Of a DNA stretch of 64,000 nucleotides, positions 1 to 64,000 are shown piece by piece. The stretch is from Siphonodentalium dalli (taxonomy: Eukaryota; Mollusca; Scaphopoda; Gadilida; Siphonodentaliidae), in the NCBI GenBank assembly GCA_032622095.1, contig CP136061.1, positions 18,416,991 through 18,480,990 of the forward strand, written 5' to 3'. Positions within the stretch are counted from its first letter, which is position 1. Every line of letters starts with the position of its first letter. The notes under the pieces were generated by a model. It was given only the letters and a program-made list of their open reading frames with translations, ran no database searches and had not been told where the DNA came from. The translations under genes were made by a program, and so were the position numbers.

Positions 1-2403
1 ATACATGTAACCTATGAGTATGCTATCCATGGGTTAATAAATAGAGCTGTATCACATACATGTAACCTATGAGTATGCTATCCATGGGTTAATAAATAGA
101 GATGTATCACATACATGTAACCTATGAGTATGCTATCCATGGGTTAATAAATAGAGCTGTATCACATACATGTAACCTATGAGTATGCTATCCATGGGTT
201 AATAAATAGAGCTGTATCACATACATGTAACCTATGTGTAGGACGCTATCCATGGGTTAATAAATAGAGATGTATCACATACATGTAACCTATGTAGGAC
301 GCTATCCATGGGTTAATAAATAGAGATGTATCACATACATGTAACCTATGAGTATGCTATCCATGGGTTAATAAATAGAGCTGTATCACATACATGTAAC
401 CTATGTAGGACGCTATCCATGGGTTAATAAATAGAGCTGTATCACATACATGTAACCTATGTAGGACGCTATCCATGGGTTAATAAATAGAGCTGTATCA
501 CATACATGTAACCTATGTAGGACGCTATCCATGGGTTAATAAATAGAGCTGTATCACATACATGTAACCTATGTAGGACGCTATCCATGGGTTAATAAAT
601 AGAGATGTATCACATACATGTAACCTATGTAGGACGCTATCCATGGGTTAATAAATAGAGATGTATCACATACATGCAACCTATGTAGGACGCTATCCAT
701 GGGTTAATAAATAGAGCTGTATCACATACATGTATAGGACGCTATCCATGGGTTAATAAATAGAGATGTATCACATACATGTAACCTATGCTATCCATGG
801 GTTAATAAATAGAGATGTATCACATACATGTAACCTATGTGTAGGACGCTATCCATGGGTTAATAAATAGAGATGTATCACATACATGTAACCTATGAGT
901 ATGCTATCCATGGGTTAATAAATAGAGCTGTATCACATACATGTAACCTATGAGTATGCTATCCATGGGTTAATAAATAGAGCTGTATCACATACATGTA
1001 ACCTATGTAGGACGCTATCCATGGGTTAATAAATAGAGATGTATCACATACATGTATAGGACGCTATCCATGGGTTAATAAATAGAGCTGTATCACATAC
1101 ATGTAACCTATGTAGTACGCTATCCATGGGTTAATAAATAGAGATGTATCACATACATGTATAGGACGCTATCCATGGGTTAATAAATAGAGATGTATCA
1201 CATACATGTAACCTATGTAACCTATGAGTATGCTATCCATGGGTTAATAAATAGAGATGTATCACATACATGTAACCTATGTAGGACGCTATCCATGGGT
1301 TAATAAATAGAGATGTATCACATACATGTATAGGACGCTATCCATGGGTTAATAAATAGAGATGTATCACATACATGTAACCTATGTAACCTATGAGTAT
1401 GCTATCCATGGGTTAATAAATAGAGATGTATCACATACATGTAACCTATGTAGGACGCTATCCATGGGTTAATAAATAGAGATGTATCACATACATGTAA
1501 CCTATGTAGGACGCTATCCATGGGTTAATAAATAGAGCTGTATCACATACATGTAACCTATGAGTATGCTATCCATGGGTTAATAAATAGAGATGTATCA
1601 CATACATGTAACCTATGTAGGACGCTATCCATGGGTTAATAAATAGAGCTGTATCACATACATGTAACCTATGTAACCTATGAGTATGCTATCCATGGGT
1701 TAATAAATAGAGATGTATCACATACATGTAACCTATGTAACCTATGAGTATGCTATCCATGGGTTAATAAATAGAGATGTATCACATACATGTAACCTAT
1801 GAGTATGCTATCCATGGGTTAATAAATAGAGATGTATCACATACATGTAACCTATGTAGGACGCTATCCATGGGTTAATAAATAGAGCTGTATCACATAC
1901 ATGTAACCTATGAGTATGCTATCCATGGGTTAATAAATAGAGATGTATCACATACATGTAACCTATGTAGGACGCTATCCATGGGTTAATAAATAGAGAT
2001 GTATCACATACATGTAACCTATGTAGGACGCTATCCATGGGTTAATAAATAGAGCTGTATCACATACATGTAACCTATGAGTATGCTATCCATGGGTTAA
2101 TAAATAGAGATGTATCACATACATGTAACCTATGTAGGACGCTATCCATGGGTTAATAAATAGAGATGTATCACATACATGTAACCTATGTAGGACGCTA
2201 TCCATGGGTTAATAAATAGAGATGTATCACATACATGTATAGGACGCTATCCATGGGTTAATAAATAGAGATGTATCACATACATGCAACCTATGTAGGA
2301 CGCTATCCATGGGTTAATAAATAGCGCTGTATCACATACATGTATAGGACGCTATCCATGGGTTAATAAATAGAGATGTATCACATACATGTAACCTATG
2401 AGT
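1..2403. repeat. 55/56-bp satellite that includes the exon 17 splice donor
   Basis: About 43 head-to-tail units of 55-56 bp. On the gene strand each full unit carries CATAG|GTTACATGTATG, the same donor sequence that ends exon 17, followed by AT-rich filler. Two main unit types alternate (GAGTATGC versus TAGGACGC), and some units lack the eight bases around the donor. The array touches the exon: the first unit shares about ten bases of exon end. It continues beyond position 1. Confidence 0.95.
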
Positions 2404-5400
2404 ATCTGTCAAGTTATCACACATATCCATGAAGTAGAGAGGGAAGACAACTCTATGCCAGAATATGAAACTACAGTCACACGCGGACCTCAACCTGTAA
2501 ACAAACAAATGAGAAATGGGTGTAAAAGTTAGAAAAGATTCTCAGGAATATGACATGAAATCATTAAATGTCAGAGGTCATTTAATAACATAGATATTGA
2601 TAGAAATTTATATGCTAACTTTGGAACATAATGAGGTATGACACTAACTCTAAGATTAATATATACTTTATTGGGTGAAATAAATCAACTAAGTTTTGTG
2701 GACATTTGTTTGGGTAATAATGGGCACAGGTAACTCATATTAAAACCTGAGCTAGCCGGTGGAATGCTCGCATGTTTTCAATATGTTTTTGGCTTGAGAA
2801 ATTGAAACTTTAGTTTGCACTGTCTAAGTAACAATCATTCTGCATCAAATAAATGAACATGCTTCAAAATATTGATTGTTATGATATGCTCTTGAGTTAT
2901 TTTCCCGATTAAACATAAATGAAATGAACGAATATATGGGACAAACCTTTCTCTGATGTCAACAATTGCTTCAAGTTTCTTGTAAGTGGCAACAAATCCT
3001 AGTAATTCATCATCTCTAAATGCTTTCTGTTGGAGAGAAATTAAAGTTGTTTCATGTTGTTAATAAAATTTCCATCAAATAATAACAATCAGAACAAAGT
3101 GCACTTGTAGGTAGCATAATAGGGTAAATGAAAAATACAGGACTATTAACCCTTTGTGCTGGTGCATCATTAAAGATCCTGCGCCATTGCATCCTCTTAT
3201 ATATATGCGAGTCTCACATGGGAAGCCTGGCATATATAAGAGAATGCACTGGCTTACAAGATCATTGCAAATATAGGCCAATTGTGTTATATATGCAAGG
3301 CACCCTATGGGCGACTCGCGTATATAAGAGAATGCATTGGCACAGGGTTTTCGCAAAATTTCAGGAAGCTCCAGTCATCAAGGGATTAAGAGATAGACAG
3401 AACACAATTTGCATTTTCATCAAGAATATTTTATCGAATGAGTTGCGGATGATGCAAGGATATATTACACGAAAGCCGAGCTTGAGTGACATGTGACTAT
3501 GTGTGGTCTGCAATGAGTTCGATATATTAAAGAATTTGATGCAAGTTGTGTTCCAATATAAGTTCAATCCATGAGTGTGACTACCATTGATACTATATCT
3601 ACCTTTGTTGTGGTTTAAGTCTGATGAGAAACAGGTAATTATCATCTGTGCATCACCCAAAGCGGATAGTTGACATTATGTAGGCCACATACGCCATCAC
3701 TCTTGGCAAAAACATCAACCCAAAGTTGTTCCAGCTTGTATTCCACTTATAGTATACAATACAGTCTAACAAAACTCAGACCGTGTTTCATTTCAATCAA
3801 CTTACGGTCTGAAGAATCTCATGGTTAAAATTAATTCAAACGAGAGAAATCTAGCCAATTCGCAGCAAGCGATGCGTTGGTTGACCAATGAATAGCTTCT
3901 AGCAAATTCAATTAAAATTCACTATTTCATACAAGCCACACCCGCGACATTTGACTGCAATCTCATGAAGTTATCATATAAACGACACGTTAGTGTCGCG
4001 TATCTTAACTGACCAAACGTCGTATGTTCAAAATCACAACTAACGTACGTTTATTCATAATTGGGAAATGTTCAGACAGAACAATTATACATAACAGAAT
4101 TGTATTTGCAAAGACATTCAAAAAAATACTATTTTCTCCTAACCTAGGGAATTTCCCCTTCATCTCTGAAATCAGATTCCGTGCGAGTGTCGTCAGACGT
4201 AGTTGAAAGTAATGAGACGGAGTCTGGATATATATCAGACTGTATACAATACTATGTATTCAATGGCTGGGATTGCACTCAATACATATGCCTCACATCA
4301 ATGGGTATGGAATAAAATGAGTAAACTCAAAATGCTCATCAGATACTATGCTGGATTCAAGCAATGACAATCAAAGATTTCTATCAGAAGACATGAAAAA
4401 ACATTGTAAGAGTCAATAACACTGTAGCTCAACATGGAGAGGGGATAATGCCATACATCACAGTCAATGAATTGATAAGGAATGCGTGGAAAAGTTGTAA
4501 TGTTCAAGTAATACCAGAGGTCAACACAAAGATCAATCTCAAGTTTGGGATCAATTAGATGAAAAATGTTCGCTGTAGGGCATGCCAAAGTATTTAGTCA
4601 TACGCAGAGTAAAATCCAAGATGGCTGCCAGCGGCCATGTTTTTTTATTGAAAATCATTGAAATTTGATAGCTCCCATCTTGAAGTGATCCTAAACATGC
4701 ATGTATATTTTCAAAACATTTCTCCAAAAAATGTGGGCTGCAGGGTGTGCTGATGGATTCAAATGTGAAATCCAAGATGGCCACTGACAGCTATGTTTTA
4801 AAAGGATCTTCAGAACAGTTTTGTAGCTCCCATCTAGAGGTCACCCCAAAAATCCATATGAAGTTTGATGACAATCAGATGAGGAATGTGGCCTGTAGTA
4901 TGTGCCAAACATAATTGTTGACGGATGTATATTTTCGACTATACATCTTGCTAATATGAATTATTATTCTTACCATCTGTGTGCTGACAGATAAAGCAAG
5001 TCTCATGATAAGTCTTCTATCTTTGGTTCCTGCAAGATCCATGTTCAGATGTTAATGTAGAGGCTAAGGTTTTCAGTATAGCAATTTAGGTTATATTTAC
5101 ACTCGAATGCAGAACGATGGTTGGTTGAAATCGCATTGTGTGAAATCGCGCACAGGTCCCAACTTGTTTCAATATTGTTTTGAAACAACTTATACAACAA
5201 GAATATTGTTGAAAATGGCGCTAAATGCTATTTTAATCTGATAGCTGAGCAGAGCTGAGTGTAAATATAAGGAATTGATGTTGATTTTGTGGCGTTCCAT
5301 AGAGAAAGGATGCAAGTTCCACACAAAAAGTCAGACCGACTTCGAATCATACTCCATGGGATGTCAGAATCAACATCCATTTGTTGACAAGCTGAAATTA

Positions 5401-8400
5401 AGCTTTTCAAATAGCATACACCACATGAATGAGTTGATTGATTGATTGATTCGGGTTTAATGTCACTTTCAGCAACTAAGGCCATATCAAGACATTGCCA
5501 GTTTTAGTGGGGGAGGAAATCCGCACACTTACTGATAATCTAACAGTTATTTCAATGACTGATAGACTCGTCAACCATGTGCGGCAAACCACCAGCCATT
5601 GGCGAGTAACTGGAAACTCTACCAGATAACGATTTCGAGTTACAACATCCCCAATGGAAACATGTGGATTTGAACCCTCATCACCAGCGCTTGGAGTTTT
5701 ACCGACTTCGAATCATACTCCATGGGATGTCAGAATCAACATCCATTTCTTGACAAGCTGAAATTTTGACTGAGCCATCGAGGCCCCCATATGAATGAGT
5801 GATCTCCAAAACAGGTAAATACTGTATATAACAATAGAAAAAATTTAAAGGTAACACAGGTCTTTAATTTACAATGAACTTTTGTATAGAGTATTAGATT
5901 TCTTTTAATAACTTTCATTTTTATCCAATTTATATTTAAAAAACAATTAAAAAAATTAAATACCGTGAGCCAAGATATATTGCCTATCCAAATTCTCCAT
6001 ACCGACGATAAAAACATGATATGACAAAATATTGTAAAAGCATGAACCCCTACTAACCTGGCCCATGTAATGCATTCTCAGCCAGCACCAATGCTGAGAG
6101 TACATCTAGTCGTCTCTCACTGTACTTCTTATCAGATGTGATTCGCTTCTGTGAATAAAATACAGAATGATGATGTAAAAGAATGTATTTGAGTGAATAA
6201 TATTATATGACACTGTAACTATTGTCAGAATGTTTATTATATCGATTCAATGGGTAAAGGAAGTACAGAAATCAAGATATCAAAATCAACTTACTTGATT
6301 AATAAAAATAGCTTAGTTTAAGGTATCTATCCATTTCCCATAACTTTGTCATTGTTTGTCATTGTGTAAACTTGATAAATCTAACAAGAGACATCCCCAA
6401 AATTAGAAAATTAGCTAAATCTGAATTCGATGGCTTGCACGCAACACTCGACACAAAAACCATGTCAAAAGCTCCAAAGATTCGTTGCTAGGCACTGGAA
6501 ACATGCACCACACGCCACTTGAAATGGTCTTATCAGAGAATCATATTGATGTTGGATGATAGTCATCATGATACATACCTTGGCCGTTTCTATACAGTTT
6601 ATAAGAATAAAGCTAAGATGCTGTGCAATGTGGTTGATGGATTCGGCAATCAGCATACTCCGTCTGTGGAATGTATGTTCAATTGCCTGTGTAAAAATAA
6701 AAATCTATTCAGTTCACTCTAATATATATGAATGCTATTATTAAGGTACCTCACAGTTATAAACCAAGATGCTTGACAAGGAAACTTCATAAGATAGAAC
6801 GGAAACACATTTTAACTTTCACAACTAAACCCCAATTTGAAATGAAAATACAATCCTGTAAAATCATTGGTTGTAATGTCTTTGATAATCACTCTCACAC
6901 ATAAACGGCCACCTTGCACATACATACATAATGAACATTTATGCAATAAAATGAATTCTTCCTAAAGTTGTTTCACTTCAGCCTATTTTAAATTTGCTGG
7001 TGAGAGAAGTGACATCCATTTGCATGACACACCAGGTCTGCTGGCGCTCACAGATTAGACAGATGTCATTTCTCTCAAGAAAACTGGACACGCAAAGTCC
7101 CAATGGCATGAACACTAAAATCAATTCCCGTCATCGCGTATATTGGTATAAGTTAATCCAAAGAAAAAAGTTGATGTCAATAATTACTATGTTTCATGAT
7201 GTCCTCTTGAAAATGTAGTGTAATACATGTCCATAAAGTTGAAAGAGAGTGTTTCAATTATTACATCATAAGCTGTAAATTCATGTAATATTATAAAATT
7301 TTGTTGTCACTTAATTAGCCATTAATGTTATACAGTCAATTCCAATTAATCGAATAACGGTTAATCAAATAATTCTATGAACACTTTAGGCCTTTGTATG
7401 CTTTTATTACTGTTTATATTGTCACTGTTATTTAATATTTATCCGTTATATGTTTTAAAATAAATCATGTTCTATAAAATGTCTTCCTCAATCACTCGAT
7501 GTGCTTCTATCGATCAAAGGTGAATAACTCTAACCAGTCCTTCAATGTAAACATTAAACATGTGCTTCTATCGATCAAAGGTGAATAACTCTAACCAGTC
7601 CTTCAATGTAAACATTAAACACGTGCTTTTATAGATCGATGTTTTTACAATTTTCCCTCGGTAAAAAGTAACAACAAACACACAATCTGACAATGGTATT
7701 ACAAATATTTTAATATTATATGAAACAATCAATAAAGAGAACAATATTATGAAGTAAATACACATTTAATAACAGGTATTTTAAAGTTTTTATATCAAAC
7801 AAACATCGGTCAAGTCAGTGGTACATCGTCAACTCGAAATTACGTTTTGGTGCATCGTCAACTCGAAATTGCAACGTTTTGGTGCAAATTCGTCTAAACA
7901 AATAATCGGTTATTCAAATAAAAAATTGCTGCACCGAGCATATTCTATTAACCAAAATCGACTGTACCTCGATAAACTAATCAGTGTCGGTGACTCTTCC
8001 AAAAACCATAGGTGTGTGAACTAGTTTCCGAGACAGAATTAGGTTTCTCAGCAATTGGATGCGTGCTTGACATGTGTTAGTTTCCTGGACATAATTGTTG
8101 CTCGCAAAGAACTTATATAATTTTATGGAAATATATTTGGAAAACTACACGTTCTTGACAAATATTGCGATTATATAATAAATAACTTCTCCTTAGATTA
8201 AGATATAGCTGAAAAGTTTAAAGACAAACATTATAGAATTTGTCTTCAAATTTTGGTTATAATTGCAATTAAAGAAGGGTTATTTCTTCATTAATTCAGT
8301 AGTAAGGCTGATACACTGCAATGTATAACAACAGATACATTAGAATCCAACTAAAAATTTATTGTTAATGTCTGCATGAGGCCATTCATTAAAGTTATTA

Positions 8401-11400
8401 TTCTTCCGACGGCTTACAACATGTACCTTGAGCAGCTCGAGAAGGCGACATAGTGACAGGACAGCAGTTCTAGTCATAGGTTTCTGTAAGGCCACGTGTA
8501 GATTCATCATCGTCCGAATCAGATGACTCAGATTATATGAGTATAGCAAGCCCTGAAATACAAGAAATCATGTAGAATAAACATCATACGAACCAGATGA
8601 CTCCGATTATATGAGCATAGTAAGCCCTGAAATACAAGAAATCATGTAGAATAAACATCGTCTGAACCAGATGACTCAGATTATATGAGCATAGTAAGCC
8701 CTGAAATATATGAAATCATGTAGAATCATCATCGTCCGTGTAAACCAAGTTAATGAATATTAATGATTTATAAAGACCAGGGTAATGAATAGTGATGAGT
8801 AGTGACCCGAAGAAACAGGGTACATTTGTTGTTATGGTCCTCCATCAGATGACATAGTAAAGAATATTAAAGAGTATATATCAGAGTAATGAATATTAAT
8901 GAGTATAGATGATACTAATGAATATTAACAAATACTGAACTGAATTAAAAGGGTACACGTTGTTGAGGTCTTCCATCAGATGATATGATAATGAATATTA
9001 ATGAGAGTATGTGACAATAATAACTATTAATGAATATAGATGATACTAATGAATATTGATTTGGTATCAACCTGAAGAAACATGGTACACCTGTGTTGAG
9101 ATCCTCCATCAGGTTACACTGTAAGGAATATTAATGAGTACAGATGATAGTAATAAATATTAATGAGTATAGACGATACTAATGAATATCGATAAATACT
9201 GACCTGAAGAAACAGGGTACATCTGTTGTCAAGATCCTCCATTAGATATCATGGTAAGGAATATTAATGAGTATATATGATACTAATGAATATTAATGAG
9301 TACTGACCTGAATGAACAGGGTACATCTGCTGTCGAGGGCCTCCATTAAATGACATGGTAATGAATATTAATGAGTATAGATGATACTAATGAATATTGA
9401 TGAGTACTGACCTGAAGGAACAGGGTACATCTGCTGTCGAGGGCTTCCATTAAATGACATGGTAATGAATATTAATGAGTATAGATGATACTAATGAATA
9501 TTTATGAGTACTGACCTGAAGGAACAGGGTACATCTGGTGTCGAGGGCTTCCATTAGATATCATGGTAATGAATATTAATGAGTATAGATGATACTAATG
9601 AATATTGATGAGTACTGACCTGAAGGAACAGGGTACATCTGCTGTCGAGGGCCTCCATTAGATATCATGGTAATGAATATTAATGAGTATAGATGATACT
9701 AATGAATATTGATGAGTACTGACCTGAAGGAACAGGGTACATCTGGTGTCGAGGGCCTCCATTAGATTACTCCCCCGTGACAGATTAGACTCCATCTTCA
9801 CCATCCACGCTGAGATGTTAGTGTTGTAAACCTGCAGGTCCCTGAAGAAGGTTGTCAATAATGATCTTCATGCATCAAATTAGACATAACAGTAGGGCCC
9901 TGCGAATATTCGAATTCGATTCGAAATTTCGAATCATTCCTGCGATTCGATTCGATTTTATTTCGAATCTTGTTGACGTTGTTTTCAAATTGAATATCTC
10001 GTGGCATTCTCGCCGACGGTTGAGTCAAATGATGTCGTTTACGGTCAGAGTTTATACCAGTTTCCTGTCGCACACACACGATTCGTCGGCTCGCCCGTTG
10101 ACCGAATAACACTATTGTGCCGTCACATGGGGTCTATAATGCTAGAAACAAGGTGATGACTCTGAGCACCTTTAGATAACGATGGTATTGTTGAATCAAT
10201 TTATTTTCTGCCACACAGATCAGCATACTAGTCTCTGAGCTATTAAATATGCTTCCGACAATCAAGATTTGAATTGATGTCGCCATTTGATTATAATCTT
10301 ATGCTCACAGCATGACTGTTCCTTGAACCTTTTAGTCGGACACAAAATTTGTGATATCAATTATAACATAGATATTATATAGCTACAACAACCACCACCA
10401 GCGGTGCAAATGACACGTTCCGATGTGTCATTCCCGATTTTGAGTGAACCCAACTTATTTCCGTATTACATCGTCCATATTCAGCTGTTTCCGTGGATAA
10501 AATGAATCAGTTCCGGTTGACAATCCCACAACCCACACAAGGGATTAATGCCGGTGTGTACGATGAATTCTCTCATTAGTATTTACTTTTGTTTATGAAC
10601 TCCTCACATGTCAACACAATGTCTGATTCGATTTGAATTCAATTCGAAATCGAATACCATTTACCTGATTCGATTCGGTATTTGATTCGATAGAAACAAT
10701 CCGATTCGCAGGGGCCTACATAACAGTTATAATTTTTCGATTTGGATCAAGTCCTGATGGTCAGGATGGATTGATAAATACACGAAATACAAATATACTG
10801 ACTCTATTTACTCTTAAAAGACTTACTAGCACCAAAGCTGTGGAACCTGTTCAGCTGTTTTCAACTTTGGGCAAAAAATTATACAAATGCTTTTATTTTT
10901 ACCATATCAGGAATGTAATTTAATGCTTGAGGCCTAAAAAAAATATTCTATGATTTGAAAGAGTTTTTCCGAGACACTAAGGTTGCGTAAATAAGTACTG
11001 GGGGTACTTTATGCAAATTTAACAAAAATTAATAATGCAAGATAAAAACATTTACATCTTAAGTGCTAACCTTTGAGGTATCAAGGAAATTCTAAGATAC
11101 TGAAGAAAATGCAAGAGAAAAACTTTATAGGTGCTCGAAACAAATATTTATAACATACATGTATATGTTACATTTTATAGAACATGTTTCCCACTTAAAA
11201 AAGCATCAAATGTTATTTACTTATTTGTATTGAAATCGCCTTGACATAGTTGTTATATATAGAAAGCATGACATGATTCAGCTGGGATAAAGCAGGGTTG
11301 TCAACTTGATGTCAACCTTGTTTCCTTTTCTGTTAGCATGTACCCCTGTAGTGCAAGCCCGAGTTTAATGTGCCTGTCATTTGCAGAATGAGTTCCCCAG

Positions 11401-14400
11401 AGGGTGAATTTAGTGATGCTATCCCGCATAGTGGGCTAGCATCACAAAATTCACCCTCTGGGGACCTCATTCTGCTTAGGCCTCATCTGCTATGGGAGGC
11501 ATAGACTCAGAATGAAGTTCCCAAATGGTGTACACCCATTGGGAACCTTGATTATGCAATGTCTCGTCTGCCAATTTGGGAATATAGACAAACTAAACTA
11601 AAACAAAAATAGAATCTAGTGAAAAAGTTTCTATAGAAATTTGATAATAAAGAAACTTTCCAGAGAAGATGAGGACTAAACAGAATGAGGTCCCAGAGGA
11701 TGAATTTAGTGATGTTAGCCCACTTTGTGGGACAATGTCACTAAATTCACCTTCTGGGGACCTCATTCTGTAGATGACAGGCACACTAAACTCAGACTTG
11801 CTGTAGTGTATCATTCTTCGAGGGTGCCAACTTGAGACTAACTATTGAATAGGTACAGTAATGCCCTAAGTAATCGAACTTTTAACCACAGCAGAATTAT
11901 GGGTAACTTTTTAGGATTTAGTCGGAAATATGGCTTGTTGCCATTCATCGGAAAGCTCTCGGGGAGAGCTTTCCGATGAATGGCAACAAGCCATATTTTC
12001 GACTAAATCCTGAAAAGTTACCCATAATTCTGCTGTGGTTAAGAGGTCGATTACTTTGGGCATTACTGTAGATTACACCATCTTACCACCATCAGACCCC
12101 AAAACTCAGCATATATTGGTTTGGATCACATAATAACTTGCCATAAATGCACTACAAGATAACACATAAATCTTGTAGATGGCACTGAGCAACACCACTT
12201 TACTGGGTGCAGTCTACTAGTTATTCTGTACCCACACTGTGCCAAGTATTTCATCAGGTGTTCATGTTGAATACTCTATATCATAAAGATGATACGAATG
12301 AATGTGAGCAATGTATTACCATGAGGGCCCTTCCATATTAACAATGTATTACCATGAAGGGCCTTCCATATTAACAATGTATTACCATGAGGGCCCTTCC
12401 ATATTAACAATGTATTACCATGAGGGCCCTTCCATATTAACAATGTATTACCATGAGGGCCCTTCCATATTAACAATGTATTACCATGAGGGCCCTTCCA
12501 TATTAACAATGTATTACCATGAGGGCCCTTCCATATTAACAATGTATTACCATGAGGGCCCTTCCATATTAACAATGTATTACCATGAGGGCCCTTCCAT
12601 ATTAACAATGTATTACCATGAGGGCCCTTCCATATTAACAATGTATTATCATGAGGGCCCTTCCATATTAACAATGTATTACCATGAGGGCCCTTCCATA
12701 TTAACAATGTATTACCATGAGGGCCCTTCCATATTAACAATGTATTACCATGAGGGCCCTTCCATATTAACAATGTATTACCATGAGGCCCCTTCCATAT
12801 TAACAATGTATTACCATGAGGGCCCTTCCATATTAACAAGCTCTGCTTCAATAGGGTCCTGTTGTGTGTTTATGTAAACTTGTCATTGATTATCTAATAA
12901 ACTTGTCATTGATTATCTAATAAACTTGTCATTGATTATCTAATAAACTTTATTGAACTTGAACTTGAACTTGAACACGTGATTATTTGACATTCCGGAG
13001 TACCCTACACTGGTTCTGTCTATGAGATAACTTGTTGTCAGCGCCGTGGAATATTTTTTATTACATATCTATCAACGTAATTCGCATGATCGCACGACGT
13101 TCCAGGCGTGTGATAATTCTCAGAATCGCACTAGTGCAATCTGTTGACGGAACTATTTCATTCAGTGTTGTTAGACTGGCTCTCGCTGTTACTATTCTTA
13201 CTTTTTCAACTTTTCAACACAAGGGCGACATCGCAGCGTGCTGATTGGGTTATATTTTTGGAAAATCTGGGAAAACCCAATTATAGACGGATAGACGGGC
13301 TCCCTGACAGGATATGAGCAATCTAATGGTGCTGTTTAAATATGTCAAACGTGGCGCCATTCGCGTCAGGGATGCACGGAAGGGGAGAGGGCCACCAATA
13401 TTTATAAAACTAATTTTAGCGGCGATTTCCACCAAATTGATGTATATTCTTTTTCATAATAAAAGGAATCTAATTGTGCGATTTAAAGACTCCAAATTGC
13501 TGTCTGATTGTTGCGTTAACCCTAAAATGCTGTTAAAACTCAATTAAATTCACATTTTCTGTACGGGAGATGTACGATTGTGAGTCAACTTACTATGATA
13601 CGGAGATAAGTAATAAAAATAGAACCGCATGAGTGTCTGGATTTTGATGAATTATCGCACTCGATTTGTTGGCGGAACGCGATACCTCTCGTGCGGGACT
13701 GCTCCGCCAACAAATCTCGTGTGATAATTTCGTCAAAATCCAGAACTTGATTTGCGGTTCTATCTATATCCCACATGCCAGGATTGGATTAGTTATCTTC
13801 TACCAACATTTTTACACAAACAATTTTACTTGTATGATCGTATTACTTCAGAATTGATGTCCATAACTCATAAATATGCAGAATGTCAGGAACCTTGAAA
13901 ACTGAACATGTAAACCAGAGTGAATGGCCCATCACCAGTGAAAATTACATTAATTATTTTTTGCAACCTGTGAGTGTTCCATAATTTGGCCTAAAAAAGA
14001 CTGTTGTCTCCACTAACACAATCGACCCTATTTCAAATAATAATAATGATAATAAACAGGTTTCTTATATAATGCCAAATCCCAGTTGGTTCAAGGCACT
14101 ATAAAACCGCCTAGTCTATAAAACCTAGCACTATAAAACCGCCTAGTCTATAAAACCTAGCACTATAAAACCGCCTAGTCTATAAAACCTAGCACTATAA
14201 AACCGCCTAGTCTATAAAACCTAGCACTATAAAACTGCCTAGTCTATAAAACCTAGCACTATAAAACAGCCTAGTCTATAAAACCTAGCACTATAAAACC
14301 GCCTAGTCTATAAAACCTAGCACTATAAAACCGCCTAGTCTATAAAACCAAGCACTATAAAACCGCCTAGTCTATAAAACCTAGCACTATAAAACCGCCT

Positions 14401-17400
14401 AGTCTATAAAACCCAGCACTATAAAACCGCCTAGTCTATGAAACCTAGCACTATAAAACCGCCTAGTCTATAAAACCTAGCACTATAAAACCGCCTAGTC
14501 TATAAAACCTAGCACTATAAAACCGCCTAGTCTATAAAACCTAGCACTATAAAACCGCCTAGTCTATAAAACCCAGCACTATAAAACCACCTAGTCTATA
14601 AAACCTAGCACTATAAAACCGCCTAGTCTATAAAACCTAGCACTATAAAACCGCCTAGTCTATAAAACCTAGCACTATAAAACCGCCTAGTCTATAAAAC
14701 CTAGCACTATAAAACCGCCTAGTCTATAAAACCTAGCACTATAAAACCGCCTAGTCTATAAAACCTAGCACTATAAAACCGCCTAGTCTATAAAACCTAG
14801 CACTATAAAACCGCCTAGTCTATAAAACCTAGCACTATAAAACCGCCTATCTATAAAACCTAGCACTATAAAACCGCCTAGTCTATAAAACCTAGCACTA
14901 TAAAACCGCCTAGTCTATAAAACCTAGCACTATAAAACCGCCTAGTCTATAAAACCTAGCACTATAAAACCGCCTAGTCTATAAAACCTAGCACTATAAA
15001 ACTGCCTAGTCTATAAAACCTAGCACTATAAAACCGCCTAGTCTATAAAACCTAGCACTATAAAACCGCCTAGTCTATAAAACCTAGCACTATAAAACTG
15101 CCTAGTCTATAAAACCTAGCACTATAAAACCGCCTAGTCTATAAAACCTAGCACTATAAAACCGCCTAGTCTATAAAACCTAGCACTATAAAACCGCCTA
15201 GTCTATAAAACCTCGCACTATAAAACTGCCTAGTCTATAAAACCTAGCACTATAAAACCGCCTAGTCTATAAAACCTAGCACTATAAAACCGCCTAGTCT
15301 ATAAAACCGCCTAGTCTATAAAACCTAGCACTATAAAACTTCCTAGTCTATAAAACCTAGCACTATAAAACCGCCTAGTCTATAAAACCTAGCACTATAA
15401 AACCGCCTATCTATAAAACCTAGCACTATAAAACCGCCTAGTCTATAAAACCTAGCACTATAAAACCGCCTAGTCTATAAAACCTAGCACTATAAAACCG
15501 CCTAGTCTATATAACCTAGCACTATAAAACTGCCTAGTCTATAAAACCTAGCACTATAAAACCGCCTAGTCTATAAAACCTAGCACTATAAAACCGCCTA
15601 TCTATAAAACCTAGCACTATAAAACTGCCTAGTCTATAAAACCTAGCACTATAAAACCGCCTAGTCTATAAAACCTAGCACTATAAAACTGCCTAGTCTA
15701 TAAAACCTAGCACTATAAAACCGCCTAGTCAATAAAACCTAACACTATAAAACCGCCTAGTCTATAAAACCTAGCACTATAAAACCGCCTAGTCTATAAA
15801 ACCTAGCACTATAAAACCGCCTATCTATAAAACCTAGCACTATAAAACCGCCTAGTCTATAAAACCTAGCACTATAAAACCGCCTAGTCTATAAAACCTA
15901 GCACTATAAAACTTCCTAGTCTATAAAACCTAGCACTATAAAACCTCCTAGTCTATAAAACCTAGCACTATAAAACCGCCTATCTATAAAACCTAGCACT
16001 ATAAAACCGCCTAGTCTATAAAACCTAGCACTATAAAACCGCCTAGTCTATAAAACCTAGCACTATAAAACCGCCTAGTCTATAAAACCTAGCACTATAA
16101 AACCGCCTAGTCTATAAAACCTAGCACTATAAAACCGCCTAGTCTATAAAACCTAGCACTATAAAACCGCCTAGTCTATAAAACCTAGCACTATAAAACC
16201 GCCTAGTCTATAAAACCTAGCACTATAAAACCGCCTAGTCTATAAAACCTAGCACTATAAAACCGCCTAGTCTATAAAACCTAGCACTATAAAACCGCCT
16301 AGTCTATAAAACCTAACACTATAAAACCGCCTAGTCTATAAAACCTAGCACTATAAAACCGCATAGTCTATAAAACCTAGCACTATAAAACCGCCTAGTC
16401 TATAAAACCTAGCACTATAAAACTGCCTAGTCTATAAAACCTAGCACTATAAAACCGCCTAGTCTATAAAACCTAGCACTATAAAACCGCCTAGTCTATA
16501 AAACCTAGCACTATAAAACCGCATAGTCTATAAAACCTAGCACTATAAAACCGCCTAGTCTATAAAACCTAGCACTATAAAACTGCCTAGTCTATAAAAC
16601 CTAGCACTATAAAACTGCCTAGTCTATAAAACCTAGCACTATAAAACCGCATAGTCTATAAAACCTAGCACTATAAAACCGCCTAGTCTATAAAACCTAG
16701 CACTATAAAACCGCCTAGTCTATAAAACCTAGCACTATAACACCGCCTAGTCTATAAAACCTAGCACTATAAAACCGCCTAGTCTATAAAACCTAGCACT
16801 ATAAAACCACCTAGTCTATAAAACCTAGCACTATAAAACCGCCTAGTCTAAAACCTAGCACTATAAAACCGCCTAGTCTATAAAACCTAGCACTATAAAA
16901 CCGCCTAGTCTATACAACCTAGCACTATAAAACCGCCTAGTCTATACAACCTAGCACTATAAAACCGCCTAGTCTATAAAACCTAGCACTATAAAACCGC
17001 CTAGTCTATAAAACCTAGCACTATAAAACCGCCTAGTCTATAAAACCTAGCACTATAAAACCGCCTAGTCTATAAAACCTAGCACTATAAAACCGCCTAG
17101 TCTATAAAACCTAGCACTATAAAAACCGCCTAGTCTATAAAACCTAGCACTATAAAACCGCCTAGTCTATAAAACCTAGCACTATAAAACCGCCTAGTCT
17201 ATAAAACCTAGCACTATAAAACCGCCTAGTCTATAAAACCTAGCACTATAAAACCGCCTAGTCTATAAAACCTAGCACTATAAAACCGCCTAGTCTATAA
17301 AACCTAGCACTATAAAACCGCCTAGTCTATAAAACCTAGCACTATAAAACCGCCTAGTCTATAAAACCTAGCACTATAAAACCACCTAGTCTATAAAACC

Positions 17401-20400
17401 ACCTAGTCTATAAAACCTAGCACTATAAAACCACCTAGTCTATAAAACCTAGCACTATAAAACCGCCTAGTCTATAAAACCTAGCACTATAAAACCACCT
17501 AGTCTATAAAACCTAGCACTATAAAACCGCCTAGTCTATAAAACCTAGCACTATAAAACCACCTAGTCTATAAAACCTAACACTATAAAACCGCCTAGTC
17601 TATAAAACCTAGCACTATAAAACTGCCTAGTCTATAAAACCTAGCACTATAAAACCGCCTAGTCTATAAAACCTAGCACTATAAAACCGCCTAGTCTATA
17701 AAACCTAGCACTATAAAACCGCCTAGTCTATAAAACCTAGCACTATAAAACCGCCTAGTCTATAAAACCTAGCACTATAAAACTGCCTAGTCTATAAAAC
17801 CTAGCACTATAAAACCGCATAGTCTATAAAACCTAGCACTATAAAACCGCCTAGTCTATAAAACCTAGCACTATAAAACCGCCTAGTCTATAAAACCTAG
17901 CACTATAACACCGCCTAGTCTATAAAACCTAGCACTATAAAACCGCCTAGTCTATAAAACCTAGCACTATAAAACCACCTAGTCTATAAAACCTAGCACT
18001 ATAAAACCGCCTAGTCTAAAACCTAGCACTATAAAACCGCCTAGTCTATAAAACCTAGCACTATAAAACCGCCTAGTCTATACAACCTAGCACTATAAAA
18101 CCGCCTAGTCTATACAACCTAGCACTATAAAACCGCCTAGTCTATAAAACCTAGCACTATAAAACCGCCTAGTCTATAAAACCTAGCACTATAAAACCGC
18201 CTAGTCTATAAAACCTAGCACTATAAAACCGCCTAGTCTATAAAACCTAGCACTATAAAACCGCCTAGTCTATAAAACCTAGCACTATAAAAACCGCCTA
18301 GTCTATAAAACCTAGCACTATAAAACCGCCTAGTCTATAAAACCTAGCACTATAAAACCGCCTAGTCTATAAAACCTAGCACTATAAAACCGCCTAGTCT
18401 ATAAAACCTAGCACTATAAAACCGCCTAGTCTATAAAACCTAGCACTATAAAACCGCCTAGTCTATAAAACCTAGCACTATAAAACCGCCTAGTCTATAA
18501 AACCTAGCACTATAAAACCGCCTAGTCTATAAAACCTAGCACTATAAAACCGCCTAGTCTATAAAACCTAGCACTATAAAACCACCTAGTCTATAAAACC
18601 ACCTAGTCTATAAAACCTAGCACTATAAAACCACCTAGTCTATAAAACCTAGCACTATAAAACCGCCTAGTCTATAAAACCTAGCACTATAAAACCACCT
18701 AGTCTATAAAACCTAGCACTATAAAACCGCCTAGTCTATAAAACCTAGCACTATAAAACCACCTAGTCTATAAAACCTAACACTATAAAACCGCCTAGTC
18801 TATAAAACCTAGCACTATAAAACTGCCTAGTCTATAAAACCTAGCACTATAAAACCGCCTAGTCTATAAAACCTAGCACTATAAAACCGCCTAGTCTATA
18901 AAACCTAGCACTATAAAACTGCCTAGTCTATAAAACCTAGCACTATAAAACCGCCTAGTCTATAAAACCTAGCACTATAAAACCGCCTAGTCTATAAAAC
19001 CTAGCACTATAAAACCGCCTAGTCTATAAAACCTAGCACTATAAAACCACCTAGTCTATAAAACCTAGCACTATAAAACCGCCTAGTCTATAAAACCTAG
19101 CACTATAAAACCGCCTAGTCTATAAAACCTAGCACTATAAAACCGCCTAGTCTATAAAACCTAGCACTATAAAACCGCCTAGTCTATAAAACCTAGCACT
19201 ATAAAACCGCCTAGTCTATAAAACCTAGCACTATAAAACTGCCTAGTCTATAAAACCTAGCACTATAAAACCGCCTAGTCTATAAAACCTAGCACTATAA
19301 AACTGCCTAGTCTATAAAACCTAGCTCTATAAAACCGCCTAGTCTATAAAACCTAGCACTATAAAACCGCCTAGTCTATAAAACCTAGCACTATAAAACC
19401 TAGCACTATAAAACCGCCTTGTCTATAAAACCTAGCACTATAAAACTGCCTAGTCTATAAAACCTAGCAATATAAAACTGCCTAGTCTATAAAACCTAGC
19501 TCTATAAAACCGCCTAGTCTATACATTTTATTGAGATCTGTAAATTTACATGGCAATTTAATAGATTTTTAAAAGATGCACCACTTACCAGTTACGACCA
19601 GTGATGTACTTTGGATTATAAAATAGTCACACACGGAAATAACCCATTCAGGGAACTTTATGTAGGATGTTACTTTTAATCCATTATTAACACACCTTAC
19701 AACGGGAATTGTCCGGAGAATTGATCTTTTATTGAAAATCTGCACGCGTCTCGTTTCTAATGTACCAAGATACAGCAGAATAACACATGTCATGAAAGAA
19801 CTACACATGTTGAAGTTTGAGTACCGTGTCAGATACAGATGTGCCCTAATTGTTTTCAAGTCTCTGCACGGAGATACACCATCTAACATTTCTGAAATGT
19901 TTACCAAACACAGCTCAGTTACTTGAAATGGCCGAAGTGGAGTCCAACTGTCTCATATACCCGATAAACTAAATGTGAACTATGGAAAGTGCTCATTCCA
20001 AAATGTCTCAGTTTCTATTTGGAACAGCCTACCCATTGATATGAAGAAGATTGACTCAGTATCATCTTTTAAAACAGCTCTTAAAACTCACCTGTTCAGA
20101 ATGTGTTATTCGTTATAAGTGCACCATCTGTTATTTTAACTTTTTTTAGGCTTATCCGTTATAGTTGGAAATTAATATTTAACTTAATATTTTAATCAGG
20201 TCTTTTAATATACTGGATATTTTATTGTTAATTGTATGTCCAATTTCAGTCATCTTTCCGAGTTATCTGCCATATATATCGGTGAAGCTTGTATTGCTTT
20301 TTTATGCGCTATGTTATCTTGTTTGTGTATATTTGTGTATGTAATTGCGCATTGAAACTAATTGCTGTAGAATGCGTTTCTTAAATGAATATATAATAAT

Positions 20401-23400
20401 AATAATAACTAGAATGAAACTGTAATTGCACAGCAATTTCGATACTTCCATGTTCGCCAATGACGGAAATTGTGCCACCCGATAAAGTGTCAGTTGTCAG
20501 AAGACACATATCAGTATGGTGATACTATAGCTCATAGTAATACTCGACCACCACAGGTTCTATCCTCCAAATTCCATCAAAATCTGCACCAAAAACAATT
20601 TGAAACACTTACCAACACGCCATTTCTCCCAAATAGGAAGTAAAAACCGTAACATATATACATCATTATGCAGCGCAGAATCTGATGCAAACAATTCAAA
20701 AAGTCCGAACCCGATATCTCCAGCCGTTTTTGGGGAGATACCTTAAAAAATAATAACAAAGATAAAGGGCGTTGTTCCCAAAGAAGAATGTCAGACGAAA
20801 TTCTCTATTAGTCTGTCGACTGCATATGCACAATAGCTATGCAGGTACAAAACTCCAAATCAATTGGTTGAGCCGTTTTGACGATATAAGAAATAAAAAC
20901 TCGATTTGAAAGTCATTATGGTGGCACGAAACCTCCCAGAAAATCAGGTATTTAAGCAGCAATAACTCCAGAAGTTTTAGCCCGATTTAAAACTTTGAGT
21001 GGGATAGTGATCAGCGGCAACTAGAGATTATATCCACCAAATTTCATCATAATATGCGCCAGAACAGTTTTGAGGTACATACCCACACGCCCATTCTCCA
21101 TAAACGGAACTGAAATCCGTTAACTATATATATCTTTATACATCGCACAGTTGGATGAACATAACGCAAAAAGTCCCAACTCAATATCTCAAGCCGTTCT
21201 GGATTTCCAATAAAGAGCGTTCTTTTATTATTCGACCCAGGGTCAACTTTTAAACCGGAAGGGCGACCCCTATTATTGTTCGATGGTTTGTAACACATGT
21301 GCATGCGCAAATAATGAAAAAAGTCCGAACCAGATATATCAAGCCGTTTAGGAGGAGATACGTTAACAACAATAAAACAGATAAAGAGCGTTGTTTCCAA
21401 AGGTCAAGGTCAGACGAAATTCCTTATTTATGCATCGACCGCGAATGCTCAATGGCTATGCAGGTACAAAATTTCAAATCAATTGGCTGAGCCGTTTCAA
21501 CGATATAAGAAATCAAACATCGATTTTGAAGTTTTGCAAGTCATTCTAGGGGTCCGAAAACCCATACAAATCAGGTTTTTAAGCAGCCATAACTCCAGAA
21601 GTTTAAGTCCGATTTAAAAAATCTGAACGCAATAGTGGTCAGCGAGAGCTAAAGATCATGTACAACAAAGTTCATCAAAATCTGCGCCAAAATAGTTTTT
21701 GAGATACATACACACACGCCCGTTCTCCCAAACCGGAAGTGAAATCCATCAACTATATATATCATTAGAGAGCGCAGAGTTTGCTGCACATCATGCAAAA
21801 GGTCCCAACCCGATATCTCAAGCCCTTCTGGATTTCATATAAAGAGCGTTGTTTTATCCTTCGACCAGTAGCAAACTTTTAAACCGGAAGTGCGAACCAT
21901 ATCATTTTTCGGTGGTACATAACACACATAACTGAGCAAATAATGAAAAAAGTCCGAACTCGATATCTCAAGCCGTTTAGGAGGAGATACTGGAAAAACA
22001 ATAAAACAGATAAAGAGCGTTGTTTCCAAAGGTCAAGGTCACACGAAATTCCATATTAGTTCATCGACTGCCAATGCGCAATGGCTAAGAAGGTTCCGAA
22101 TTTCAAATCAATCGCCCAAGCCGTTTCGGCGATATAAGAAATCAAACGTCGATTTTGCAAGTCATTTTAGTTGCGCGAAGACCCCCCAAAAATCAACAAA
22201 ATGTTGATAACTCTGAAGGTCAAGGTCGGAAATAAATCAGGTTTTTAAACAGCCATAACTATCGAAGTTTATGTCCGATTTTTTAAATTCGAGTTGCATA
22301 GCAATCAGTGGAATCTACTGATGACGTCTACCAAATGTCATCAAAATATGCGCTAAAATAGTTTTTAGATACATACCCACACGCCCGCTCTCCCGAACCG
22401 GAAGTGATATCCGTTAACTATATATATTGTTCGATAGCGCAGAGTTTGCTGCACATAATGCAAAAAGTTCCAACTCAATATCTCAAGCCGTTCTAGATTC
22501 CCTATAAAGAGCGTTGTTTTATCCTTCGACCAGTAGCGAACTTTTAAACCGGAAGTGCGAACCCTATAATTTTTCGGCCGTTCATAACACACATACATGC
22601 GCAAATAACGAAAAAGTCCGAACTCGATATCTCAAGCCGTTTAGGAGGAGATACGATAACAACAATAAAACCGATAAAGAGCGTTGTTTCCAAAGGTCAA
22701 GGTCAGACGAAATTCCCTATTTGTACATCGACTTCGTATACTCAATGGCTATGCAAGTACCAAATTTCAAATCAATCAGTCGAACCGTTTCGACGATATA
22801 AGAGATCAAACATCGATTTCGCAAGTTACTTTTGTGTCGCGAAAAACCCCCAAAAATCAACAAAATGGCGATAACTCTGAAGGTCAAGGTCGGACGAAAT
22901 TCTCAATGGGCCATTTTCAGAGAACTTCCAAAGTTATATACTAAAGCCGAAAACAGTAGGTGAATCGGTCCAGCCGTTCCGGAGATTAAGGCATGTTATC
23001 GGAATAATAAGAATAAGAAGAAGAAAAACAATAAAAGCCAGAAGAATTACAATATACTTCCATTTAAAATGGAAGTATAATAATCGGCAAATTTTAACTC
23101 CGGCAAAAATTGGCAGACCAAACTTAACCTGTACATTGAGCTGATAAACTCACATACCAAATTTGGTTTCAATCCGATAGCCCAAAATAAAGTTCTCATC
23201 CAGAAACTTTCTGAAAGGACGTGCGACGGATGGCCACTGGCGATTTTAATAGTTCCCCAAAAAAAATTCTGGGGACAATAAGAGATAGCACCATGGAGAC
23301 TTTCTTTCAATACAAGACGCTAATAAGACTATCACAGCCTGTCGTTTTCAAATGCATCTGAATGTTTTCTCATAAAAAAATGCACATAAAATTAAATTAC

Positions 23401-26400
23401 ACATGTAGCCAATATAGAAAGTGAAAATGACAAACAACTACCATGTACATCTATACAATTAGCCAAAGGATATTTTTGGCTGGCATCAATACTGCCAAAG
23501 ATAAAAAAATTCACATTTACCATTGCATCCTAAGAGAAAATACTATCCATTCAAAAAGCACCAAGTCTGAATTTTGTGTGTCTGACATTCGCAGAATGAG
23601 GTCCCCAGAGGGTAAATTAAGTGAGGCTATCATGATTCATGCACGGCAGGCTAGCATAACCAAATTCACCCTCTGGGAACCTCATTCTGCTTAGGTCTCA
23701 ACTGCTATGGGAGACCTAGTTCCCCAGTTGAAGTTGGTGATATTCACCAATTAGTCACCTCCTTTTGCATTTTATCTTCTGCAAATTAGAAGATATAGAA
23801 ACTTTCCAGAAGGGAAAAAGTAACTAAAAACAATGTTAGTTTGAGACAATGGATACTTCCGAGAAGATGAGGCCTAAGCAGAATGAGATCTCCAGAGGGT
23901 AAATTTGGTGATGTTAGCCCGCTGTGCGGGATAGCATCACTAAATTCACCCTCTGGAGACCTCATTCTACAAAAGACAGACATGCTATTTGCAGGCTTGC
24001 ATTTGACAAAAAATATTTCCATTTGGCAAAAGTAAAGTTTGGGCCAGCGCAGACCCTGGAACTTGCTATACGAGCAGGCTATGTCTAACAGTGGAACTAA
24101 CATGGACATGCAGATATTAGAGACCTTGAGAAAATATACATGAACATTAATACAAAAATGATAGGATTTCTACAATTCCATTGTGATATTAGTGTTTCCT
24201 GTGCATGAAGATCAATTAAATATAAATCAAAACAGGCTGAATTATTTGAAATTGGATGAGTAAATTTTCATAAAACTAAGAAAATAATATACCAAAGATT
24301 TGAAAGGGCTAAAAAATCAGTAAAAATTTGTCAGTTCATAACATTTTTCATATTAGTCACTTTTCAGTAGTGTCACAGTGGCAAAGAAATTGTTTCATGT
24401 TTTATCATGATAATTGTATTAAGGGGTTTCCATGCCTGAGCTATGTCATGAGGTGGAAAGTTTAGATGGACCTACACAGAAAACTACTTACTTGTTAAGC
24501 TTGTACACCACATGAAGGAATCTATACTATCTGAAGACCACATCAAGCATTTTATATAATAATAAAAATGTCAAAAAGATGACTTTAACTCTTTCGCTGC
24601 CAAACGCGCATAAATGCGAAATTCGTAGACGCTGCCAATCGCGCATTTTTGCGAATTTAGTATGTAGTCTAATGTATGGGATATAACTCTATTCTTTCCG
24701 GCATGTTTGAAAGTGTACAATGTATTTATCTGTGGTACTGTTGCGCGCGAACAATTTAAAGCGACAATGTCCTCAAGGTCATGCTATTTCTGACGTTATG
24801 GAGGTACAGTCAGAGCCGGAATATTGCATCATTGTTATTAGCACGTGGTTATCAGTCGAAAATGGCTGCTCGCAAAAGACTCAGGACTGAAGAAGTTATT
24901 GTTATTACCTCTATACTCTAATGATCGAGGGGCGCCTGTGGCGCATAAGTTACTTATACCTATTATTTGTGTGGGCAGTAGCCTCTATTATAGGGGCGCC
25001 TGCGGCGCATAAGATACTAGGGTGGCGGGATGGGGTGGTGGGTGGGTAACTAACCTCTATACTCTAATGATCGAGGGGCGCCTGCGGCGCATAAGATACT
25101 TATACCTATTGTGTATGTGGGCATGCAGTAGCCTCTATAGGGGCGCCTGCGGCGCATAAGATACTATGGGTGGCGGGATGGGGTGGTGGGTGGGTAACTA
25201 ACCTCTATACTCTAATGATCGAGGGGCGCCTGCGGCGCATAAGATACCTATTATTTATAATACACCTTTACTGGTTTTGAACAACCCTTGTCTATTGTGT
25301 CGTTTTCCAGTGGTGATAACAGGCCACTAAATTAATTATGCTGGTGAGTTGACCATGCGTATGCCCGCGTGACCCATATAATTCACATAAATCATCGGCC
25401 GTCAATATCACGTGACTTATAAGGGGCGGAGCAGGGTCATATGTCCCCCTGCAGGTATATATACATATGGGTATGGTTATATTATATATATCTATACTAG
25501 TATTTGGAATTGTACCTATCAGGGAATATCCAAGGAACCAAAGCACGAACTCAACAAAGTGCACCATTGTATCCCATTTTGCTACAAATAGGTGGCAACT
25601 TGCATACATCCAAGATGGACGCCAAGGTCACGTGACCTATTCTATGTCCAACGTGGGTTCATATAGGTTACTCCCGTGTACCTTACTGTTGGACATCGTA
25701 TAATTGGGTTGAATATTATAAAACAAACAACACACCCATTCATACCCACACAAACTGTACATATACAGGCAAATAGCCACTAATCCAAGATGGCCGCCAA
25801 TGTCACTTGACCTTGGTGGGCGTGTCCACGGCGGCATTCGACAAGGTATACCTATGTCTATATACATGTGAAGTTTCAACTAATTATATTAGAAACTGCT
25901 TGAGATATAATGTATTACCCATATATACCTGAAATACATGGATATATGCATAGGATGCGTGGCACTGGGGGCTACGCCTGTGGTGGCAGGTGGCAGCGAA
26001 AGAGTTAATCATGGTTTTAGAAGAGAAATTTTCCAAACAGCGTTCTCAGCAAATACACAAATTGAGTGTAAATGGGGTGTACTTATTTAACAAATTAAGT
26101 AGTTTTCTGTGTAGGTCCATCTAAAGTTTCCACTTTCTGACATAGCTCAGGCGTGGAAACCCCATAAGATAATCACTGAAGATAAGCGTCCTTGCAAGTC
26201 TGAACAAATGAACATGATTTTTAAAAGATCTCTTTGTGTGATAAAACAATGAGGTGTGATATTAAACACAATACATTTTTATTAATGAATCGACTTATAT
26301 TACCTCTTCCTGATGTAAGAATAGAAAAGAAAATGTGAATATTATACTACATAATCAGATAAGAAATTATGATATTAATAGTTATTGTAGAAGAATGGTA

Positions 26401-29400
26401 GTAACATGTTATGACATTGATGGCCGGAATCAATAAAGTCATGAGGGGACGTAATTAATTGTAATTAATTGTTGAAAATATGGAGCGCATGCTTGGTGTA
26501 GTAAAACATTTGCAAGAATAATAGTATTTAGTAGTTATAAAATCAACACGATGTGAACAAATAATCAGTAATAAATTTCATTCTGAAAAACTTGAAGATA
26601 ATGTCTCCCAGATTGCAATCAATAAATTATGGATATATCATCAGTTCAGTTAAACTTCGTTAAGTCAAAACGCAAGGGACCGTTTGATTACTTCGAGTTA
26701 CCCATGTGTTCGACTTAACCATTTCGACCATTTGATGACCCAACTAGTCGAATTAATTGCGACCCGAAAATAATTCATTTCGTCTGTCAACACTATACTA
26801 ATCCTCACAAGGTGGAAATTGACCCACGCACCTTCTTAATATGCTAAATAAATAATGCATTAGGACAAACAAAGACTCTAAGAAACTTTACAGCTTTTTA
26901 TGCAATTGAATGGAAGCACAGAGTTAAAATCACATGGCGTGCATCGCCGACGGCACTTCGACTTAACCATAGTAATTAGTGTTATAAGCTGGCTGGTGGG
27001 ACCAAATTTCATTTCGCCTTAAGCAGGAATTTCGACTTATCCACCTTCGACTTAACCATGATTATTATATTGGCTTTGCACACAAGCTCAGCCGGGACCA
27101 GGCAATGGCTTCGACTTAAGTGGGGTATTCGAGTTACCGACGTTCGACTTAACGATGTTTGACTGTATTCTATATTATAAAATTTATAATGTTGCACTAT
27201 TCATGGGAAAATTGTCAAAACGACATTGGCTTCAGATCTCACAATTTAAATATAAACAATATTGAAGAATGTTTGTAATTGTCGTCTGCTTTTTAACCTG
27301 TTCGCTATTAACTATTAAAAGTGCACGTAATGTGCTATATGGTCCATAGTACCTACAGACCTACTTCAGCACACTAGCAGTAGGCCATTATTTATAACTG
27401 GAACTCGGAGATTGGTGCATCGGAATAACTGTATCTAGAACTTTCAAACAGTGTAAAAAGTCGTTACTTTACCATCTCCACTGAGAATATTTATTTTGTC
27501 TTTTAGCTCCTAAATTCAACGCAAACGGTGCCAAATCAAGGGATGAAGAAGTGCGCACATTCAAGATAGGAACGGATCAAAATTCAAGGCAAGAAGTGAT
27601 AGCCAAATTAACACTTTACCCTTATGCCCTGTGCCAATGCATTCTCTTATATATGCGAGTCGACCATAGGTCGCCTCGCATATATAAGAGAATGCAATGG
27701 CCTAAAAAAAATCTTTTTTTTAACACTTTTTACCATTTTTTCTTACATTCTTTAACAATTTTATCATTTTTTCTTACATTTTTTAACAATTTTTATAATA
27801 TTTTTCTACATTCTTTGACAATTTTATCATTTTTAATATGTGTTAAGCCAATGCATTCTTTTATATATGCGAGGCGACCTATGGTCGACTCACATATATA
27901 AGAGAATGCATTGGCACAGGGCCGTTCTGTTGGGTAAAGGGTTAAAGACAGGAAATATTACCCAAATTCAAGCTTGGAAGGCAGGGCCAAATTCATGGCA
28001 GAAAAGACACTAAAATGCAAAGCAAGAATGGAAGAGATGCATCAGGGAGAGCTTACTTGGTCAGCTGTTGGTTTTTCTGTTGTAGCCACGCCTGTTGTTG
28101 CTGTTGAACAGCAACCTTGGCCTTCCTATCAAGTGCTTTGTCCATATGTGGGAGTTTACTGAGCAAAAAGTCATTCGGAAACCACATCACATTGGCTATT
28201 AGGTGGACTGCTGGCACCTGCAATAGAAAGAGAAAACTACATCACATTGGCTATTATGTAGACTGCTGGGACCTGTGGTAGAAGGCATTAGGTCATAATG
28301 CAGTGACAAAGAATCCACATCACATTGGTTATTAGTTTTATGGGTAACCTATAAGTGGTAAGTGGGTGTCTGACCAGGTAACACATCATGTAGGGTTAGC
28401 GAAAATCACACCAAGCATCCCGGGATGAGAGTAAAAAGTCTAAATGAAATGCTGGCTGACGGCCCGAAGGCTTTTTGATATGTCAAATTAGGATACGCTG
28501 AAAGAAAAATGGCCTGAAACCAATTAGTCATATACATTTAATCACAAAGTGAAGTTGGTACCAAATGTATGGATGACAAAAGAAAGAAGAGGGAATCTGC
28601 AAAGCATATGAAAATATGGGGGGGGGGAATAATGCAGTGACAAAGAAGCCACATCACATTGGTTATTAGGTGTATTACTGGCACTTACAACAGAAAGCAT
28701 TTTGGTTCATTGGACATTTGATGATTTGAGCATTAACACTTCCATGACTGAAGCTTCCTGAAGGTTTACGAAAACCCTGTGCCAATGCATTCTCTTATAT
28801 ATGGTAGTCTCCCATAGGGAGTCATGCATATATGGGAGAATACATAGGCCAAAAAATATTTGCCTTGACCATGTCAGCCAGTGCATTCACTTATATATGA
28901 GAGGCTTGCTATGGGAGACTAGCATATATAAGAGAATGTACTGGCACAGAATCTTAAATGCTACACCTTCACAGATCCTGTGAAAGGGTTAAAACATTTG
29001 TGAATCAAAATGTATGAACAAAGTTATGAAGAGCTAGTGGGCAATCAAGCATGGCTTAGTTCAATGTAGAGTTTACATGGTACATGAGGAATGCCAAGTG
29101 CCAATTGCACTATTAACCCTTTCAGCATTAAAGATCCTGTGCCAGTGCATTCTCTTATATATGTGAGTCTCCCATAGGTAGCCTCACATATATTTTATAA
29201 GACAATGCACTGGCTGTCAAGGTAAATATTGTTAGGCCAATGTATTCTCTTATATATGTGAGGCTCCCAATGGGAGACTCGCATATATAAGAGAATACAT
29301 TGGTACACGGTTTTCGCAAAATTTCAGGAAGCTCGATCCAGTCATGGAAGGGTTAAAGGAGCATAGTTGTTATATATAGTTTATCACACTCACCAATGTG

Positions 29401-32400
29401 AGATGACTTACCTTTTTATACATGTCCCACAATGTCTTGAATGTCTTCTTGTCCGTCACATGGAAGATCTGATAGTGAAGAACATACAATCCACACAACC
29501 CAACAAACTTATATCTCTGGTCCATCTCGTTTGATTCACCTGATGGATAAAAAATACGATTTATATCTCCGGTCCATCTCGTTTGATTCACCTGATGGAT
29601 AAAAAATACGATTTATATCTCCGGTTCATCTCGTTTGATTCACCTGATGGATAAAAAATACGATTTATATCTCCGGTCCATCTCGTTTGATTCACCTGAT
29701 GGATAAAAAATACGATTTATATCTCCGGTCCATCTCGTTTGATTCACCTGATGGATAAAAAATACGATTTATATCTCCGGTCCATCTCGTTTGATTCACC
29801 TGATGGATAAAAAATACGATTTATATCTCCGGTCCATCTCGTTTGATTCACCTGATGGATAAAAAATACGATTTATATCTCCGGTCCATCTCGTTTGATT
29901 CACCTGATGGATAAAAAATACGATTTATATCTCCGGTCCATCTCGTTTGATTCACCTGATGGATAAAAAATACGATTTATATCTCCGGTCCATCTCGTTT
30001 GATTCACCTGATGGATAAAAAATACGATTTATATCTCCGGTCCATCTCGTTTGATTCACCTGATGGATAAAAAATACGATTTATATCTCCGGTCCATCTC
30101 GTTTGATTCACCTGATGGATAAAAAATACGATTTATATCACCGGTCCATCTCGTTTGATTCACCTGATGGATAAAAAATACGATTTATATCTCCGGTCCA
30201 TCTCGTTTGATTCACCTGATGGATAAAAAATACGATTTATATCTCCGGTCCATCTCGTTTGATTCACCTGATGGATAAAAAATACGATTTATATCACCGG
30301 TCCATCTCGTTTGATTCACCTGATGGATAAAAAATACGATTTATATCTCCGGTCCATCTCGTTTGATTCACCTGATGGATAAAAAATACGATTTATATCT
30401 CTAGTCCATCTCGTTTGATTCACCTGATGGATAAAAAATACGATTTATATCTCCGGTCCATCTCGTTTGATTCACCTGATGGATAGAAAATACGATTTAT
30501 ATCTCCGGTCCATCTCGTTTGATTCACCTGATGGATAAAAAATACGATTTATATCTCTGGTCCATCTCGTTTGATTCACCTGATGGATAAAAAATACGAT
30601 TTATATCTCCGGTCCATCTCGTTTGATTCACCTGATGGATAAAAATACGATTTATATCTCCGGTCCATCTCGTTTGATTCACCTGATGGAAAAAAAAATA
30701 CGATTTATATCTCCGGTCCATCTCGTTTGATTCACCTGATGGATAAAAAATACGATTTATATCTCCGGTCCATCTCGTTTGATTCACCTGATGGATAAAA
30801 AATACGATTTATATCTCCGGTCCATCTCGTTTGATTCACCTGATGGATAAAAAATACGATTTATATCTCCGGTCCATCTCGTTTGATTCACCTGATGGAT
30901 AAAAAATACGATTTATATCTCCGGTCCATCTCGTTTGATTCACCTGATGGAAAAAAATACGATTTATATCTCCGGTCCATCTCGTTTGATTCACCTGATG
31001 GATAAAAAATACGATTTATATCTCCGGTCCATCTCGTTTGATTCACCTGATGGATAAAAAATACGATTTAAATCTCTAGTCCATCTCGTTTGATTCACCT
31101 GATGGATAAAAAAAATGATTTATATCACTGGTCCATCTCGTTTGATTTACCTGATGGATAAAATATAAGAATTAAATCTCTGGTCCATCTCGTTTGATTC
31201 ACCTGATGGATAAAAAATATGTTAACAAACTTATATCTCTGGTCCATCTCATTCGATTCACCTGATGGATGAAAAATATGTTCATCCACTTTGGATATCA
31301 GAAAACATAGTCGTAAGAGCGACGTATTTTATTCCAAAGTGTTAAATCAGGTGTGTGAATTTAAAAAAAAAAAAAATCTACAAAGGCAAACATGTTTTGT
31401 AGCAAGATCTTTCATCGTCATAGACCACTATGCCATAACGCAGGGCATTTCAGAAAAGTAAGCTATACAATGATGTTGGGAAGTAGTTAGACAAAACTAA
31501 AACATAATTATGAAGTACAGGAATTTTGGCAGTAATGCTATTTCATTTGCGAATTAATTGGAATAATTCCCTGAGAAAGAATCATAGGAACTATATTTTT
31601 GCCGGCAGATTTGAGTGAAGCAGTTGTGTTAAACTTTCTTTCCAATTAATTGACCGGTGAAGCCAGTTGCTAATTTTTAAAACCCTCCCTCCACTTTTTT
31701 AGTTGTTGGAAATACAGGATTAATGTCTTTGCCTTTTGCCTACATGTATATGCGGTTATTGTGCCTCAAAAAATTATCACTCACATATTTGTATTTGTTA
31801 CTACTACATTTATTGTATCAGCTTCCTGTAAACAATTAAGCTTTTCTAAACAGGTAGCTAAAAACACATTTCAGTGTTTGTCTTTCACTCTAACCCTGTG
31901 GGATAAAAGCTATATAAAATTGCCTACCCATTAAAATTGCCTAACCATTAAGATTGTTTTCCCATTAAGATTGCCTTGCCATTGACCTTACCTAACCATT
32001 AAACTTATCTACCCATTAAGATTGCCTACCCATTAACATTACCTACCCATTAACATTGCCTACCCATTAACATTGCCTACCCATTAACATTGCCTACCCA
32101 TTTACATTGCCCACCAATAAAGATTGCATACCCATTAACATTGCCTACACATTGACCTTAACTAACCATTAAACTTATCTACCCATTAAGATTGCCTACC
32201 CATTAAGATTGCCTACCCATTTACATTGCCCACCCATTAACATTGCCCACCCATTAACATTGCCTACCCATGAAGATTGCCTACTCATTAACGTTACCTA
32301 CCTATTAAGATTGCCTACCCATTTACATTGCCCACCCATTAACATTGCCTACCCATGAAGATTACCTACTCATTAACGTTACCTACCTATTAAGATTGCC

Positions 32401-35400
32401 TACCCATTTACATTGCCTGCTCATTAAGATTGCCTACCCAGAAAGATTGCATACTCATTAACGTTACCTACCTATTAAGATTGCCTACCCATTTACATTG
32501 CCTGCTCATTAAGATTGCCTACCCAGAAAGATTGCATACTCATTAACGTTACCTACCTATTAAGATTGCCTACCCATTTACATTGCCCACCCATTAACAT
32601 TGCCTACCCATGAAGATTACCTACTCATTAACGTTACCTACCTATTAAGATTGCCTACCCATTTACATTGCCCACCCATTAAGATTGCCTACCCAGAAAG
32701 ATTGCATACTCATTAACGTTACCAACACATTAAGATTGCCTACCCATTAACATTGCCTGCTCATTAACATTGCCTGCTCATTAAGATTGCCTACCCAGAA
32801 AGATTGCATACTCATTAACGTTACCTACACATTAACATTGCCTACCCATTAACATTGCCTGCTCATTAACATTGCCTACCCATGAAGATTGCCTACCCAT
32901 TAACATTGCCTGCTCATTAACATTGCCTACACATTAACATTGCCTGCTCATTAACATTGCCTGCTCATTAACATTGCCTGCTCATTAACATTGCCTGCTC
33001 ATTAACATTGCCTACACATTAACATTGCCTGCTCATTAACATTGCCTACCCATGAAGATTGCCTACCCATTAACATTGCCTACACATTAACATTGCCTGC
33101 TCATTAACATTGCCTACCCATGAAGATTGCCTACCCATGAAGATTGCCTACCCATTAACATTGCCTGCTCATTAAGATTGCCTACCCAGAAAGATTGCAT
33201 ACTCATTAACGTTACCAACACATTAAGATTGCCTACCCATTAACATTGCCTGCTCATTAACATTGCCTACCCATGAAGATTACCTACTCATTAATGTTAC
33301 CTACACAATAAGATTGGCTCCCCATTAAGATTGGCTATCCATTAACATTGCCTACCTGTTAACATTGCCTACCCATTAACATTACCTACCTATTAAGATT
33401 GCCTACCCATTAACATAACCTACCCATTAACATTGCCTACCCATTAACATTACCTACCCATTAACATTACCTACCCATTTACATTGTCCACCCATTTACA
33501 TTGTCCACCCATTAACATTGCCTACCCATTAACATTGCCTACCCATTCTCGTCTCCAGGTCTGTAGCATACTCTCTGATGTTGATTGCAAACTCTTCAGC
33601 AAAAACAGCATTCTTTGACACATGAACCCTTGCATCATCATATGGCTTCTCAACGCAATTCTGAAACAATTAAATAAATTGAGAAATTGCAGACAATGCA
33701 AATTATACTCATTATAAAAGAACAAACACAAATCAAATATGAGAAATTAAGTTTGTTAGTCTCTCTCTGTTTTTTTTTCAAAACAAGGAAGACAAAGATA
33801 AATAAAGATATCTTAAATACTGTCTTCTCTGGCACCTCCCTCAAAAAGAGGGCCTCATCAAATAAATATAAATACTGTCTTCTCTGGCACCTCCCTCAAA
33901 AAGAGGGCCTCATCAAATAAATATAAATACTGTGTTCTCTGGCTCCTCCCTCAAAAAGAGGGCCTCATCAAATAAATATAAATACTGTCTTCTCAGGCTC
34001 CTCCCTCAAAAAGAGGGCCTCATCAAATAAATATAAATACTGTGTTCTCAGGCACCTCCCTCAAAAAGAGGGCCTCATCAAATAAATATAAATACTGTGT
34101 TCTCAGGCACCTCCCTCAAAAAGAGGGCCTCATCAAATAAATATAAATACTGTGTTCTCAGGCACCTCCCTCAAAAAGAGGGCCTCATCAAATAAATATA
34201 AATACTGTGTTCTCAGGCACCTCCCTCAAAAAGAGGGCCTCATCCAGGGTCCGCGCTGGACCGAAATAAACTTTTGCCAAATGAAAATATTGTTTGCCAA
34301 ATTCTGTTATAATTTGCCAAATGCTACCATTTTCTGCAACATTAAGTCTTATGTTTCGACACTCCCGGTTTTGAACGACTTTTGATAGCGATAGGAAAGC
34401 AGTTAGTTAATTAGTATTTTTCATACAACAATAAACCAACCAAAGAACAATAAAATGATAGTAGGGTTGCTTCCAGTCTGGAGTAAACTGCATACCCACA
34501 TATAAAAAATAGTGGGTCTGACGACCTTTCGTTCAGTTTTCATTTCCCAAATCCGGGATTCCTTGTAATTACCGCCAATCAAAACTTAGCTCCAAGAAAT
34601 GTGTGCCCCAATAAAAAACTAGTAACATGTCACGTGCTCTTGGTGTGGAAATTCCGAAGGTGTGGCTAAAGGTTGTTAAAAATAGTATACATGACGTCAT
34701 GTTATACCGGAAGAGAAATTCACAAATCGACAAATAAAGTAGATTGTTGACGAGCGGTCGAAAGTTTAAAATCAAGAATCACCGGAATGTGGATTGCAGG
34801 CAACTGTAATTTGGGTACAAGTGGTACAATCTTTGGAGCTAATAATACGGCTGTGTAATGTCAGATGGGGTTCGGTGGCGTTGGTGGTAGAATTGTGTTG
34901 CTCTTCGCTCGTTTTGCCTGCGGTGGTGCTACGGTACTGGGTAACTGATAGATCGTTTTTTTTATGTCAAGGTACTTTTTTTTTAGTTCTGTAGTTGTTT
35001 TATCAGATAGTCCCGACATTCATGTATTTTTTATTCGTGGCCGTTGATTTGTGTTATTTTTTGACAACATGGGCGACAAATCGCCTGGCCAATCTAAAAA
35101 TAATTCGTTCTGAGAACTTCTGAGTCCAAGAAATCCACATAAATTGACATTTTTTATAATTTCAAGTAGATCTGTCTTAGTTATTGTACATTTTATTTTG
35201 GATCCCGGAAGCTGTTTCCCTTTATTGTCAGTAAAATAACCGCCCAACGAAAAGTCACAAACCCTGCAACTATTAATTCCGATTCTTAGAATCAGCTTCA
35301 CAGGGTTGAAGCGGCCATGACGGCACTGGCACGTGACCATGTTTACACCTGTCAATCACAACTAATTTCAGATTTATATTTAGCGCGGTGTGACGTAATT

Positions 35401-38400
35401 TGGGGGAAGCCCACAACCGTTCAGAAATGAAAAGTTGATGGGAATGCAATAGACTCAGTATCATTATGAATCTGAGTGTATGTTTACATAGACTGGGTTG
35501 CTTCATCAGGATTAGCTACGTAAACATCACCACACTAAATATTTGTAATCCCTCCACCCATCAATACTATATATAATAGCTGTCAGATTAACTGCATCTT
35601 AATAGAGTTGTTAACTTTTCCTAAACCATATAAAACACCACTGATATAATTATATTGTAAGAGTTTCCTGAAATGAATGATATTGGTTGACCACTATTTG
35701 TGAGCTGTCTTGAGGAATTAAAAATGACTTGCCAAAACTTTTGCCAAATGAAAATAGTTTTTGCCAAATGTGAACAATTTTTGCCATTGGCAAATTTGGC
35801 AAGTGGCAGCGCGAACCCTGGCCTCATCAAATAAATATAAATACTGTCTTCTCTGGCTCCTCCCTCATCGCCAAAAGGAGGGCCTCATCAAAACATTTTA
35901 TTTGCAATTTTACCCAGAATTTTCAAAGAGTTCAAATATAATTCTCCAATTTACCCATAATTAGAAATTTAGATAGGTTTCTGTTGAATACATAATGGGT
36001 AAACGGCATTGGATGACAGATTCTATACATTTGTTTATCACAAAATAACCCATACATCCATTAGTTTCTAGAATTATCATACAATTTCCCATACATAATT
36101 GCCTGAGAACTCACCTGAAATATAAAACCATCTAGAAGTTGACCCTCGATTGACATCATCAGCTTCTCAAAGGGACGTAACTTGTCTCCAGAGATGTTGA
36201 ATCTGCTTGTATCATGATGTACAGATTTCAGCATTCTAAAATACAGTAAATGAAAATAATTACAAAAACACCCCTTTATACCGGAGAAAAAAGCTGCAAA
36301 AAATGGTATATTTACCTATATAGAGGGTTTCCTCAGGGAATATAATTGGTTATAGTAGAATTGAGCATTCAAATAACCACTGTCAATACCATGATTCAGG
36401 ATGACTTCAGAAAACCTATAATTATGGTAACTGAAACATTTGCATGCAAAATCTAAGTTTAAAATCTAACAACGGTCGCAGTTGAATCACATGTATTTTG
36501 ACAGGGTATTATTTTCAGTTTTTGGCATCATAAAAACACTCACCTTTTGTATAGTGTCCAGTGGTCCTTGAGCATACCTTGATTCTCTACGATAGCATCC
36601 AGTGTTATCAACACACCCAACATGTCACCCAGATGCTCAAATACAACCTGGAATAGTCAATATTGTGTTTATTATATTTGTATAATCTCTGAAAAAGATA
36701 TTATTTATGCAAAATACAAAAACACGATACAGAGATATCACAAAACATTCCCATTGGTTACTGACAATTTACAGAGCACAGTATGATGTGATTCAAGTTT
36801 TTATTGCAAATCTATATTTATGTAGCATCTTAAAATCAGCCCCGAGTGGGCCCTGTTATAGAAAAAAAGGCCTTTTTTTTAGGCCCCGTGCCATTTACAA
36901 TCCGCAAAGACTGATAATTAACTCACTTGGAAATGTACATCCTCCATACTCATGAATCGCTGCCCTCTGTAAAAAAAAAAAATTCTTGTTATCAATATTG
37001 TTCAAATATAATGTTACTAGCTGAAACATGCTCCCCGCGACATCCAACAAAATAACGGGTACAAGTCTACTACAGGCTTATATTAGAACCAAATAAGTCC
37101 AATATGAACCAATGTCAATATTTGGGTCCAATATGAACCTATTTACCCAAGGATTTATTGAATTAGCAACATAATATGATCAATATACATACAAGAGTAG
37201 GATCTGTTTGTCATGTGCGCTAAGCGACCACAGGGGCTTTGCCCCTTAAAGCCCTTAACGGACAGAGGGGCCACAGGCCCTCTGACGCTGAATAAAGGCT
37301 CCCGAAGGCCACAGTGAAAACAAATCTATAAAGAACATACATATGTGCTTATTTGTATTTTGTGGGAGTTATTATTTTTTCACACTCAGATGTATCTATA
37401 TCTACAATTGAATGAATGAATAAATGAAAAACATCAACATTCAATCCACAACCTGTAAATTTATTACTGTAAATGTACCTCTTTATTAAAAGATTTTTAT
37501 AATTCAGTATGTTGTTTTGTCTTCCTGGAATTCCTAGAATAAACTCATTAAAGTTCTTGTCTGAGCAACACATCTCAATAGTGTGCTGAAAGCCAATCTG
37601 ATAACTGCTGATAAAATTCTTTGACCTTGGGGCAATCCCAAAATATGTGCTTAATTGTTTCTTCATTTTGATTACATCTCAGACATGTACCATCTTGTAC
37701 AGATCAAAACTCTTTTAAATTCACGTAGAGGAGTAAAACACATTTATAGGGTTCTATCAACATGACCTTGTACATTCTCTTATATATGCAAGGCTCCCTA
37801 TGGGAGACTAGAAATAGGGAGCCTAGGCTGCCTAGCATATATAAGAGAATGCACTGGCACAGGATCCCTCCAAATCAATAATAGACCATTCCGATGTACA
37901 CTTTTTAACTGACTGGGAGAATCCATTTAGTATAGAAAGGGTTAACATAAAAGGAATTGATATGAGACAAAGAATGAGAATATGTGTTACTTCGTTCCTG
38001 AGTGTAGAATTGCGAGTTGTTGTATTACACTCTTGACAACCTCAAAGCATCTGTTAACAAAGCATGATAGTTCCTGTAGTAACGGCATCATTCTCCCCAT
38101 CTGAATCTGAGCCTCTCCATCATCCAGTCCTTTATCTGACTCTAAAATTATCCAACATAATAAGGTATTATAATTAGGGCTGTAATGGCATCATTCTCCC
38201 CATCTGTATCTGAGCCTCTCCATCATCCAGTCCTTTATCTGACTATAAAATTATCCAACAGTATACGTATTATAATTAGGGCTGTAACGAGTCATCGTGA
38301 ATTCAATATATATTGTGATACCCTAACAAACAATACGCGATACGGGAAATCAAGTAATTATTTAACATGGGCATGAGTTAAAAGAGCAAAACCGGCCATT

Positions 38401-41400
38401 TTCTCTCAAGTTTACATGTCTATTATGTGTATATGACTCATGTCTATTATGTTATGTGTATATGACTCATGTCTATTATGTGTATATGACTCATGTCTAT
38501 TATGTGTATATGACTCATGTCTATTATGTGTATATGACTCATGTCTAGTATGTGTATATGACTCATGTCTATTATGTGTATATGACTCATGTCTACTATG
38601 TGTATATGACTCATGTCTATTATGTGTATATGACTCATGTCTATTATGTGTATATGACTCATGTCTATTATGTGTATACGACTCATGTCTATTATGTGTA
38701 TACGACTCATGTCTATTATGTGTATACGACTCATGTCTATTATGTGCATATGACTCATGTCTATTATGTGTATATGACTCATGTCTATTATGTGTATTAT
38801 GTGTATATGACTCATGTCTATTATGTGTATATGACTCATGTCTATTATGTGTATATGACTCATGTCTATTATGTGTATATGACTCATGTCTATTATGTGT
38901 ATATGACTCATGTCTATTAAGTGTATATGACTCATGTCTATTATGTGTATATGACTCATGTCTATTATGTGTATATGACTCATGTCTATTATGTGTATAT
39001 GACTCATGTCTATTATGTGTATATGACTCATGTCTACTATGTGTATATGACTCATCTAGCTAACTATTAAACTGCAATTTAGTTAAAATTATTAAAACAT
39101 GTTAGTTCTGATAATTCAGGTGGTATTAATTTGCGAACACTAATTGAGTATATCGTACTATCGTGATATGTATCATATTGTTGATAATGTATCGTGATTC
39201 GTATCATGAACAAGTGTATCGCTACAGCCCTCATTATAATTCAGTATTTATTCACTGTTCACTACCACTATTTCCTACATAAAGCCTGCCCAATAAACGT
39301 TACGTTTATCATGCCAAAGTAGGTCAATGTAGCTTTAATTAGATTAGTACTACTTTCATGACGGTATGAAAATTGTAAAGGTAACTAGGGACAACATTAA
39401 CTGATCTTAATTACATCATTGTGATTTGGAATGCATTGTCATCACTAAAGCACTGCAACTGATACTATGTGTGAAGTTTGTTCCGAAATATCTATATACT
39501 ATAGGAACAAGCAAAGTTTAAAACAAGTGATCAAAGTACCAAACAAAATGCGATGTCAATGCAAATCCGAACTGACACGACGATTTACGTTACAGTAATT
39601 TTCTGATATATTATAGGCAAGCATATTCAATGTACTATACCTCCTTCTCCATAAAGACACAGAGCTGGGTAGAACTTCTTCTCTGCTTCATGTTTCAGTG
39701 AGCTGATCTCACAACACAGTGACGCCAGAGCGGTGATAATTTTATTAAATATTTTGTTGTCAGTTTTAATCAGCTGCAGCAGTGTACTCTGTTCAGATGG
39801 CAAAAACTGCAAGAGAAAACAGGTATATTAGTGTAAACCAGGTATATTAGTGTAAATCAGGTACATGTATATTAGTATATCAGTTTTTATATCTCCTAAT
39901 TTGCAGAAGATAAATTGCATAATCGAGGTGACTAATGGGTGAACATCACCAACTTCAACTGGGGAACTTAATCTGATCCTAGGTCTCCCATAGCAATTGA
40001 GGCCTGAGCAGTATGAGGTTCCCCAGAGGATGAATTTGGTGATGCTTGCCCACTGTGTGGGTTAGGGTCACTAAATTCACCCTCTGGGGACCTATTTCTA
40101 CTAATTTCAGACACTATAACCAGGCTTGATGGGGAAATCACCGGGTTCGATTTGAAAACATAAGCATACTTGAAGCTTCACAAGGTTGCTTGAATCTTCA
40201 CAGGGCTCTGGTGTCAAAAGATTATAATATGAAATATGAGTGGCAGGAAATATCATGCATTGGTACTAGTAGCTCACTATAAACTGTTGATAACCTCAAT
40301 TGTTATATGTGTGTAGCTATCAATCACATATAATATGGAATCTAATATGGAGAGTTTCAGATTACACTATCAAATAAAATCCTGTGAAAATGAACCGCAT
40401 TCAGAAAACGGATAAAGGAATATACTAGTAGCTGTCTCACTAATGGGTGATGTCTTTCCTGTTAACCCTTTACCCAACAGAAGGGCCCTGTGCCAATGCA
40501 TTCTCTTATATATGCGAGTCGACCATAGGTCGCCTCACATATATAAGAGAATGCATTGGCTTAACACATTAAAAATTATAAAATTGTTAAAGAATGTAAG
40601 AAAAAATGGTAAAAAGTGTTTTTAGGCCAATGCTTTCTCTTATATATGCGAGGCGACCTATGGTCGACTTGCATATATAAGAGAATGCATTGGCACAGGG
40701 CATAACTGTAACTATCACAATGTGGTCAAGGAGCCGGTTCCAATGATATCCATATTTGTATGGTTCTATTGAGACAGACCGAAGATATTTTAGGCTGTTG
40801 AAGCTTTATTTGGCCGGTTTTGGCCGGTTTGTTGGGTAAAGGGTTAGGCACATAAATATCATATTTTGTCGATGTCCGAAGCACCATATAGTCATATCTA
40901 AACATGGCTATTACTTGTTTAGTGGGGTAACCATAATATTGTAGAACTATTTGTTCACTAAGACCTAAATCTGTATGTACACTTTCTACCTTACATAGAT
41001 TAAATATTAGTAACAATAAGCTGGAATTAGCTTTGATTCAGATCCAAATATTCTGGAAATATGGTCAAAGAATATAAATCATGTTATTAAGCAATAAAGA
41101 TCTCATCATACAAGGTCAATACAAAACAGAAAGACTAACCTGTAAGCTGATAGGATCTAGAGTCATATCCCATGAGTCGCCAATAGAATCATCAAGAGCT
41201 TCCTCGATGTCTCTGAGCTGAGTTGCATAGTCCTCCAGAAATTTCCCATACTTCTTAAGCTGTCGTTCTCCAACAATTTCTGAAATACAATTCCTAGTTC
41301 AAAGTGATTAAGGTCGCAAAATGGGTAAATCATTTCGGATATCATTGTTAGTGTCAAGAGGAATATCTAATTAATTGTTAGGAAGAAATTTTGTAGCCTA

Positions 41401-44400
41401 CATTCCTATAATAGATTAGAAATTTGTTCCCATCCTCTATAGTCCTGCCGAATGTTGCTCGTGCTATTCTCTGAATTTGAACTGAACTTTATTAGATATT
41501 CTTGGCTGTTTGTACATATTGTTTAGCCTTCTTATCAAATTTGTGGAAAAAACAAATTATAAACCTGTGAATATGTAACCCAACCTGCCGAGTATTCGTT
41601 TCTAGGCAATATAGTTAGTCCCCGTCGTCAAAAGTGAGCGGTGTCAATACTGTCAAGAATCAATACTGCATACGCCATGAGTTATGAGTATGGTGATAAT
41701 GATGTCAGGGTGTAATTTTATACCCATGGCTATATTTAAAGTGCCATAAACGAGACAGGCCGAGTGGTTAGTGTTAGACAGGCCGAGTGGTTAGTGTTAG
41801 ACAGGCCGAGTGGTTAGTGTTAGACAGGCCGAGTGGTTAGTGTTAGACAGGCCGAGTGGTTAGTGTTAGACAGGCCGAGTGGTTAGTGTTAGACAGGCCG
41901 AGTGGTTAGTGTTTGGCTTGTAGTTGCTGTCAACACAGAGGTACAGTAATGCCCTAAATAATCGACTCCTTAACCACAGCAGAATTATGGGTAATTTTTC
42001 CGGATTTAGTTGGAAATATGGCTTGTTGCCATTTATCGGAAAGCTCTCAGTGAGAGCTTTCCGATGAATGGCAACAAGCCATATTTACGACAAAATCCTG
42101 AAAATTTACCCATAATTCTGCTGTGGTTAAGGGGTCAATTATTTAGGGCATTACTGTTTCAAGTTAAGCAGAATGTGACGGTATATACTGTTACACGCTG
42201 TTCAAAGATCACACCTACTAGTAGTTGTGACCCTTGAGCAAGGTCGCTTGTTCTGTGACTGCATTGTACCACTCAGGGTGCTTCCTGATTGGAGGATGGA
42301 CATGGCGACAATGGTGTCATGCACTATGGCCGGGGTAATAATTGGTGTAAAGCGCATTGAAATAAATTAATTGTGGAATGCGATTTTAATATAAATGAAT
42401 CGATTGTTATTATTAAATGAGAAAATTCTTATGTTTCAATGCATGAATTCAGCTTCATCAGTCACAGTGACCTAAATAATTTCAGTAGTATCATGTCGGT
42501 ACTGATATTCCACTATTGTTAGCACATAGCGACTTATCATCGCACCTATTGTGCTTTTAAGTATAAAATCAGTAGGGTAGCATTTCTTTAGCGTTTCTCA
42601 CATAGTCTGAGGTCTTTCCCCAAAGCTAAGTTATGATTGCTAATATATGAACATTTTGTCATATTGTTATAAAAATGTGAGCACCTAAAACGTGCCACAG
42701 AATCAACAAAAAAATGAAAAACTACACATTATAAATAAAACTAAAATCTTCACAGTAAAAATGTGCACGGAGCACAGGTGGAACCGTGTTATGTTGGTTA
42801 TGATCATTCATTTTCTTGACCTTTAGGTTGAGTTTTGTTTCTTTTGAAAAACATATCTTTATACAGGGTTTCCGCCAGGGGGAAATAAATGAGTCCGTAT
42901 TGGAGAAACACATAACGCGACGGGACGACCATGGTTCGTTCTGTCGGGCGAAAATTTTGTTATTTGACACTTAAAAGTAGCCATTTCCTTGCACCTGAGT
43001 GTCCCACAAAGCGATCCAAAGCTACATATATTATGCAAGTCGATCATTTCTGTGGGTGCATTAATTATGTTGATGGTATACAAATAATTAATCATGTAAT
43101 TACGTACGTATAAGACTGCCGTCTGATTGAATACTACATGTATATAAATAACGAGATACGAGTTACAGTGTTTACACATTTATAACTTGCAATAAGATAT
43201 AATGAATATAAACAATAAAAAGCATCTACGCATTGACCAATAATACCACGCAAGGAGAATTGAATAAAGTATTTTTTAGAATATCAAGTAGCGTCCGTGG
43301 AAATTAAACTGACAGGATTATGTACATGTATTCTGTCAATCGTAAAACTCTTTGTGTGCTGTGACGTCATACTGCAGGGTTTGTCTGGAGTATATTTTTA
43401 TAGCGGCGAAATACGAATGGTAGCGAAGTCTTTCACTCGGAACGCGTAGCTTGTTCAATAGTCTGTACAGGCCAACAACTGACGATCGACCGCAGCTATA
43501 GAACAGAGTTTTAGCCAACGTTCTATAAAATATAATTGAGTTTCGGCTGGAAATGTGAACATCTGCGTCGTTGATTGTGCTTGGGGACACAGGCGAGACA
43601 ACGAAACTATTATTGACTTACTTTGACTTTATCTCCATATTGGGGGGGGGGTATGTGTTTGTGTTTATCCTCCATGCGTGTAATGGCTCAAATGAATGGT
43701 GTTGTCACTATGAATTTGCGCTATAAAGACAGGACAGGTTCCGTATTATTGTGAAATAAATCACTTTGGGATTTTGTTGAGTGTGCATGGCAATATACGC
43801 ATAATAATCAACACACGTAGAGAATCACATGTTTTTTTCAGGAACTTCACTGACATCGAACTCAAAACAAATGATAATACAGCAATAAGATAAATGATCA
43901 ACATTGAGTAGTTTCATCCACGAAAATCCCGTGCATAAAAATGTCCCGACTCAGCAATTGTGTGTTCTTTGATCCAATTATGTAATTGTACGATAGGACG
44001 GGGTCTTCGAGTCTGAGTAGTTTCATCCATGGAATCCCGTGCACAAAAACATCAGTACTCAACAGTCCGGCATTCTTTGATGTTACCGCGACATGTATTA
44101 CGCTGTATCTAATGTCGCTATTTGACCCGCTTTTTCACCAGTATTCTGTTTAACTCCCGTTGCAGCCAAAAATTTGTTACGACATATTGCTACTGGCATT
44201 TGGTACATGCATGAATCAAACAGATCATCTGCGAGGGGAATGGGTCCGTGTGACGGACACGCAGCCGGCCTGGCGGAACTCCTGCTTTATAGTTCAGCTA
44301 CAGAGATTAAGTAATTTGGGCACAAATTTAGCATTTTCATCTATCTCTATATACTCTCACACGCCTGGCTTACTGGCATTAAAGAATTTGTGATTCAATC

Positions 44401-47400
44401 TTCACCACAGTACTGCACAGTAGGGATCTTTAACGTGCGCACAATGTTGTACATGGGACAGCCATTAGCATTGACTCCCGACTGAGAGTGTGCCAAGCGT
44501 AATGTCATCCCTAGTCATGATATTACGAGACAAATTAGGAGAGGAGGTATGACATTCGCCAAGTACGTATTTTGTCTGAGATTCTTTTACTTCTGGAATC
44601 GTTCTCAGAGCATTGTTTGTGGCATCGATGCATTCGATGGTTGATTCGTGTTGCCCAATGCCCATGGTACAGGGAATTCAGATGGCGACAAAAAGCATGA
44701 CCGATAATATGTAAGATTTGAACCATCAACCGTTCTGAAGGTGTAGTCATACAGGATGACGGTACATATGTATTATTCTCAACCCAAAAGGGTTGTTTTA
44801 CGGTATTGCGTAAGCGACGCAAGTATAGTTGTGACGTCAGTAATTTATATACCCCATCAACATGAAAAAATTGTTTTTACATCTGGGCGATTCAGACCTA
44901 CAATGTATGGGGCCTTATGGTGGCCGCCATGTTGGAATAGAATTGACAAATTAATAAAACGAATTTATTTTTCTTCTTCGATCAGCCTCCCCATAGCAAC
45001 ACTATTAAATTTGAAACACAAAATCAACCTTATTCAAAATTAAATGCTTAATGTGGATTTATCTGACACGGGCGCATAGCATTCGGCAAACCTCGCCAGA
45101 TTCCGTACCGTTAAAGTTTGAAAATTACGTCCCCTGGCAGGCCATAGCAACGTTGGAAATGATGACGTAATTTCTTTACAAAATGGTGGCGCTCTCTTAT
45201 TTGCGAAATTTGAAATTGCTTGTTATTGTTATCGCTCGTATTATAAATGTACAACGGTATCACAGCACGTAAGCGTTAAGAACAAACGAGAAAGCACAAG
45301 CGAAGATAGCACAACGATCCCATTACTGGAATGACTTTAGAGTCAAAGAAGTCAAAAGAAGAAGAATAACAACAACACTAGAAGTAGAAGAACTTGTTTT
45401 GAACTTGGAAGTTTAAAAGTGAAAATCAGTCAGTCGGAAAGAAACTCAATTACGAATCTGTGACTGAAAAAAATATGAAAATGAAGGTCACTGGAGTGAA
45501 ATGTGGACTGGTCTGTGCAGACTGATCACCACAGCGATTTGACTTGTTCTGTTATTGTTCAGTTTTAAGTTTGTTTTCACCTGGACTGGTTAGACTTAGA
45601 GTTGCAACTGCAAGCGGCAAATTGTTCAGTCTACTAACTAACTACTTCTCTAAATAGTAAATTTAATTGTTAATATCTAACACTGTCAGGTGAAGCCTCA
45701 ACTTGGGTCAAGGAAATCAGAAAATGGACATTTTACAGCTGACTGATTTACTCAGTATAGACAGTATAGTTCAGTCATGAACCGTTGAACGTAGCACGTA
45801 GCTGGAACTTGTGGAAGCAGTATTCGATGAAAGCGGTCATGTGGCCTTCTAATCTAATAATATTAGGATTGTATTAGTCAATTTAGTGATTACAGATTAG
45901 TAAATTTAGTTATCAACAACTTCAGGCTCAGCCTCACCCACTCACTGTGAATGTGACTCAGGTCAAAATTTAATTCTAGCCATCTACAGAGCAGTCAACA
46001 CACAGATGTAACAAACATGTAAAGCCCAGTGAATTGGTGACTAACAAAGTGAGTCGTTTATCTTCTTGTTGAGTGAAGGAAAAGAAGAACATATCCCAAT
46101 CCCACTTGGTCTCAGCACACTGCAGAGTTCATGCAGTGACTGGTGAGAGGATATGCTTCTGGGCCAACTTTCCATCTGTGTGTATGAATTCTGTTTCCTG
46201 TGATGGACACATCAAGTTAAATATAATAATTATAATGCACGGTGATTAGTTTTAGCATTCTCACATATTAAATAATTCATTATTTTAACACTGTGTTCTT
46301 GATTTAAACCTTAAGCATTAAGCGGGAGCTTGACCAGCATGGCTAGCATATATATTAACTAGTGGCTATTTGTGGAAAAATTATTAAATATAGCCCTGCG
46401 TACTTACTATTGTCGACTTGACACATTGGGATTGGAATAATATGTATGCTAAATATAATAATTCCAGGCCAACTTAGTTGAACTGTCACGACCTTCTTGT
46501 TATACATATACATGACTAATGAGGCAATCATATAAATGTTAAATTTAGTAGCATTTTCTCAGACCATGCCATGAATATCTATGTATCTATGCCCATCAAG
46601 AATGATATATTCCATCAGTAAAAAGTTTTTTCTGTTGCGATAGGGAAGTAACTAGTACAGTTAATAAATTATGAAGTACCTTTCATTAATAATGTGTGTC
46701 ATAGAATGTGAAGATCCAACTTTGAAATGGCAAGATTTAAATGACTTTGTGGTGGATTTTTCTTTGCGTCCCTCATACTATATAAATGTCATTCCTCATG
46801 GGCAATTATTAAAATGTTTATATACTATCAGATGCCTAACAATAGTGTCAGCATGTGCCGCATGATTAGTAATTTCAGATAAAATTCTCAACGATCATTA
46901 AGTTTTTTCGCATAGAGACATATATAGAATTAAATTTAAATAGAATTAAATTTCCATCAATATTGTTAATTTCAGTCTAGGTCTCCGCTATCACTATTAT
47001 TGACCATCACAATGCTTAGACATCTGAGAGTACGATATAAGCTCACAAAAGTCATGAACAAGCATGCAATCTCGAGCTGGGACCACCCTTAATACTTGTT
47101 TCTCATCATCTACTTCACAGAAGGGGTCACCCCTAAGTAGTAACCGTATAGCAAACACACCGAACATACCACTATTGCACAATGACATCAGTTTGTTTGA
47201 TCTAAATTATTTAGCCCCAAAACAATAGTCATTTGGCAAATTATCTCATTCCTTTTCGAAGTGCTGTCATCTACTGAAGTTGGATCCTACCAGGGCCATA
47301 AATTATGTCTCAGTGAGTCATTGTGTCCCATCCATGTAAATCGCTGAAAGTCAAGCATACATAAACCTCTATAAATAAATCAGATGTGGCTATGTGAAAT

Positions 47401-49574
47401 ATGCAATAAATCCCCGTTTTCATAAAAATGTATTCAGTATTACTAGTATATGTAAATTTATCCAATACAGATATTTTTCCCTTGAAGGTCCTCAATCCGA
47501 ATCAATAGTCCCCATATCATCAGATTCCAACAATAAGAAGATTTTTTGAAATGCCGCTTCAGTTGACAGAATTAATTGCTCGAAAATAATGCTAACTGCA
47601 GTCAATTATGGCATAAAATTGACAAAAACCAGTAATTTATCAACTTTTTGCTCAACGAATATTGCTGGTTTGTCAAACATCTGACACACACAAAAAAAAA
47701 CCAGTTGATTTTAGAGTTATCCATCTCCATCTGCAATTTGGTCAGAGAAAGTATTCTCGTCTGCTGTTTGCTGGGCCACGTAAAATTAAAATGATAGATT
47801 TTAAAAATCGGTATCTGATCACTCTGAGCTTTGATGTTGTGGGTTCCTCGACTTGAATCAAATATTTTTCACCTCCGAAGTCAAGGAAATAGTAATCTGC
47901 GAGGGTTAATTCGGATTGAGTACCTTTAAAATTGCAAAAATTAAATTAAATAATTTTGCCTTGAAAATTGGTTGCTTGGCCAGATTCAACCTTTACCTGA
48001 TGATTGCATTTTGAAGAAATATAGTAACATGTGCTATATGGCTAATATCTCTTGACTGGCGCCATGGATATTGGTCTGGAAATTAGAGAAATGTTAGAGG
48101 CAATATCTCACTCTGACCCATGTGACGGCCATGTCTAACTGTGGCCCACATTCCCACATTCCTCTATATCTGGTGCTGCAACATATTCTCGTGCAAATAG
48201 GTTTATTTGTACCTAAATAGTCACATATGTTCATATTGTTTTTATTTATTTAAATTTGTTTGAATAAAAATTTAGAATAACTAATATACACTCTGCCAGG
48301 TCACCCTGAGTCACCACACCAAATTTAGTTGAAATCTGAGCACCAATATTAACAAAGACATGTTGGTCTCAACTTTACTCCAGTCTTATATATGTATATA
48401 TAAACAGTCGAATGAAACATGTATACATTTATTGATGGACGTGTCATGGACTCTTCATACAGGATCAGGTTCAATATTCCGAAGGGTCGCTATTCCAAAG
48501 GTTCTTATTAAGAAGGTTCGCTATTCTGAAGGTATGCTATTCTGGGCGTATTTAACCAGAAAAGATGGACAACTCTAATACCAACTTACCAAGTAGTTAT
48601 TATTACCACGATTTTACAGTTATCCATCTTTATCTGGGAGACCGCCCGTTTGACCTCGTCCTGGCACGATTAGGCCCAGAAACAATAAAAATAGCAAACT
48701 GCAAAGATCGATATCTAATTACTCTGAGCTTTGATGGGTGGGTTCGACACTAATCAAATATTTTTTTCCCACCGAAGCCAAAGAAAGAGTAATTTAGCAG
48801 CGTCTTATCGGATTGAGTACCTTTAAGTTATTTCCTTCATAAAAAGAGTCTTATGATAAAGAACCCTCTCAATACTTTAGAATATAGATAATAGAATGAA
48901 ACTTCAAAATAACAAGTTATAAAAACCTTCTGAATATTGAGGAATATAGAGAACCTTGGGAATAGCGAACCTTTGGACATAGAGTGACATGTCGCCGTCC
49001 TACGGTCCATACGCACTGGCGTGATCGTGATTCGTATATCCCAAGTTGGCCAGAAATAAAGACACTCCTATGAAACATACATTTATCATTTTATAGATGG
49101 ACGTACGTGTTTTGGGTTGTCCATACGTACTGACGTAATCATATTAAGTCTACAGTCATACTCATGATACATGTACTGCATGACTATCGAAGGCATATAG
49201 CTCAGAGGTCAGCCCACAAACAAACTGACCTATCTGCTCCTCAGTTAGCTTATTATTGTAAAATTAGACTCATGCCTCTTTCGTTGAATTATCAAAACGC
49301 TAATATCCAAATTCAACTACAATAGTTAAATCCAACTGAAATATTTGAATCAGGATGTACAAGGCAGGCTGCATGAACATTCGGAAAGTGGGCGTGTCAT
49401 TTTGATTATTCGCGTACTATTTCGTGGTTTGTGATCAAATAATCGCTTCATAGCACATCCTACTATTAGTAGAACAGACAGATAATCTGATCAGTCTTAA
49501 ATATAGGACGTACTAAGAGAACCGTCGTCAAACTTGTCGAACTCCCAACCAGAATTGTCACTGGTAGTGACCAT
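1..49574 (-). CDS. WASHC4: WASHC4 (SWIP) gene, N-terminal 17 coding exons, 3' part outside window
   Basis: WASH complex subunit 4 (strumpellin and WASH-interacting protein, KIAA1033) belongs to the five-subunit complex that activates Arp2/3 on endosomes for actin-driven sorting. Seventeen minus-strand exons, read in order from 49574 to 2396, translate to 622 residues that follow the vertebrate protein block by block as I remember it (about 1173 residues in human). Diagnostic stretches are [93 protein letters not shown] and [20 protein letters not shown]. All 16 introns inside the model are GT-AG, and exon phases join exactly. No frameshift or stop was found, so the gene looks intact. Introns 1 (8.2 kb) and 10 (18.2 kb) are repeat-swollen. 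About 550 C-terminal residues should lie left of position 1. Exon boundaries were read by eye, not from transcripts. Confidence 0.93.
2396..2494 (-). CDS. WASHC4: WASHC4 exon 17 (last exon in window)
   Basis: Encodes residues 590-622 plus two bases: split Arg, [20 protein letters not shown] then [12 protein letters not shown] and a split Arg. The vertebrate block is [20 protein letters not shown], then DAARLHYMF. The donor CATAG|GTTACATG falls where vertebrate Arg-Leu-His follows, so the next exon should begin with LHYMF-like sequence. That donor is also the first unit of the satellite occupying 1-2403. Confidence 0.88.
2495..2946. other. intron 16, no feature seen
   Basis: 452 bp of AT-rich single-copy intron. 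I see no repeat or coding sequence in it. Confidence 0.6.
2947..3026 (-). CDS. WASHC4: WASHC4 exon 16
   Basis: Encodes residues 564-589 plus two bases: [20 protein letters not shown] then IVDIRE and a split Arg. It aligns with vertebrate [20 protein letters not shown]. The acceptor is CCAACAG|A. The donor is AG|GTTTGT, phase 2, a weaker site. Confidence 0.9.
3146..3389. mobile_element. two-hairpin MITE, TTAA target (family A, copy 1)
   Basis: Diverged copy of the family described at 52933. It has TTAA at both ends, CCCTTT-like inverted ends, and two hairpins around 3185-3254 and 3287-3345 built on CATTCTCTTATATATGCGAG. The right hairpin is better preserved than the left. It lies in intron 15 of WASHC4. 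Confidence 0.7.
3390..4520. other. intron 15 middle, no feature seen
   Basis: AT-rich intron with no recognisable gene, element or array. Confidence 0.5.
4530..4925. repeat. diverged ~180-bp tandem repeat with AAGATGGC motifs
   Basis: Two to three degraded copies share CCAAGATGGC(T/C)GCC, an AGCTCCCATCT block and GATGAAAAATGT-like segments. They look like an old repeat. The short AAGATGGC motif recurs at 25612, 25785, 52365-52545 and 57893. Confidence 0.5.
4974..5029 (-). CDS. WASHC4: WASHC4 exon 15 (56 nt)
   Basis: Completes Gly545 and encodes [18 protein letters not shown], aligning with vertebrate TKQRRLIVSLALSVGTQM. The acceptor is TCTTGCAG|GA. The donor is ATG|GTAAGA, phase 0. Confidence 0.92.
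5331..5765 (-). mobile_element. tRNA-derived SINE flanked by a 70-bp direct repeat
   Basis: On the minus strand, GGTTCAAATCC (a pol III box B) lies near 5670 and the element ends in an (ATCA)n tail around 5435-5450, as in tRNA-derived SINEs. The unit 5331-5400 (CCGACTTCGAATCATACTCC and following) is repeated at 5700-5765, bracketing the SINE. That could be a long target duplication or an earlier tandem duplication. Box A is not clear. Confidence 0.55.
6058..6148 (-). CDS. WASHC4: WASHC4 exon 14
   Basis: Encodes residues 515-544 plus one base: [20 protein letters not shown] then [10 protein letters not shown], nearly identical to vertebrate [20 protein letters not shown]. This is the best conserved block in the window. 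The acceptor is TTCACAG|A. The donor is G|GTTAGT, phase 1. Confidence 0.95.
6149..6578. other. intron 13, no feature seen
   Basis: 430 bp of AT-rich intron without recognisable elements. Confidence 0.55.
6579..6686 (-). CDS. WASHC4: WASHC4 exon 13
   Basis: Encodes residues 479-514: [20 protein letters not shown] then [16 protein letters not shown]. The vertebrate block is [20 protein letters not shown] then TQHLQHQ. The acceptor is TACACAG|G. The donor is AAG|GTATGT, phase 0. Both flanking introns are free of large repeats near this exon. Confidence 0.93.
6690..7330. other. distal part of intron 12, no feature seen
   Basis: AT-rich intron. The open frames here are shadows or chance. Confidence 0.5.
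7333..7964. mobile_element. pogo/Tc1-mariner-type non-autonomous element
   Basis: TA flanks both ends. The terminal repeats start CAGTCAATTCC at the left and, read inward, CAGTCGATTTTGG at the right, each followed by TTAATNGAATA. CAGTCRA ends with a TA target are typical of pogo-like elements. No transposase frame. A 62-bp block at about 7500-7625 is tandemly duplicated inside it. Confidence 0.65.
8427..8552 (-). CDS. WASHC4: WASHC4 exon 12
   Basis: Encodes residues 437-478: [20 protein letters not shown] then [20 protein letters not shown] and LK. It matches vertebrate FLYAYSISTIIKTTMNL and [20 protein letters not shown]. The acceptor is ATTTCAG|GG. The donor is AAG|GTACAT, phase 0. The acceptor end is repeated in a 74-bp tandem unit upstream. 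Confidence 0.93.
8506..8745 (-). repeat. 74-bp repeat echoing the exon 12 acceptor
   Basis: Three copies at a 74-bp period, the real exon edge being the first, plus a partial fourth. On the gene strand each has TTTCAG|GGCTT, the next about 45 coding bases of exon 12, then intron sequence. Copies 2 and 3 differ from the exon at several bases, so they are old enough to have diverged. Confidence 0.92.
8745..9771 (-). repeat. 104-bp array echoing the exon 11 donor
   Basis: About nine units. The copy nearest exon 11 is part of the exon itself (9724-9770), and units at 9617, 9513, 9409, 9305 and 9201 are regular at 104 bp. Further ones are more diverged. On the gene strand each contains the last 47 exon bases, CCTTCAG|GTCAGT, then about 57 bp of AT-rich intron. 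None carries the exon 11 acceptor. Confidence 0.93.
9724..9841 (-). CDS. WASHC4: WASHC4 exon 11
   Basis: Completes Lys397 and encodes [20 protein letters not shown], then [19 protein letters not shown]. It aligns with vertebrate YVFVSSWMMKMESIL and the LTNRCNVFIQ segment. The acceptor is TTCTTCAG|G. The donor is CAG|GTCAGT, phase 0. It lies 18.2 kb from exon 10. The last 47 exon bases plus the donor are repeated in a 104-bp array directly downstream. Confidence 0.92.
9893..10718. mobile_element. hAT-type non-autonomous transposon, 8-bp target duplication
   Basis: It is flanked by the direct repeat CATAACAG at 9885-9892 and 10719-10726. The terminal inverted repeats are TAGGGCCCTGCGAAT and, read inward from the right, TAGGCCCCTGCGAAT, with further subterminal ATTCGAATTCGATTCG runs. 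An 8-bp target duplication and TAGG ends fit hAT. No transposase. It sits 52 bp upstream of exon 11. Confidence 0.85.
10719..11345. other. intron 10 segment, no feature seen
   Basis: AT-rich, with no recognisable element. Confidence 0.5.
11354..11800. mobile_element. two-hairpin hAT-like MITE (family B)
   Basis: It is flanked by CTGTAGTG at 11346-11353 and 11801-11808. The inverted ends are CAAGYCYGAGTTTA. It contains two long imperfect hairpins (about 11390-11475 and 11683-11772), each built on CCCCAGAGGGTGAATTTAGT and its complement, separated by about 200 bp. No coding capacity. Related copies are at 23562-23999 and, in part, 39880-40125. Confidence 0.75.
11856..12068. mobile_element. 213-bp palindromic mariner-type MITE (family C)
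   Basis: It is nearly a perfect palindrome from end to end. The ends are CAGTAATGCCCTAA, the target is TA on both sides, and the centre is at about 11962 within AAGCTCTCGGGGAGAGCTT. A second copy at 41944-42156 has a similar length. Confidence 0.8.
12311..12838. repeat. 33-bp minisatellite (16 units)
   Basis: About 16 near-identical units with CATGAGGGCCCTTCC. The 33-bp period is a multiple of three and the unit has no stop in one frame of each strand, so long open frames appear on both strands. These are not genes. Confidence 0.95.
12880..12985. repeat. short tandem repeats
   Basis: Three copies of a 24-bp unit (CTTGTCATTGATTATCTAAT) are followed by four copies of TTGAAC. Confidence 0.85.
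13000..13860. repeat. imperfect long inverted repeat at 13621-13761, old element
   Basis: Arms of about 56 bp (TTTGTTGGCGGA / TCCGCCAACAAA at the inner end, AGAACCGCA / TTGCGGTTCT outside) form a hairpin around 13690. The surrounding 13.0-13.6 kb looks like degraded element sequence. No coding function is apparent. Confidence 0.5.
14091..19525. repeat. 5.4-kb satellite, 32-bp unit with two TATAAAA motifs
   Basis: About 170 units made of two related half-units, CTATAAAACCGCCTAGT and CTATAAAACCTAGCA. Rare variants (AACACC, TATACAACC twice, a TAT deletion, five As, a doubled ACCACCTAGT) recur at an offset of 1168-1200 bp between about 16.6-17.8 kb and 17.8-18.95 kb, so a block of about 1.2 kb was itself duplicated. 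The array lies in intron 10. Confidence 0.97.
19690..20410 (+). mobile_element. LINE 3' fragment (CR1/L2-like), reverse-transcriptase C-terminus and tail
   Basis: The plus strand reads [20 protein letters not shown], then [20 protein letters not shown], a stop, and then [20 protein letters not shown] and [13 protein letters not shown]. This follows the C-terminal pattern of CR1/L2/Jockey-type reverse transcriptases (ITPVLKELHWLP, FKALHG, WNSLP, FKxxLKTHLF). It ends with a GCGCATTGAAA...GAATGCG 3' tail and a short (ATA)n. It is 5'-truncated and broken by a stop. Confidence 0.8.
20530..23070. repeat. ~0.62-0.66 kb unit repeated four times
   Basis: The landmark AAGTCCGAACTCGATATCTC recurs at about 20699, 21321, 21951 and 22613, and a related AAGTCCCAACTCAATATCTC block recurs within units. 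Copies have diverged. The right side runs into an A/G-rich segment and ends at a small palindrome (ATACTTCCATTT / AAAATGGAAGTAT, about 23051-23075). It may be an internally repeated transposable element of unknown class. The open frames in it are degraded. Confidence 0.75.
23562..23999. mobile_element. two-hairpin MITE (family B, copy 2)
   Basis: Same architecture as 11354-11800: ends CAAGTCTGAATTTTG and GCAGGCTTG, with hairpins at about 23593-23692 and 23879-23970 carrying CAGAGGGTAAATT / AATTCACCCTCTG. Confidence 0.7.
24000..24057. mobile_element. solo terminal fragment of the hAT element found at 34245
   Basis: CATTTGGCAAAAGTAAA, then GGCCAGCGCAGACCCTGG, matches the inverted end of the 34245-35820 element. 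The rest of the element is absent. Confidence 0.65.
24423..26163. mobile_element. outer element with ~75-bp inverted ends, interrupted by a piggyBac-like insertion
   Basis: The left end (GGGGTTTCCATGCCTGAGCT) and right end (AGCTCAGGCGTGGAAACCCC) are inverted copies, with similarity continuing about 75 bp inward (TAGATGGACCTACACAGAAA). The element at 24585-26008 lies inside it, so this is a nested insertion. Confidence 0.75.
24585..26008. mobile_element. piggyBac-like non-autonomous element (TTAA target)
   Basis: TTAA lies at both ends (24585-24588, 26005-26008), with inverted ends CTCTTTCGCTGCCA / TGGCAGCGAAAGAG. The interior holds a tandem repeat of about 150 bp at 24900-25260, with GGGGCGCCTGCGGCGCATAA in each unit, and several CACGTG sites. 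No transposase frame. Confidence 0.8.
26170..26640. other. intron 10 segment, no feature seen
   Basis: AT-rich, no recognisable element. Confidence 0.5.
26647..27165. mobile_element. pogo-like mariner MITE
   Basis: The ends CAGTTAAACTTCGTTAAGTC and, inward from the right, CAGTCAAACATCGTTAAGTC are inverted copies. TA follows the right end. Internal TTCGACTTAACC motifs are repeated in both orientations. CAGT(C/T)AAAC ends are characteristic of pogo/Tigger-type elements. Confidence 0.7.
27170..27600. other. intron 10 segment, no feature seen
   Basis: Single-copy-looking intron between two insertions. Confidence 0.5.
27608..27945. mobile_element. two-hairpin MITE, TTAA target (family A, copy 2)
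   Basis: TTAA at both ends. CACTTTACCC and GGGTAAAGGG ends, two 69-nt hairpins (about 27634-27702 and 27847-27915), and a T-rich spacer containing TTTTTCTTACATTCTTT repeats. Confidence 0.85.
28057..28217 (-). CDS. WASHC4: WASHC4 exon 10
   Basis: Encodes residues 344-396 plus two bases: [20 protein letters not shown], then [15 protein letters not shown] and a Gln-rich run ending [10 protein letters not shown]. The vertebrate block is VPAITLTANIIWFPDNFL then LLDRK and LQQKAQSLTK. The acceptor is ATTGCAG|GTG. The donor is AA|GTAAGC, phase 2. Diverged echoes of its 5' end lie upstream in intron 9. Confidence 0.92.
28180..28700 (-). repeat. echoes of the exon 10 acceptor in intron 9
   Basis: The exon 10 5' edge (CCACATCACATTGGCTATTA on the plus strand, with its acceptor) recurs in diverged form at 28238-28290, 28310-28340 and 28649-28700. 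Spacing is irregular and the copies have decayed, unlike the regular arrays at exons 8, 9, 11 and 17. Confidence 0.8.
28733..28992. mobile_element. two-hairpin MITE, TTAA target (family A, copy 3)
   Basis: TTAA at both ends. Hairpins at about 28781-28850 and 28879-28947 with CTCCCATAGGGAG-type centres, a different loop subtype from copies 2, 6 and 7. Confidence 0.75.
29113..29356. mobile_element. two-hairpin MITE, TTAA target (family A, copy 4)
   Basis: TTAACCCTTTC at the left and GAAGGGTTAA at the right. Two hairpins with CTCCCAATGGGAG-type centres. Its right flank (TTTTCGCAAAATTTCAGGAA) matches copy 1, so copies 1 and 4 form a subfamily. The element ends 55 bp from the exon 9 donor. Confidence 0.8.
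29412..29539 (-). CDS. WASHC4: WASHC4 exon 9
   Basis: Encodes residues 301-343: [20 protein letters not shown] then [20 protein letters not shown] and YKK. It matches vertebrate [20 protein letters not shown]. The acceptor is ATCCATCAG|GTGAATC. The donor is AAG|GTAAGT, phase 0. The acceptor and about the first 30 exon bases are repeated some 33 times upstream (29540-31265). Confidence 0.93.
29521..31265 (-). repeat. 52-bp array echoing the exon 9 acceptor (~33 copies)
   Basis: Each unit, on the gene strand, contains TTTTTATCCATCAG|GTGAAT, the first about 30 coding bases of exon 9, and AATCGTATTTTTTA filler supplying the next pyrimidine tract. The real acceptor is at 29540. Most units are near-identical; the far end (31070-31265) is diverged. 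The period is not a multiple of three, so read-through meets a stop within a unit or two. Confidence 0.97.
31270..31890. other. intron 8 middle, no feature seen
   Basis: AT-rich intron between the exon 9 and exon 8 arrays. Confidence 0.5.
31905..33545 (-). repeat. 17-bp array echoing the exon 8 donor (~95 copies)
   Basis: The unit on the gene strand is ATGG|GTAGGCAATGTTA. The exon 8 donor ATGG|GTAGGCAATG (33543) is the outermost unit, so the array begins exactly at the splice site and keeps a GTAGGC donor core in most units. Variants (GAGCAGGCAATG, GTAGGTAACG) cluster in blocks with their own higher-order pattern at 32280-33300. Confidence 0.95.
33543..33660 (-). CDS. WASHC4: WASHC4 exon 8
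   Basis: Encodes residues 262-300 plus one base: [20 protein letters not shown] then [19 protein letters not shown]. It aligns with vertebrate VSVSKNSTFAEEFAHSIR. The acceptor is TTTCAG|A. The donor ATGG|GTAGGCAATG is the first unit of the 17-bp minisatellite that fills about 1.65 kb of the intron directly downstream. Confidence 0.92.
33826..34244. repeat. 55-bp minisatellite split by a hAT insertion
   Basis: About eight units containing CACCTCCCTCAAAAAGAGGG and CATCAAATAAATATAAATAC. A further unit resumes at 35821 after the inserted element. Confidence 0.92.
34245..35820. mobile_element. hAT-type element, 1576 bp, 8-bp target duplication
   Basis: The target duplication GCCTCATC is at 34237-34244 and 35821-35828. 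The ends CAGGGTCCGCGCTGG and, inward from the right, CAGGGTTCGCGCTGCC are inverted. Both ends have repeated TTTTGCCAAATG motifs, probable transposase sites. No complete transposase. A 111-codon minus-strand frame (35020-35355) is unrecognised. It inserted inside the 55-bp minisatellite of intron 7. Confidence 0.88.
36115..36235 (-). CDS. WASHC4: WASHC4 exon 7
   Basis: Encodes residues 221-261: split Arg, [19 protein letters not shown], then [20 protein letters not shown] and Q. The vertebrate block is LLKSVHHNPSKFGIQEEKL then [20 protein letters not shown]. The acceptor is TTTAG|A. The donor is CAG|GTGAGT, phase 0. Confidence 0.93.
36544..36647 (-). CDS. WASHC4: WASHC4 exon 6
   Basis: Encodes residues 187-220 plus two bases: [20 protein letters not shown] then [14 protein letters not shown] and a split Arg. 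The vertebrate block is MYEHLGELLTVLLTLDEI then LKDHWTMYKR. The acceptor is TTCCAG|G. The donor is AG|GTGAGT, phase 2. Confidence 0.93.
36927..36966 (-). CDS. WASHC4: WASHC4 exon 5 (40-nt microexon)
   Basis: Completes Lys173 and encodes [13 protein letters not shown], ending at the HFQ shared with vertebrate TTGVHFQ. The acceptor follows a long T run (TTTTTACAG|A). The donor is CAA|GTGAGT, phase 0. It is supported by exact phase agreement with both neighbours. Confidence 0.85.
36967..37765. other. intron 4 proximal part, no feature seen
   Basis: AT-rich. Short GC-rich inverted words (CAGGGGCTTTGCCCC) lie near 37230. Nothing else is recognisable. Confidence 0.5.
37765..37945. mobile_element. 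family A MITE remnant (one hairpin)
   Basis: A single hairpin, CATTCTCTTATATATGCAAG, pairs across to TATATAAGAGAATGCACTGG, and AAAGGGTTAA is at the right. The left hairpin and left TTAA end are missing. Confidence 0.6.
37991..38141 (-). CDS. WASHC4: WASHC4 exon 4
   Basis: Encodes residues 123-172 plus two bases: [19 protein letters not shown], then [20 protein letters not shown] and [10 protein letters not shown]. It matches vertebrate [20 protein letters not shown]. The acceptor is TTTTAG|AG (an alternative AG five bases downstream also keeps frame). The donor is AA|GTAACA, phase 2, a weak site. About 58 bases of the 5' end plus the acceptor are duplicated upstream at 38186-38288. Confidence 0.9.
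38083..38288 (-). repeat. 103-bp tandem duplication of the exon 4 acceptor
   Basis: Two copies in tandem. Each holds about 58 bases of exon 4 5' coding sequence, the acceptor, intron sequence and the first bases of the neighbouring hAT element (TAGGGCTGTAA). The copy differs at a few bases (TTTTATAG for TTTTAGAG). The junction falls at GTAAYGG. Confidence 0.93.
38277..39232. mobile_element. hAT-type non-autonomous element carrying a minisatellite
   Basis: The target duplication ATTATAAT is at 38269-38276 and 39233-39240. The ends are TAGGGCTGTAACGA and, inward from the right, GAGGGCTGTAGCGA. Subterminal ATCGTGAT-type words repeat on both sides. The interior is dominated by a 24-bp array. No transposase. 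Confidence 0.85.
38410..39055. repeat. 24-bp minisatellite, one TGACTCA per unit (~25 copies)
   Basis: The unit includes TGTATATGACTCATGTC. TGACTCA is the canonical AP-1 (TRE) site. The 24-bp period opens spurious frames of about 200 codons on both strands, which are not genes. It lies in intron 3 within the hAT element. Confidence 0.95.
39641..39806 (-). CDS. WASHC4: WASHC4 exon 3
   Basis: Encodes residues 68-122: [20 protein letters not shown], then a helical stretch with [17 protein letters not shown] and LYGEG. The vertebrate counterpart has LPYEQSSLLELIKTENK and LCCEIKKLKYEAETKFY. The acceptor is CTCTTGCAG|TTT. The donor is G|GTATAG, phase 1. Just upstream of the acceptor an 18-bp intronic motif is repeated about three times (39820-39875). 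Confidence 0.93.
39880..40125. mobile_element. family B MITE, partial copy
   Basis: One hairpin (about 40010-40095) with CCCCAGAGGATGAATTT and AATTCACCCTCTGGGG, plus the internal spacer shared with 23700-23790. The left hairpin is lost. Confidence 0.65.
40462..40847. mobile_element. two-hairpin MITE (family A, copy 6, near full length)
   Basis: TTAACCCTTTACCCAACA at the left and TTGGGTAAAGGGTTAG at the right (last TTAA base mutated). Both hairpins are present. It is the same sequence as copy 7 at 52933-53322 in opposite orientation, including a unique 130-bp stretch (ATATTTTAGGCTGTTGAAGC). Confidence 0.9.
41140..41279 (-). CDS. WASHC4: WASHC4 exon 2
   Basis: Encodes residues 21-67, beginning [18 protein letters not shown] and including [20 protein letters not shown], very close to the vertebrate block ending [16 protein letters not shown]. 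The acceptor is TTTCAG|AA, completing the split Lys from exon 1. The donor is CAG|GTTAGT, phase 0. Confidence 0.92.
41754..42425 (+). mobile_element. tRNA-derived SINE with seven tandem box A units, interrupted by a MITE
   Basis: Seven 23-bp repeats at 41754-41914, each with AGGCCGAGTGGTTAG, which matches box A of Ser/Leu-type tRNA. Downstream are TGTGACCCTTGAGCAAGG and a tail with AAGCGCATTGAAA and GTGGAATGCG. The 213-bp palindromic MITE at 41944-42156 has split the body. The tail resembles the LINE 3' end at 20346-20400. Confidence 0.75.
41944..42156. mobile_element. palindromic mariner-type MITE (family C, copy 2)
   Basis: End-to-end palindrome with CAGTAATGCCCTAA ends, like 11856-12068. 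TA flanks the left side, mutated to TT on the right. It is inserted into the SINE at 41754-42425. Confidence 0.8.
42430..44750. other. intron 1 segment, no gene seen
   Basis: Long AT-rich stretch with scattered short open frames. AGGGATCTTTAACGTGCGCA near 44420 resembles sequence in invertebrate SINEs, but no complete element can be delimited. A pair of GAGTAGTTTCATCCA-type direct repeats lies at 43904 and 44016. Confidence 0.4.
47490..47935. mobile_element. family D element (copy 1)
   Basis: Absent from the other duplication copy, so inserted. It carries TTTTAGAGTTATCCATCT and a right part with GGATTGAGTACCTTTAAA. Relatives are at 48560-48830 and 50505-50795. Confidence 0.6.
48560..48830. 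mobile_element. family D element (copy 2)
   Basis: Shares CAGTTATCCATCTTTATCTG, ATTACTCTGAGCTTTGATGG and GGATTGAGTACCTTTAA with 47490-47935. Also absent from the equivalent place in duplication copy 2. Confidence 0.6.
49514..49574 (-). CDS. WASHC4: WASHC4 exon 1 (start codon)
   Basis: Encodes residues 1-20, [20 protein letters not shown], matching the DWEFDRVDDGSQ start of vertebrate SWIP. The ATG has a strong context (A at -3, G at +4). The donor is A|GTACGT, phase 1. Exon 2 supplies the two bases that complete a Lys codon, as in the vertebrate protein. The exon lies 8.2 kb upstream of exon 2. Confidence 0.9.
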
Positions 49575-49591
49575 TTTGAAAATTTCTCACT

Positions 49592-49601
49592 GTCACGTGA
49601 T
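49592..49601. promoter_or_regulatory. CLEAR-like E-box just upstream of WASHC4 ATG
   Basis: The + strand reads GTCACGTGAT, one base from the palindromic CLEAR consensus GTCACGTGAC bound by TFEB/MITF-type factors. It lies about 18-27 bp upstream of the WASHC4 start codon, so it is in the 5' UTR or core promoter. Lysosomal and endosomal genes often carry this motif, and WASHC4 acts on endosomes, so a regulatory role is reasonable but inferred. No TATA box is obvious here. Confidence 0.4.
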
Positions 49602-49849
49602 TAGAGTTGGTCGCCGCAAGTAGGCGCCGATATTGCGCTATGGTGCAGAACAAATGCGGTACGGTATCGGATAATTCGTTCCATCGCCATAATATAACTT
49701 CTCCGTTGCCATTTGAATATAATGTTCGCTTTAGTTCAAGTTCAATCCCCAGAGAGACCTATTCGTCAACAAAATTCGAAAAAATATTGCCAGTGCTTCT
49801 TCAGCATGGAACAACGAAGAGCGTTCATTGTAATTACTGATAGGCTTAA

Positions 49850-50500
49850 CAATAAAGAGCGTTTTCGTATGTGAGAAAATTTAAACGACTGGAAAATTTG
49901 TATCATACAGATCACATTGCCTAATGTGCTCTATGTTATACAAATTATGTCTGTAGATCAGAATTGTGTGTAATTATCGAACTATACATCCCAAATAAGA
50001 CGACACCGGACTTAGGACATGTTTAGGGGACACATAAACATAAAATTTCCCCACCAATGAATCCCTAGCAATCCTTAGAGCCGCTCTTGTATAATATATG
50101 TGTCTGTTTGTCGTCTGCTCATTTCCCATGAACATATCCCTCTAAATGAACAATACACAATTCCAATGTCTACTTTTTAACTGGATGGGAGAATCCATTT
50201 AGCAAAGACATGTTTAAAGTAATTTAATCATCAAGCAGCAAATTACAAATATAGCAAGCCCTAGGCCTACTTGATTTCCCTATCAGGTTCCGAGAATCAA
50301 GATATAAGAATAAAATACATGAGTTCATATTGCTTTTCAGAAAGATTCCTTAACTTAGGAGTTACCAGCGGAAAACCAATCCAATTTAAAACTCCAAGTA
50401 GAAAAGGGCCCACATGTATTGTTGACATGTGGATGTCACATTTTGTCATTCAATAAGGGTTTATGTTCAATGTATGTAGTTATGTAGGGCTGCAGTAACA
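49850..50500. other. upstream of WASHC4, no gene seen
   Basis: Intergenic AT-rich sequence. The 77-codon plus-strand frame at 49607-49840, close to the WASHC4 start, is unrecognised and has no supporting motif. Confidence 0.45.
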
Positions 50501-50504
50501 CATG

Positions 50505-50795
50505 GTCAAATGGGCGGTCTTGCGGATGAAGATGGATAACTCTAAAACCAAGTGTTAATAACCACTTGATTTTAGAGTTATCCATCTTCATCCGCAAGAC
50601 CACCCATATGACCACGTTTTTCTGGTCCACTTATTACTGCAGATCTCGAGAAACAACAAACTTCAAAAATCGATATCTGATCACTCTGATCTTTGTTGGG
50701 TGGGTTCCTCGACTCGAATCAAATATTTTTTACCCCTGAATCCAAAGAAATAGTAATTTAGGAGCATCTGATCAGATTGAGTACCTTTAAATGTT
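50505..50795. mobile_element. family D element with ~50-bp hairpin (copy 3)
   Basis: A strong inverted repeat: GATGAAGATGGATAACTCTA (from 50530) pairs with TAGAGTTATCCATCTTCATC about 50 bases on. The right part is shared with the other family D copies. Confidence 0.7.
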
Positions 50796-51199
50796 AATAA
50801 CACTAAACAGTCAGTGCATCGTCTATTGTTTTGGTGCAAGTTTGTACACGTGTATAATTTGTATTATGTTAGTTGATTGGAGAGATGGCTCATAAAGCAG
50901 CCCACAAACAGTCGGAGTGTTGATTTTTTAGGGAAAATATTTCTCAATACGTCTTTTGTTACAACCATTTTGAAGCCTCACAATTCATGTGTCCCGCATA
51001 TAAGGGGACATCAACACCAAGCAACAGTTTATTATAAATGCTATCCCAAAAATTATAAATCCATAAACAAAATTGTCACAATGAAGAGATTCCGCCCAAT
51101 AAAGGCCAAGTCTTCTGCTGACACAATGACAAAAAATTAAAAGAAGCAAAAAGTGCACGACAGCATGTGATACCGAGTTATCTAGAAAAAGTTCCCTGT

Positions 51200-52335
51200 G
51201 AACATTGTCCTGCCAACTATATATTCAATGTCAGCATGATACCGATTCATCTAGATGAGTTCACCGAGCCATCTATACCAGTTCGTTGTGAACATATTCC
51301 TGCCGTTATATTCAATGTCAGTCTGATACCGAGCTATCTATATCAGTTCTTTGTGAACATTTTCCTCACCACTGTTATATTCAATGTCAGCCTGATACCG
51401 AGCCATCTATATCAGTTCCTTGTGAACATTTTCCTGACCATTGTTTTATTCAATGTCAGCCTGATACCGAGTCATATATATGAGATCATTGTGAATATTT
51501 TCTGAAAACATCTAGATGAGTTTATTGTGAACATTTTCCTGACCACTGTTTTCTTCAATGTCAGCCTGACACCGAGCCATATATATCAGTTCCTTGTGAA
51601 CATATTCCTCACCACTGTTATATTCAATGTCAGCCTGATACCGAGCCATCTAGGTGAGTTCATTGTGAACATTTTCCTGGCCACTGTTATATTCAATGTC
51701 AGCCTGATACGGAGTTATATATATGAGTTCACTGTGAACACATTCCTCACCACTTATATTCAATGTCAGCCTGATACCGAGTTATCTATATGAGTTCATT
51801 GTGAACATATTCCTCACCACTGTTATATTTAATGTTAGCCTGATACCGAGCCATATATATGAGTTCATTGAGAACATTTTCCTGGCCACTATTATATTCA
51901 ATGTTAGCCTGATACCAATCCATATATATGAGTTCATTGTGAACATTTTCCTGGCCACTGTTATATTCAATGTCAGCCTGATACGGAGTTATATATATGA
52001 GTTCACTGTGAACACATTCCTCACCACTTATATTCAATGTCAGCCTGATACCGAGTTATCTATATGAGTTCATTGTGAACATATTCCTCACCACTGTTAT
52101 ATTTAATGTTAGCCTGATACCGAGCCATATATATGAGTTCATTGAGAACATTTTCCTGGCCACTATTATATTCAATGTTAGCCTGATACCAATCCATCTA
52201 TATGAGTTCATTGTGAACATTTTCCTGGCCACTGTTATATTCAATGTCAGCCTGACACCGAGCCATCTATAGATGAGTTCATTGTGAACATTTTCCTGAC
52301 CACGGTTATATTCAATGTCAACCTGATACCGAAAA
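51200..52335. repeat. 69-bp tandem array (~16 units)
   Basis: Units contain TTCATTGTGAACATTTTCCT, TATTCAATGTCAGCCTGATA and CCGAGCCATCTATATGAG. The 69-bp period (23 codons) keeps a plus-strand frame open in stretches, reading IPSHLYEFIVNIFLATVIFN-like repeats. Indels break it several times. A 270-bp block (51712-51980) is repeated at 51982-52250. Likely non-coding. Confidence 0.93.
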
Positions 52336-52359
52336 AAGTGGCCGCAGAGACTCCAGACA

Positions 52360-52560
52360 AGATGGCGTCCATCATGGCGGCCATTTTTTTTATATGCACC
52401 AGGTCTCTTTGATGGCCGTTATAGTAAAGATGATATCATATGCGGTCTTGTTTTCTATGCTAATATACGTTATGCTAATATACAACCCTTACAAATTAGC
52501 CAAAAATTCGACACCAGAATCCAATATGGCGGCCAAGATGGCCGCCGAAATGTGAAAATA
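52360..52560. repeat. AAGATGGCG-rich inverted repeat
   Basis: CAAGATGGCGTCCATCATGG near the left and GGCGGCCAAGATGGCCGCC at the right form an inverted pair about 130 bp apart. It looks like an old MITE core. Confidence 0.45.
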
Positions 52561-52874
52561 TGCTATTTTTCTGACATTTCACCACCTTTCGTTTGTCTCT
52601 GTGGGAAAATATTGGCATTTTGGAATGATGTTATACATGTATCGTATAGCAGAGTCATTGGTGAACACATGGGACCGACCATAATATACATTCATTGTGG
52701 GATATGTTTGTCGGATATCACGTTTTCCCAAATGCCGGTATAATAGGTCAAAGCCGAATCAACGCTAATAACGTGATGTAATGTTTCGAATCAATGAATG
52801 TTATTGCTATCATAACAACACATAGACGTTATACACCTGAAAAACTCTAATGCATGTATGTGGTGGACAAATAC

Positions 52875-54262
52875 CTACCAGCCAGTATTGGCAAAATTTA
52901 AATTTTCATTAAAACATAGCTGCTAAAACTGGTTAACCCTTTACCCAACAAACCGGCCAAATAAAGCTTCAACAGCCTAAAATATCTTCGGTCTGTCTCA
53001 ATAGAACCATACAAATATGGATATCATTGGAACCGGCTCCTTGACCACATTGTGATGGTTACAGTTATGCCGTGTGCCAATGCATTCTCTTATATATGCG
53101 AGTCGACCATAGGTCGCCTCGCATATATAAAAGAATGCATTGGCCTAAAAAAAATCTTTTTTTAACACTTTTTACAATTTTTTCTTACATTCTTTAACAA
53201 TTTTATAATTTTTAATGTGTTAAGCCAATGCATTCTCTTATATATGCGAGGCGACCTATGGTCGACTCGCATATATAAGAGAATGCATTGGCACAGGGCC
53301 CTTCTGTTGGGTAAAGGGTTAAACTGTCTTTTGGACTAAAGGAGATATGTTCTCAGTGGTATGAGCCATAACAATAAAAGAACTATTTTTTTTTGCAAGT
53401 TTGGGGTCCCCAAAAATGCGAGATGCAACACACCAGCATACCTTCCTGCAAATGTTTTACAATCCCCATGTTTCGCGGACCAGCATTCGGTGTCAGTTTT
53501 GTCACCAAGTTTGTCTGTACCGAATAATGTAAGGCAATACAATATTTGCAATTTTCTTACTATAATTATGTTCTATCGTTTTTATAAACATCGTTTCGAT
53601 TAAAAGTTATCCATCAGACTCTTTCTCGTGAAATATTGAACCGTGGCATGTATTCCATTGTCCCCCATTGGATCTTATCGGATATTTACAGTATTGGCGT
53701 CCTCAGTGACAAAATTAATACCTCTCAGCCAGTATTCGCAAAATTTAAATTTTCATTAAAAAACATAGCTGTTAAAACTGGTTAAACTGTCATTTGGACT
53801 AAAGGATATACGTTCCCAGTGGTATGGGCATTTATGTGGTTTGGTACCAAAATTAGCAACATTTGGGGGGCGGTGGGTGTAAAAAATTGGGACTAAATGT
53901 TTTTGTTTGTTTGCAGTTTTGGGGTCTCCAATAATGCCTGATGCAACAAACCAGCATACCTCCCTGCAAATGTCCCCTGTGTTACGGGGAATTATTGGGG
54001 ATATTTGTGACATTCATATTTTCTCCAAGGCTTTCGCGGACCATCATTTGGTGTCAGTTTTGTCACCAAGTTTGTCTGTACCGAATAATATAAGGCAATA
54101 CAATATTTGCAATGTTCTTACTATCATTATGATCTATCGTTTTTATAAACATCGTTTCGATTAAAAGTTATCCACCAGACTCTTTCTCGTGAAATATTGA
54201 ACCGTGACATGTATGCCATTGTCCCCCATTGGATCTTATCGGATATTTACAGTATTGGCGTA
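52875..54262. repeat. direct duplication, two ~0.5-kb copies
   Basis: 52875-53700 and 53715-54262 share CAAAATTTAAATTTTCATTA, TTTGTCACCAAGTTTGTCTG, CATCGTTTCGATTAAAAGTT and CCATTGGATCTTATCGGATA in the same order. The first copy contains a 382-bp MITE that the second lacks. The second has about 110 bp of extra internal sequence. Confidence 0.9.
52933..53322. mobile_element. two-hairpin MITE (family A, copy 7), TTAA target duplicated
   Basis: TTAA at 52933-52936 and 53319-53322. Element 52937-53318 (382 bp) with ends CCCTTTACCCAACA / TGTTGGGTAAAGGG. TTAA targets and CCC ends fit a piggyBac-mobilised MITE. Hairpins 53076-53144 and 53224-53292 are each 69 nt, able to form a stem of about 33 bp with one mismatch and a 3-nt loop, and they are reverse complements of each other. 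The empty site is at 53782-53785. Confidence 0.93.
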
Positions 54263-55155
54263 TCAGACACTGAAGACTAAGAAGTGGAGACCTTGGAATG
54301 CCCGTGACCCAGATAGAGAACTGTTGTCTAGTTTAAGCCGCACATTTATCCTCCTCGTAAAATTATGCCGATATTATAGACCCATTTGGTCTCCTACAGA
54401 TGGCACCACCACGTTCTATAGCGGACAGGCAGACAGACAAACATTCGAAAATATAGACAAAAGACGAAAGGAGTGTCGCCTAATGCGATGCGTGACTCAT
54501 TTTCCAGTTACTACTGAAGTAGTTCAATTGTGGTTATTAGGGCTGTATAAAGGGGACGGTAGAATGCAATAGTATAGTCCGTTTGCACAATAGCCTGGCG
54601 AACACTTTCAGTTAGTATTAGATGCACATTTGGTTGTTTCAGTTATCAGTTTCAGTTCACCAACATCATGCATCTCATAGTTAACATGCATAAGGGATAT
54701 GAGTATAAAACGATGACTATTGAGATCCTACTTGTCAGAACCCCGAATATATATGGAGCTCAAAATATTTATGGCAATGTCTTCTCTTAGAAAAAAAAAT
54801 GGAAATAAACATAAGTCATGCATTTGATGTCTCAAAAAATTTACTAATAAAGAGATGTCTACCAGAAAACATTTAGTCAGAACTAAATAACTAGCATGTT
54901 TCGGACTCGAACATGACCACAATTTAAAAATAAATACCCTACGTGACTGGGATGTAACAGTGTTTTATGACCCTCCCCTGGCTATAGTTCGTAAGTCAAA
55001 TCTGACATTTCAAGTTTTGTTGCAGCCCCCTCGCATTTTTTATTTCTATATATGTATCAAAATGACGGACGTCATCTACCGGGCGCGATACTAATCTACT
55101 GTTGTAAAAGTTGTCCAAAGGTAATAAGAGTCAATGGAGACTACGCTGAGCCCCG
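54263..55155. other. intergenic, no gene seen
   Basis: No coding family recognised. The plus-strand frame 54204-54572 begins inside the duplicated repeat and shows no domain. Confidence 0.45.
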
Positions 55156-55161
55156 ACATCA

Positions 55162-55625
55162 ATATGTGACCCGCCATATCAAATCCAGTCGTAAGTCGGG
55201 ATTTTTTTACCCTGTGCCAATGCATTCTCTTATATATGCGAGTTGACCATAGGTCGCCTCGCATATATAAGAGAATGCATTGGCCTAACAATTTTTTACA
55301 ATTTTAATAATTTTTTCTTGTATTCTTTAACAATTTTATAATTTCACCCATACAGAGCCCCAGACAAACATGAGCAGACGACACTCTTCTATATGCTTCT
55401 ATATATGTGTGGGGTTCCCTGCAGGGAATGGATGTTTTTTTTATTTTATGTCCTAAAAATTGTAAGAAACATTTATTTAAAAAAAATGATAAAAACATTG
55501 TTAGGCCAATGCATTCTCTTATATATGCGAGGCGACCTAGTATACTCGCATATATAAGAGAATGCATTGGCACAGAGTAAAAAAATCCCGACTTACGACT
55601 GGATTTGATATGGCGGGTCACATAT
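55162..55625. mobile_element. two-hairpin MITE with different ends (family A module, long inverted ends)
   Basis: The outer inverted repeat begins ATATGTGACCCGCCATATCA and extends about 50 bp. Inside are the same two 69-nt hairpins as in family A (about 55217-55284 and 55503-55570), around a spacer of about 220 bp. The CCCTTTACCCAACA ends are absent. Confidence 0.85.
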
Positions 55626-55639
55626 GTGATTTATGTCCA

Positions 55640-56635
55640 TTAAAGTGCCACCGTCTTTCAATGCACGTTGTCATACCTAGGGCATGTCCCCCCGTGTGAT
55701 TCCACGGTGAGCACTGCATGGGACACGTGTTTATAGTTTAAGACTTTGGACATGTTCCAGCATTCGTAAGCTATAATTATTTGAAATCTTCTGGCCCAAA
55801 TACATTTATGTTGTATTCCATAGATAGGATAATGAAAAGAAGTTTGTGTTCAATGATGATGAACACACATATAATCAACTCAAATATTTAGCACAAGCAC
55901 ACCGGTGCCATAAATAGCTTCGGTGCGGGCATGCGGTTTTCTCTTGAACGCATTTTATTTGGAATGTTCGCAAAAAAGAAATATCACTCATCAAGTAGTG
56001 TTATTTACTAAATAGTGTTCATTATATGGTACTGTAAACTTGGAGTTTGCTTATAGATAATTTTATGAATGTGGCTATTTTTACGCGATTTCAACATGAT
56101 GTATAGTCCATATCGAAGGCGCAATGTGGTATCATCACATCTTTTCAGTTTAACATAAAATAGGTCCTATTGCAGTTCGATTTCGACATTTTCGGAAAAG
56201 TAAAACAAATTGTTTTTTTTAAGGGGCAGGGTAAATGTTTGACACAGTGTTGCAATATGATTACTCCCATGTCGTGATTGTTTACCATTATTGTATCGGA
56301 CGATAACCTGGGAAGTTCTTAAAACTATATATAATGATCGAAGCAAAATTGTTAAAAATGATAATGAGTTGAAGGGCCAAACAAGTTTGAATCGTCATGG
56401 AAAATTTGAGACAAGTTTCCAAAAGTTCCGGCATTATGTGAAAATAGAAAGGGATATCCCACATGTCGTTCTTGTTTTGTCATCGTACCCATTCTCTTGT
56501 CATTATATATGTCAATCAGATACAAACTACGCAAAAATACAGTCACACGCCTCCATTATCTGACCAAAGGTGGAGGAAAATGTAGATCGATATTCGGAGT
56601 AGTCTTTCCTACTTTTCTCGACCTTTTGACACTTT
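55640..56635. other. intergenic, no feature seen
   Basis: AT-rich, no recognisable gene or element. Confidence 0.45.
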
Positions 56636-57037
56636 TTATAACCGGATATTCACAACCCAAAGGTTGTTTTACGGTTTGTAAGCGACGCAAGTATAGTTGT
56701 GACGTCACTACTTTATGTAAACCATCCACTGGACTAGATACTGGCTCTATGACGCTCCGACGCTCTGCTCTGTTCGCCGTCATAGTGTAACGACGTAGCC
56801 TCATAGAGCCAGCGCCTAGTCCATCCATCCACCTGTTTTTACATCCGGGCGATTCGAACCTATAGGTCCCTATGGGGGTCGCCATGCATGGGGAAATAAC
56901 CTCGAACCAGCCTGTACAATGAATTGACAAACTAACAAAACGAATTTATGTTTCTGCTTTGATCAGCCTCCCAATAGCAACACTATTAAATTTTAACAAG
57001 AAATTATGGCATTGAAATCCATGGCCATGTAAAAAAA

Positions 57038-58019
57038 AGGACGACCGTGCAGTCACGACCTGCACTACTCAGACTAATATGTGTTGACTTATATGAACGT
57101 CAAGATTTAATTAACTATAAATATTTCTTATAACCAATTACGTACACGAAGTTGATTGCTTGTGGTAGGGGGATTGGGTCTGTACCTCACAATTATCATA
57201 TTGTACTCATACATGTATCTTCCAGCCTTTCAAATCACAACCCAAATCATTAGAATATAAGTAAGGAAGAACATTCAATTTCCAAGAACATGTTTTGTTT
57301 GTACCTGTACAAATTCTATAGTGATTTTATAGGTTGGGATTTGATCAGTTTGATTACAATTGCATGGAGCTACATTTATACCAGCGCGGACTCGGAGCCA
57401 TGCACTATGAAACAACGTCAACCCAACCAAACCTAATGCGAACCATGTAATGCCAACATTAGGCCTGCTTTGTGTGCTATGTCGCGTCGCTGTCAAAGCG
57501 TCAATAACTTTCGCGGGAAAATGCGCGTGCTAATATGACGTCGCTTTGGATACAACATATGACGTAAGCTTACATTTTACGTGAACATGTTTCTACTAAT
57601 TTACTAAACTAAAGAAAAGTTTATTTAGTTATATGATAAACATTCAATATATTTACGATATGAATTATGTTGTTTTCGCGAGGTGGCTAAGGAAAATTTG
57701 CAGTTTTACGTAAATTTCCGACATTTCCCGAATGGCATAGCAACCCGAGTCCGGTCGACAATATTTATGATTTAAGTCATGATTATTGTTCAAAGAATAA
57801 ACCATGTAATGCCTTAACGCAATGAATACTGTTATGTTGGCTATATGAAAAGTAACATTTTGTAGTTTTAATTTAATTGCAATGACGTTTCAAGATGGCG
57901 GCCCCTCAAATCCAAGATGGCGGCGCCCATGTTCGAAAGCGAACTTAGTATAAGGACGACCTGCGCATATGTTGCTGCGCAACATATGCGCGGCTGGGCT
58001 GCGCCCAGCTGGTCGTCCT
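57038..58019. mobile_element. 982-bp element with 8-bp target duplication and a T-shaped terminal palindrome
   Basis: TAAAAAAA flanks both sides (57030-57037, 58020-58027). The short inverted ends are AGGACGACC / GGTCGTCCT. The element is absent from duplication copy 1, although the flank there is also shortened. A T-shaped palindrome occupies the right end. The minus-strand frame at 57275-57496 has a hydrophobic stretch but no ATG start. Class uncertain, perhaps hAT-like by target length. Confidence 0.65.
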
Positions 58020-58021
58020 TA
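57951..58021. repeat. T-shaped palindrome (three-way junction)
   Basis: Outer arms TAAGGACGACC / GGTCGTCCTTA (11 bp) enclose two perfect hairpins. The first is GCGCATATGTTGC, loop TGC, GCAACATATGCGC (13 bp). The second is GCTGGGC, loop TGC, GCCCAGC (7 bp). Only three bases are unpaired outside the loops. Confidence 0.9.
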
Positions 58022-58187
58022 AAAAAACACAAGCACCCTTATTTAAAATTAAATGATTAATGTGGATTTAGTTGACATAGGCGCATAGCATTCGGCAAAC
58101 CTCGTCAGATTCCGAACCGTTCAGTTTGAAATTACGTCCCCTGGCCCATAGCAACGTTGCAAATGGTGACGTAATTTTCGTTACAAA

Positions 58188-58382
58188 ATGGCGGCGCCCA
58201 GGTACAAGAAGTTATCGGCGAGTGCATATTCGAAATTCTCCGTTGTTGTTCTCGTGTTGAATTTTATTGGTATAAGCCAATCGATTGGGCAAACATTGTG
58301 TGTGAAGCCTCCAGATTTCTGGTTGAACAGTGAAAGTAAAACTCAGTCAGTCGGAAAGAAACTGAATGACGAATCTGACTGA
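58188..58382 (+). CDS. possible orphan first-exon fragment with signal-like N-terminus
   Basis: ATG in a strong context (AAAATGG) begins MAAPRYKKLSASAYSKFSVV, followed by the hydrophobic VLVLNFIGI, resembling a signal peptide or anchor. It then reads LCVKPPDFWLNSE before losing character. It lies in segmental-duplication copy 2. The matching ATG in copy 1 (near 45183) has a different, short frame, so the frame is not conserved between copies. A captured 5' exon or chance are both possible. I do not recognise the protein. Confidence 0.2.
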   Translation: MAAPRYKKLSASAYSKFSVVVLVLNFIGISQSIGQTLCVKPPDFWLNSESKTQSVGKKLNDESD

Positions 58383-60387
58383 AAAAAATATGAAAATGAA
58401 GGTCAGTGGAGTTGACTGTGGACGTTGGACTGTGGTCACCACGGTGATTTGATTTGTTCTGTTAAATTTTAAGTCTGTTTTCACCTGGACTGGTTAGAGT
58501 TGCAAGCGGCAAATTTTTCCGTCTACTTCTCTAAATTTAATTGTTAATAGCTGACACTGTCAGGTCAAGGAAATCAGAAAATGGACATTTTAGAGCTGAC
58601 TGATTTACTCATTTACTATACTAGTACTACCAGTCTATTACTATTAGGACTGTATTAATGATTACAGATTAGTAAATTTAGTTTTCAACGACTTCAGGCT
58701 CAGCCTCGCCCACTCACTGTGAGTGTGAGTGTGACTCGGGTCAAAATACAATTCTAGCCATCTACAGAGCAGTCGACACACATATGTGACAAACATGTGA
58801 AGCCCAGTGACAAAGTGAGTCAATTAACTTGGTGAGTGAAGGAAAAGAAGAACATCTCCATTTGGTCTCGGCACACTGCAGAGTGTAGTGATTGGTGAGA
58901 GAATATGCTTCCAACTTTCCATCTATGAATTCTGTTTCCTTTGATGGACAGATCATGTTAAATATAATAATTATAATGCACCGTTAATAACGCGATTAAC
59001 GTTGGTTTGTTTGTAGAGATTCATGACATGATCTTGTATTTTTTGTGGTTCGATAGTCTTTTAAGGTGAACTCCGTAAACGTGCATATATGCGCGTCTGA
59101 TTAATGAGTAGTAACCGCATAGGAAACGACCCGAACATACCACTATTGCACAATGACATCAGTTTGTTTGATCTAAATTATTTATCCACTCCAGCCCCAA
59201 AACAATAGTCATTTGGTAAATTATGACATTCCTTTTCGAAGTGCCTTTCATCTACTGAAGGTGGATCCTACCACATGCCAGAAATTGTGTCTCATTGAGT
59301 CATTGTGCCCCACCCATGTAACTCGCTGAAAGTCAAGCATACATAAACGTCTATAAATAAATCAAATGTGGCTATGTGAAATATGCAATAAATCCCCGTT
59401 TTCCACATCATAAAAATGTATTCAGTATTATATGTAAATTATCCAATAAAGATATTTTTCCCTTAAAATTGCAAAAATTAAATTAATTAATTTTGCCTTG
59501 AAAATTGGTCGCTGGGCCAGATTCAACCTTCACCTGATGATAGCATTTTGAACAAATATAGTAACATGTGTTATATGGCTAATATCTCTGGATTGGCGCC
59601 ATGGATATTGGTCTGGGAATTAAAGAAATGTTAGAGGCAATGTCTCACTCTGACCCATGTCTAACTGTGGCCCACATTCCCCTATATCTGGTGCTGCAAC
59701 ATATTCTCGTGCAAATAGGTTTATATTGTACCTAAATATTCACATAGGTTCATATTTTGTATTCATTTAAATTTTTTTTAATCAAAATTTAGAAAAACTA
59801 ACGCCATTATACACTCTGCGAGGGCACCCTGAGTCACCACACCAAATTTCGTTGAAATCCGGGCACCAAAATTAACAAAGACGTGTTGGTCTCAACTTTA
59901 TTCCAGTCTTATATGTATATATATAAACAGTCCCATTAAACCATGTATACATTTATTGATGGACGTGTCATACATGATCGGGTTCATTATTCCGAAGGTT
60001 CCACATTCCGAAGGTTCATTATTCGGAAGGTTCGCTATTCCAAAGGTTCGTTATTCCAAAGGTTCGTTATTCTGAAGGTTTTCTATTCCGGGCGTATTGA
60101 ACCAGAAATGAATTAAAATTTGCACCCCCGACAAAAAAAACCACACGAGGAATGAAAAATACTATCACGCTAGTATTCACATATGGTACATTTATACACC
60201 CCATTCAAATTCCCAAATTGTCCAAGATGTCGGTTATTAATAGCAAGAAGACAGTATCAGTTTATCGTTTATTATGGAAAGTTGAAAACACGATGACTGT
60301 ATATATGACTGAAATAAGCTACATGTAAGAGTCTAAGTTATAGAGTCTGTCCGAACTGGCAATCTGTATTTGAAAGAAACACCAACA

Positions 60388-60893
60388 TTAAAGGCCCACT
60401 TAATTTTCGAACCCCCAGATCACATATATAAAATATATGCCATATTATGTACCATGCATTTGAAATAGGAAGCTCTCTAACATTGTATTATCAACTTATC
60501 CGTGTGTAATAAACTGTGAACATTTTTGTTGTTGAGTTGCCGCCGTGTTTTTGTGCTAAAGTTTCATCTGGTTTTGTTGTGCAAAGTGTATTATTTTCAA
60601 TGGAGGAGGAATAACTCTATATTTTAAACATAGAGTTATTACCCTTCCATTGAAAATTCCTTTTTCTAGCTTGAATTCTGTTGCATTTTGGGAGCCACAA
60701 CGGGGGGGGGGGGGGGGATTTTTTTTTATGATTTCAGCTGTTTTCTATTTCTCTATGGGCATCTTCTAAGACACAGACGTCTCAAATGGTGATGAATTAT
60801 AGTATTTTAATCATATTTTATGTTATTAAAACAGTATATCAAGGCACTATAAAAAGAAAAAATCAGTGATGCGAAAATCAAGTGGGCCTTTAA
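60388..60893. mobile_element. TTAA-flanked MITE
   Basis: TTAA on both sides and inverted ends AGGCCCACTTAATTTTCG (left) and AGGCCCACTTGATTTTCG (inward from the right). A smaller hairpin at 60596-60652 and a G run at about 60703 lie inside. Absent from the equivalent site of duplication copy 1. Confidence 0.75.
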
Positions 60894-62364
60894 AGTCAAT
60901 ACAAAGTCACAATAGCATTTAAGTTCATCTCTTACTCGTCTATTCTGCGATATTCTGCTACGCAGTATGTTATGGCGCTCCAGTATCCATTAAGCGTTAT
61001 AGCCCCACTGTTATAAACCGCCTTTAGCTGGCGTATTCTTGCCTCTAAGATTATTGCGATATAACGTCATGGAAACATCGCAATGGTGTGGGCTGCGTGA
61101 CGTGACATTAAATTTGAAGCAAACCCGCAAAAAAATATCACATTTATTGTTTCAATGTTTTAAGTTATTTCCTTCATAAAAAGAGTCTTATGATACAGAA
61201 CCCTCTCAATACTTTAGAATATAGAATTAAACCTCAAAATAACAAAACCTTCGGAATAGCGAACCTTTGGAATAGAGAACCTTCGGAATAGCGAACCTTC
61301 GGTATAATGAACCTTCGGAATAGTGAACCTTCGGAATAGCGAACCTTCGGAATAGAGACATGTCGCCGTCCATATGTACTGACGTGATCATATATCCCAA
61401 GTTGGCCGGAAATACAAGCACTCCCATGAAACATACATTTATCATTTTATAGATGGACGGACGTGTTTTGGGTTGTCCTTATATTGTAACGTATACTTCC
61501 GTAATCATATTATCAAAGTTAATGTTTTGATATATATAAATTACGAATTTCCGTGTCCAAGACGTAATCAAATTAATTCACGGATAGTGATATTATACAA
61601 AGCGTGGCACAGATGATCGTGTAAACAATTATATTAATACAGGGCGTAAACTCAAGCCACTCACCGATTGGTGACCATACAATAACTTAATAATGAGTAT
61701 ATGGGACTAGTATACATATAACATTTATTTGATACATTTGCTTGAAAACTATACTGTGCAAAAATTACTCGACAACAACAATTTTATTTTCGCATTCCGG
61801 CTAATCTGCGGACACACGTATCACAGTAGCGATGGCATAGTAGGTGTGACAAGTTATTATGGAGTTTGGTGACAATTGGTCGTCATAATTAATATGCCAT
61901 AGCCAGCCATGTTGGCCGCTGAGTTTCCGCACAATGAGTTGACTGGACCAATTAACCCATTGAGTTTCACCAAGGTTGATCTCTACTCATTACGTTTTGA
62001 TAAATTGTATTCGCTACGATATATAATTGCACGATCGGTCGTCCAAAATTTTGTTTGACCGTGGCCTGGTGGCAATTCCTCATTCATTCACATATCATGC
62101 GCTAGGTACGTTTTTTATATGATTTCAATGCATGTTTATCTACTTATATTTATTCCATGACAGTTCCCCACTTGCGTTTTTTTATTTTGCGACGTTTAGT
62201 TCTACGCATAAGTTTTTGACTCACTTACATCTGCTGAGAATTACACGGGCGATTTGTTCTTAGCAAGAACAATCATGACTGTTGAGAGAAATGGGTTATC
62301 ATTAAGTTATCAAGTGGACTTGTGTGTTAGCGTGGAAAATATAACACTGAGTGACACCAACATA

Positions 62365-62591
62365 TTCCGCTGTGCACTAAAAGACATATTGGAGACGAAC
62401 TGCACTACTTATTAGAATGTGAATGTTTATGTGAGGCCAGACATCGCATCTTGCCTAGCAAATATACCAGCATAGAACATGCAACTATTGATATTTTAGA
62501 TGACATTCTGAATTTGGAAGATGTGGCTTGTCTGCGCAGACTATGTTCATTCATCCGACTGATAAATCTTAAGTTAAATGATATTGACTAA
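62365..62591 (+). mobile_element. LINE reverse-transcriptase C-terminal fragment
   Basis: Reads HIGDELHYLLECECLCEARH, then DILDDILNLEDVACLRRLCS and FIRLINLKLND before a stop. This follows the GDExHxxxEC terminal motif of several non-LTR retrotransposon families. A (TTG)n run follows. 5'-truncated. Confidence 0.65.
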
Positions 62592-62594
62592 TAT

Positions 62595-62760
62595 GCATTT
62601 TGTTGTTGTTGTTGTTGTCGTTGTTGAATATAACGATGAAAATGGTACTGGCGATTGTGACGACGAGTAGACGAAGACGTTAACGTGATGACAACGAAGA
62701 CGGTGATGCTGATGACGACTGCCATGATGTTGACAATGATGACGATGAGGGAAGTTCGTT
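62595..62760. repeat. TTG and GAC/GAT microsatellites
   Basis: GTTGTTGTTGTTG at about 62601, then irregular GATGACGAC-type triplets to 62752. Confidence 0.8.
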
Positions 62761-63119
62761 TATATATTGTACATATGCTGCAACATTCTCAATCTTTTGT
62801 ATATATCTTCTAATTGTATCTCAATATCTATTTGATAAGAGAATAAACGTATTATTAGTAAAGATAAACAACGACAAGACATTCGGGTATAGATACATCC
62901 TTGGGAGATCGACCGTCGCTGGTAGAGCTTGGAAGACTCATTGTGCGAAGTTGCAGAGGGCGACATGGCTTGCTATGTCATATTAATTATGACGAGCAAT
63001 TGTCACCAAACTCCACCATAATAAATAGTCACACCTGAATTTGAATCTGAATCTGAAGTTTATACGGCACAGTATCCTTTCGGATGTATAAGCTACTGTG
63101 GTACGTGTGTCCGCAGCCA

Positions 63120-63539
63120 TTACTTCGTACTCATCAGACTTTCAAATAACGGAAATATGGTTACCTCATACTACGACTCACAGACTATAGAAACCAACAA
63201 CAACATTTGAGTACAGTATCCCTTTAAGCTATCTTCAAATAAATTAAAAATATATCCAACTATTTAGAGTTCTCTCCAAATGAAATATTTGGTGATATAT
63301 CTAAATATTTTAAGACATGTTCAATAGCTGATGACATCTCCAAATATTTGAAAATATCCCATAATATTTTTGAACACAATATATCTTGTATCATTTAGTT
63401 GGACCAAGTGACAACGTGATTGTGAATATTATATTTCGGTTAATCGCGAATTTGGAATTCACCTTACCACAATAACATGATGTCTTCGTGTTACCATATA
63501 CTTATACGTGTGTTAATGGCCCGCCATCACGTTCATGTT
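63120..63539. other. 3' flank of the P450 gene
   Basis: AT-rich, expected to hold the P450 3' UTR on the minus strand. No convincing polyadenylation signal was identified by eye. Several CCAAATATTT-type words (63250-63370) repeat loosely. Confidence 0.4.
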
Positions 63540-64000
63540 CTACAAGCTTGTTAGTCTTAAAACAAGTGGTGGATCTGGATGACTCGTGGATGCTGGAACG
63601 CTTCCAACGTTTTCCATCCCAGGTGTCAACTCAAATTTAAAATGTCGCAGCAATTGAGCCAGATATATTTTCATTTCCAGCATAGCGAATTTGTATCCTA
63701 TGCACATCCTAGGACCGGCTGTAAATGGGAGAAATGTGAAGGGTTTAATATCATCCTCGTGAAGAAACCTTTCCGGTCTAAACTTGTTTGGTTCCTTCCA
63801 ATATTTGGGGTTCATGTGAACTGCTGAAGCAAAAGTCAAAACTAGCGTCCCAGCAGGAATGTGCCAGCCATCAATGACGTCATCGGCGACCAATTCTCTA
63901 GCAGCCAACGGCACCGGAGAATGAAATCGCAAAGTTTCTTTAACAGTGCATAGTAGGTATTGCATTTGATCAACTAGATCCACAGTTAAAGGTGTATCAA
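63540..64000 (-). CDS. cytochrome P450, C-terminal 152 codons (5' truncated by window edge)
   Basis: Haem-thiolate monooxygenase fragment, open from the right edge to a TAG at 63540-63542. Visible motifs, numbered within the fragment: the K-helix ExxR at residues 21-24 (KETLRFHSPVPLAAREL); a beta1 region with GWHIPAGTLV; the PERF meander at 75-78 (FRPERF); and the haem loop FTAGPRMCIG with the ligand Cys at 99, followed by YKFAMLEMK (L helix). Length after the cysteine is normal and the end LVLRLTSL looks complete. The FxAGPR haem loop resembles CYP4-clan enzymes, but I would not assign a family. Substrate is unknown. Same strand as WASHC4, with 14 kb of repeats between them. No intron is seen in the visible part. 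Confidence 0.93.
   Translation of the reverse strand, partial: DTPLTVDLVDQMQYLLCTVKETLRFHSPVPLAARELVADDVIDGWHIPAGTLVLTFASAVHMNPKYWKEPNKFRPERFLHEDDIKPFTFLPFTAGPRMCIGYKFAMLEMKIYLAQLLRHFKFELTPGMENVGSVPASTSHPDPPLVLRLTSL

Follow-up and report, generated by a model that had tools for sequence, protein, structure and literature searches.

Why tandem repeats should sit on the exon-intron junctions of a gene, and how that gene tolerates dozens of copies of its own splice sites, are questions raised by the WASHC4 locus of the mollusc Siphonodentalium dalli. We approached them in a 64,000-bp stretch of DNA (the window, to which unlabelled coordinates refer) and in the DNA around it.

Echo arrays at WASHC4 junctions

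In the window, WASHC4 lies on the minus strand, as do all exons and arrays given below, and 17 exons were modelled, representing the 5′ half of the gene; 13 further exons were modelled in the adjoining DNA. The joined exon pieces match PF14745 WASH-4_N (E = 1.2e-89), exons 2–17 form an open frame of 601 codons with agreeing phases, and the introns from exon 1 to exon 17 start with GT and end with AG throughout. A tblastn search with WASHC4 proteins from other animals located exon 1 (49514..49574), which is followed by a GT in a phase compatible with exon 2. The earlier note on this DNA had recognised WASHC4 correctly and counted 33 exon boundaries, which is right, but had confined the gene to 1..38288; because exon 1 sits at 49514–49574, WASHC4 extends beyond that right limit. 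No solved structure was found with the WASHC4 peptide, a tRNA scan with the bacterial code returned no tRNA, and a Pfam search of two further ORFs in the window assigned no family to either.

In order to find copies of the junctions, 80-mers centred on each of them were compared with 4 kb on each side on the same strand (E < 0.01). Copies spanning the junction were found at seven of the 33 window junctions, namely the 3′ splice sites of exons 4, 9, 10, and 12 and the 5′ splice sites of exons 8, 11, and 17, which are the same seven that the earlier note had listed; the remaining 26 gave no match in this search. Across the modelled part of WASHC4, such copies, here called echoes, occur at 10 of 60 junctions. 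As the note had also claimed, the arrays contain the splice site together with exon bases and differ in unit length from junction to junction (17, 52, 55/56, 74, 103, and 104 bp). Neither edge of exon 2 (41140..41279) has an echo, and exons 3 (39641..39806), 5 (36927..36966), 6 (36544..36647), 7 (36115..36235), 13 (6579..6686), 14 (6058..6148), 15 (4974..5029), and 16 (2947..3026) are likewise free of them. A 19-bp tandem repeat at 39816–39863 lies 9 bp inside the intron upstream of exon 3 and contains no exon bases.

The echoes at 3′ splice sites range from one copy to long arrays. At exon 4 (37991..38141), the array (38079..38289; 103-bp unit, 2.1 copies) provides a single echo, in which the homologous AG is AT and another AG follows two bases further. 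Exon 9 (29412..29539) carries 34 copies of a 52-bp unit (29509..31278), with AG kept in all 33 decoys and a core identical to the true site in 27. Echoes at exon 10 (28057..28217) were detected by the 80-mer search at 28178..28697 and are covered by no TRF row; they are few, and their divergence obscures the unit length; they comprise a copy at 28645–28697 (85%), a junction equivalent at 28272, and a fragment at 28311–28335. The array at exon 12 (8427..8552) spans 8497..8738 (74-bp unit, 3.3 copies), and both of its decoys keep AG, one of them with an identical core.

Among the 5′ splice sites, that of exon 8 (33543..33660) has the array with the most copies, 96 of a 17-bp unit (31915..33547); GT is kept in 73 of the 93 decoys that could be aligned and lost in 20, and 35 have a core identical to the true site. 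At exon 11 (9724..9841), the array (8783..9767) has a 104-bp unit, or 133 bp in its older part, and GT is kept in seven of eight decoys, five with an identical core. Together, the exon 11 and exon 12 arrays fill intron 11 almost completely (1127 of 1171 bp, 96%). The 5′ splice site of exon 17 (2389..2494) was revised to AGGTTACAT|GTATGTG: once joined to exon 18 the exon ends at 2389, and a GT seven bases upstream was discarded. The revised site still lies within the array (1..2400; 55/56-bp unit, 43 copies in the window), and the echo search, which had first used the earlier donor, recovered the same seven junctions when repeated. All 42 decoys of exon 17 keep GT and an identical core, and further arrays of its unit lie past the left edge of the window (L010 9728–9951 and 4918–6629).

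Splice-site choice among the decoys

Taken together, 181 echoes could be aligned, of which 158 have an intact splice dinucleotide and 110 match the core of the real site exactly. The earlier note had suggested that echoes might be tolerated if splicing picks the exon-proximal site. Indeed, the reading frame takes the exon-proximal copy at every edge and no echo is read as exon; with these sites, the frame stays open for 1,078 codons, and 157 of the 158 intact decoys would lead to a premature stop if used. Frame, phase, and homology thus point to the exon-proximal copy as the one that is probably used.

This choice can be compared with exon definition as presented by Carranza, Shenasa and Hertel 2022 (PMC9225289). 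According to the accessible part of that paper, the sites closest to each other across the exon are favoured where introns exceed 250 bases, and in minigenes that offered two identical 5′ sites, with introns of 365 bases, splicing went exclusively to the exon-proximal site. The WASHC4 frame demands the same exon-proximal choice, although here the choice is read from the frame, unlike in those human data. The published minigenes fit tolerance at the 5′ sites and fit it less well at the 3′ sites. Among human 5′ sites of near-equal strength, no more than about 60% of events obey the proximity rule. For human 3′ sites, exon definition weakens the preference for the upstream site without reversing it, which counts against strict proximity at four of the seven echoed junctions.

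The locus thus offers a natural experiment that would be hard to build, with dozens of identical-core splice sites in a row, in which the reading frame marks the exon-proximal one as the sole productive site. Because the human data in the accessible part of PMC9225289 support the exon-proximal rule only weakly at 3′ sites, splice-site choice would be tested more sharply by the 3′ arrays. The arrays also bear on the strictness of the proximity rule, and on whether an array, as it grows, goes through a phase in which decoys are used.

Likeness to the mirages of lancelets

The earlier note knew of no named system of this kind; such repeats have, however, been described in lancelet genes as "mirages" (PMC3087553, PMC3902484). 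In the available text of these two papers, mirages are minisatellites that cross exon-intron boundaries in amphioxus Adh3, the globins BflGb6 and BflGb9, TnC, and PGBD5, with units of 10–72 bp in Adh3, 150–160 bp in the globins, and 60 and 108 bp in PGBD5, and RT-PCR as well as haplotype or somatic instability is reported or cited for them. The WASHC4 arrays share several features with the mirages of these texts: their units extend across a 5′ or a 3′ boundary and hold exonic and intronic bases together, both boundary types are represented, unit sizes (17–104 bp) overlap with the amphioxus range, and many but not all copies keep AG or GT.

What is new here is the host, which WASHC4 phylogeny places among the molluscs and which is thus no cephalochordate, and the scale. 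Where the largest copy number given in the accessible amphioxus text is seven, WASHC4 reaches about 96 copies, has echoes at 10 of 60 junctions within one gene, and has introns that consist largely of array (84% in intron 8, 96% in intron 11). Similar copies occur at exon edges of dynein heavy chain genes of S. dalli, and a restriction of echoes to WASHC4 was therefore rejected. As far as the known cases are covered by those papers, this extends mirages from lancelets to a mollusc, to more than one gene, and to a larger scale; mirages thus look like a trait of genomes rich in minisatellites rather than one of cephalochordates.

Two further systems are related in part. Judging from the available text of PMC4974935, a new intron was detected in a tandemly duplicated region of potato RdRp; there, as in WASHC4, duplication across an intron-exon boundary supplies ready-made splice signals, but at each edge the WASHC4 frame takes a single copy and leaves the others in the intron. 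Earthworm metallothionein genes are likewise spiralian genes with large intronic minisatellite arrays; these are described inside intron 1, with their splice-site content unstated in the accessible part of PMC12783039, whereas the WASHC4 arrays contain splice sites.

Origin of the junction arrays

The earlier note considered seven hits on 33 boundaries to be more than chance, and duplication targeted to splice junctions would explain such an excess: exon edges would seed duplication through transcription-coupled breaks, R-loops, bound U1, the CAG|GT motif, or the sharp GC step (exons 42%, introns 36%). The shuffled-placement comparison that the note had proposed genome-wide was carried out in the surroundings of WASHC4 and gave a divided answer. 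Rotating arrays against junctions predicted 10.3 junctions in arrays, with six seen by TRF (P = 0.90), and hence no excess per base. Plain rotation was rejected as the sole null because it lets arrays land on exons, from which selection would purge them. A placement null that spares exons was exceeded, with six of 24 arrays touching an exon edge where 0.66 were expected (0 of 2000 runs); both this first placement statistic and the rotation used the earlier donor position of exon 17. In a larger WASHC4 set, seven of 40 arrays compared with 1.6 expected (P = 0.0005). A null based on TRF seeds likewise gave seven of 60 WASHC4 junctions against 1.5 expected (P = 0.001), and five of 120 against 3.1 for dynein edges (P = 0.20).

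Tandem arrays are frequent throughout, occupying 15% of 294 kb around WASHC4 at 0.52 per kb outside the gene and 0.50 per kb inside it. As a matched measure, we scored a point as positive if a copy lay within 280 bp on its outward side and none lay on its inward side; 4.1% of random points outside WASHC4 are positive (5.9% with a longer reach). By this measure, junctions are hit more often in the whole gene (8/60, P = 0.003) and in the window half (7/33, P = 0.0003), a half that was chosen because of its echoes; the half that the earlier reader had not seen gave 1/27. In favour of targeting, three more arrays have an end no more than 50 bp from an exon edge (exons 3, 21, and 29).

As a control, 60 exon matches of dynein heavy chain genes, chosen without regard to repeats, provided 120 edges, which are ends of profile matches and not annotated exon ends. 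They came from 96 AAA_6 matches, of which the first 61 listed were taken, minus one row with five stops; one of the 36 matches outside the sample is itself an echo of the exon at locus L034. Spanning copies within 280 bp were initially scored at ten edges, and two (L067 and L086) were removed on inspection because their repeats start a few bases inside the intron. The resulting 8/120 does not differ significantly from 4.1% (P = 0.12), nor do the independent events (6/116, P = 0.34). One more dynein echo, at L034, lies beyond the flank at a distance of 0.66 kb, and arrays abut the junction at two further dynein edges, which again would suit targeting. WASHC4 and dynein did not differ significantly (Fisher P = 0.17; 0.08 for independent events). 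Excluded from all counts were a codon-usage scan of the flanks, which recovered 20 of 30 known exons, and searches for Myosin_head (85 matches, many on one contig) and strumpellin (19 matches).

The excess at junctions is thus weaker than it first looked, and the claim that it surpasses chance is not clearly supported, given the dynein edges and the single hit in the unseen half of WASHC4. With 4.1% of random points positive and the dynein control not significant, clear splice-site targeting was rejected on the present evidence, and we regard targeted duplication as unlikely.

Instead, the echoes are probably mirages that arise from frequent and mostly untargeted tandem duplication, are filtered by selection, and are tolerated through exon definition. 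In this scheme, local tandem duplication of a segment that happens to span a splice junction would create a minisatellite, which slippage or unequal exchange would amplify, in a genome that appears to form arrays freely and without strong preference for junctions. Since selection would remove copies that break the exon, junction arrays would survive only when growing into the intron; their tolerance would follow from exon definition, which pairs the sites nearest to each other on either side of the exon and thereby lets the exon-proximal copy win over decoys, many of them with identical cores. As a by-product, introns would grow from their ends. The eight introns with mirages are all at least 1.17 kb long, and none of the nine introns under 600 bp has one; with the arrays subtracted, however, introns with mirages have a median length of 960 bp and the others one of 1026 bp (P = 0.57), and since the difference in length thus vanishes, a long intron as a precondition was rejected. 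A bolder version, in which duplication prefers exon edges, introns lengthen at both ends as copies of their own splice sites pile up, old copies decay to ordinary intron, and exon definition both permits the process and is enforced by it, would make junction echoing a general engine of intron growth in this mollusc. In introns 8 and 11, every array starts from one of the two ends of the intron itself, but this version seems rather improbable to us.

That the copies are useful and kept by selection, gathering U1 or U2AF near the exon edge or acting as recursive splice points, is a reading to which we give little credence. Decoy dinucleotides are well preserved, and in the exon 9 unit, TTTTTTATCCATCAG|GTGAAT, an acceptor runs directly into a donor-like GT; AG|GT also occurs at the acceptors of exons 10 and 26, a likeness to recursive sites at the level of sequence only. 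Young arrays, however, would stay intact without selection, use of nearly every intact decoy would cause a premature stop, and in a recursive scheme the GT with which exon 9 begins would presumably itself be endangered. Moreover, GT is lost in 20 of 93 exon 8 decoys and AG in the exon 4 echo, and arrays away from junctions are commoner (17 of 24).

An assembly artefact, with repeats near exons collapsed or expanded, is very improbable. Long, near-identical arrays are prone to assembly errors, but the copies diverge in a graded manner (about 75–100% identity), and one and the same echo recurs in L063 and L069, a pair of duplicated dynein loci that are 97% alike across 270 bp. The lancelet PGBD5 repeats, moreover, were confirmed by resequencing according to the available text of PMC3902484, although copy number differs between two assemblies. 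Chance insertion at exon edges of a dispersed satellite or introner-like element, which the arrays and dispersed repeats away from exons in the window might suggest, was rejected as most improbable of all: the units hold WASHC4's own exon bases and differ between junctions, and in a genome search with the exon 9 unit, the one unit of seven searched, which scores best candidates only and skips very common words, 17 of 17 matches fell in its own array.

WASHC4 and its echoed junctions

The window (C1:18416991-18480990, 64 kb, in an assembly of 2.23 Gb and 9 contigs) carries WASHC4 on the minus strand, identified by a PF14745 match (E = 1.2e-89) to the joined exon pieces. Exon edges were set from reading frame, GT-AG and phase, beginning with exon 1 at window 49514-49574 (minus strand), and 601 stop-free codons run across exons 2-17; the exon 17 donor was shifted to window 2389 after exon 18 had been joined. 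With the adjoining DNA, exons 1-30 comprise 1,078 codons with zero stops, and the model covers the gene, which continues past exon 31, up to the start of that exon. Among the best 120 of 239 relatives, those closest to the protein were mostly from molluscs (Haliotis 71%, Mytilus 69%), with Owenia (68%) as the sole annelid in the first ten and Branchiostoma belcheri at 62%. In a tree of 37 proteins, a branch with support 100 grouped it with the molluscs, and neither the sampled gastropods (support 100) nor the sampled bivalves (support 98) included it. The animal is not a lancelet and, given its nine large contigs and this tree position, may be a scaphopod.

Each of the 33 window junctions was searched for with an 80-base query over 4 kb either side at E < 0.01. 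Copies spanning the junction (echoes) were found at seven, namely the acceptors of exons 4, 9, 10 and 12 and the donors of exons 8, 11 and 17, and the other 26 gave zero matches at this threshold and distance. The echoes of the earlier note are real and accurately described, and its WASHC4 exon count and seven echoed junctions are correct. In the whole modelled gene, 10 of 60 junctions are echoed, the additional ones being the acceptors of exons 21 and 26 and the donor of exon 29; exons 21 and 29 each have a single spanning copy, their remaining matches being non-spanning. At exon 29, an array of 32 copies of a 33-bp unit in the DNA adjoining the window (L008 3334-4473; C1:18390333-18391472) has the copy of the exon end at its far side, as if an initial duplication had later been split through amplification of an inner piece.

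The earlier note knew of no named system of this kind, but minisatellites across exon-intron boundaries are already known as mirages, a name given in amphioxus Adh3 and later extended to globins, TnC and PGBD5; for these cases it is reported or cited that mRNA is normal, that haplotypes differ and that the repeats are somatically unstable (PMC3087553, PMC3902484). No report of a mollusc mirage was found in the open-licence PMC literature searched and, as far as these searches show, the phylum is new for mirages. The WASHC4 mirages are larger in scale than the published cases compared. Other systems differ: according to the portions available, a gastropod study on hemocyanin introns describes tandem duplication of protein units rather than splice-site arrays (PMC7931591), a potato gene gained an intron through tandem duplication spanning a boundary (PMC4974935), and earthworm metallothionein genes carry intronic minisatellite arrays whose location relative to splice sites is unstated there (PMC12783039).

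Arrays make up 1127 of 1171 bp in intron 11 and 3367 of 4003 bp in intron 8, and in both introns they are anchored on the intron's own two ends. All mirage introns measure at least 1.17 kb (n = 8), and introns below 600 bp (n = 9) are without mirages. Once array bases are subtracted, mirage and other introns do not differ in length (medians 960 versus 1026 bp, P = 0.57), so it is the arrays that make mirage introns longer.

Decoy splice sites and tolerance of echoes

Alignment of every window array against its own true site revealed 181 decoys, i.e. splice-site equivalents within the arrays (1, 93, 33, 2, 8, 2 and 42 at exons 4, 8, 9, 10, 11, 12 and 17, respectively). Of these, 158 retain their GT or AG (0, 73, 33, 1, 7, 2 and 42, in the same order), and in 110 of the 181 the core equals that of the true site (0, 35, 27, 0, 5, 1 and 42). 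Use of 157 of the 158 intact decoys would introduce a premature stop. At exons 8, 9, 11, 12 and 17, the core signal therefore cannot discriminate the right copy from the decoys with identical core, and position must do so; the site presumably chosen at each echoed junction was deduced from the reading frame.

Tolerance of the echoes is best explained by exon definition. In one study (PMC9225289), identical paired 5' sites in five minigenes with 365-base introns led to exclusive use of the exon-proximal site, and among near-equal human 5' sites the exon-proximal one was favoured in ~60% of events overall, with the opposite in intron-definition events; at 3' sites, exon definition lowers the preference for the upstream site. 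Published backing is strong for 5' sites and weaker for 3' sites (PMC9225289). Since four of the seven arrays lie at 3' sites, including exon 9 with its 33 intact decoys, the 3' arrays are the least-explained part. The restriction of mirages to introns of at least 1.17 kb is consistent with exon definition without proving it.

Tandem arrays constitute 15% of the 294 kb surrounding WASHC4, at a similar density outside (0.52 per kb) and inside (0.50 per kb) the gene. A genome freely duplicating short segments would be expected to duplicate junctions as well, and selection would purge duplications that spoil exons, leaving arrays that extend into the intron. A modest additional preference for exon edges may also exist.

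Echo frequency against null models and dynein exons

When arrays were rotated against junctions, 10.3 junctions were expected within arrays and 6 were seen by TRF (P = 0.90); as arrays occupy 31% of the window span of WASHC4, it is, per base, nothing unusual for a junction to fall inside one. Rotation, though, lets arrays land on exons, and such arrays would be lost. Under exon-sparing placement, 6 of 24 window arrays touched an exon edge versus 0.66 expected (0 of 2000 runs), and 7 of 40 did so in the modelled gene versus 1.4 to 1.6 expected (P = 0.001 and 0.0005). The two nulls conflict, and the discrepancy is instructive. Because WASHC4 had been picked for its pattern, an independent sample was required.

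A genome search with the dynein heavy chain AAA_6 domain yielded 96 exon matches, 60 of which were taken with 280 bp per side, giving 120 edges. BLAST detected copies at 10 edges; on inspection, eight spanned the junction (loci L050, L055, L057, L061, L063, L069, L081 and L083) and two merely abutted it. L055/L057 and L063/L069 are duplicated loci with a common echo, leaving 6 independent events in 116 edges. L063 (C6:62.05 Mb) and L069 (C3:24.96 Mb) are 97% alike over 270 bp and carry the same diverged echo, which therefore probably predates the locus duplication. At a further dynein exon (L034, L091; C5:102298067-102299024), the 3' end and donor are copied 0.66 kb downstream, outside the flank (132 aligned columns, 92% identity).

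For comparison, 1,500 random points were drawn outside WASHC4 in the 294 kb, unscreened for coding sequence. An outward copy within 280 bp was present at 10.6%, and an inward copy only, with its longer reach, at 5.9%; at 4.1%, an outward copy occurred within 280 bp and none was present inward within 450 bp, the matched comparison for edges with exon on one side. The dynein rate of 6.7% (independent events, 5.2%) was not significantly above 4.1% (P = 0.12 and 0.34), so that a clear excess of echoes at junctions was not upheld by this control (8/120 edges). By the same measure, WASHC4 reached 8/60 (P = 0.003 versus 4.1%), with 7/33 in the window half (P = 0.0003) and 1/27 in the half that the earlier note had not seen; WASHC4 and the dynein sample showed no significant difference (Fisher P = 0.17; independent events, 0.08). 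TRF-based counts, with a 2.6% chance of an array unit spanning a random point, gave the same picture: 5/120 dynein edges versus 3.1 expected (P = 0.20) and 7/60 WASHC4 junctions versus 1.5 expected (P = 0.001).

A search for strumpellin (WASHC5) matched profile positions 449-488 at two places ~0.5 kb apart (C9:187703045-187703842), so that this coding segment is listed twice, possibly another junction echo.

Other features of the window

The largest array of the window, 5.4 kb of a 32-bp unit (window 14096-19523), lies in intron 10 remote from exons and is not a junction echo. The same intron holds three to four diverged direct repeats (window 20534-22894; spacings of 470-665 bp, 60-87% alike), a longer period than TRF reports. 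At window 41753-41913, a 23-bp unit, AGACAGGCCGAGTGGTTAGTGTT, is present in seven identical copies; we take it to resemble a tRNA D-arm, and ARAGORN called no tRNA at this array. A dispersed repeat occupies seven sites (window 3078-3374, 27564-27742, 28710-28886, 29048-29323, 40373-40805, 53001-53336 and 55094-55630), with similar translations and short open-frame stretches but without gene evidence. A cytochrome P450 gene (PF00067, E = 2.4e-48) reaches into the window with its 3' end (window 63543-63998), upstream of WASHC4 and on the same, minus strand; its open frame runs past the window.
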